NCBI GenBank assembly: GCA_030529945.1
Contig: JAUMVX010000026.1
Span: 1-33,217, forward strand
Source: Bacteroidia bacterium
Lineage (GTDB): Bacteria > Bacteroidota > Bacteroidia > Bacteroidales > UBA932
DNA length: 33,217 bases
Direction: 5' to 3'
The position numbers and the translations under genes are program-made. The notes below the pieces were generated by a model. It saw only the letters and a program-made list of their open reading frames with translations. It was not told the origin of the DNA and searched no databases. How positions within the stretch are numbered: the stretch's first letter is position 1; each line of letters starts with the position of its first letter. Shown piece by piece: positions 1-33,217 of this stretch.

Positions 1-66
1 GTCATGCCCGACCTGCTCGGGCATCTCGTTGCCATAACGGGATTGCCGGTCGGGGCCGGCAATGAC
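1..66. repeat. REPIN-like element, copy 1
   Basis: The element consists of two small hairpins. The first arm pairs ATGCCCGA with TCGGGCAT and the second pairs ATTGCCGG with CCGGCAAT. The outer ends are GTCAT and ATGAC, so the whole unit has terminal inverted repeats. The same unit recurs at 2241-2304, 6343-6402, 8723-8823, 15204-15268 and 16779-16820. It starts at the window edge, so more of the cluster may lie upstream. No protein is encoded. The resemblance to bimodular REP elements (REPINs) is by architecture, not by a database match. Confidence 0.85.
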
Positions 67-142
67 GATGGTCGGTATTGCCCGGGCATCATAATTATTT
101 GGTATTAAATTGTTTTGCATCGCGCAACTGATGTAAAAAGCG

Positions 143-173
143 TTGTCACTGTCAGGAAAAAAGCATATATTTG
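143..173 (+). promoter_or_regulatory. Bacteroidetes-type promoter for pckA
   Basis: A -33 TTG (143-145) lies 20 bases upstream of a perfect -7 box TATATTTG (166-173). The transcript would start near 178-181, giving a leader of about 170 nt before the carboxykinase start codon at 350. Confidence 0.7.
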
Positions 174-349
174 CACGATGTTTGAAATCGGAACTGCGGT
201 CGCGCCGGAGGGTATTCGAAAGAGTGCCGCGAAAGGTTGCAGAAGTGGACGGAAGGTGAAGGAGCCGGAAGTGAGGAGAAGGAAATGAGGAGCAGCGACC
301 GTCATAAAAAACGACAATTATTTATAAACTTATTTAATTGCACATAATT

Positions 350-1954
350 ATGTCAAAAATTAATTTGAGCAAGTACGGTATCAAGAGTGTGAAGGAAGTC
401 CTTTACAACCCTACCTACGAGGTCCTCTACAATGAAGAGACAAGACCGGAACTTGAAGGTTACGAGAAAGGTCAGGTGACCGAGCTCGGCGCCATCAACG
501 TAATGACAGGTGTTTTCACCGGACGTTCCCCTAAGGACAAATACATCGTTATGGACAAGAACTCGAAGGACACCGTATGGTGGAATACTCCGGAGTATCC
601 TAACGATAACCACGAGATGTCCGAGAAGGTCTGGAAGCAGGTGAAGGGCATCGCCCAGAAGGAACTCTCCGGAAAGAGACTCTTCGTGGTGGACGGCTTC
701 TGCGGCACGCACAAGGACACCCGTATGAAGGTCCGCTTCATTATGGAAGTCGCCTGGCAGGCTCATTTCGTCACCAATATGTTCATCCGTCCGAAGAACG
801 AGGCCGAGTTCGACCAGGAGCCTGATTTCGTAGTTTACTGCGCATCGAAGGCCAAGGTCGAGAACTATGCCGAGATGGGACTCCGCAGCGACACCTGCGT
901 AGCGTTCAACGTCACCAGCAAGGAGCAGGTAATCCTGAACACCTGGTACGGCGGCGAGATGAAGAAGGGTATGTTCTCTATGATGAACTACTACCTTCCT
1001 CTGAAGGGCATCGCGGCTATGCACTGCTCCGCGAACACCGATATGAACGGCGAGAACACCGCCATCTTCTTCGGTCTCTCCGGAACCGGCAAGACCACCC
1101 TTTCCACAGACCCTAAGCGTCTGCTGATCGGCGACGACGAGCACGGCTGGGACAACAAGGGCGTCTTCAACTTCGAAGGCGGCTGCTACGCCAAGGTCAT
1201 CAAGCTCGACAAGGAGTCCGAACCGGACATCTACAACGCCATCCGCCGCGACGCTCTCCTCGAGAACGTTACCGTGGACGCGAACGGCGTGATCGACTTC
1301 AACGACAAGAGCGTCACCGAGAACACCCGCGTATCTTACCCTATCTATCACATTAACAACATCGTACGTCCGGATTCTCACGGCCCTGCCGCAAAGCAGG
1401 TCATCTTCCTGTCCGCCGACGCTTTCGGAGTTCTTCCTCCGGTATCCATCCTCACCCCCGAGCAGACGAAGTACTACTTCCTCTCCGGCTTCACAGCCAA
1501 GCTCGCGGGCACGGAGCGCGGCATCACCGAGCCTACTCCGACCTTCTCCGCCTGCTTCGGCCAGGCCTTCCTCGAGCTGCATCCTACGAAGTATGCTGAG
1601 GAGCTGGTGAAGAAGATGAAGAAGAGCGGCGCCAAAGCTTATCTCGTGAACACCGGCTGGAACGGCACAGGCAAGCGCATCTCCATCCGCGACACCCGCG
1701 GCATCATCGACGCGATCCTCGACCATTCCATCGATGCGGCTCCTACGAAGCAGATCCCTTACTTCAACTTCACCGTTCCTACTTCCCTGAAGGGTGTGGA
1801 TCCTGCAATCCTCGATCCTCGCGACACTTACGCTCAGGCGTCCCAGTGGGAGGAGAAGGCGAAGGACCTCGCCGCAAGGTTCATCAAGAACTTCAAGAAG
1901 TACGAGTCTAACCGCGCCGGCAAGGCCCTCGTGAAAGCGGGTCCTCAGCTCTAG
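350..1954 (+). CDS. pckA: Phosphoenolpyruvate carboxykinase (ATP)
   Basis: This cytoplasmic enzyme interconverts oxaloacetate plus ATP and phosphoenolpyruvate plus CO2 plus ADP. In anaerobic Bacteroidales it often runs toward oxaloacetate, on the way to succinate. The 534-residue length matches the ATP-type family. Visible motifs are the kinase-1a P-loop [11 protein letters not shown], the kinase-2 motif GDDEHGW, the substrate-site stretch [15 protein letters not shown] and the C-terminal [12 protein letters not shown] start it at the ATG at 350 ([10 protein letters not shown]), because the only in-frame extension uses a TTG at 338. The gene stands alone, with its own promoter and a long leader, and ends in a convergent gap that holds a hairpin element and a terminator. 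Nothing looks degraded. Confidence 0.97.
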
Positions 1955-1985
1955 TCGCTTTCGCGACCAATATTTAGTGATGATG

Positions 1986-2123
1986 AAAAAATAACTTGGT
2001 GCTTTTGCTCGTCTTTTTGGTCTAAATTTATTTGCTCATCAGTCGTGTACCCCGGTACACTCCTTCTTCACAAACAAATTTATCCACAAAAATCCTTCAC
2101 AAAAACTTACCAAGTTATTTTTT
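1986..2123. repeat. 138-nt inverted-repeat hairpin element, copy 1
   Basis: Perfect 15-base arms (1986-2000 and 2109-2123) enclose further paired segments, including 2024-2034 with 2071-2081 (one mismatch). The apical core at 2035-2069 contains GTGTAC-CCCG-GTACAC. The same 35-base core occurs unchanged at 16947-16981 inside arms of different sequence, which are also self-complementary. The element lies in the 3' gap between pckA and the convergent S46 peptidase gene. It could be a structured 3' UTR, a non-coding RNA or a small non-autonomous mobile element. I know of no named family that it matches. Confidence 0.75.
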
Positions 2124-2138
2124 ACATGTTACTTAATC

Positions 2139-2169
2139 GGCCGGAAGGAGCTTTCGCCTCCTTCCGGCC
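2139..2169. terminator. Hairpin terminator between convergent genes
   Basis: A perfect 12-bp stem, GGCCGGAAGGAG paired with CTCCTTCCGGCC, has a 7-base loop and a weak T-rich tail on the + strand (AATTTCGTT). It lies between the ends of pckA and the convergent peptidase gene and could act in both directions. The poor U-tract keeps the confidence moderate. Confidence 0.6.
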
Positions 2170-2219
2170 AATTTCGTTCTCTCCTCCTCCTGCCCTTCTG
2201 TCCTGCCCGACCTGTGTTC

Positions 2220-2378
2220 GTCATACCCGATGTGCGTGCCGTCATGCCCGACGTGATCGGGCATCTCGTGTCTCGAAGGGATTCCCGGTCAAGCCGGGAA
2301 TGACGAAATAGGTCAAGCCAGGAATGACGTGAAAGGTCGGTGCCGGCAATGACACCAAAGGTCAGAGCCGGCAATGAC
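2220..2378. repeat. REPIN-like element, copy 2, with extra half-modules
   Basis: A complete two-hairpin unit at 2241-2304 is preceded by a partial arm at 2220-2230. Three tandem half-modules ending in GGAATGAC or GGCAATGAC follow at about 2312-2328, 2336-2352 and 2360-2377. The second hairpin of the full unit has the variant arms ATTCCCGG and CCGGGAAT. The cluster abuts the 3' end of the peptidase gene (stop at 2388). Confidence 0.85.
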
Positions 2379-2387
2379 GCAGAAACG

Positions 2388-4391
2388 TCAGTCGGCAAAG
2401 TCGAGTTCGGCCAGCAGGGAGCCCGCTCCGCAGACCTTGTCCACGACGAAGAGCAGGTACCTGATGTCTAGGCAGATGTTGCGGCAGAATTCAGGGTCGA
2501 AGGCGACATCGCTCATCGTGCCCTCCCATACGCGGTCGAAATTGATGCCGATAAGATTCCCGTCCGCATTGATCACAGGAGAACCGGAATTGCCCCCGGT
2601 AGTATGATTGTCCGCGATGAAGCAGACAGGAGTGTCTTCATAGCCGCCCGCGGCATACAGATCGCGCAGACTCTGAGGGATATTGTAATCGTAGATCTCG
2701 GGATCATCCTTCTCCATTATGCCCTTCACGGTGGAGACGTGTCTGTAGCGAATACCGTCCGCAGGCTCGTAGGCCCCGACCTTCCCGTAGGCCACGCGCA
2801 GGGTCAGATTGGCGTCAGGATAGAAGGACTTCTGCGGCTCGAACTCCATCTGCCCGCGCATATAATCGCGGTACAGCGCAGTGATTTCAGCCGACAGCCG
2901 GCTGTACTCCGGCGTGAGGACCTCATTGTAATGCTTCACGAAAGCCTTTCTGAACGCGTAGGCCGCACTCTCTTCGATGCCTTCAAGCCTGCCTCCGCAG
3001 AGTTCCTCCGAGAAGACCTCGTCCGCCCAGGCCTCGACGCTGCCCAGACGCTCCATAGACTCGAAATAGTATTCCGGCTTGAACTCATCCGCGACCCCCG
3101 TCGCATAAGCCTTCATAAGCGCGATGAAGGACTCCTTGTCGATATCGAGGTTCCAATCCTTGTAGAAATTGGCCGCAGAGGCCTCTGCGGCGGCCTCATC
3201 CTTCGCGGAAGCATAATTCGAAGCGAACTGCGGCAGTTCCACTGCCAATGCTGACTCGTAGGTGTACTCGCGGGCGAAATTGTACGGCTCGAGCAGGGTG
3301 TAGAGCGAATCGAGACACTCGAGCACACCCTCGTATTGGCCGCCTGCGGCCCAATCTCGGAACGCCTGCTCGTAGGCTTCCTTGCTCGCGACGGTGTGCA
3401 TTTTGCGGATGCCGCGCATCTCGCCCTGCCACTTTTTCCACGCGTTGGCGACGTTCGCGTTTTTCGAGGCGTACTGGATGCGCACCGCCGGGGAGGTGCT
3501 CATATATTTCTTCTGAATGTCGAGGCGAAGGGTGCGGAGGGAGATTTTCGCAGGGTCGGAAAGCTCTGATATGTAGCGCACTGCGTCTGAAGTGATGTAC
3601 TCTCTGGTGGTGCCCGGGAAACCGTAGATGAAGGTGAAGTCGCCCTCGCTCACGCCGGCGCGGGAGATCTTGAAATGCCGCTTCGGGGTGAACGGGATGT
3701 TCTCTTCGCTGTAGGGGGCCGGCTCATTGTCTTTGCCGGCATAGACGCGGAAGATGGAGAAGTCGCCGGTGTGGCGTGGCCACATCCAGTTGTCGGTGTC
3801 GCCGCCGAATTTGCCTATGGACGAAGGCGGCGCACCTACGAGACGCACGTCGGTATATACTTTATACACAAAGAGATAGTAGCGGTTGCCGTAGTAGAGG
3901 CTCTCGACGGAGGCTTTCACGCCCTTGCGGCCTTCGACTGCCCTTTCGCGTATCTGCTTTATGGCCTGCTGCGGGTCGTCGGCCGAAGTGACTTCGTCGG
4001 TGACATCCTGCATATAGTCGAGGAAGCTTACGCTGAGGCCAGGGTTCGGGAGCTCCTGCTCGCGCTTGAGGGCCCAGAAGCCGTCCTTGAGGTAGTCGTG
4101 CTCGACGCTGCTGTGCTTCTGGATGTAGCTGAAGCCGCAGTGGTGGTTCGTCAGGAGCAGTCCCTCATCAGAGACGAGTTCGCCGGTGCAGCCGCTTCCG
4201 AAGAGCACGACGGCGTCTTTGAGTGAGGCCCGGTTAATGCTGTAGATGTCTTCGTCGTTGAGCTTGAAGCCTTTCGACTGCATATCGCCGATGCGTTGGG
4301 AGATGAGCGACGGGAGCCACATCCCTTCGTCCGCGGCTGCCGGAATCGCTGTCAGAGCCACCAGAATGATGGCGGAAAGTGTTTTTTTCAT
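2388..4391 (-). CDS. Secreted S46 dipeptidyl-peptidase, DPP11-like
   Basis: A periplasmic serine exopeptidase that removes dipeptides from the N-termini of oligopeptides. The N-terminus is a signal peptide (MKKTLSAIILVALTAIPAAADEG). The trypsin-like fold shows the catalytic histidine in TNHHCGFSYIQ near residue 83 and the catalytic serine in TTGGNSGSP (Ser602). In characterised S46 enzymes the residue after Phe-Asp sets specificity: Arg in DPP11 (Asp/Glu at P1), Gly in DPP7. Here the motif is INFDRVWEG with Arg620, so I infer acidic-residue preference. The 667-residue length is slightly short for the family (about 700-720). The gene is monocistronic, and no canonical promoter is visible in its 170-base upstream gap. 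Confidence 0.93.
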   Translation of the reverse strand: MKKTLSAIILVALTAIPAAADEGMWLPSLISQRIGDMQSKGFKLNDEDIYSINRASLKDAVVLFGSGCTGELVSDEGLLLTNHHCGFSYIQKHSSVEHDYLKDGFWALKREQELPNPGLSVSFLDYMQDVTDEVTSADDPQQAIKQIRERAVEGRKGVKASVESLYYGNRYYLFVYKVYTDVRLVGAPPSSIGKFGGDTDNWMWPRHTGDFSIFRVYAGKDNEPAPYSEENIPFTPKRHFKISRAGVSEGDFTFIYGFPGTTREYITSDAVRYISELSDPAKISLRTLRLDIQKKYMSTSPAVRIQYASKNANVANAWKKWQGEMRGIRKMHTVASKEAYEQAFRDWAAGGQYEGVLECLDSLYTLLEPYNFAREYTYESALAVELPQFASNYASAKDEAAAEASAANFYKDWNLDIDKESFIALMKAYATGVADEFKPEYYFESMERLGSVEAWADEVFSEELCGGRLEGIEESAAYAFRKAFVKHYNEVLTPEYSRLSAEITALYRDYMRGQMEFEPQKSFYPDANLTLRVAYGKVGAYEPADGIRYRHVSTVKGIMEKDDPEIYDYNIPQSLRDLYAAGGYEDTPVCFIADNHTTGGNSGSPVINADGNLIGINFDRVWEGTMSDVAFDPEFCRNICLDIRYLLFVVDKVCGAGSLLAELDFAD

Positions 4392-4463
4392 ATAATGGTC
4401 AGTTTTTTCGTTTTCCTCTCGTGGTGGATGCCGCCGGTGGGTCCGGGTGCTCCGGGGGTTGTG

Positions 4464-4550
4464 CCGCTCCGGCGGGACCGTATTGGCCGCTTCGGCCGCG
4501 TCCCCTCCTTCTCCTCCTTGAGTGTCGTGTTCTCCGCTCCGGCGGGACCG
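4464..4550. repeat. Direct repeats (17 bp) upstream of the S46 peptidase
   Basis: CCGCTCCGGCGGGACCG occurs identically at 4464-4480 and 4534-4550, 70 bases apart. Each copy contains a short self-complementary part (CCGC-TCCG-GCGG). A separate GGCCG/CGGCC dyad lies between them (4488-4499). The stretch is G+C-rich and open in one minus-strand frame, but that frame is Pro/Gly/Arg low complexity and I do not call it a gene. The role is unknown and could be leader structure for the peptidase mRNA. Confidence 0.6.
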
Positions 4551-4557
4551 GGTGAGG

Positions 4558-4590
4558 ACAAAAAAAGGCGGCTAATCACTTAGTCACCTT
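4558..4590 (-). terminator. Terminator of the tRNA-Thr gene
   Basis: On the minus strand GGTGACTAA pairs with TTAGCCGCC (one G-U pair, one mismatch) around a 3-4-base loop, followed by a run of seven T. It lies 10-40 bases downstream of the tRNA 3' end and would separate the tRNA transcript from the peptidase gene. Confidence 0.7.
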
Positions 4591-4597
4591 TTCCGGG

Positions 4598-4670
4598 AGC
4601 CACTCATCAGGCTCGAACTGACGACCTGCGCGTTACGAATGCGCTGCTCTACCGACTGAGCTAAAGTGGC
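4598..4670 (-). tRNA. tRNA-Thr (anticodon CGU)
   Basis: The 73-nt cloverleaf folds fully. The acceptor pairs GCCACTT with GAGTGGC (U7-G66 wobble), the D arm is GCTC/GAGC, the anticodon loop is TTCGTAA with anticodon CGT, and the T arm is GTCAG/CTGAT around TTCGAGC. CGU reads the threonine codon ACG. The discriminator base is U and the gene is followed by CCC, so the CCA end is not encoded. The pair closing the anticodon loop is A31-C39, a mismatch. Confidence 0.95.
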
Positions 4671-4680
4671 ATTGGGGATG

Positions 4681-4711
4681 CAAATATACACATATTTTGC
4701 ATAAGAACAAG
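4681..4711 (-). promoter_or_regulatory. Promoter of tRNA-Thr
   Basis: On the minus strand CTTG (4711-4708) lies 19 bases upstream of a perfect -7 box TATATTTG (4688-4681). The start site would fall just before the tRNA 5' end at 4670, as expected for a short-leader tRNA. Confidence 0.75.
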
Positions 4712-4720
4712 TTTCTTCGC

Positions 4721-4751
4721 TTGCACTTGCGAAAAAAAGCAGGTACTTTTG
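4721..4751 (+). promoter_or_regulatory. Promoter of the flavoprotein gene
   Basis: TTG (4721-4723), a 20-base spacer and the -7 box TACTTTTG (4744-4751) fit the Bacteroidetes consensus. The predicted start near 4757 leaves a leader of about 120 nt. It is divergent from the tRNA promoter. Confidence 0.65.
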
Positions 4752-4875
4752 CGGCTCGGACGCACTATGTGATGATGAATAATCAATTCAGTTATTTTTG
4801 GTGACACGTAATTATATGTGTTATATCAGGGAATCATAAAAGTGCGCAAACGCCTTCACGAATGACAGACACGAT

Positions 4876-6354
4876 ATGAAATCCGATATTATAGTAATAG
4901 GTGCGGGAGCCTCCGGCCTTATGGCGGCATACGGCGCGGCGAAGACCCTCTCGGATGCCGGGCATCCCGTGCAGGTGAGTCTGCTGGAAAAGATGCCCCG
5001 CCCGGCGCGCAAAGTGATGATAACGGGCAAGGGCCGGTGCAATTTCACCAACGTGAAGCCTTGGAACGAGTTCTCGGAGCATATCCGCAGCAAACAGAAT
5101 TTTCTGCGCCCGGCTTACCAGAATTTAACTCCGCTCTCTCTGACGGCTTTTCTGAATGAAGCCGGTCTGGAAACGGTCGTGGAAAGGGGTGACCGCGCTT
5201 TCCCCGCTTCACACAGGGCTTCCGATGTGGTGGACGCCCTCGTGAGAATGGTCCTCGCGGTGGGGGTAAAGATTCTGACAGACTGTGAGGTGCTGTCCGT
5301 CTCGGGCTCAGCGGGTTCTGGGGGTGCGGCTGTTGTTTCAGGCTCTGCAGGTTCCGTGGGTTCAGCTGTCACCTCAGGCTCTGCGGGTTCCTTCACCATA
5401 GAATGCGCCGATGGACAGAAGCATTACTGCAGCCGGCTCATAATCGCGACCGGAGGCCTGTCCTATCCCGGGACCGGCTCCACCGGGGACGGCTACGCCT
5501 GGGCCGAGGGCTTCGGGCATAGCCTCGCGCCCCTTTTCCCATCCCTTACCGCCCTCGTTCCAAGAGGTTATAAGACAGAGCCTTACATCTCGCGTGGGAA
5601 GGGCCACATCGATAGGGGCACTCCTCTTTCGTCTCTTGGACAGGCGCTCTGCGGAGTGCAGCTTAAGAACGTGTCATTGACCTCAGTCATAGAGAATTGC
5701 GAGGCCGAATCCGAGTTCGGGGATCTGGACTTTACTGACGGCGGCATCGAAGGTCCTCTGGGCTTCCGGCTCAGCCGCAAATGCGTCAAGTCCCTGATTA
5801 ACGGCTCCCGCGTGAAACTTCGTCTCGACCTCAAGCACGGCGTGCCTGAGGACGAGCTGCGCGGCAGGGTGTCGCAGCTGTGGCGGGAGATAAAGGATGA
5901 CCCGCGCAGCAGGGGAGTGGGCGATAAGGAACTGTGCCGGATTCTGCTTGGCAAGCTGATGCCTCGCGAACTTATTCCGGGATTCCTTGCTTCTTTTCCG
6001 GACATCATAAGCGTGGAGCGTAAGGCCGGGGTGAAGGACAGGTTCGGCAAGTATTCCGTCGGGAAGGCCCGGGTTTTCGTGCATCTGACGCAGATTGCCG
6101 ACGCGCTGAAGCGCTGGGATTTCGAAATCGCGGGTTTCGTGGGGTATGAACGGGCCGTCGTCACCTCGGGTGGCGTGAAAACAGAGGAACTAACCGCCAA
6201 AACGCTTGAGTCCCGGATAGTTCCCGGGCTGTATTTCTGCGGTGAACTCGTGGACATCGATGCCGACACGGGCGGCTATAACCTCCACTGCGCTTTCTCC
6301 ACCGGGCTTCTTGCCGGTCAGTCCGCCGCCAAGTCGCTACTCTGCCGGCAGTGA
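4876..6354 (+). CDS. HI0933/BaiN-like FAD-dependent oxidoreductase
   Basis: A cytoplasmic flavoprotein of the YhiN/HI0933/BaiN family. Most members have no proven substrate; BaiN itself acts in bile-acid dehydroxylation, but that role should not be transferred here. The FAD-binding N-terminus IIVIGAGASGLMAAYG (residues 5-20), the family signature GKGRCNFTN (51-59), TGGLSYPGTGSTGDGYA and the C-terminal GLYFCGELVDIDADTGGYNLHCAFSTG are all present. At 492 residues it is longer than the usual roughly 400. Part of the excess is a Gly/Ser/Ala low-complexity insert (residues 142-172), a 12-residue repeat present about 2.6 times. The stop codon lies in the loop of a REPIN hairpin. Confidence 0.9.
   Translation: MKSDIIVIGAGASGLMAAYGAAKTLSDAGHPVQVSLLEKMPRPARKVMITGKGRCNFTNVKPWNEFSEHIRSKQNFLRPAYQNLTPLSLTAFLNEAGLETVVERGDRAFPASHRASDVVDALVRMVLAVGVKILTDCEVLSVSGSAGSGGAAVVSGSAGSVGSAVTSGSAGSFTIECADGQKHYCSRLIIATGGLSYPGTGSTGDGYAWAEGFGHSLAPLFPSLTALVPRGYKTEPYISRGKGHIDRGTPLSSLGQALCGVQLKNVSLTSVIENCEAESEFGDLDFTDGGIEGPLGFRLSRKCVKSLINGSRVKLRLDLKHGVPEDELRGRVSQLWREIKDDPRSRGVGDKELCRILLGKLMPRELIPGFLASFPDIISVERKAGVKDRFGKYSVGKARVFVHLTQIADALKRWDFEIAGFVGYERAVVTSGGVKTEELTAKTLESRIVPGLYFCGELVDIDADTGGYNLHCAFSTGLLAGQSAAKSLLCRQ
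5299..5391 (+). repeat. 36-bp in-frame tandem repeat
   Basis: About 2.6 copies of a 36-base unit encode [T/V]SGSAGS-x-G-x-A-V (residues 142-172 of the flavoprotein). The copies differ at several synonymous and a few non-synonymous positions. The repeat looks like a coding minisatellite in a surface loop between two FAD-domain strands; its length may vary between strains. Confidence 0.8.
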
Positions 6355-6420
6355 CCGGCAATCCCTTCGAAACACAAGATGCCCGAGCAGGTCGGGCATA
6401 ACGGAAGAGCAGGTCGGGGA
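6343..6420. repeat. REPIN-like element, copy 3 (inverted), overlapping a stop codon
   Basis: The unit is in reverse orientation. TGCCGG (6343-6348) pairs with CCGGCA (6355-6360), and the second hairpin GATGCCCGA-GCAGG-TCGGGCAT lies at about 6379-6400. The outer end here is CATAAC instead of CATGAC. A partial arm follows at 6407-6420. The stop codon of the flavoprotein gene (6352-6354) is in the first hairpin loop, and the convergent kbl stop is at 6434, so the repeat fills the whole gap. Confidence 0.8.
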
Positions 6421-6433
6421 GGACGGAACGCCT

Positions 6434-7624
6434 CTATTTCAGCACGCCCAGCTCCTTGCCGACCTTGACGAAAGCTGCGATGGCGCGGTCGAGATGCTCG
6501 CGCTCGTGGGCCGCCGAGAGCTGTACGCGGATGCGCGCCTGCCCCTTCGGAACGACCGGATAATAGAATCCCGTCACGAAGATGCCCTCCTCGGCGATAC
6601 GCGCCGCAAACCTCTGAGACAGAGGAGCATCGTAGAGCATCACTGCGCAGATGGCGCTCTGGGTAGGCTTGATGTCGAAGCCGGCCGCCATCATCGCGTT
6701 TCTGAAATACTCGACATTCTCGAGCAGCTTGTCGTGCAGGGCGTCGCTCTCGTCCAGAATCTTGAAAGTCTCCAGAGCGGCAGCGACGATCATTGGCGGC
6801 AGCGAATTCGAGAAAAGATACGGACGCGAACGCTGGCGCAGCATTTCGATGATCTCCTTGCGTCCGGTGGTGAAGCCGCCTACGCTGCCGCCGAATGCCT
6901 TGCCGAGTGTACCCGTGTGCACATCGATGCGCCCGTAGCAGCCGTATTGCTCCGCAACTCCTCTGCCTCGCGGGCCCACTACGCCCGCGGAATGGCTCTC
7001 GTCCACTACGACGAGTGCGTCATACTTCTCCGCGAGAGCGCAAATCTTGTCCATCGGAGCGACGTTTCCGTCCATCGAGAATACGCCGTCCGTGCAGATG
7101 AGACGGTGCCGGCAGTTCTGCGCCTCCTTCAGACAGCGCTCGAGGTCTTCCATATCGGCATTCGCATAGCGGAAACGCTGAGCCTTGCACAGGCGCACGC
7201 CGTCGATGATGGAAGCGTGGTTCAGAGAGTCGGAAATGATGGCGTCCGAAGCGTCCAGAAGCGGCTCGAAGAGTCCGCCGTTCGCATCGAAGCAGGACGC
7301 GTAGAGGATGGTGTCCTCGGTGTGGAAGTACTCCGAGATGGCTTTCTCGAGTTTCTTGTGCAGATCCTGAGTGCCGCAGATGAAGCGCACGGAGGCCATT
7401 CCGTAGCCGCGCTCGGACATAATGTCGCGGGCCGCCTTAATCAGGCGCGGATTGTCGGCGAGGCCGAGATAATTGTTCGCGCAGAAATTGAGGGCCTTGG
7501 AGCCGTCCTCAAGGGTGATTTCCGCTGACTGCGGGGACGCGATATTGCGCTCCGCCTTGTACAAGCCGGCCTCTTTTATGGCCGCAAGCTCGTCACTGAG
7601 ATATTTCTGGAAATTTCCGTACAT
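6434..7624 (-). CDS. kbl: Glycine C-acetyltransferase (2-amino-3-ketobutyrate CoA ligase)
   Basis: A cytoplasmic PLP enzyme that cleaves 2-amino-3-ketobutyrate with CoA to glycine and acetyl-CoA, the second step of threonine catabolism. The 396-residue length matches E. coli Kbl. The PLP-lysine motif GTLGKAFGGSVGG, the aspartate/histidine motif VVDESHSAGVVGPRGRG, and NNYLGLADNPRL near the N-terminus place it in the alpha-oxoamine synthase family. The adjacent, divergently transcribed dehydrogenase gene makes the substrate, which favours Kbl over other family members such as BioF or HemA. Confidence 0.95.
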   Translation of the reverse strand: MYGNFQKYLSDELAAIKEAGLYKAERNIASPQSAEITLEDGSKALNFCANNYLGLADNPRLIKAARDIMSERGYGMASVRFICGTQDLHKKLEKAISEYFHTEDTILYASCFDANGGLFEPLLDASDAIISDSLNHASIIDGVRLCKAQRFRYANADMEDLERCLKEAQNCRHRLICTDGVFSMDGNVAPMDKICALAEKYDALVVVDESHSAGVVGPRGRGVAEQYGCYGRIDVHTGTLGKAFGGSVGGFTTGRKEIIEMLRQRSRPYLFSNSLPPMIVAAALETFKILDESDALHDKLLENVEYFRNAMMAAGFDIKPTQSAICAVMLYDAPLSQRFAARIAEEGIFVTGFYYPVVPKGQARIRVQLSAAHEREHLDRAIAAFVKVGKELGVLK

Positions 7625-7683
7625 AGCTTTATGTGTTATTTGATTTCTGAGAAGTTATCACTTGATGTCATAACTGCCGCGTA

Positions 7684-7691
7684 CAAATATA
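7684..7691 (-). promoter_or_regulatory. -7 box of the kbl promoter
   Basis: On the minus strand TATATTTG (7691-7684) lies about 60 bases upstream of the kbl start. No convincing -33 motif at the usual distance is visible. It sits 34 bases from the divergent promoter of the dehydrogenase gene, so one regulator could affect both. Confidence 0.6.
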
Positions 7692-7699
7692 TACATTTT

Positions 7700-7732
7700 T
7701 TGCTTATGGTTTGAAAACAAATATTAACTTTG
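7700..7732 (+). promoter_or_regulatory. Promoter of the threonine dehydrogenase gene
   Basis: TTG (7700-7702) and the -7 box TAACTTTG (7725-7732) are separated by 22 bases, slightly longer than usual. The start codon follows 25 bases after the -7 box, giving a short leader. Confidence 0.6.
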
Positions 7733-7757
7733 TGCGAGAAAATGTAAGTTTAAAACG

Positions 7758-8714
7758 ATGAAAAATATCCTTGTCATAGGCTCCACGGGTCAGATCGGCT
7801 CAGAGCTCACGATGAAACTCCGTGCCGAAAAGGGCGGAGGGGTCACGGTCGCCGGCTATATTCCTTCAGCTCCTCCGACGGGCAGGCTGCTCGCAAGCGG
7901 CCCTTCCGAAGAGGTCAACGTCTGCAATGCCAAGCAGATAGCCGATGTCGTGGACAAATATGACATCGACACCATCTATAATCTCGCGGCCCTGCTCTCC
8001 GCCACTGCCGAGCGTCTTCCGCTGAAGGCCTGGGACATCCAGATGAACGGTCTGATAAACATTCTCGAAGTCGCCCGCGAGAAGCACGTGGCGGTCTTCA
8101 CCCCGAGTTCCATCGGTTCCTTCGGCCCTTCCACGCCTCACGATATGACTCCGCAGGACACCATCCAGAGGCCGACTTCGATGTACGGCGTGACGAAAGT
8201 GGCCACGGAGCTGCTCAGCGACTACTACTTCCATAAATACGGGGTGGACACCCGCTCTGTCCGCTTCCCGGGCCTCATCTCCTACACGACGCCTCCGGGC
8301 GGCGGAACGACCGACTACGCAGTCGAGGTGTTCTACTCGGCCGTGAAGGGCGAGGAGTTCGTCTGCCCGATCGCAGCAGGCACCTATATGGATATGATGT
8401 ATATGCCCGACGCGCTGCAGGCAGCGGTCAATATAATGACAGCCAAGCCGACGTATCTGAAGCACCGCAATTCGTTCAACATCGCTTCTATGAGTTTCGA
8501 GCCCGAGACTCTCTTCGCCGCCATCCGCAAGTACATCCCTTCGCTGAAGGTGCGCTACGAGGTGGACCCTGTGCGCCAGGCAATCGCCGATTCGTGGCCT
8601 GACCGTATGGACGACAGCTGCGCCCGCAAGGAGTGGGGCTGGGCACCGACCTACGATCTCGACTCTATGGTGCGCGATATGATAGCGAACCTCAAGAAGA
8701 AGTTCCAGCTATAA
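7758..8714 (+). CDS. L-threonine 3-dehydrogenase, SDR/epimerase type
   Basis: A cytoplasmic NAD-dependent oxidoreductase that converts threonine to 2-amino-3-ketobutyrate, which Kbl then cleaves. The 318-residue protein is an extended short-chain dehydrogenase: the Rossmann glycine motif is GSTGQIGSEL (residues 8-17) and the catalytic YxxxK motif is YGVTKVATELL. SSIGSFGP supplies the catalytic Ser/Thr region. The length and the motif RSVRFPGLISYTTPPGGGTTDYAVE match the epimerase-type threonine dehydrogenases of Bacteroidetes, which are unrelated to zinc-dependent E. coli Tdh. The divergent arrangement with kbl supports the assignment. Confidence 0.9.
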   Translation: MKNILVIGSTGQIGSELTMKLRAEKGGGVTVAGYIPSAPPTGRLLASGPSEEVNVCNAKQIADVVDKYDIDTIYNLAALLSATAERLPLKAWDIQMNGLINILEVAREKHVAVFTPSSIGSFGPSTPHDMTPQDTIQRPTSMYGVTKVATELLSDYYFHKYGVDTRSVRFPGLISYTTPPGGGTTDYAVEVFYSAVKGEEFVCPIAAGTYMDMMYMPDALQAAVNIMTAKPTYLKHRNSFNIASMSFEPETLFAAIRKYIPSLKVRYEVDPVRQAIADSWPDRMDDSCARKEWGWAPTYDLDSMVRDMIANLKKKFQL

Positions 8715-8722
8715 GAAATGAG

Positions 8723-8823
8723 GAGATTGCCGGTCGGGGCCGGCAATGACGGAGAAGGTCGGGGCCGGCAATGACGGCAAAGGTCACGCGCTCCGTCATG
8801 CCCGACCTGCTCGGGCATCCCGT
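8723..8823. repeat. REPIN-like modules, copy 4
   Basis: The cluster contains one ATTGCCGG/CCGGCAAT hairpin (8726-8750), a half-module ending in GGCAATGAC (8758-8775), and a GTCATGCCCG hairpin (8795-8823). The module order differs from copy 1: the two hairpin types are swapped and separated. It fills most of the gap between the dehydrogenase gene and the TetR gene and comes within 25 bases of the TetR start codon. Confidence 0.85.
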
Positions 8824-8834
8824 GCAGAGAAGAG

Positions 8835-8847
8835 ATTATACGATAAT
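8835..8847. promoter_or_regulatory. Small palindrome before the TetR start
   Basis: ATTAT-ACG-ATAAT immediately precedes the ATG of the TetR gene. An operator for autoregulation is possible, but the arms are only 5 bp and A/T-only, so chance is a fair alternative. No TAnnTTTG box is visible between the repeat cluster and the start codon. Confidence 0.3.
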
Positions 8848-9486
8848 ATGAACACAGTGAAGAAATGCGCCGTGAAGGAGAAGATTCTGGAGGCGGCGAG
8901 AGAATTGTTCGGGAAGTTCGGCTACGACAAGACGACTCTCGAAGGCATCTGCCACAAGACAGGCAAGACCAAGACATCCATCTATTATTATTACGACGGC
9001 AAGCAGGCCCTGCTGAAGGACATCGTGGAAAGGGAGTTCGCGCAGATGAAGGAAAAGCTCGAAACGGTGATAACCATCGACGAACACCTGACATCCGCGC
9101 AGATCCGGGCTTATCTGAAAGAAAGGATAAACCAGATACTCTCTATGCAGGTCTATCCGCAATTCATCGTCAACCAATACTCCGGTACAGATGATGAGGC
9201 CTGCGAGGTAGTCCGCGGCATAAGGGAAGACTTCGACAGATGGGAGAGAAGAGAATTCTACGAAATCTGCCGCGTGGGAAAGCACTACGGTATCCTTACC
9301 GACGCCGTGCAGCCGGACGCCTTCGCGGATATTATACAGATGCTGCTCAAGGGCATAGAAAGTCAGATTGTGATCACCCCGGAAAAACGGAGCAGTGTCG
9401 AGACATACGACGCGATGGTGGATTTTCTGATAAAGGACTGCAACGAAGCTTGTGAGAATGAAACAGAACAGAATAATTATGCATAA
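8848..9486 (+). CDS. TetR-family transcriptional regulator
   Basis: A 212-residue DNA-binding repressor, probably controlling the efflux genes that follow. The N-terminal HTH is visible: VKEKILEAARELFGKFGYDKTTLEGICHKTG and then KTSIYYYYDGKQALLKDIV, the typical TetR helix-turn-helix and helix-4 signature. The C-terminal ligand domain is unassigned. I start it at the ATG at 8848 because the longer frame would read through REPIN sequence. It overlaps the following adaptor gene by 8 bases, so repressor and pump are likely co-transcribed and the system may be self-regulating. The inducing compound cannot be predicted. Confidence 0.9.
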   Translation: MNTVKKCAVKEKILEAARELFGKFGYDKTTLEGICHKTGKTKTSIYYYYDGKQALLKDIVEREFAQMKEKLETVITIDEHLTSAQIRAYLKERINQILSMQVYPQFIVNQYSGTDDEACEVVRGIREDFDRWERREFYEICRVGKHYGILTDAVQPDAFADIIQMLLKGIESQIVITPEKRSSVETYDAMVDFLIKDCNEACENETEQNNYA

Positions 9487-10528
9487 ACGTATGAAAACCA
9501 GTGATTACGCCCTGTCGCTGCTGCTGGTGGCGGCAAGCGGCTTCATTGTGGCGTCCTGCCACAATCCCGCTAAGCGGGGATGCTATGAAAAGTCTGCCGT
9601 GAAGGTCCGGACGCTGACCGTGCAGACGCAGAGCGGAGTCTCCGGCAAAACCTATGTCGCCCGGGTCGATGCGTCGAAATCCATAGTACTCACCAGCCCG
9701 CTCCCCGCGACCCTCGTGGGGATCGATGTGCGGCAGGGAGACAAGGTCAGAGAGGGCCAGGTGGTGGCGAGAGTGAAGGCCGAGAGCGCCGAAAACGCAT
9801 TGGCCGCTGCGGCGGCCACACTCAGACAGGCGCGCGACGCGAACGACCGCCTGGAGTCGGTCAAGGACAACGGCAGCGTGAGCGAGGTGAAGCTCATCGA
9901 GGCGCAGACGCGGCTCGCTCAGGCGCAAGCCGCGTACAATCAGGCCCTCAAGGCAGTGGAGGATTGCTCGATCAGGGCTCCTTACGCGGGAACCGTGAGC
10001 GAAGTCTATCTCTCCGAAGGCGAGAGGGTCGTGCTGGAGAAGCCGATATTGAGGATAGTGGACGCATCCTCTCTCGAACTTGTGATAGCTGTGCCCGAGG
10101 GGGAGATGGGGGAGATGGGGATTGGCCGCAAGGCCGTCCTGACAGTGCCGGCGCTCGGAAATGCCGTGACCGGAGCGAAGCTCGTGCGCAGGGGAGTAGA
10201 TGCCTCGCCGCTCTCGCACACCTATGACTGCGTGCTGCTGCCGGATGCCAAGGTCGAGGGGCTGCTGCCGGGGATGGTCGGAAAGATAGTCTTCGAGGAC
10301 CCGGAAGCCGCGCAGATCGTGATTCCGGCCTCGGCAGTGCGCACAGGCGCGGACGGCCGCTATGTCTGGACGGTCGATGAGAGCGGATGCGTGCGCAAGA
10401 CGAAGGTCAGTACTGGCGGTTTCTCCGGCAGGGGTGTGGTCGTCACGGAGGGGCTCTCCGAGGGAGAGCGGCTCGTGGTCGAAGGGATGTCGAAGATTTC
10501 CTCCGGGATGAAAGTGGAAGTGTTATGA
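9479..10528 (+). CDS. RND efflux periplasmic adaptor lipoprotein (HlyD/AcrA family)
   Basis: The membrane-fusion protein of a tripartite pump, joining the inner-membrane permease to the TolC-like channel. It has an N-terminal signal with lipobox FIVASC, so it is probably lipidated. Next come a barrel-sandwich/lipoyl half (GIDVRQGDKVREGQVVARV), a short alpha-hairpin (about residues 95-150) and the second lipoyl half (SIRAPYAGTVSEVYLSEGERV). Beta-barrel and membrane-proximal domains follow. The ATG at 9479 overlaps the TetR stop; the ATG at 9491 is a plausible alternative that gives a more standard signal peptide. It overlaps the permease gene through ATGA at 10525. Confidence 0.93.
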   Translation: MHKRMKTSDYALSLLLVAASGFIVASCHNPAKRGCYEKSAVKVRTLTVQTQSGVSGKTYVARVDASKSIVLTSPLPATLVGIDVRQGDKVREGQVVARVKAESAENALAAAAATLRQARDANDRLESVKDNGSVSEVKLIEAQTRLAQAQAAYNQALKAVEDCSIRAPYAGTVSEVYLSEGERVVLEKPILRIVDASSLELVIAVPEGEMGEMGIGRKAVLTVPALGNAVTGAKLVRRGVDASPLSHTYDCVLLPDAKVEGLLPGMVGKIVFEDPEAAQIVIPASAVRTGADGRYVWTVDESGCVRKTKVSTGGFSGRGVVVTEGLSEGERLVVEGMSKISSGMKVEVL

Positions 10529-13500
10529 GCGCGAAGGACAGGAAAGGTGCGATAGCTTCCGTCGTGAGCGGGGCGATCCGCTACAGGAGCATCGTGTATA
10601 TGATTCTCGGTATGCTCATCGTACTGGGAATCTGGGGGCTGTCCGATATGGACAAGGACGAGTTCCCGACCTTCGAGCTGAAACAGGGGCTCGTGGCGGC
10701 GGTCTATCCCGGAGCTGACGTGCATCAGGTCGAGGAAGAGGTGGGGAAGCCTCTGGAGAGTCTTCTCTTCACCTTTTCGGAGGTCAGCCGCAAGGATACC
10801 AAGGTGGTTTCGAAGGACGGGATGTGCTATGTCTATGTGGATTTCACGGACAGCGGAAACAAGGACGAGGTCTGGTCTAAGATAAAGCTGAAGATAAACG
10901 CCTTCAAGCAGACCCTGCCGCCGGGAGTGCTCGCGGTGGTCGTGATGGATGATTTCAGCGCGGTGAGCACCCTGCTGATAGCGCTGGAGTCGGACGACAA
11001 GGGCTGGAGCGAGATGAAGGACTATGCGGACGCCCTCTCCGACAGGCTCCGGCTGCTGCCGCAGCTGGCGAGCGTCAAGCTGCTCGGGACGCAGAGCGAG
11101 GAGATCGCCGTGACTCTGGACGCGGACCGCCTGTCAGCCTACGGGCTTTCGCCTGCAAGTCTCGCTCTGGACTATCAGACTTCCACCCTGCAGGCTCCCG
11201 GAGGTTCGTTCTCGACCTCATACGCCGTCACTCCGGTACACGTGCCGAAGGTGGTTTCTGACGAGCGGGAACTCGCCGACAAGATAGTGCTTCACACCCC
11301 GGACGACAGGACTCTGAGGCTCGCTGACATAGCCTCGGTGGAAAGACGCTATAAGGATCCGGAATCATTCATAGCCTACAACGGGCACACCGCCCTGATA
11401 CTCTCTGTGGAGATGCGTCCCGACAACAATATCGTGGCCTTCGGAAGGGATGTGGACAGGGTTCTGGAAGAGTTTATGGACGGGGCTCCCGACAGCATCG
11501 TCATCTCGCGCATAACCGACCAGCCCAAGGTCGTGGGCACGTCCGTGTGGTCTTTCCTGAGGGATCTGGTGATTTCGATGCTCGTGGTGATCGCGGTGAT
11601 GCTGCTGCTCTTCCCTATGCGCTCCGCGCTCATCGCGGGTTCGGGTGTGCCGGTCTGCACGGCCGTCGCTCTGGCTCTGATGTACGCTTTCGGAATCTGC
11701 CTGAACACGGTTTCCCTGGCGGCGCTGATAGTGGTGCTGGGAATGATAGTCGATGACTCTGTCATCACTATGGACGGGTATATGGACAAGCTGGGCAGGG
11801 GGATGGGCCGGCGTGAAGCCGCAGCCGCGAGCGCCCAGGAACTCTTTATGCCGATGTTTATGGCCACGCTCGCCATCTCGCTGATGTTCTTCCCGATCCG
11901 CAATATCATCACCGGCTATCTGGGGGATTTCGTGGACACCTTCCCGTTCGTCATCGCATTCTCGCTGATGACTTCGCTGGCCTACGCCATTCTGGTGGTC
12001 CCTTCCTTCGAGGTGAGATACATCGGCAGCGCCCGTTCCACGGGCAAGGGTTTCATCGCGAAAATGCAGAACAAGATGTTCGCCGGAATGCAGAACGGCT
12101 ACGAGTGGCTGCAGGACAGGTGCTTCCGCCATCCTCTGATTACCATCCTGGGAGGCTTCTGCGCCATAGGACTGGGCCTTCTGATGTTCACGCGGATCAA
12201 TGTGCAGCTTATGCCTATGGCCTCGCGGCCGCAGTTTGTCGTGGAGGTCTATCTGGACCCTTCGGCAGGCCTGCAACAGACGCAGGCAGTGTCGGATTCG
12301 CTTTCGAGGATGCTGAGGCGGGATGATCGCGTAGTCTCCGTGACCGAATTCATCGGCAGCGGAACCCCGCGCTTCCACGCTACCTACGCTCCGATTCTTC
12401 CGGGCAGGAACATAGCCCAGCTCATAGTGAACACTGCTTCTGAGAAGGCCACCGAATCATTCCTTGCCGAATGGGAGGACTATTATGAGTTTTACTTCCC
12501 GGAGGCTCAGATACATTTCAAGCAGATGGCCTATCAGGTCTCCTCCTCTCCGGTGGAGGTTCTGGTGAGCGGGGATGACTATGAAACTCTCAGACCTGTG
12601 GCCGAGCAGATAAAGAGCTTTATGGAGACCGTTCCGAGCCTGAAGTGGGTTCACTCCGACGCGGACTGGGACCTCCCTTCCGTTTCGCTCGGGCTGAAGG
12701 AGGAGGAAGCGTCCCGTATGGGCGTGAACCGTTCGCTGATGAATCTCTCCCTGGCGGGGACTCTGGAGGGAATCCGGATATCTTCCATACGCGAAGGGGA
12801 CGAGGAGATACCGGTGAACCTCTACGCCTCGACGCTTACGGAGGACAGCCCTTACGAGGCTCTCGGCAATACTCTCGTGCCGTCATCGCTGCCGGGACTC
12901 TCGGTTCCGGTGCGCCAGGTGGCCGATATGACTCCGCAGTGGGAACCGGAGCGGCTGTGCCGTGTGAACGGCAGGGCCTGCATAGCTGTGGGAGCCGACC
13001 TCAAATACGGCCAGAGCCAGCCCGTCCCTATGCGTGATGTCCGCCGTTTCCTGGGGACTCTGGACGTTCCCGAGGGAGTGGAGATTTCGTTCGGCGGTCT
13101 GGACAGCCTGAACGGTCAGGTGGGCCCCGAGATAGCCTTGTCGTTCTTCGCCGCCGTGATGATACTCTTCTTCTTCCTGGTCTTCCATTTCAAGAAGGTT
13201 TCACTGGCAGTGCTGACCATAATCCTCTCGTCCATATGCCTTTTCGGTGCTTTCTTCGGACTCTGGCTCTTCGGTCTGGAGTTCTCTATGACCGCAGTCC
13301 TCGGACTCATCAGTCTGGTGGGCATCATAATCCGGAACGGAATCATAATGTTCGAGTATGCCGAGGAGCTGCGCTTCGAGCACGGCGTCCCGGTGAAGGA
13401 AGCAGCGGAGGAGGCCGGCAAACGCCGTATGAGGCCTATCTTCCTGACCTCCTGCACTACCGCTCTCGGCGTGCTGCCTATGGTCATCAGCGCAGACCTG

Positions 13501-13698
13501 CTCTGGATGCCTATGGGAGTGGTGATCTGCTTCGGCACTCTGCTCTCGATGGTTCTCATAACTCTCATAATGCCGGTATCCTACTGGCTCATCTTCAGAG
13601 GCTCCGATTCGAAGGGCGCTGCAGAAACTGACACTGACGCTGACGCGTCCAATCCCGAAGCCTCCTCCTCGCCGGCTCTGCCGTCCGGAGAAGTCTGA
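10525..13698 (+). CDS. RND-family efflux permease (AcrB-like)
   Basis: An inner-membrane proton-driven exporter of 1057 residues, the usual RND length, with two repeats of a membrane helix, a large periplasmic loop and further helices. The first helix is SIVYMILGMLIVLGIWGL. TM4 carries the proton-relay aspartates in GMIVDDSVITMDG (Asp410, Asp411). At the place of AcrB Lys940 the motif is GIIIRNGIIMFEY with Arg937, so the basic residue is Arg. The start codon overlaps the adaptor stop (ATGA), indicating translational coupling. Substrates could be drugs, bile acids or lipids; the sequence does not tell. Confidence 0.95.
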   Translation: MSAKDRKGAIASVVSGAIRYRSIVYMILGMLIVLGIWGLSDMDKDEFPTFELKQGLVAAVYPGADVHQVEEEVGKPLESLLFTFSEVSRKDTKVVSKDGMCYVYVDFTDSGNKDEVWSKIKLKINAFKQTLPPGVLAVVVMDDFSAVSTLLIALESDDKGWSEMKDYADALSDRLRLLPQLASVKLLGTQSEEIAVTLDADRLSAYGLSPASLALDYQTSTLQAPGGSFSTSYAVTPVHVPKVVSDERELADKIVLHTPDDRTLRLADIASVERRYKDPESFIAYNGHTALILSVEMRPDNNIVAFGRDVDRVLEEFMDGAPDSIVISRITDQPKVVGTSVWSFLRDLVISMLVVIAVMLLLFPMRSALIAGSGVPVCTAVALALMYAFGICLNTVSLAALIVVLGMIVDDSVITMDGYMDKLGRGMGRREAAAASAQELFMPMFMATLAISLMFFPIRNIITGYLGDFVDTFPFVIAFSLMTSLAYAILVVPSFEVRYIGSARSTGKGFIAKMQNKMFAGMQNGYEWLQDRCFRHPLITILGGFCAIGLGLLMFTRINVQLMPMASRPQFVVEVYLDPSAGLQQTQAVSDSLSRMLRRDDRVVSVTEFIGSGTPRFHATYAPILPGRNIAQLIVNTASEKATESFLAEWEDYYEFYFPEAQIHFKQMAYQVSSSPVEVLVSGDDYETLRPVAEQIKSFMETVPSLKWVHSDADWDLPSVSLGLKEEEASRMGVNRSLMNLSLAGTLEGIRISSIREGDEEIPVNLYASTLTEDSPYEALGNTLVPSSLPGLSVPVRQVADMTPQWEPERLCRVNGRACIAVGADLKYGQSQPVPMRDVRRFLGTLDVPEGVEISFGGLDSLNGQVGPEIALSFFAAVMILFFFLVFHFKKVSLAVLTIILSSICLFGAFFGLWLFGLEFSMTAVLGLISLVGIIIRNGIIMFEYAEELRFEHGVPVKEAAEEAGKRRMRPIFLTSCTTALGVLPMVISADLLWMPMGVVICFGTLLSMVLITLIMPVSYWLIFRGSDSKGAAETDTDADASNPEASSSPALPSGEV

Positions 13699-13720
13699 TT
13701 ACTACTAAAGAAAAAAGACG

Positions 13721-15187
13721 ATGATTAAAAAAATATATATGATTTCGCTGCTCGCGCTCTGCGCTTTCGCTGCTGCGGCGCAGCAGGCCCCGGACTTTTC
13801 CCCGAAGTCCGGAGCCGAAGTCCCTGGAGGGGCCGCTGCGCACCCTGGAAGCGGAAAGGCCGCTAAGTCTGCGCAAGACTCCTCTGTCGTCATCACTCTG
13901 AGCCTCGAAGAATGTCTCTCCCGCGCTGCCGCGGACAATGTCTATATGCGCAATGCCCGTCTGGATGTGAGCGCCGCCTCCCTTCAGAGGCGCGAGGCCC
14001 TCTGGGAGTATTTCCCGAGAGTCTCCGCGATGGCTGCGGGATACAAGGCCCACAAGCCCTTGGTGGAGATGTCCGCCGAGGATATTCTGGGCGAGAATGC
14101 GAAGGGGCTGATAGAGACTATGGCGCAGATGTACGGCATAAACACATCATTCTCGGGTTTCAATGACGGATATATGACAGCCGTGCAGGCCGTGCAGCCG
14201 GTATTTGCCGGAGGCCGCATCGTGAACGGGAACCGTCTCGCCGCCGTGGGGCGGGAGGCCGCGCTGCTGCGCCTCGACATTCAGAACCGCAAGACCGTCA
14301 GCGAGGTGGAGGACCTCTGGTGGCAGGTCTTCTCGCTGGAAGAGAAGCTGCACACGCTTGATTTTCAGCAGTCTATGCTGGATACTCTCTGCGCGAACCT
14401 CTCTTCCGCCGTCTCCGCGGGACTTTCGGCAGAGACAGCTGCGCTGCAGCTGGAGCTTAAGAATAACGAATTGGCCGCAGGCCGCCGAAAACTCGAAAGC
14501 GGAGTCAGGCTCGTGAAGATGAATCTGCTGAACAGCATAGGGATGGAGTACAGCGTGACGCGGGCCGGGGCTTCAGAGGAGAGTCCGTATCTGGACGATT
14601 TGAGGCTCGATGCCGCTTCGCAGCTGCCGGATAGTCCGGAAAGCTATTGGCGGGAGCCTGAGACGGTGCTTATGCAGATGGATGAAGTCCGGCTGCTCGC
14701 GCTCGGCGTGAAGGCGAAGAGGCTGGAGAAGAAGATGGCTGTGGGAGAGGCTCTGCCGCAGGTCTCCGTGGGGGTCGCGGCGGGTTATTTCGACCTGAAC
14801 GACGCCGGAAAGTCGAACGCGCTCGCTTTCGCAACGGTGCAGATTCCGCTGTCGGACTGGGGAAAGACGGTACGCAAGGCGCAAAGGCTTGAGACTCAGG
14901 TGCAGAAGGCGGAGAACGAAAGGGTTTATCTTCAGCGTCAGCTGCGCCTTCAGCTGGACAAGCTCTGGCTGGACCTCACTTCGGCCTACGACCAGTGGCA
15001 GATTTCGGAGCAGGCGCTGCTGACTTCGCGCAGGCTCTATGAGGCTGCTCTGTCGAATTATGCGGCGGGTCTCGTTCCGCTTCAGGAGCTGCTCGAAGCG
15101 GAGAGTGTCCTTCGCACAGACTCTACGGAGCGCTGCGACAGGCTCATCGAGTACCGCACGGCGGTCAGGGAGTATCTTGCGCTTTAG
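13721..15187 (+). CDS. TolC-family outer-membrane efflux channel
   Basis: The outer-membrane component of the same pump, 488 residues including a signal peptide (MIKKIYMISLLALCAFAAAAQQ). A Pro/Gly/Ala/Ser-rich linker of about 30 residues follows. Then come the OEP repeats: LSLEECLSRAAADNVYMRNARLDV starts the first, and the second half begins near PETVLMQMDEVRLLALGV. Long helical stretches such as KTVSEVEDLWWQVFSLEEKL and VRKAQRLETQVQKAENERVYLQRQ fit the trimeric alpha-barrel. It starts 22 bases after the permease stop and closes the operon; a REPIN cluster follows within 20 bases. Confidence 0.93.
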   Translation: MIKKIYMISLLALCAFAAAAQQAPDFSPKSGAEVPGGAAAHPGSGKAAKSAQDSSVVITLSLEECLSRAAADNVYMRNARLDVSAASLQRREALWEYFPRVSAMAAGYKAHKPLVEMSAEDILGENAKGLIETMAQMYGINTSFSGFNDGYMTAVQAVQPVFAGGRIVNGNRLAAVGREAALLRLDIQNRKTVSEVEDLWWQVFSLEEKLHTLDFQQSMLDTLCANLSSAVSAGLSAETAALQLELKNNELAAGRRKLESGVRLVKMNLLNSIGMEYSVTRAGASEESPYLDDLRLDAASQLPDSPESYWREPETVLMQMDEVRLLALGVKAKRLEKKMAVGEALPQVSVGVAAGYFDLNDAGKSNALAFATVQIPLSDWGKTVRKAQRLETQVQKAENERVYLQRQLRLQLDKLWLDLTSAYDQWQISEQALLTSRRLYEAALSNYAAGLVPLQELLEAESVLRTDSTERCDRLIEYRTAVREYLAL

Positions 15188-15203
15188 CGGTGTCGCGCAT
15201 TCC

Positions 15204-15326
15204 GTCATGCCCGACCTGCTCGGGCATCTCGTGTCTCGAAGGGATTGCCGGTCGTAGCCGGCAATGACGTTTTACGTCATGCCCGACGTGCTCCTCGTCA
15301 TGCCCGACGTGCTCGGGCATCTCGTA
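15204..15326. repeat. REPIN-like element, copy 5, with extra modules
   Basis: A full two-hairpin unit (15204-15268) is followed by a truncated GTCATGCCCG half (15276-15296) and a complete first hairpin (15297-15326). It lies between the TolC-like gene and the NhaD promoter and contributes three of the eight CATG sites in the window. Confidence 0.85.
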
Positions 15327-15352
15327 AGCGAAAGCTTCAGTATTATCGCGGA

Positions 15353-15384
15353 TTTGCAGATTATCATTATAATCTGTAATTTCG
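15353..15384 (+). promoter_or_regulatory. NhaD promoter with operator-like palindrome in the spacer
   Basis: TTTG (15353-15356) and the near-consensus -7 box TAATTTCG (15377-15384, one deviation) are 20 bases apart. The spacer is exactly an 8-bp perfect palindrome, CAGATTAT-CATT-ATAATCTG (15357-15376). A dimeric regulator bound there would sit between the two promoter elements. Confidence 0.6.
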
Positions 15385-15440
15385 CGCCCGTTTCCGGAAC
15401 CTGTCCGCAACAGCGGAGGACAGACTTCCGGGAGCGGGCG
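15385..15440 (+). promoter_or_regulatory. Structured leader hairpin upstream of nhaD
   Basis: The outer stem 15385-15399 pairs with 15426-15440 (15 bp with two G-U pairs). The inner stem 15401-15408 pairs with 15413-15423 (8 bp with a two-base bulge) around the loop AACA. It ends 21 bases before the nhaD ATG and is followed only by TTT, so it is a poor terminator. The predicted start site falls at its 5' edge, which would decide whether the outer stem is transcribed. Confidence 0.6.
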
Positions 15441-15461
15441 TTTAAGTAGAGGCTTATTGAT

Positions 15462-16772
15462 ATGACCACGACACTGATTGTCATCGTTTTCCTGGTGGGC
15501 TATGTGCTGATAGCCATCGAGAGCTACACTAAAATCAACAAATCCGCCATCGCCCTGCTGATGAGCGTGATCTGCTGGACTATTTACAATGTCACCTACG
15601 GGGCCACTCCGGAGTTCACCACCAGTTTCGGCGAGACCTGCGAGACTCTCTTCTTCCTGATGGGAGCTATGGCCATCGTCGAGGTCGTCGATACGAACGG
15701 CGGCTTCAATTTCGTGAAGGACAGGCTCAAGACGAAGAACAAACGCACCCTTCTGTGGCGGCTTATCTTCATCACCTTCTTCCTGTCAGCCGTCCTGGAC
15801 AACCTCACCACTTCCATAGTGATGATTATGGTGCTGAACAAGCTCATCGACGGCAAGACCGACCGTCTGCTGATGTCATCGATGGTTATTCTTGCGGCGA
15901 ACAGCGGCGGTGCGTTCTCCCCGATCGGAGACGTCACCACCATTATGCTCTGGGTGAAGGGCAATATCTCCTCTTTCGGAATCATCAAGGCCATAATCCT
16001 CCCTTCCATAGCGTCAGTTGTGGTTCCGGGCCTGCTCATCAGCTCCCGGCTCAAGGGCGAGGTCCTTGTTCCCGCCGCGAAGCCGGAAGATGGGAACGGC
16101 ACCGTCCTGATTTCGAAAAAGGAACGGAGCATAGTGTTTTTCATCGGAGTGGGAGGTCTCATCTTCGTGCCGGTTTTCCGCCTGCTTACTGACCTGCCGC
16201 CTTTTATGGGCATTATGATGGTTCTGGGTTCCCTCTGGGTGGTCACTGAGCTTATCTTCAAGCAGAAACGTCTGAAGAAGATCGCTGCGGACGCTCTGCC
16301 CGACATCGCGAGGCTTCTGCACAAGGTGGACCTCAGCACCATCTTCTTCTTCCTCGGAATCCTGACCACGGTAGCGGCCCTTTCGCAGACGGGCGTGCTC
16401 AAGGCTTTCGGAGAGCGTCTGGACAATGCTTTCGACGGCAACCCGTATATCGTGACCGGAATCATAGGAATCTTGTCTTCCGTAGTGGACAATGTCCCTC
16501 TCGTGGCGAGCTGTATGGGTATGTATGATCTGGTTCCGGCCGGGATGGAGGATACTCTCATCTATGGGGTGGACGGCTCGTTCTGGAGCCTCCTGTCCTA
16601 CTGCGCCGGAGTCGGCGGAAGTATACTCATCATAGGTTCCGCTGCCGGGGTAGTGGTGATGGGACTTCAGAAGATTTCCTTCGGCTGGTATCTTAAGAAT
16701 ATTTCGTGGATGGCGCTTCTCGGCTATTTTTCCGGCATCGCCGTCTATTGGCTTCAGAATCTGATATTCTGA
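15462..16772 (+). CDS. nhaD: NhaD-family Na+/H+ antiporter
   Basis: An inner-membrane carrier of the ion-transporter superfamily that exports Na+ or Li+ in exchange for protons, 436 residues with about a dozen hydrophobic segments. Family motifs include LDNLTTSIVMIMVLNKL and, in the second half, SSVVDNVPLVASCMGMY, the paired DN motifs with charged residues inside the membrane. GGAFSPIGDVTTIMLWVKG and CAGVGGSILIIGSAAGVVVMG complete the signature. It is monocistronic with its own promoter. The palindrome between its promoter elements suggests regulation, perhaps by sodium or pH, but no regulator gene is adjacent. Confidence 0.93.
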   Translation: MTTTLIVIVFLVGYVLIAIESYTKINKSAIALLMSVICWTIYNVTYGATPEFTTSFGETCETLFFLMGAMAIVEVVDTNGGFNFVKDRLKTKNKRTLLWRLIFITFFLSAVLDNLTTSIVMIMVLNKLIDGKTDRLLMSSMVILAANSGGAFSPIGDVTTIMLWVKGNISSFGIIKAIILPSIASVVVPGLLISSRLKGEVLVPAAKPEDGNGTVLISKKERSIVFFIGVGGLIFVPVFRLLTDLPPFMGIMMVLGSLWVVTELIFKQKRLKKIAADALPDIARLLHKVDLSTIFFFLGILTTVAALSQTGVLKAFGERLDNAFDGNPYIVTGIIGILSSVVDNVPLVASCMGMYDLVPAGMEDTLIYGVDGSFWSLLSYCAGVGGSILIIGSAAGVVVMGLQKISFGWYLKNISWMALLGYFSGIAVYWLQNLIF

Positions 16773-16778
16773 TTTTCC

Positions 16779-16841
16779 GTCATTGCCGGCACCGGGATGC
16801 CCGAGCAGGTCGGGCATGACGTAAAACGTCATTGCCGGGCG
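16779..16841. repeat. REPIN-like element, copy 6 (compact)
   Basis: GTCATTGCCGGC directly joins GGATGCCCGA-GCAGG-TCGGGCATGAC (16779-16820), with the middle spacer shortened. A further half-arm GTCATTGCCGGG lies at 16828-16839. It sits 6 bases after the nhaD stop. Confidence 0.8.
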
Positions 16842-16842
16842 T

Positions 16843-16877
16843 AAAAAAAAGGTGACTGCAAGCGCAGTCACCTTTTT
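16843..16877. terminator. Bidirectional rho-independent terminator
   Basis: GGTGACTGC (16851-16859) and GCAGTCACC (16864-16872) form a perfect 9-bp stem with loop AAGC. It is flanked by eight A on the left and five T on the right, so it can terminate nhaD (+) and the peptide transporter transcript (-). Confidence 0.9.
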
Positions 16878-16895
16878 CTGTATTGAGAAACCTTC

Positions 16896-17035
16896 AAAGA
16901 ATAACCTGCATCATCTTTTTCATTCTTTTCGGTCCAGATTCCTTTTCTCATCAGTCGTGTACCCCGGTACACTCCTTCTTCCAAAAGAAATCTATACTCG
17001 AAAATAAAAGACAAATCTGAAGCAGGTTATTCTTT
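16896..17035. repeat. 140-nt inverted-repeat hairpin element, copy 2
   Basis: Perfect 14-base arms (16896-16909 and 17022-17035) enclose inner stems, including 16936-16946 with 16983-16993 (one mismatch). The apical core at 16947-16981 is identical over 35 bases to the core of the element at 1986-2123. Apart from a shared AATAAC-y-TG start, the arms differ from copy 1 but remain complementary. It sits between the bidirectional terminator and the 3' end of the peptide transporter, again in a convergent gap. Confidence 0.75.
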
Positions 17036-17058
17036 TCACGTTTCTGAGCGTCAGCTCC

Positions 17059-18750
17059 CTATGCGGTAGCAGCCTCCACTTTCTTGAGCATAGCGAACAT
17101 AATGCCGCCTGCGATTACGCAGAGAGCGAGCAGAATGGCCCAGTTAGCCCAGAGCGGAACGGCTTTCCAGAGAAGTCCCGGAACGGAACTGAGGTAGTTT
17201 CCGATGGCCGTGGCGGCGAACCAGAGACCCATCATAAGTCCCTTGTACTTAGGAGGAGCGACCTTCGAAACGAAGGAAATGCCCATAGGGGAGAGCAGAA
17301 GCTCCGCGAATGTCAGCACGAGATAGGTGCTGATAAGGTACATCGGCACCACAGGGTCAGGCGAAACCGTGCCCCCGAGCTCTGCAGGAGAAGGCTGTCC
17401 CACGGAACCGAAGATCATAATGAGGTAGCCGAGGGCCGCCACGAACATACCGAGACCGATTTTCTTAGGTGCGGACGGCTCCAGACCGTTCGGATGCTTC
17501 TCGGTCTTCCTGTTCGCGAGGGCCGCGAAGATGGCCATAGAGACAGGGGTGAGGAACACTACATAGAACGGGTTGAACTGCTGGAAGAGCTGCGGCTGGA
17601 TGTCGAGAACCTCAGGCATCCCGCTGTAGATGGCGTAGGCTCCGCCCCAGAGTCCGAGGGTCACAGCCCCGCAGATCACCTTGCCGCTTGCCTTCTCCGA
17701 CTGGAACGCTCCGAAGAGAGTGTAGATGGAGACGGCCATAAGGGCGAGAATCCAGATATTGAAGCCGAAGCGGGTCGCGCCGGTCGCGGTGGACTGGGTG
17801 TAGTCACGGGCGAACCAGGTGAGCGACTGACCGTTCTGGTGGAAGGCCATCCAGAAGAAGATTACCACTGCGAACACGAGGCAGAGAGCCACGACGCGCT
17901 CTCTCGTCTGCTTCGGAGTGAGCTCCTCGACCTGCACATTGGCAGCCTTGGCCTGCTTGGCATTCACGTCGGCGTGCTTGAACCAGCCGCGGCAGGCGAA
18001 GTAGATCGCGATGGAGACTATGAGGGAGACGCAGGCTACCGCGAACCCCATATTGTATGCGGAGGAAAGATGCTCGATGTAGTATGCGGAGAAGTCTCCG
18101 AGGTTCATCGCTGAAGCGTCGGCCCCCGGCATCTGGGCAGCGAGGGTGGCGAGCTTGTCGCTGTTCTCTGCGGAGATGGTGCCGTTCATAAACTGGTGGG
18201 CGAGCGCGGGGATGTCAGCCTTGTAGACGAGTCCCGCCTTGGCGAGGAACTTGTTCGTGATGGCTGTGGCCGCGGATGGTGCGAACATCGCACCGATGTT
18301 GATGGCCATATAGAAGAGGCTGAACGCGGAGTCGCGCTTTGCCGAGTAGCGGGGATCGTCGTAGAGATTTCCCACCATCACCTGGAGGTTGCCCTTGAAG
18401 AGGCCGGTTCCGATGGCGATGAGCAGCAGGGCTCCGAGCATCATAGTGACTCCCAGAGTGTTGGCTGCCGTAGGCACTGCCAGGAGCAGATACCCGAGGA
18501 ACATTACGCTGATGCCGGTTACGACGCACTTGCCGTAGCCGATCTTGTCAGCCAGCCATCCGCCCACGACGGGCATAAAATAGACGGCTGCTAAGAAAAT
18601 GGAATAGACTTGACTTGCCGCCGCCTGCTCCCAGCCGAACTTGGCCTGAAGGAAGAGCATAAAAATGGCAAGCATAGTGTAGTATCCGAACCGCTCTCCG
18701 GTATTTGCGAGAGCCAGTGCGAACAGACCTTTTGGTTGACCTTTAAACAT
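17059..18750 (-). CDS. POT/PTR2-family di- and tripeptide:H+ symporter
   Basis: An inner-membrane major-facilitator protein of 563 residues that imports small peptides with protons. The POT proton-coupling motif is at the N-terminus (ANTGERFGYYTMLAIFML, an ExxERFxYY variant). The PTR2 signature lies in FSLFYMAINIGAMFAPS, and FAELLLSPMGISFVSKVAPPKYKGLMMG marks the C-terminal half. About 14 hydrophobic segments are apparent, including the two extra helices typical of bacterial POTs. It is monocistronic with its own -7 box. It pairs logically with the secreted peptidases and PepD in this window. Confidence 0.95.
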   Translation of the reverse strand: MFKGQPKGLFALALANTGERFGYYTMLAIFMLFLQAKFGWEQAAASQVYSIFLAAVYFMPVVGGWLADKIGYGKCVVTGISVMFLGYLLLAVPTAANTLGVTMMLGALLLIAIGTGLFKGNLQVMVGNLYDDPRYSAKRDSAFSLFYMAINIGAMFAPSAATAITNKFLAKAGLVYKADIPALAHQFMNGTISAENSDKLATLAAQMPGADASAMNLGDFSAYYIEHLSSAYNMGFAVACVSLIVSIAIYFACRGWFKHADVNAKQAKAANVQVEELTPKQTRERVVALCLVFAVVIFFWMAFHQNGQSLTWFARDYTQSTATGATRFGFNIWILALMAVSIYTLFGAFQSEKASGKVICGAVTLGLWGGAYAIYSGMPEVLDIQPQLFQQFNPFYVVFLTPVSMAIFAALANRKTEKHPNGLEPSAPKKIGLGMFVAALGYLIMIFGSVGQPSPAELGGTVSPDPVVPMYLISTYLVLTFAELLLSPMGISFVSKVAPPKYKGLMMGLWFAATAIGNYLSSVPGLLWKAVPLWANWAILLALCVIAGGIMFAMLKKVEAATA

Positions 18751-18784
18751 AATATAATAGTTGATAATTTATGGCGTATTGAGA

Positions 18785-18792
18785 CAAAGATA
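18785..18792 (-). promoter_or_regulatory. -7 box of the peptide transporter promoter
   Basis: On the minus strand TATCTTTG (18792-18785) matches TAnnTTTG and lies about 35 bases upstream of the start codon. I see no clear TTG at the usual distance upstream. Confidence 0.6.
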
Positions 18793-18812
18793 TTAATATT
18801 TACGGAAAAATT

Positions 18813-18845
18813 CCCATTTCTCTTAAAAAATGATATGTTTATGGA
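18813..18845 (+). promoter_or_regulatory. Segment shared with the DUF4831 promoter region
   Basis: This 33-base stretch matches 23553-23585 at 28 positions, including CTTAAAAAATG followed by TAT-n-TTT-n-TGGA. The second copy is the promoter of the DUF4831 operon. Here the -7-like box is TATGTTTA, which departs from consensus. The remainder of the 300-base gap 18751-19050 contains the palindrome and promoter listed separately and no gene I can support. Confidence 0.5.
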
Positions 18846-18955
18846 GAGGGAGGTCTGAAAGCTTAACTTCGGAGATGTATCCACCGGTGCGGGGCAGATA
18901 TGTCAGCAGCCCTGTTCCCCTTGGCTCCGCACGGGTATGAGAACCTGCTCTTTTT

Positions 18956-18969
18956 GTGAAAATTTTCAC
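18956..18969. promoter_or_regulatory. Perfect 14-bp palindrome, operator candidate
   Basis: GTGAAAATTTTCAC is fully self-complementary and lies 8 bases upstream of the -33 element of the lipoprotein promoter. The position suits an activator or repressor site. Confidence 0.45.
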
Positions 18970-18976
18970 CTCAATT

Positions 18977-19008
18977 ATTGTTTATATCCAAGCCGGGAGC
19001 TATATTTG
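18977..19008 (+). promoter_or_regulatory. Promoter of the BACON-like lipoprotein gene
   Basis: ATTG (18977-18980), a 20-base spacer and the perfect -7 box TATATTTG (19001-19008) give a predicted start near 19014 and a leader of about 37 nt. Confidence 0.75.
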
Positions 19009-19050
19009 AGCCATATTATTGTTTTTTATTAAAAGTAGTGTATTATTAAA

Positions 19051-20340
19051 ATGAACGCAAAACAAATTCTCTTTGCGGTCTCCGCAGGTCTTATGACCCT
19101 GGCCGCCTGCCAGAAGGAAGTCACTCCTTCCGTTTCTGTCAATGAAGACAGCGCAACCGTTTCCGCTGAAGAAAACAATCTGACGATCGGCTTTGAAAGC
19201 AATGTCGCCCTTTCCCCCGTGACAGACGCTGAATGGATTGAAGCAAAAGTCGATAATGGAGCTCTCAGCATCTATGTGGAGGAAAACTACGGCGCGGAGC
19301 GTGTCGCCACCGTCAATCTCGAGTACAACTCTGTAGTGGAGGCTACGTTCACATTGACCCAGTCCGCCGGCGCGACCGACGAAATCGCTGAGGTCGAAGC
19401 CTTCTATTATGCTCATAATGACGAGTACGGTGAAGGCACCCAGAACTGGACCATATCATTCTACAACAAGAACTATATGGCTTCAAACGAAGAAGAAAGC
19501 TTCGGTAAACTGTATACTTATACATTTGACCTTATGGCGTCCGCCGAGTTCACATTCGTCAGCGGCAAATTCCCTGTCGGCACCTTTACTCTGAATCCTG
19601 TCGCTGAAGTCGGAGCCATATATGGCTCCGGCTCTCAGATTATGGACGCCTCCACCTGGTCATATATCGGCTTTGACGCTGCGACGGTGACAATCGAGTC
19701 CACAGATGTTCCCGATGAGTATGTCTTCAAAGTGAAGGGTACGACTGCAAAGATAGAGTCTTCAGAGGCCGCAAGCTTCAAGTTCACATTCAAGGCGGTC
19801 TGCGGCGACAATTCAGACTCCTTTCTCAGAAAGTACGATACGAGAGTAGCTTCCGACATCAGGAAGGATTATGATATCACTTTCGCGGAATGCTATGCTT
19901 ATCTCTATGATTACGATGACAACGTCAAATTCCTTGATCTCACTTTGTCCAAGGGTGATCCCGCGATGGGTGATAACCCTGCAGAAGGCAACTTCACTTA
20001 CGCAAATCTATATCTTTATGTTCCCGCGACCACGGACGACTATTCCGGAACTTATGATCTCGATCCGGACCTGACTTGCGAGCCGTTCACAATCGAATAC
20101 TTTGCAAGATACTGGACGTTCTTCGGCGCATATCCCGATCCGGATGATGAGAGCTGGCTCAGGCCGCTCAATCACTCCCGTCTGTACCCTTCATCCGGCA
20201 GCATAACTCTTACGAAGCAGTCTGACGGTACATACAAGGTGGAAGGTTCATTCGAGGATGACTATACGGATGACTATCCGGACGGAAGGCACACCGTGAC
20301 AATCCACGGTCAGTTCGCTATCCTCGCCGACGAATATTAA
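19051..20340 (+). CDS. Lipoprotein with N-terminal BACON-like domain
   Basis: A probable outer-membrane or surface lipoprotein of 429 residues. The signal peptide ends in lipobox MTLAAC, with Cys20 as the lipidation site. Residues 25-107 (VNEDSATVSAEENNLTIGFESN through VVEATFTLTQSAG) have the strand pattern of BACON/Ig-like modules that often precede carbohydrate- or mucin-binding domains in Bacteroidetes. The remaining 320 residues are acidic and Tyr/Asp-rich, and I do not recognise them. No SusC/SusD pair is adjacent, so a polysaccharide role is only a guess. Its codon use is more A+T-rich than its neighbours, suggesting an accessory gene. It has its own promoter and a strong terminator. 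Confidence 0.75.
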   Translation: MNAKQILFAVSAGLMTLAACQKEVTPSVSVNEDSATVSAEENNLTIGFESNVALSPVTDAEWIEAKVDNGALSIYVEENYGAERVATVNLEYNSVVEATFTLTQSAGATDEIAEVEAFYYAHNDEYGEGTQNWTISFYNKNYMASNEEESFGKLYTYTFDLMASAEFTFVSGKFPVGTFTLNPVAEVGAIYGSGSQIMDASTWSYIGFDAATVTIESTDVPDEYVFKVKGTTAKIESSEAASFKFTFKAVCGDNSDSFLRKYDTRVASDIRKDYDITFAECYAYLYDYDDNVKFLDLTLSKGDPAMGDNPAEGNFTYANLYLYVPATTDDYSGTYDLDPDLTCEPFTIEYFARYWTFFGAYPDPDDESWLRPLNHSRLYPSSGSITLTKQSDGTYKVEGSFEDDYTDDYPDGRHTVTIHGQFAILADEY

Positions 20341-20438
20341 CCTGCCGGCAATCAGCTCTCGGGTATAGAAATCGCGGCAATGTCATTTGCTCCCGTCCGC
20401 CCCGGGTGGTGTGCGGATGAGGCCGCGACATAAAGAAT

Positions 20439-20478
20439 ACAGACAGAATGCGTACTATGCGTATTCTGTCTGTTTTTT
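20439..20478 (+). terminator. Rho-independent terminator of the lipoprotein gene
   Basis: A 16-bp stem (20439-20454 with 20458-20473, two G-U pairs) has a 3-base loop and a run of six T. It is the strongest terminator in the window. Confidence 0.9.
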
Positions 20479-20523
20479 GAGCAAGCCTCCCCGGTGGAGG
20501 GAATCATTTTGCGAAAGAATCTG

Positions 20524-20531
20524 TATATTTG
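20524..20531 (+). promoter_or_regulatory. -7 box upstream of the AlbA_2-WYL gene
   Basis: A perfect TATATTTG lies 61 bases before the start codon. No TTG occurs at the expected upstream distance; TTTTG at 20507-20511 is too close. Confidence 0.55.
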
Positions 20532-20592
20532 TTGACCGGGCGGAATCCTCCGCCGGACACCCATATTCAGCCACTTTAAAAACCGCAAATAT

Positions 20593-23496
20593 ATGCCGAC
20601 CGAATCCGTCAAAACAGACTTAAAGGGTATGCAGACCGCCCTTCCCTGGTTTCCCTTGAATGCGGAATACATCGACACATACAACGACAGCGTTATGAAG
20701 TATCTCCGTGACGCTCTCGCCTCACAGTCGGATTTCTCACAGGACAGTTCGTTCAGAACTACGGCAGGCCTTGTGGATGACCGCGCCAAGCAGATAGCAA
20801 AGGAAGTGGCCGACACTCCTTTGCGGAACAGCCTGTGCAGAGAAAGGGAGAAGCAGGAGAGGGACGTTAAGGTCATCGCGGCCCAGACGCTGCTGCTTCT
20901 GCGGGAAGAAGATTCCCGCTCGCTGCAGTTCTTCCGCCTGCTGTGCTATCTGCTGGCCGTCCTCTCGCCGGCCAATGCTTCACGCCTCTGCGATCTTCTG
21001 ATGCACACGCTTTCATCGGAGAGCCTGGATTCAGCCGGCTTCGATATGGATGACGTGACTCAGTTTGACGAGGCGGGATTCATCGGTGCGATGGCCGGTG
21101 CCGGAATGACCGCCGTCTCGGAAGCCGTGTGGTTCGAGGGCTGCGGCACCGTAAAGGTCAGCGGCGGCAAGGTCGGCGCGTTCGACACGAACAGGGCCCT
21201 TCTCGCCCTGAAGAACCGGTCTGCTCTCAGGCCGGCTTTCACCGTGCCTCTGGACGGACTTGACATATGGGCTTCCAAGGACGACTTGAAGAACGGGTTC
21301 AATCCGGAAAGATATATGAAGGACTGCAGGGCCGTGACCCCTTCGGAAGAGCCGGTCAAACTGAAGACCTACTCCGATGGCGATATGCTGACCGTCCGCG
21401 TCACCAGCACGAACTACGACACGATGATGGCCGAGAGTACCGACCCCGCCTATGAACGGCTGGTGCGCGAAGTGTGCATCACTGGCGGCACCTCAAATGT
21501 CCGCGGCCTTCATATGATCCACTTCGTCAATGCCTATCGCCCGGGCACGCTCATCAATGTCACATACCTTGCGGACCGGGACAGCTTCTCCATAGACGAT
21601 ACCGTTCTGGATTTCATATATAAGGAGTACTGGTGCGATGATGAAGACGGCCATTACAGCACGATGGACGCCATCCTGCTCTTCCCGAAATCGGGAAAGG
21701 TGATGAATACCTGGCTCACACGCGAGGGTTTCCTCGTGAGGAGCGGCTTCGAGGATATGGAGAAAGGCGCAGTGAGGTCTCTTGACATAGTGGACTACAG
21801 CAAAGAGTTAGATTTTCTCATTGCGGAAGTGAGCGACAGGGAACCGGAAGAAGGATCGTTCGATGAACTGGAAGTCAGAAGTGACTTCCTGAACTATATG
21901 CGTGAAAAGATGGAGATTATCCGTGAGCCGATGCCGGTCAGAAAGGAAGTCAGGCATCTTGACCCGCTGTCCGTGACCCTGCTCCACCGTCTCCTCGACC
22001 TTAAGGCGGATGGTCTGGAGAACTCGTCGGAACGCGGCTGCGGCTTCACCGCTGCGCAGATTCTCTCGACCATTACAGGAGATGAAGGAGATAATGCCTA
22101 TTATCGCCTTCAGAGAGACTTCTTCACAAGAGTCACGGCATTTGCGCAGCATCGCTTCGATTCCGTCACGCCTATGGGAGATGACAATACCGGTTTCTTT
22201 TCCCGGATGTGCGGTGTTCTGGCTTGTTTCGGCAGCGAGGACGGCGATATCATTCTCGATGAGTCCATCCGCAGCGGGGACGAGACAGTCGCGTCCGTAG
22301 CGAAACTGGTCCAGGCATCTAACCGCTTCTCCGGCAGCGAGTCGCTCAAGCGCCTCCGCAAGGACCTGCACAGGGAAATATGCATCATACTGAAGGCGGT
22401 GGATGCCATCCCCGAAGATGAGGACGAGGACGAGTCCCGCTTCCCGTTCCCGTCGGAAGGGGAGAACGTGGAGCACAAAATGTCCTTCGTCTTCGACAAC
22501 AACTCCGCCTCCGTCAACGTGACTTCTCAGTCCGCCAAGTGTCTGAAGACCGTCTGCGCCTTTATGAATCGCTATGCGGAGCAAGGTGAGGGTCATCTGT
22601 ACATAGGAACGGACGAGAAGCGGCGTCTGGTCAGCGGTGTTCAGACGGACATAGACGCCCTCATTGCACTGAAGACTATAGACCCGTCAAAAGGCGATGA
22701 TGCGGACGCTTATCTGCGCTTCGTTATGAATGCGGTCAAGAAGGCTTTTCCTGATGACTGTCAGTGCGTGGCTCCCGAGTGGATATGCGACGGGAAGGTG
22801 CTGGACCTTCGCGTGCGCCCGGCAAAGGACGGGGTGGTCTATTTCCACGAAGAGGCTTATTACAGGTCGGGCTCATCCAGCAGGAAGATGGACGATAGGC
22901 TCATCGAGGAGGTGTCTTCGGTGAAAGTACTCCAGAGGAACGGGCTTGAGCCGAAGATAACCGCTGTTCGCCGCGCCATCTCTATGAAGAAGTGCGTTGT
23001 CCTTGAAGGCTATGATTCCTCCAGCAGCAACACCGACAGGGACAGGAAGGTAGAGGCGTTCGCGTTCACGGACTCGTCGCGGCCTGACTCCGTCTGGGCT
23101 TGGGACTCGAAGGACAGGAAGAACAAGGTGTTCCACCTCAGGAGATGCGATGACGTGAAGGTTCTTTCCGAGAACTGGAACGCCGAGAAACAGCACGCGG
23201 TCAAGCAGCTGGATGTCTTCGGTTTCTCCGGGAACCGCAAGACGGAAGTTGATATCGACCTGCGCAGCGTCCTCGCAATGAACACCCTGGTCGACCAGCA
23301 TCCGGGCGCGCGGGAGAACCTTGAAAAGACCGGCGAGACCACCTGGCGGCTGAAGACCACATTGCTGAGCGATTACTCGCTCAATGCCTTGGCGAGCTTT
23401 GTGCTTGCCAATTCGGACGATGTGGACATCAGCCGCTGCGAGATTCTGAAGAAGAAAGTTACGGAGAGGGCCGAGAAATTGATCTCGCTGCTGTGA
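20593..23496 (+). CDS. Large AlbA_2 (Schlafen-type) and WYL-domain protein
   Basis: A 967-residue cytoplasmic protein with no signal peptide or membrane segment. Residues about 624-775 resemble the AlbA_2/Schlafen-type domain: NVEHKMSFVF, then AKCLKTVCAFMN, GHLYIGTDEKRRLVSGV and the later YYRSGSSSRKMDD. Residues about 788-862 resemble a WYL domain: ITAVRRAISMKKCVVLEGY, VWAWDSKDRKNKVFHLRRCDDVKVL. A WCX-like tail follows to about 965. An acidic linker (EDEDEDES, 609-615) precedes AlbA_2. The first 600 residues are unassigned; 258-345 could be an OB/S1-like fold (GDMLTVRV... FSIDD). WYL domains are sensors common in regulators of defence systems, and AlbA_2 occurs in regulators and nucleases. 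It is transcribed alone and no defence genes adjoin it. The function is unknown. Confidence 0.7.
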   Translation: MPTESVKTDLKGMQTALPWFPLNAEYIDTYNDSVMKYLRDALASQSDFSQDSSFRTTAGLVDDRAKQIAKEVADTPLRNSLCREREKQERDVKVIAAQTLLLLREEDSRSLQFFRLLCYLLAVLSPANASRLCDLLMHTLSSESLDSAGFDMDDVTQFDEAGFIGAMAGAGMTAVSEAVWFEGCGTVKVSGGKVGAFDTNRALLALKNRSALRPAFTVPLDGLDIWASKDDLKNGFNPERYMKDCRAVTPSEEPVKLKTYSDGDMLTVRVTSTNYDTMMAESTDPAYERLVREVCITGGTSNVRGLHMIHFVNAYRPGTLINVTYLADRDSFSIDDTVLDFIYKEYWCDDEDGHYSTMDAILLFPKSGKVMNTWLTREGFLVRSGFEDMEKGAVRSLDIVDYSKELDFLIAEVSDREPEEGSFDELEVRSDFLNYMREKMEIIREPMPVRKEVRHLDPLSVTLLHRLLDLKADGLENSSERGCGFTAAQILSTITGDEGDNAYYRLQRDFFTRVTAFAQHRFDSVTPMGDDNTGFFSRMCGVLACFGSEDGDIILDESIRSGDETVASVAKLVQASNRFSGSESLKRLRKDLHREICIILKAVDAIPEDEDEDESRFPFPSEGENVEHKMSFVFDNNSASVNVTSQSAKCLKTVCAFMNRYAEQGEGHLYIGTDEKRRLVSGVQTDIDALIALKTIDPSKGDDADAYLRFVMNAVKKAFPDDCQCVAPEWICDGKVLDLRVRPAKDGVVYFHEEAYYRSGSSSRKMDDRLIEEVSSVKVLQRNGLEPKITAVRRAISMKKCVVLEGYDSSSSNTDRDRKVEAFAFTDSSRPDSVWAWDSKDRKNKVFHLRRCDDVKVLSENWNAEKQHAVKQLDVFGFSGNRKTEVDIDLRSVLAMNTLVDQHPGARENLEKTGETTWRLKTTLLSDYSLNALASFVLANSDDVDISRCEILKKKVTERAEKLISLL

Positions 23497-23552
23497 ATCC
23501 GGCGGGTAAGTTATTTTTTCGGAATCACTAAGTTCAAGAAATACGATAAATC

Positions 23553-23585
23553 CCCTTTTTTCTTAAAAAATGGTATATTTGTGGA
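23553..23585 (+). promoter_or_regulatory. Promoter of the DUF4831-pepD operon
   Basis: A perfect -7 box TATATTTG (23574-23581) is preceded by TTTTTTCTTAAAAAATG and no TTG. The whole stretch matches 18813-18845 at 28 of 33 bases. The start codon follows at 23620. Confidence 0.6.
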
Positions 23586-23619
23586 CGGATGGAACAAAGG
23601 CCGTCCGCCATTTACGACG

Positions 23620-24645
23620 ATGATGAAAAGATTTTTTATTTTCTCAGCACTGCTGCTCACCGCTGCGTCCGCGCAGCTCCGTTCGCAGGATAAATCCACG
23701 GTGACAATGACTTATGCCCTGCCGCAGACAAGCCTCAGTTTCGAGGTGGAGGCGGTTAAGGAGAGCTTTTTCGCCGGACCTTACGCCAGATATGCCGAGA
23801 AGTATCTCGGAATAAAGGCGGCGGAGAAAAACTCCGTCACCTACAGGATAAGTTCAGTGAAGATGACACCCTACATCGAAGCCGACGTGAGTCGCCGCTA
23901 TACGCAGACCCTGCCCTCAAGCGTCGAGGGGACTCTGCTTCAGTTCAGCGCTCAGGGTCTGATTTCGGTATCCGGGGGCAGCTTCGGCCGCGAGAGCTCC
24001 TGGAGATTCCCCGGGCAGGCGAGCGATGATTTCGCTGCGAGGGGGATAAGCGCGAACTACACCGCCGAGGAGACCACTCTCTATCAGGGGGTCAGGAGCG
24101 GCAGTTATAACCAGGTCGCGGTCTCCCAGAACGTGGTGGTGGCCAAGACACTTGAGCAGAAGGCCAAGGAGGCCGCCGATATGATTCTGAAGCTGCGCAC
24201 TACGCGCATACAGATCATCACGGGTGACACGGACGCGAACTACAGCGGCGAGTCTATGGGAGCCGCCATAGAGGAAATCTCCCGTCTGGAGAAGGAATAT
24301 CTCAGCCTTTTCATCGGATACAGCGTCTGCGAGACGCAGAAGAAGAACTACGAATTCGTGCCGACGGCTGATACCAGAGAACACGTTTTCGTGGCATTCC
24401 GCCTTTCAGACACCGCCGGACTTCTTCCGGCCGACGATGTCTCCGGCAAGCCGTACTTCGTGGACATAGTGTCCGAAGGGACGGAAGCCGCCCCGGGAGA
24501 GAACGCCAGAGTGAAGGGGACCGTAATATATTACAGAACACCGGCCATCTGCTCGGTGAAACTTTCTGACGGATCCGCCATCCTTCTGGAGACGAGGGTC
24601 CCGATCTGCCAGTTCGGAAACATAAACACATACACAATAAAATAA
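23620..24645 (+). CDS. DUF4831-family exported protein
   Basis: A 341-residue protein with a signal peptide (MMKRFFIFSALLLTAASAQLRSQ), so probably periplasmic or envelope-located. The segment LSFEVEAVKESFFAGPYARYAEKYLGIKA matches what I recall of DUF4831, a Bacteroidetes family without known function. The second half has a helical stretch with LKLRTTRIQIITGDTD and predicted strands. I start it at the ATG at 23620; a second ATG follows directly at 23623. It lies 7 bases before pepD and is probably the first gene of a four-gene operon with pepD, a C1 peptidase and pssA. Confidence 0.75.
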   Translation: MMKRFFIFSALLLTAASAQLRSQDKSTVTMTYALPQTSLSFEVEAVKESFFAGPYARYAEKYLGIKAAEKNSVTYRISSVKMTPYIEADVSRRYTQTLPSSVEGTLLQFSAQGLISVSGGSFGRESSWRFPGQASDDFAARGISANYTAEETTLYQGVRSGSYNQVAVSQNVVVAKTLEQKAKEAADMILKLRTTRIQIITGDTDANYSGESMGAAIEEISRLEKEYLSLFIGYSVCETQKKNYEFVPTADTREHVFVAFRLSDTAGLLPADDVSGKPYFVDIVSEGTEAAPGENARVKGTVIYYRTPAICSVKLSDGSAILLETRVPICQFGNINTYTIK

Positions 24646-24652
24646 CACAGTT

Positions 24653-26131
24653 ATGTCAGTTCCAATGACTATTTTAGACCAGAAGCCGGAAGTCGTTTTC
24701 CATAACTTCTACGGCATTACGCGCATTCCGCGTCCTTCCAAGCACGAGGAAAAGATAAGAGCCTATCTGCTCGAATGGGGAAAAAACCACGGCGTCGAGA
24801 CATTCACCGACGATACCGGAAATGTGATAATGAGAGTCCCTGCCACGCCGGGCTATGAGAACCGCAAGGGCGTCATCCTCCAGGGGCATATGGATATGGT
24901 TCCGCAGAAGAATGCGGACACCGTGCATAATTTCGAGACCGATCCGATAGAGACCTGGATAGACGGCGAATGGCTCAGAGCCAGAGGAACCACTCTCGGA
25001 GCCGACAACGGCCTGGGAGTCGCGATGGCTCTCGCGGTGCTCGAAAGTCCGGAGGTGAAGCACGGTCCGATAGAGGTGCTCGTCACCTATGACGAGGAGA
25101 CCGGAATGACCGGTGCGCGCGCACTCAAGCCGGGCGTGCTGAAAGGTGACATACTCATAAATCTCGACTCCGAGACTGAGGGCGAGCTTTTCATCGGCTG
25201 CGCGGGCGGTCTGGATGCCACAGCTAAAGCGAAATATGAGCCGCAGGACGCTCCTAAGGAAGGCTACGTGCGCTACGAGCTGGCGGCCAAGGGTTTTCAG
25301 GGCGGACACTCCGGAATGGACATCGTGCTCTGCCGCGCTAATGCGAACAAGGCGGCCGCACGCGTGCTGCTTCCGCTCCTTCGCGACCTGGGCGTAAAAC
25401 TCGCGGATTTCGAGGGCGGTACGCTTCGCAATGCGATTCCGCGCGAGGCTTTCGCGACGCTCTACGTGCCTGCCGATAAAGTCGCTGAAGCCGAGGCGAA
25501 AGTTTCTGAAACGGCCGCTGAAATCAAGACCGAGTACGCCGCCACAGACCCTCAGGCGGAATTCATCTTCAAGCCTTGCGGCTGCTGCGGAGGGGAGTGC
25601 AAGTGCGTTCCAGATGAGGCCGCTCTGAGATTCGTAAGGGCCGTCCTCGCCTGCCCGGACGGGGTGGACAGGATGAGCGACGCAATGCCTGGACTGGTCG
25701 AAACTTCGAACAATATGGCGATGGTGCGCATAGGCAAGGGCGAGTTCTCCGTCAAGTCCCTGATGCGCAGCTCCGTGGACACGGCCAAAGACTACCTCGC
25801 GCTGAAGCTGGAATCCGTATTCAAGCTCGCGGGCGCGGAGGTCGAGTTCAGCGGAGGCTATTCCGGCTGGGCGCCGAACAATGCTTCCCCTATACTCCAC
25901 ACTATGGTCGAGGCCTACCGCGAGCTCTTCGGCAAAGATCCTAAGGTCACGGCCATCCACGCAGGTCTGGAGTGCGGCATCCTCAGCGGCGCATATCCGC
26001 ACTGGGATATGGTTTCAGTGGGACCTACCCTCCTGAGCCCTCATTCCCCTGACGAAAGGGCGAACATCCCTTCAGTACAGAAGGTGTGGGACTTCCTGCA
26101 GAAAGTTCTCGTGAATATTCCTGAAAAATAA
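24653..26131 (+). CDS. pepD: Aminoacyl-histidine dipeptidase (M20 family, PepD)
   Basis: A cytoplasmic zinc dipeptidase with broad Xaa-His preference, 492 residues (E. coli PepD is 485). Likely metal ligands and catalytic residues are His79 and Asp81 in GHMDMVP, Asp118 in LGADNGLG, Glu148/149 in YDEETGMTG, Asp172 in NLDSE and the late histidine in LSPHSPDE. The lid domain lies in the middle, after GGHSGMDI. Unusual is a cluster of five cysteines in ten residues (309-318, CGCCGGECKC) in that lid region. It follows the DUF4831 gene by 7 bases and precedes the C1 peptidase by 10. It fits cleavage of dipeptides imported by the POT carrier. Confidence 0.94.
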   Translation: MSVPMTILDQKPEVVFHNFYGITRIPRPSKHEEKIRAYLLEWGKNHGVETFTDDTGNVIMRVPATPGYENRKGVILQGHMDMVPQKNADTVHNFETDPIETWIDGEWLRARGTTLGADNGLGVAMALAVLESPEVKHGPIEVLVTYDEETGMTGARALKPGVLKGDILINLDSETEGELFIGCAGGLDATAKAKYEPQDAPKEGYVRYELAAKGFQGGHSGMDIVLCRANANKAAARVLLPLLRDLGVKLADFEGGTLRNAIPREAFATLYVPADKVAEAEAKVSETAAEIKTEYAATDPQAEFIFKPCGCCGGECKCVPDEAALRFVRAVLACPDGVDRMSDAMPGLVETSNNMAMVRIGKGEFSVKSLMRSSVDTAKDYLALKLESVFKLAGAEVEFSGGYSGWAPNNASPILHTMVEAYRELFGKDPKVTAIHAGLECGILSGAYPHWDMVSVGPTLLSPHSPDERANIPSVQKVWDFLQKVLVNIPEK

Positions 26132-26141
26132 GTGATTAAAT

Positions 26142-27341
26142 ATGAAGAAACAGTATATCATCACGGCGGCCGCGCTCCTCTGCATCTGTGCAGCGGCTCC
26201 TGCCCAGACCAAGGCCACCATCGACTTCGATTACCAGTTCACCACCATCAAGGAGAACCCTATAACTTCCGTAAAGAATCAGGCGAACAGCAGTACCTGC
26301 TGGGCATATTCCACCCTCAGCTTCGTCGAGTCCGAAATCATACGCATAAACGGCATAAAGGACGAGGCCGCCTATCCGGACCTTTCCGAGTTCTTCGTGG
26401 TATGCCATTCATATGCTGACAGGGCCGACAAATATGTCCGTCTCGACGGCAACCTCACCTTCTCCCCGGGGTCCGAGGCTGACGATGTGCTCCACGTCAT
26501 CCGCGACTACGGTATGGTTCCGCAGAACGAGATGACCGGTATGAACTACGGCTATGACCTTCCCGCCCAGAACGAGGTGGACGCCGTGCTCAAGGCCTAC
26601 ATACAGGCAGTGGCAAAGGTCCCTAACCGCAATCGCCTCTCCACCGCCTGGAAGAGAGGTTTCCAGGCCATCCTGAACGAGTATCACGGAGCATATCCGG
26701 AAAAATTCACAGTGGACGGCGTGGAATACACTCCGGAGTCTTACAGGGATGCTCTGAAATTCAATCCTGACGATTACGTCACCCTCACTTCCTTCACTCA
26801 TCATCCGTTCTATACAAAGTTCGCCATCGAGATCTGCGACAACTGGCGCTGGGATATGGCATACAACGTACCTATAGACGAGTTTATCGAGGTTCTCGAC
26901 AACGCCATAGACAAGGGCTACACAGCGGCCTGGGGAACTGACTGCAGCGAGCCGGGCTTCACCCGCAACGGTCTGGGCCTGCTTCTGGACACCAAGGCTA
27001 TGGCGGCCGCAGGCTCCGACCAGGAGCGCTGGGTGGGCAAGTCCGAAGACGAGAAGCCTGAGCCTGTAGCTCCTATAGAGCTGGAAGGCACTCAGGAGTA
27101 CCGTCAGCAGGGCTTCGACGAGAAGACCACCACCGATGACCACGGTATGCACATCTACGGTATCGCTCAGGACCAGAACGGAAAGAAGTTCTATATGGTA
27201 AAGAATTCCTGGGGCGTGTCGAGCAAATACCACGGCATCTGGTATATCTCTGAGAATTTCGTAAGGGGAAAGAGTATGGACATCCTGGTCCACAAGGACG
27301 CTCTTCCTAAGCATATCGCCAAGAAACTCGGCATAAAGTAA
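26142..27341 (+). CDS. Exported C1-family aminopeptidase (bleomycin hydrolase/PepC type)
   Basis: A 399-residue papain-fold cysteine peptidase with a signal peptide (MKKQYIITAAALLCICAAAPAQ), so it acts outside the cytoplasm, unlike classical PepC. The catalytic triad is Cys53 in NQANSSTCWAYS, His337 in HGMHIYG and Asn355 in VKNSWG. The spacing and the motif YPDLSEFFVVCHSYADRADKYVR fit the bleomycin-hydrolase group rather than simple papain. The C-terminus KLGIK might plug the active site, as in PepC, giving aminopeptidase activity; this is inference. Its stop codon overlaps the pssA start (TAATG). Confidence 0.88.
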   Translation: MKKQYIITAAALLCICAAAPAQTKATIDFDYQFTTIKENPITSVKNQANSSTCWAYSTLSFVESEIIRINGIKDEAAYPDLSEFFVVCHSYADRADKYVRLDGNLTFSPGSEADDVLHVIRDYGMVPQNEMTGMNYGYDLPAQNEVDAVLKAYIQAVAKVPNRNRLSTAWKRGFQAILNEYHGAYPEKFTVDGVEYTPESYRDALKFNPDDYVTLTSFTHHPFYTKFAIEICDNWRWDMAYNVPIDEFIEVLDNAIDKGYTAAWGTDCSEPGFTRNGLGLLLDTKAMAAAGSDQERWVGKSEDEKPEPVAPIELEGTQEYRQQGFDEKTTTDDHGMHIYGIAQDQNGKKFYMVKNSWGVSSKYHGIWYISENFVRGKSMDILVHKDALPKHIAKKLGIK

Positions 27342-28072
27342 TGTCTTTAGTCAAGCATATTCCTAATGCTGTCACCTCCTGCAACCTGCTCTGCGGCGTT
27401 CTGGGGGTGATAGCCTCTTTTCGGGGCCGTCCGGACATCGCCTTCTCGCTGATGCTCGCGGCGTCGGTCTTCGACTTCTGCGACGGACTTGCGGCCCGTG
27501 CCCTCAAGGCATATTCGGATATCGGCAAGGAACTGGATTCGCTCTGCGATATGGTGAGCTTCGGGGTGCTGCCCTCAGTGATGATGTGCAACCACCTCTA
27601 CGCCTGCTTCGGCAATTCCTTCGTCAGTTTCATACCGCTGGTCCTCGCCGTATTCTCGGGTCTGCGTCTTGCCAAGTTCAATGTCGATGAGCGTCAGCAC
27701 AGCAGTTTCCTGGGCCTGGCGACCCCGGCGGCGGCGCTCATCTGCGCCTCGCTCTGCGCTTTCGCCTTCGAGCGGCCGGATTCCATCATCGCCCTTGCCG
27801 CAGGCGGAAGGCTTTTCCTCCCGCTGCTTTCCGTGGTGCTTTCCGCGCTGCTGGTCAGCGAGATACCTATGTTCGCGATGAAGATCGGGACAGGCGACGG
27901 CACTCCGGCATACGTCCGTGTGGAGAGGGGGCTTTTCCTCGCCGCAGCTCTGCTTGCGCTGATCTGCGCCTTGATTTTCGGCCTCCACTGGTCGTTTGTC
28001 ATCCTCGCGGCATTCATCTCCTACGTCCTCATCAATCTTATCGCCTGGCCGTTTGCGTCTCGCATACATTGA
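27341..28072 (+). CDS. pssA: CDP-diacylglycerol-serine O-phosphatidyltransferase
   Basis: An inner-membrane enzyme that makes phosphatidylserine, the precursor of phosphatidylethanolamine. The 243-residue protein carries the CDP-alcohol phosphotransferase signature DGLAARALKAYSDIGKELDSLCD, fitting D-G-x2-A-R-x8-G-x3-D-x3-D (broken here only by spacing as normally written), and about seven hydrophobic segments. The N-terminal KHIPNAVTSCNLLCGVLG is typical of the bacterial type II enzyme. Its ATG shares one base with the C1 peptidase stop. No psd gene (decarboxylase) is in the window. Confidence 0.92.
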   Translation: MSLVKHIPNAVTSCNLLCGVLGVIASFRGRPDIAFSLMLAASVFDFCDGLAARALKAYSDIGKELDSLCDMVSFGVLPSVMMCNHLYACFGNSFVSFIPLVLAVFSGLRLAKFNVDERQHSSFLGLATPAAALICASLCAFAFERPDSIIALAAGGRLFLPLLSVVLSALLVSEIPMFAMKIGTGDGTPAYVRVERGLFLAAALLALICALIFGLHWSFVILAAFISYVLINLIAWPFASRIH

Positions 28073-28085
28073 TTCAGAGTGGCTT

Positions 28086-28127
28086 ATATGCGACAGGGCG
28101 ACCGAAGACGGCCGCCCTGTCGCGTAT
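28086..28127. terminator. Hairpin between convergent genes
   Basis: GCGACAGGGCG (28090-28100) pairs perfectly with CGCCCTGTCGC (28113-28123), and four more pairs extend the base (28086-28089 with 28124-28127). It lies between the pssA and aminotransferase gene ends. There is no T run, so it may protect 3' ends rather than terminate on its own. Confidence 0.55.
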
Positions 28128-28144
28128 GGGGAGTTCCCGGAAGC

Positions 28145-29341
28145 TTATCTTTCCCGGTAAGCCTTGAGGCCGGCTTCGAGAACCTGCATAGCTTTCTCAA
28201 GCTCGGGAACTTCGAGAACGTAGGCGATGCGGATCTGCTTCAGGCCTTCGCCCGGAGTGCAGTAGAAGGAAGCCGCAGGGGTCACCATCACTGTCTGAGA
28301 ATCGAGCCTGAAATCTGTCAGCATCCAGCGTGCGAAGTCCTCGGAGCTGTCCACCGGAAGCTCGGCGATGGTATAGAACGCACCTCCCGGGACAGGGGAG
28401 AATACGCCCTCCATCCTGTTCAGAGCGGCGAGGGTGAAATCGCGTCTGCGGATATACTCCTCCCGCGTGCTGTCGAAATATGACTGAGGCGCATCGAGGG
28501 CCCCGAGAGTCACGACCTGCCCGAGCACAGGCGGACAGAGCCGGGCCTGGGCGAGCTTGGTGATGGCGGCGATGACCTCGGCGTTATGCGAAACCGTGCA
28601 GCCGATGCGCGCACCGCAGAGATTGTAGCGCTTCGACACCGAATCCACCATAATCACGTTCTGTTCGAGTCCCGGTATGTTGAGGGCCGAGAAATGCGGC
28701 TCATCGCAGTAGCAGAACTCCCTGTAAACCTCGTCCGAAATCAGGAAGAGGTCGTGCCTGCGGCAGAATTCGCCTATCCGCAGCATATCCTCGCGCGAAT
28801 AGACGACGCCGGTCGGGTTCCCGGGATTGCACAGAAGCACGGCTCTGGTGCGCGGAGTGCACACGGCCTCGAAGGCTTCGATGGAAGGAACCTTGAAACC
28901 GTCACGTATGTCGGTATGGACAGGCTTCACGATGATTCCGTTCTGGAAGGCGAAGGAAAAATAGTTCGTATAGTAAGGCTCTATAACGATGACCTCGTCG
29001 CCCGCGTCGCAGCAGGTCTGCACCGCGAAATCCACCGCCTCGCTTCCGGCCGTATTCACCAGAATCTCGTCCGTGCTGATCTGCACACCGATCTTCCGGT
29101 AGTATTTCTCCACCAGGGCGCGGCGCAGCTCGAGAGTGCCGGCAGAGTCTGAATACGGGAGATACTCCATATGGAAATTTCTGAGTGCGTCCACCGCGGA
29201 CCGGGGAGACTTTATGTCGGGAGCCCCGATGTTCAGGTGATAGACCTTGACTCCCTCGCGCTTCGCCGCATTGGCGAACGGAGTGAGCTTGCGTATGGCC
29301 GAAGCCGGAATCTGAACGGCTTTATTCGAAAGATGTGGCAT
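28145..29341 (-). CDS. Pyridoxal-phosphate aminotransferase, class I/II (AspB-like)
   Basis: A cytoplasmic fold-type I aminotransferase of 398 residues. Visible motifs are LNIGAPDIKSP near the N-terminus, NTAGSEAVDFA, the cofactor-binding stretch LLCNPGNPTGVVYSREDM, SDEVYREFCY and the PLP lysine in VDSVSKRYNLCGARIGC. The family includes aspartate, aromatic and branched-chain transaminases; this length and the NPxNPTG motif favour an aspartate-type enzyme, but substrate cannot be fixed from sequence. It is a single gene with its own -7 box, convergent with pssA and divergent from the exonuclease operon. Confidence 0.88.
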   Translation of the reverse strand: MPHLSNKAVQIPASAIRKLTPFANAAKREGVKVYHLNIGAPDIKSPRSAVDALRNFHMEYLPYSDSAGTLELRRALVEKYYRKIGVQISTDEILVNTAGSEAVDFAVQTCCDAGDEVIVIEPYYTNYFSFAFQNGIIVKPVHTDIRDGFKVPSIEAFEAVCTPRTRAVLLCNPGNPTGVVYSREDMLRIGEFCRRHDLFLISDEVYREFCYCDEPHFSALNIPGLEQNVIMVDSVSKRYNLCGARIGCTVSHNAEVIAAITKLAQARLCPPVLGQVVTLGALDAPQSYFDSTREEYIRRRDFTLAALNRMEGVFSPVPGGAFYTIAELPVDSSEDFARWMLTDFRLDSQTVMVTPAASFYCTPGEGLKQIRIAYVLEVPELEKAMQVLEAGLKAYRER

Positions 29342-29414
29342 AAGAACTAATTGTGTTTTATGTGGTTAAGCTATATTTAAATAAATCTCCAATCACTTTT
29401 GTGGATTTACCTTA

Positions 29415-29422
29415 CAAAGATA
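29415..29422 (-). promoter_or_regulatory. -7 box of the aminotransferase promoter
   Basis: On the minus strand TATCTTTG (29422-29415) matches TAnnTTTG and lies about 75 bases before the start codon. No TTG is evident upstream. Confidence 0.55.
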
Positions 29423-29435
29423 TGCTCTTTTTTCG

Positions 29436-29443
29436 TATTTTTG
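29436..29443 (+). promoter_or_regulatory. -7 box of the exonuclease-operon promoter
   Basis: TATTTTTG matches TAnnTTTG on the + strand and would give a leader of about 130 nt. It is only 13 bases from the divergent aminotransferase -7 box, so the two promoters face away from each other and nearly abut. Confidence 0.55.
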
Positions 29444-29578
29444 TAGGATTTGTAACGTGTATTCGCGCAGATTCTGCCTCGCGCTCCGCGCCTTCACGCA
29501 AGAAATCACAGGTTATTCGGAGCGATTTCAGCCGGTGCGGCCGGTGCGGAAGTCCCCTCAGTGATACAGAGAAACAGG

Positions 29579-30481
29579 ATGTACAGAATCAGCATCTCTC
29601 CGGAAGAGATAGAGAAATACGAACTCGCGGCTTTCCCGGGAGAGATACAGGTCATAGACAGCGAAGACGCTGCCTTCCGCTCCGCGATTTCCTTTCTGCG
29701 GCGGCAGAAGGTTCTGGGCTTCGACACCGAGACCCGTCCCGTCTTCTCGCCCGACCAGCCTCGCCACAGCGTCGCACTTCTCCAGCTTTCAGGCCCCGGA
29801 AAGGCCTTCCTATTCCGTGTGCAGAAGCTCGGGCTCCCTCAGAGTCTGCGCGACATCCTTTCGAACGGCGACATACTCAAGATAGGCGCGGCCGTGGGCG
29901 ACGATGTCCGCGGCCTGCAGAGGCTGCACGATTTCGAGGCCGGGGGCTTCGTGGACCTGCAGAAGATGGTCTGGCAGTACGGCATCCGCGACAAGAGCGT
30001 GAAGAAAATGAGCGCCATCATCCTGCGCGTGCGCATTTCCAAGACCCAGCAGCTCTCGAACTGGGAGGCCGAGGTCCTTTCCGAGCCGCAGTGCCGCTAT
30101 GCCGCGACCGACGCGTGGGTCTGCCGCGAGATGTACTTCCGCCTCAAGCGCTCCAAACAGCATCCGCTGACCCCCGAGCAGCTCAATCCTCAGCAGAAGG
30201 CCGCTCCGGCCGCTGACGCGTCCGGCCCGTCCAATTCTTCCACTCCGTCCGCCCAGGGCACTTCCGGCCGCAAGCGTCACAGAGGGGGACGGCGCCACCG
30301 CAAGAAGGCGGCTCTCAAGGGTTCCGGACAGACAGCCGCTCCGGCCGCTGCCGCGTCCAATCCTTCCACTCCGTCCGCCCCGGGCACTTCCGGCCGCAAA
30401 CGCCGCAGAGGGGGCCGACACAGACACAGACGTCGCCGCAAGACTAAAACAACTTCTGGCAATGATCGGAATATATCTTAA
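29579..30481 (+). CDS. 3'-5' exonuclease, DEDD (RNase D-like) family, with basic tail
   Basis: A cytoplasmic 300-residue protein. The exonuclease domain (about residues 20-205) shows ExoI GFDTETRP, ExoII around KIGAAVGDDVRGLQRL and ExoIII CRYAATDAWVCREMY, the YxxxD pattern of DEDDy nucleases. The tail after about residue 205 is low-complexity: a 45-residue unit rich in Ala, Pro and Ser followed by an Arg/Lys/His block, then a second imperfect copy. Such tails probably bind RNA or DNA. I start at the ATG at 29579; an upstream GTG at 29561 is possible. It overlaps the next gene by 20 bases. Confidence 0.85.
   Translation: MYRISISPEEIEKYELAAFPGEIQVIDSEDAAFRSAISFLRRQKVLGFDTETRPVFSPDQPRHSVALLQLSGPGKAFLFRVQKLGLPQSLRDILSNGDILKIGAAVGDDVRGLQRLHDFEAGGFVDLQKMVWQYGIRDKSVKKMSAIILRVRISKTQQLSNWEAEVLSEPQCRYAATDAWVCREMYFRLKRSKQHPLTPEQLNPQQKAAPAADASGPSNSSTPSAQGTSGRKRHRGGRRHRKKAALKGSGQTAAPAAAASNPSTPSAPGTSGRKRRRGGRHRHRRRRKTKTTSGNDRNIS
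30200..30430 (+). repeat. 135-bp in-frame duplication in the exonuclease tail
   Basis: The units begin at 30200 and 30335, both with GCCGCTCCGGCCGCTG, exactly 135 bases (45 codons) apart. Each encodes APAA...STPSA-x-GTSGRKR followed by a basic Gly/Arg/His run. The second unit has a 3-codon deletion in the Pro/Ser part and diverges at the end. Confidence 0.8.
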
Positions 30482-31652
30482 AAGAGGCAGGGACGAGTCC
30501 CTGAGGCGCTTTCACCCCTGGGTGTTCTCCGGTGCCGTGGCTCGGACAGCAGGCTCTCCCGCAGAGGGGGACCTCGTGGAAGTGTATTCAGCCGAGGGCG
30601 AATTCCTGGCTGTTGGACACTATCAGGTGGGCTCCATCGCTGTGAGGATACTCTCCTTCGACCGTTCGGCCCTCGACCCCGACTTTTTCGTCCGGATGAT
30701 TTCCCGTGCCTCGGACGTGCGCCGCGCCGCCGGGCTTCCTTCCGCCGAGACGGACTGCTTCAGACTTGTACACGGAGAAGGAGACAGTCTCCCCGGTCTC
30801 ATAATAGACTGGTACGGAGGCGTATGCGTGATGCAGGCCCATTCCGTCGGGATGTTCAGGGCCAGAAAACAGATTTGCGCCGCCCTTCAGTCCATATTCG
30901 CCGACTCGCTCAAGGCTGTTTACGACAAGAGTTCTGGTACGGCCCCATTCAAGGCCGGCCTGGAGCTTGTGGACGGCTATCTGTATAAGTCCGAGGGCTT
31001 TACGGACGATGAGCAGACGGTGATGGAAAACGGTCACCGCTTCATCGTGGACTGGACGGGAGGCCAGAAGACAGGCTTCTTCCTCGACCAGAGGGAGAAC
31101 CGGGCATCGGTCGGGCGCCTGAGCGCCGGCCGCAGGGTTCTGAACCTCTTCTGCTACACGGGCGGCTTCTCGATATACGCATTGGCCGCGGGCGCGGCAT
31201 TCGTGGACTCGGTGGACAGCAGCGCTCGCGCGATGGATATGCTGGCCAGGAACGTGGAGCTGAACGGTTTTGACGCTTCGCGTCACGAGGAGCATTGCGC
31301 GGACGCGATAGAGTATCTGAAGAATTGTCCGAAAGGACGTTATGACCTCATCATCGTGGACCCGCCGGCTTTCGCGAAGCATCGGGGTGCGCTGCAGAAC
31401 GCGCTGCGCGCCTACCGGAGGCTGAACGCCTGCGCGATAGACGCCGTGGCTCCGGGCGGGCTGGTCTTCACCTATTCCTGCTCGCAGGTGGTGGACAGGG
31501 ACACTTTCGCGATGACCGTGTTTTCCGCTGCGGCTCAGACCGGACGCAAGGTGCGCATACTGGACCGGCTGAACCAGCCGGCAGATCATTGCGTGAATAT
31601 ATATCATCCTGAGGGCGAGTATCTTAAGGGTCTGCTCCTCTATGTAGAATAA
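30462..31652 (+). CDS. Class I SAM-dependent 23S rRNA methyltransferase, RlmI-like
   Basis: A cytoplasmic RNA methyltransferase of 396 residues. An N-terminal PUA-like domain (GIYLKRGRDESLRRFHPWVFSGAV) precedes the catalytic domain, with LVHGEGDSLPGLIIDWYG, KTGFFLDQRENR, the SAM-binding VLNLFCYTGGFSIYA, IIVDPPAFAKHRG and FTYSCSQ containing the probable catalytic cysteine. RlmI makes m5C1962 in E. coli 23S rRNA; the specific target here is inferred from family. It overlaps the exonuclease gene, suggesting a shared role in RNA metabolism. Confidence 0.88.
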   Translation: MIGIYLKRGRDESLRRFHPWVFSGAVARTAGSPAEGDLVEVYSAEGEFLAVGHYQVGSIAVRILSFDRSALDPDFFVRMISRASDVRRAAGLPSAETDCFRLVHGEGDSLPGLIIDWYGGVCVMQAHSVGMFRARKQICAALQSIFADSLKAVYDKSSGTAPFKAGLELVDGYLYKSEGFTDDEQTVMENGHRFIVDWTGGQKTGFFLDQRENRASVGRLSAGRRVLNLFCYTGGFSIYALAAGAAFVDSVDSSARAMDMLARNVELNGFDASRHEEHCADAIEYLKNCPKGRYDLIIVDPPAFAKHRGALQNALRAYRRLNACAIDAVAPGGLVFTYSCSQVVDRDTFAMTVFSAAAQTGRKVRILDRLNQPADHCVNIYHPEGEYLKGLLLYVE

Positions 31653-31657
31653 TTCTT

Positions 31658-32113
31658 ATGTACAGTATCAAACTCGAACTTCCCGCAGCCTGGAAGAGCA
31701 AGCGGGAGACCTTGGACGGGGGAGTGGCGCATTTCGAGGCCTTTCTGGCGAATGACCGTCTGCAGACCGATGACGCGGAGATAGATGTCTGCGTCGGGCC
31801 GATGCCGCCCGAGACTACGGCTCAGGACGAGGCTATGGCGAATTACGTGGAGATTGTTGGCTTCGACGACGATGACCCGGAGGATATGGATCCGCTGACC
31901 GAGTGGCCGTTCCAGAACCGCAAGGCCTATGGTTTCGAGGCTCTCTGCGAGGATGATTCGCCTATGCGGGTGATGTGCGTGGAGATCCGCTCGGGAGTGC
32001 TGGTCGTGATGACTCTGATAGGGCGTACCGACAGGATTCTGGAGGACCTGGTGACTCTGGTGGAGAAGAAGCTGCGTGTGGGGAAACCTGCGGAGGGAGG
32101 GGAGTCGATATAG
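31658..32113 (+). CDS. Unrecognised acidic protein
   Basis: A 151-residue protein without a signal peptide or membrane segment. It is strongly acidic (for example VGFDDDDPEDMDPLTEW) with an alternating strand/helix pattern. The segment WPFQNRKAYGFEALCEDDSPMRVMCVEIRSGVLVVMTLIG looks like an antiparallel-sheet core. I do not recognise a family. It lies 5 bases after the RlmI-like gene and 55 before menG, so it is probably in the same operon. The frame is consistent with its neighbours' codon use, supporting a real gene. Confidence 0.8.
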   Translation: MYSIKLELPAAWKSKRETLDGGVAHFEAFLANDRLQTDDAEIDVCVGPMPPETTAQDEAMANYVEIVGFDDDDPEDMDPLTEWPFQNRKAYGFEALCEDDSPMRVMCVEIRSGVLVVMTLIGRTDRILEDLVTLVEKKLRVGKPAEGGESI

Positions 32114-32168
32114 TGATTCCGTAAGCGGACAATAACTTTTCCATCATCCCGGAACAGCTTTCAGACCT

Positions 32169-32903
32169 ATGCCGGATAAAGAAAAAATACGCGGTCTTTT
32201 CGATGACATCGCGCATAATTACGATGCGTTCAACCATCTTTCCTCTTTCGGCTCCGACCGCTGCTGGCGACGCCGGGCGGTGAGGCATATCGCCGATGAA
32301 CGGCGGGCTTTGAGGGTGCTGGACGTCGCTACGGGGACGGCTGATTTCGCGCTTTCCATTGCTTCGAAGCTATCCCCGGGTTCGAACGTGGTCGGGGCGG
32401 ACCTTTCCGAGGGGATGCTCGAAATAGGCCGTGCGAAAGTCGCGAAGGCGGGGTATGATGACGGGATTGGACGCGACAGCGGCCGCAGAGATGTCGGTAT
32501 CCGGCTCATTCAGGCTGATGTGGAGGCTCTGCCTTTCGCCGACGGGAGTTTCGACAGGGTGAGCGTGGCTTTCGGAGTGCGCAATTTCGAGAATCTCGAC
32601 TGCGGGCTTTCCGAGATGTGCCGGGTGCTGCGCAAGGGAGGACGGCTGGTGATTCTGGAACTCTCGTACCCGGACAGCGCTTTTCTGCTCGCGTGCTACA
32701 AGTTCTACGCTTTTACCCTGCTGCCCTGTCTGGGCAAGCTTCTGACGGGGAATCGGGCTGCGTACCGCTACCTTCCTGCCTCGATTATGAATTTCCCGAA
32801 GCCGCCTCAGTTCATTCCTCGCCTGCTCGCGGCGGGCTTCACCTCCGTGCGCGCCCGAAGCTTTACTTTCGGAGTATGTAGGATGTATGTAGCTGAGAAA
32901 TAG
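32169..32903 (+). CDS. menG: Demethylmenaquinone methyltransferase
   Basis: A cytoplasmic SAM-dependent methyltransferase of 244 residues (UbiE/MenG family), which performs the final C-methylation to menaquinone. Motifs are FDDIAHNYDAFNHLSSFG, SAM motif I LDVATGTADFAL, GADLSEGMLEIGRAK, then ADVEALPFADGSFDRVSVAFGVRNFEN, all diagnostic for UbiE/COQ5. Bacteroidales make menaquinone and not ubiquinone, so the MenG activity is the sensible one. It is the last gene of the exonuclease operon and converges with the partial gene at the window end. Confidence 0.94.
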   Translation: MPDKEKIRGLFDDIAHNYDAFNHLSSFGSDRCWRRRAVRHIADERRALRVLDVATGTADFALSIASKLSPGSNVVGADLSEGMLEIGRAKVAKAGYDDGIGRDSGRRDVGIRLIQADVEALPFADGSFDRVSVAFGVRNFENLDCGLSEMCRVLRKGGRLVILELSYPDSAFLLACYKFYAFTLLPCLGKLLTGNRAAYRYLPASIMNFPKPPQFIPRLLAAGFTSVRARSFTFGVCRMYVAEK

Positions 32904-32975
32904 AACTTTATTAATCCTGTCACTTTACCGCACCGTCAGGCTTTCCTATGATTTCTTTCATCCTCAGTCATCGTG

Positions 32976-33217
32976 TTATTTCTCCTGCCAAAGCCAGTCG
33001 TCAGCGGCTCTGTCGGAAGAGGATTTGTGGTGTTTGCCGATGTGGTGACCCAGTAAACCGGCGCCGAATATAAAGCCGGCAGTTTTCGCCGCTTCGTCAG
33101 AGTCGCCCCTGTCGGCGGGTAGGGGATAATCATTGTTCGGGTCATATGGCTTGTCGGCTGATTTTAACCCACATTGCAGCGCATAAAGCGTTAACCACCT
33201 GATTTTGAGGGTTGGCC
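32976..33217 (-). CDS. 3' fragment of an unrecognised gene (runs off the window)
   Basis: One minus-strand frame stays open from the window edge to TAA at 32978-32976, giving 79 residues with no start codon needed. Its end reads KTAGFIFGAGLLGHHIGKHHKSSS and DDWLWQEK. The Gly-rich hydrophobic run could be a membrane or glycine-zipper segment. An alternative 69-residue frame on the same strand (33145-32936) begins with an ATG but has a less protein-like composition. I prefer the open frame, with moderate confidence; no function is assigned. Base composition is more A+T-rich than the menG side. Confidence 0.5.
   Translation of the reverse strand, partial: PTLKIRWLTLYALQCGLKSADKPYDPNNDYPLPADRGDSDEAAKTAGFIFGAGLLGHHIGKHHKSSSDRAADDWLWQEK

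Follow-up and report, generated by a model that had tools for sequence, protein, structure and literature searches.

The closest described relatives of the system discussed here are NlaIII of Neisseria lactamica and the iceA1/hpyIM pair of Helicobacter pylori. The latter is an NlaIII-like pair in which, according to the portion of the source drawn on here, most iceA1 genes bear disabling mutations (PMC13340068). Another CATG-cutting Type II system, UpaP162 of Ureaplasma parvum, is presented in the cited excerpt as having no homology to known enzymes (PMC6191088). Avoidance of restriction sites was surveyed by Rusinov et al. 2015 (PMC4687349). In the sections of that survey used here, orthodox Type II sites are avoided, in part as the mark of systems since lost: of 1,930 cases in which the system is encoded by other strains of the species only, 43.3% showed underrepresentation, with the threshold of avoidance set at a ratio of 0.78. 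Our literature search for CATG avoidance in Bacteroidales or in metagenome-assembled genomes (MAGs), judged mostly from listings, found nothing specific.

About 97% of the expected CATG is missing from the Bacteroidales genome considered here. In our opinion this gap is, with good probability, the mark left across the genome by an NlaIII-type (CATG) Type II restriction-modification system which the genome itself encodes. As with NlaIII and iceA1/hpyIM, an ICEA-family endonuclease gene stands beside an adenine methyltransferase gene, and as in most H. pylori iceA1 genes, going by the same portion of PMC13340068, the endonuclease is broken and the methyltransferase open. Unlike both, the host is a Bacteroidales genus, and the break lies at a conserved Asp-His, at the end of a multicopy repeat. 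The extent of depletion in H. pylori and Neisseria is outside this comparison. With the cases in the consulted sections of Rusinov et al. our genome shares an orthodox Type II palindrome that is strongly under-represented, also in relatives without the system, and it holds both a putatively cognate methyltransferase and a partial endonuclease. Its ratio of 0.027 stands against their threshold of 0.78 (PMC4687349), the two ratios being computed differently; unlike those cases, as far as these sections describe them, the trait is on or off between species of one genus.

The CATG gap and its survivors

The window, by which we mean the whole stretch of 33,217 nucleotides that was analysed, contains eight CATG where a maximal-order Markov model expects 131.1 (ratio 0.061), at positions 3, 2125, 2243, 8797, 15206, 15278, 15299 and 16815. 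A sequence-only reading had reported this near-absence and all eight positions, which are exact, with seven of the eight within GTCATGCCCG. It had also placed none of them in a protein-coding gene. Indeed, the 14 genes chosen by family match (spanning 338..31652) have no CATG, against 93.5 +/- 6.1 in 200 synonymous-codon shuffles, the lowest of which gave 75; the probable cause is a restriction-modification locus outside the window, on contig C26. We prefer this figure to that from a rougher automatic call of open reading frames (0 against 110.4 +/- 6.8 expected in 20 ORFs), because at least two of those 20 are wrong picks; two real genes were also missed. One caveat concerns position 8797, which falls inside an ORF at 8746-9486 if the first ATG is taken as its start. 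Its domain, which we read as regulator-like, begins after a later ATG near 8847, and hence this CATG probably lies upstream of the true start.

Depletion on this scale is observed directly in a sample covering 29% of the genome. The 39 stretches taken from beyond the window, 623,882 letters in total (including 2,893 of the masked contig L035), hold 66 CATG against 2,486 expected, which gives the ratio of 0.027. The codon-shuffled count which the sequence-only reading had proposed as an alternative to the Markov one likewise puts CATG strongly below expectation: 376 ORFs of 657,099 letters, window included, have 33 against 1,978 (ratio 0.017), a figure that carries the errors of the same rough ORF call. 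At 67 orthologous sites where non-depleted relatives have CATG, only one is retained in this genome, against 18-61% for nine control words. When the depleted genomes are pooled, this one supplying the larger part, each of the 16 NCATGN contexts stands at 0.05-0.15 of its level in non-depleted genomes; since depletion holds in every flanking context, the target is of 4 bp. The residual CATG outside the repeats discussed below is clustered: 39 sites are distributed over 124 five-kb bins with a variance/mean of 1.67 (p 0.0002). There are six clustered regions, and in the three that were scanned lie tandem C5 methylases, genes for helicase and FtsK/SpoIIIE, and a pair resembling SusC/SusD.

The survivors in the window belong mostly to a family of short palindromic repeats, multi-copy and mostly intergenic like REPIN or REP elements, a label given by resemblance only. 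Copies on the plus strand at 1..29, 2241..2269, 8795..8823, 15204..15232 and 15297..15325 carry the CATG at 3, 2243, 8797, 15206 and 15299, and a tip GTCATGCCCG at 15276..15285 (plus) carries that at 15278. The copy at 16792..16820, with the CATG at 16815, is in reverse orientation (minus) and pairs with 1-29. The sole CATG outside the GTCATGCCCG repeat, at 2125..2128, is intergenic and lies in a two-copy repeat of 122 nt (2012-2133). Exact GTCATGCCCG tips number 111 over 2.28 Mb, where the reversed control occurs 4 times. When close copies are compared in longer context, 21 of 24 retain CATG, and the tip is rare in congener stretches. The repeats probably keep their CATG through youth: they would carry it because they spread recently in this lineage. 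Thus, of the two options that had been offered for them, recent or protected, the first is favoured. Counts of the bare 10-mer gave an impression of mutations confined to CATG in the tips, which we rejected as an artefact: a variant that differs outside CATG retains the avoided word and is kept rare along with the background.

The claim that avoidance is specific to CATG did not survive. CTAG is as depleted as CATG, with 2 against 33.9 expected in the window and 35 against 763.5 (0.046) in the genome sample; no CTAG system was identified, and this is a point against the explanation that we prefer. The sequence-only reading had called other palindromes common, which is correct for CCGG, GGCC and TCGA (ratios near 1, as for GCGC) and incorrect for GATC, at 0.46 in the window and 0.44 in the sample. 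Between congener species CATG is bimodal, and CTAG is low to a varying degree in nearly all. Both other words are lower in the CATG-depleted congeners, with medians of 0.43 against 0.71 for GATC (p 0.0005) and 0.09 against 0.20 for CTAG (p 0.009).

An NlaIII-type gene pair on contig C26

A search of the genome for CATG methyltransferase and endonuclease genes, as the sequence-only reading had advised, led to contig C26. In the stretch of it labelled L030, a D12 adenine methyltransferase gene (PF02086; 8860-9864, minus strand) overlaps a fragment of an endonuclease gene (9861-10247, minus strand) that runs off the contig end, the gene order being read directly. The fragment matches the ICEA/NlaIII family PF05315 (G000:C26:13875-14204, E 1.3e-52), covering profile positions 113-218 of 218. 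The 14 control genomes have no match at that level; at E up to 10 a single one, B. subtilis, has a match, below the curated cut-off. The methyltransferase has an open frame of 334 amino acids with visible DPPY and FAGTG motifs, and matches PF02086 at E 1.1e-49 and PDLC03257, a PADLOC model for Type II methyltransferases, at E 4.1e-130. Five of the 11 phage records matching it, at 35-45% identity, are annotated as 'ulcer associated adenine specific DNA' methyltransferase, a name which we take to mean hpyIM. This fragment overlapping a methyltransferase supports the earlier suggestion of a CATG (NlaIII/FatI) system. As for other collections, NCBIfam has no model at cut-off for either protein, PADLOC none that matches the endonuclease, and a PDB sequence search returned nothing for an endonuclease relative (E up to 1) or the methyltransferase (E up to 0.01). 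A plasmid search with the endonuclease gave one partial match at 39%, and IMG/VR one contig with a methyltransferase relative at 56%.

Only the C-terminal half of the endonuclease is present in this assembly. Homology begins at a conserved Asp-His after the repeat end, and the N-terminal half was found nowhere in the genome with either the Pfam profile or a full-length relative (each at E up to 10). For this reason we file the locus, on its sequence, as a degraded member of the NlaIII-type CATG restriction-modification systems. The truncation at the repeat junction is observed as assembled, where a break in the assembly looks the same as a break in every cell. Of the 27 named loci with an endonuclease match, the 13 that were read have open stretches of 205-237 amino acids. 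The repeat itself is multicopy: six contig ends share one terminus, three for each of two variants beginning TGTTGATTGCCACCC, although weaker matches in L037, L044 and L284 leave its copy number uncertain. Given defined ends common to several insertions, it appears to be an insertion sequence, possibly (and this is our guess) IS21-like.

It is because an NlaIII-type methyltransferase gene adjoins a cut-short restriction enzyme gene that we regard the gap as most likely the scar of a restriction system. Family membership and the depletion itself suggest that the enzyme pair recognises CATG, and we infer that this pair caused the depletion. An active endonuclease would have cut any CATG that escaped methylation, and for that reason lineages exchanging CATG for a synonymous or neutral neighbour would have been favoured, until about 97% of the sites were lost. 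The purge would have come first and the loss of the nuclease afterwards. The nuclease is presumably inactive now, since its gene is cut short at the putative insertion sequence, and its loss may be recent, since CATG has not re-accumulated.

Depleted congeners and competing explanations

Depletion is not a peculiarity of this genome, although its ratio is the lowest sampled (the next, G035, has 0.033 in 20 kb). Among 52 congeners 12 are depleted, 10 of them at 0.25 or below and two, G010 and G038, intermediate at 0.43 and 0.46 (within the 0.25-0.6 range); the other 40 are above 0.6. Apparently, then, CATG has been purged in about a quarter of the genus species measured (the 12 of 52 and this genome), and several times. 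For most depleted members of the genus no recognisable CATG methyltransferase was found. ICEA (PF05315) has no match in 100 relatives, the 12 depleted congeners included, and the NlaIII-type methyltransferase has seven distant matches only, six at 26-33% identity spanning most of the protein and one partial, with none in the 12. In ten of the 12 the search for D12 methyltransferases found nothing; in G031 and G038 it gave one match each, beside an N6_N4 gene, which we took for a GATC pair. As 12 of 52 congeners are depleted without a detected NlaIII-type gene, depletion in the genus does not require a C26-type locus as seen here.

Conversely, carriage of the methyltransferase alone does not predict depletion, since only 25 of all 78 scored carriers are at 0.25 or below (11 of 27 with an ICEA match in the locus, 14 of 51 without). 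For carriers with Bacteroidales names the count is 14 of 20, against 10 of the 52 congeners, where no such gene was detected. Both carrier counts are uncorrected for kinship.

A PEPCK tree of 30 rows holds seven depleted congeners and this genome. The depletion label needs 8 changes on it, all 500 of 500 label shuffles need as few or fewer, and the well-supported branches alone force 3. A single clade for all depleted species is unsupported by this tree, which is one gene in 30 rows with its bootstrap not settled.

Repeated gain and loss of NlaIII-type systems, none of them active now, could account for the congeners and partly for this genome. We give this nearly an even chance, and it is compatible with our preferred explanation rather than opposed to it. 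It fits the cut-short endonuclease of this genome, the two intermediate congeners, one of which (G038) is sister to G037 at 1.07, and the underrepresentation which Rusinov et al., in the sections used here, report where only other strains encode the system (PMC4687349). It also fits L072, a carrier of the methyltransferase whose 13-kb locus gave no ICEA match and which has 0 CATG of 60 expected. However, ratios of 0.03-0.2 should fade soon once a system is lost, and PEPCK identity between this genome and the depleted species of the tree is only 80-91%. The dispersion of CATG within depleted congeners is too thinly sampled to separate active from relaxing systems.

We consider it unlikely that a different, hidden CATG system moving through the genus, one that is very mobile and that MAGs mostly fail to include, or one non-homologous to known systems, did the purging, with the C26 locus late or coincidental. 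The scatter of the 12 depleted congeners on the tree and their lack of ICEA or NlaIII-type methyltransferase matches would suit such a system, and a non-homologous precedent is described in the cited excerpt on UpaP162 (PMC6191088). No candidate gene for it was found: PF02086, PF01555 and PF07669, each searched in 26 genomes, and PF00145, searched in 53, all fail to separate depleted from non-depleted genomes. Moreover, the genome with the lowest ratio is the one with NlaIII-type genes, the congener genomes are MAGs and incomplete, and lost systems are documented to leave traces.

Mutational loss through deamination of 5-methylcytosine, the other cause offered by the sequence-only reading, fits less well, and we hold it very improbable. 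At 31 of the 67 orthologous sites the word is now TATG or CATA, but a C-to-T change ahead of ATG can equally be a synonymous way out, and at least 19 sites changed by outer-base transversions (GATG 8, CATC 6, AATG 5). The linked enzyme is of the adenine class, and a C5 methylase match turned up in G018 (one, in two stretches) and in none of the other 11 depleted congeners. Some C5 contribution is conceivable, because this genome has 11 PF00145 matches, or about ten C5 methylase genes, of unassigned specificity. Finally, a general bias in dinucleotides or codons, or an avoidance that covers every S-W-W-S palindrome, is hardly credible as the main cause: the low CTAG and GATC, and GTAC at 0.61-0.67 under codon shuffling, point that way, but GTAC is at 0.91 by the Markov model in the genome sample, and the idea is refuted by the ortholog retention, by the codon shuffling of the window genes and by the 40 congeners with ordinary CATG.

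What the depletion may offer

Among cases of restriction-site avoidance, the removal of 97% of a 4-bp word is extreme, and its most likely cause is a known kind of bacterial DNA-defence system. An open methyltransferase gene, a cut-short nuclease gene and a purged genome, taken together, may show such a system just after the loss of its nuclease. The depletion of the congeners could reflect systems since lost, copies that escaped binning or a CATG system unrelated to this one. Those congeners that have no visible enzyme are a lead to missing systems. The genus, with depleted species beside near relatives that are not depleted, is a natural series, usable for timing the loss of sites under restriction and their regain afterwards.

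Extent of the CATG deficit

The depletion of CATG is real and strong throughout the sampled parts of G000, the 2.28-Mb genome that contains the window. In the window itself a maximal-order Markov model expects 131 CATG and we count 8, at exactly the positions listed by the earlier sequence-only reading (3, 2125, 2243, 8797, 15206, 15278, 15299 and 16815); seven of them indeed lie inside GTCATGCCCG, as it had said. The 14 window genes with a family match contain none, against 93.5 ± 6.1 expected from 200 synonymous-codon shuffles. The same shuffles give GTAC 40 against 65.6, GATC 49 against 96.6, CTAG 2 against 13.9, TCGA 127 against 127.3 and CCGG 163 against 147.3. A rougher figure, from a partly faulty list of automatic ORFs in the window, is 0 CATG against 110.4. 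The claim that no coding gene holds a CATG is thus correct for the 14 family-matched genes, but the site at 8797 falls in an ORF (8746-9486) if this is read from its first ATG; the conserved part of that ORF begins downstream of the site. The ORF is regulator-like, and a REP copy lies within its first 33 codons. A Schlafen AlbA_2 domain occurs elsewhere in the window, in the 967-aa product of 20593-23496.

Judging by gene content and related records, G000 belongs to the Bacteroidales; a tentative guess at the genus would be Cryptobacteroides. Our sample of G000, 39 stretches that total 623,882 letters with one contig masked, holds 66 CATG against 2,486 expected, a ratio of 0.027. We disagree in part with the view that the avoidance is specific to CATG. 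CATG is depleted, but CTAG is equally low in the window, which had been overlooked, and at 0.046 in the G000 sample its depletion is as strong. GATC, which had been called common, has a ratio of only 0.46 in the window.

We count 111 repeat tips in G000, against 4 for a reversed control. There are 34 tips in the sample, CATG being kept in 21 of the 24 close full-length copies, and the repeat 10-mer appears once each in the stretches of 5 of 52 congeners. We read the repeat as a young expansion in the G000 lineage, so that its retention of CATG requires no protection besides the presumed methylation. Of the CATG in the sample, the 40 outside the repeat are clustered (p 0.0002; 39 sites, 124 five-kb bins). 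Scans of three of the six regions with clusters revealed a tandem pair of C5 methylases, helicase and FtsK genes, and also a SusC/SusD-like pair, and these look like recent arrivals.

In G000 the C5 methylase search gives 11 matches, corresponding to some ten genes, on contigs C34, C50 (3), C76 (2), C46, C49, C90 and C4; 42 of the 53 genomes searched have none. The tandem pair lies in a CATG-bearing stretch of C50 that also encodes an AAA_5 ATPase and a protein bearing the NO VEIN C-terminal domain. An N6_N4 methyltransferase gene (G000:C16:14930-15574, L265) is like those beside a Dam-like D12 gene in four congeners (G013, G016, G031, G038); it is possibly a remnant of a DpnII-like GATC system, a reading that would agree with the 0.44 ratio of GATC.

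Comparison with congeners

Stretches were fetched from 60 congeners, and those with 9 kb of letters or more, 52 in all, were scored (G003, G021, G036, G046, G048, G054, G056 and G059 were dropped). The median CATG ratio is 0.84; it exceeds 0.6 in 40, is at most 0.25 in 10 and is intermediate in 2. The gap is a trait of some lineages. Across 16 alignments that total 13.4 kb and are not fully independent of one another, G000 retains 1 of 67 CATG present in non-depleted congeners, against 18-61% for nine control words. The replacements are TATG (22), CATA (9), GATG (8), CATC (6), AATG (5), CACG (4) and others. The share of C-to-T changes is in line with synonymous escape before ATG; the transversions disfavour pure cytosine deamination, the C5-methylation alternative of the sequence-only reading. 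Pooling the depleted genomes, mostly G000, puts every one of the sixteen NCATGN contexts at 0.05-0.15 of its non-depleted level, which implies a target four bases long.

As for other words, CTAG is low in congeners to a differing extent (0 to 0.78), and the median GATC ratio is 0.43 in CATG-depleted congeners against 0.71 in the rest (p 0.0005). One congener, G043, which has no match to D12 or to N6_N4, shows a GATC ratio of 0.065. The PEPCK gene of the window (338-1954) is matched in several congeners as at least two pieces on one or more contigs, in G005 as six; these may be assembly breaks or intervening elements.

The NlaIII-type locus on contig C26

Searching G000 for ICEA, the family of the NlaIII endonuclease, gives a single match (E 1.3e-52), located where contig C26 ends; at the threshold used, ICEA has no match in 14 control genomes. 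Overlapping the endonuclease stop codon begins the gene of a D12 adenine methyltransferase of 334 aa. The contig fits G000, since 10.2 kb of it contain 0 CATG against 36 expected. These genes support the restriction-modification explanation that had been offered, and in our opinion such a system, of predicted specificity, is quite probably the cause of the gap.

The endonuclease, however, is only a C-terminal half. Its homology starts at the codons of the conserved Asp-His, and the 45 bases preceding them are the terminus of a repeat seen at six contig ends, in two variants of three ends each; every end reads TGTTGATTGCCACCC inwards. Weaker matches occur at three more loci. The repeat looks like the two ends of a putative multicopy insertion sequence. 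The missing N-terminal half was not found in G000. With the gene halved and its remainder not found, the methyltransferase of G000 most likely stands alone today, and the genome would still bear the purge left by a recently lost nuclease.

Depleted genomes and carriers elsewhere

Among 101 genomes, G000 alone has an ICEA match; methyltransferase matches occur in eight, only that of G000 being strong and the other seven distant. Yet 12 congeners are CATG-depleted despite having no ICEA match. A 30-row PEPCK tree requires 8 changes to account for its 8 depleted rows, and none of 500 shuffles requires more; 3 changes are forced when only well-supported branches count. No family among PF02086, PF01555 and PF07669 (26 genomes each) or PF00145 (53 genomes) separates the depleted set. 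A D12 gene adjoins an N6_N4 gene in depleted G031 and G038, and likewise in non-depleted G013 and G016; we infer that these pairs are GATC systems. The depleted genomes are 63-97% complete, so absence in any single one is weak evidence; chance does not readily explain absence from all 12. Possible explanations are traces of lost systems, mobile copies left unbinned, or an unrelated CATG system.

Outside these genomes, we fetched the best 80 of 164 named loci with methyltransferase relatives. An endonuclease match is present in 27 of these 80, and the endonucleases read in 13 of the 27 are open over 205-237 aa. Two loci had too few expected CATG; of the 78 carriers scored, 25 have a ratio of at most 0.25, namely 11 of the 27 whose locus has an ICEA match and 14 of the other 51. 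The same level is reached by 14 of 20 carriers taken as Bacteroidales from their record titles, against 10 of 52 G000 congeners (Mann-Whitney p 4e-7, kinship uncorrected). Carriage is therefore associated with depletion near home, yet is not predictive everywhere, as would be expected if many copies are recent; PMC4687349 links avoidance of sites to lifespan.

Locus L072 has the methyltransferase, no ICEA match within 13 kb and 0 CATG against 60 expected, possibly a second solitary methyltransferase in a purged genome. In L073, L116, L118 and L119 a different ORF (288-424 aa) precedes the methyltransferase relative, and L073, L118 and L119 also have a preceding ORF of 259-284 aa sharing NERDKSGKH.N.YHGNF.PQIPNQLI; these perhaps represent a different family of endonuclease together with a second methylase. 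A relative of the methyltransferase, 56% identical, is encoded on L343, a 527-kb contig of the viral collection IMG/VR.

PMC13340068 describes a broken iceA1 beside hpyIM in H. pylori, and the likeness to G000 is that of a broken endonuclease gene beside a methyltransferase. The G000 locus is a degraded case of a known kind of system, with an unusually deep footprint.
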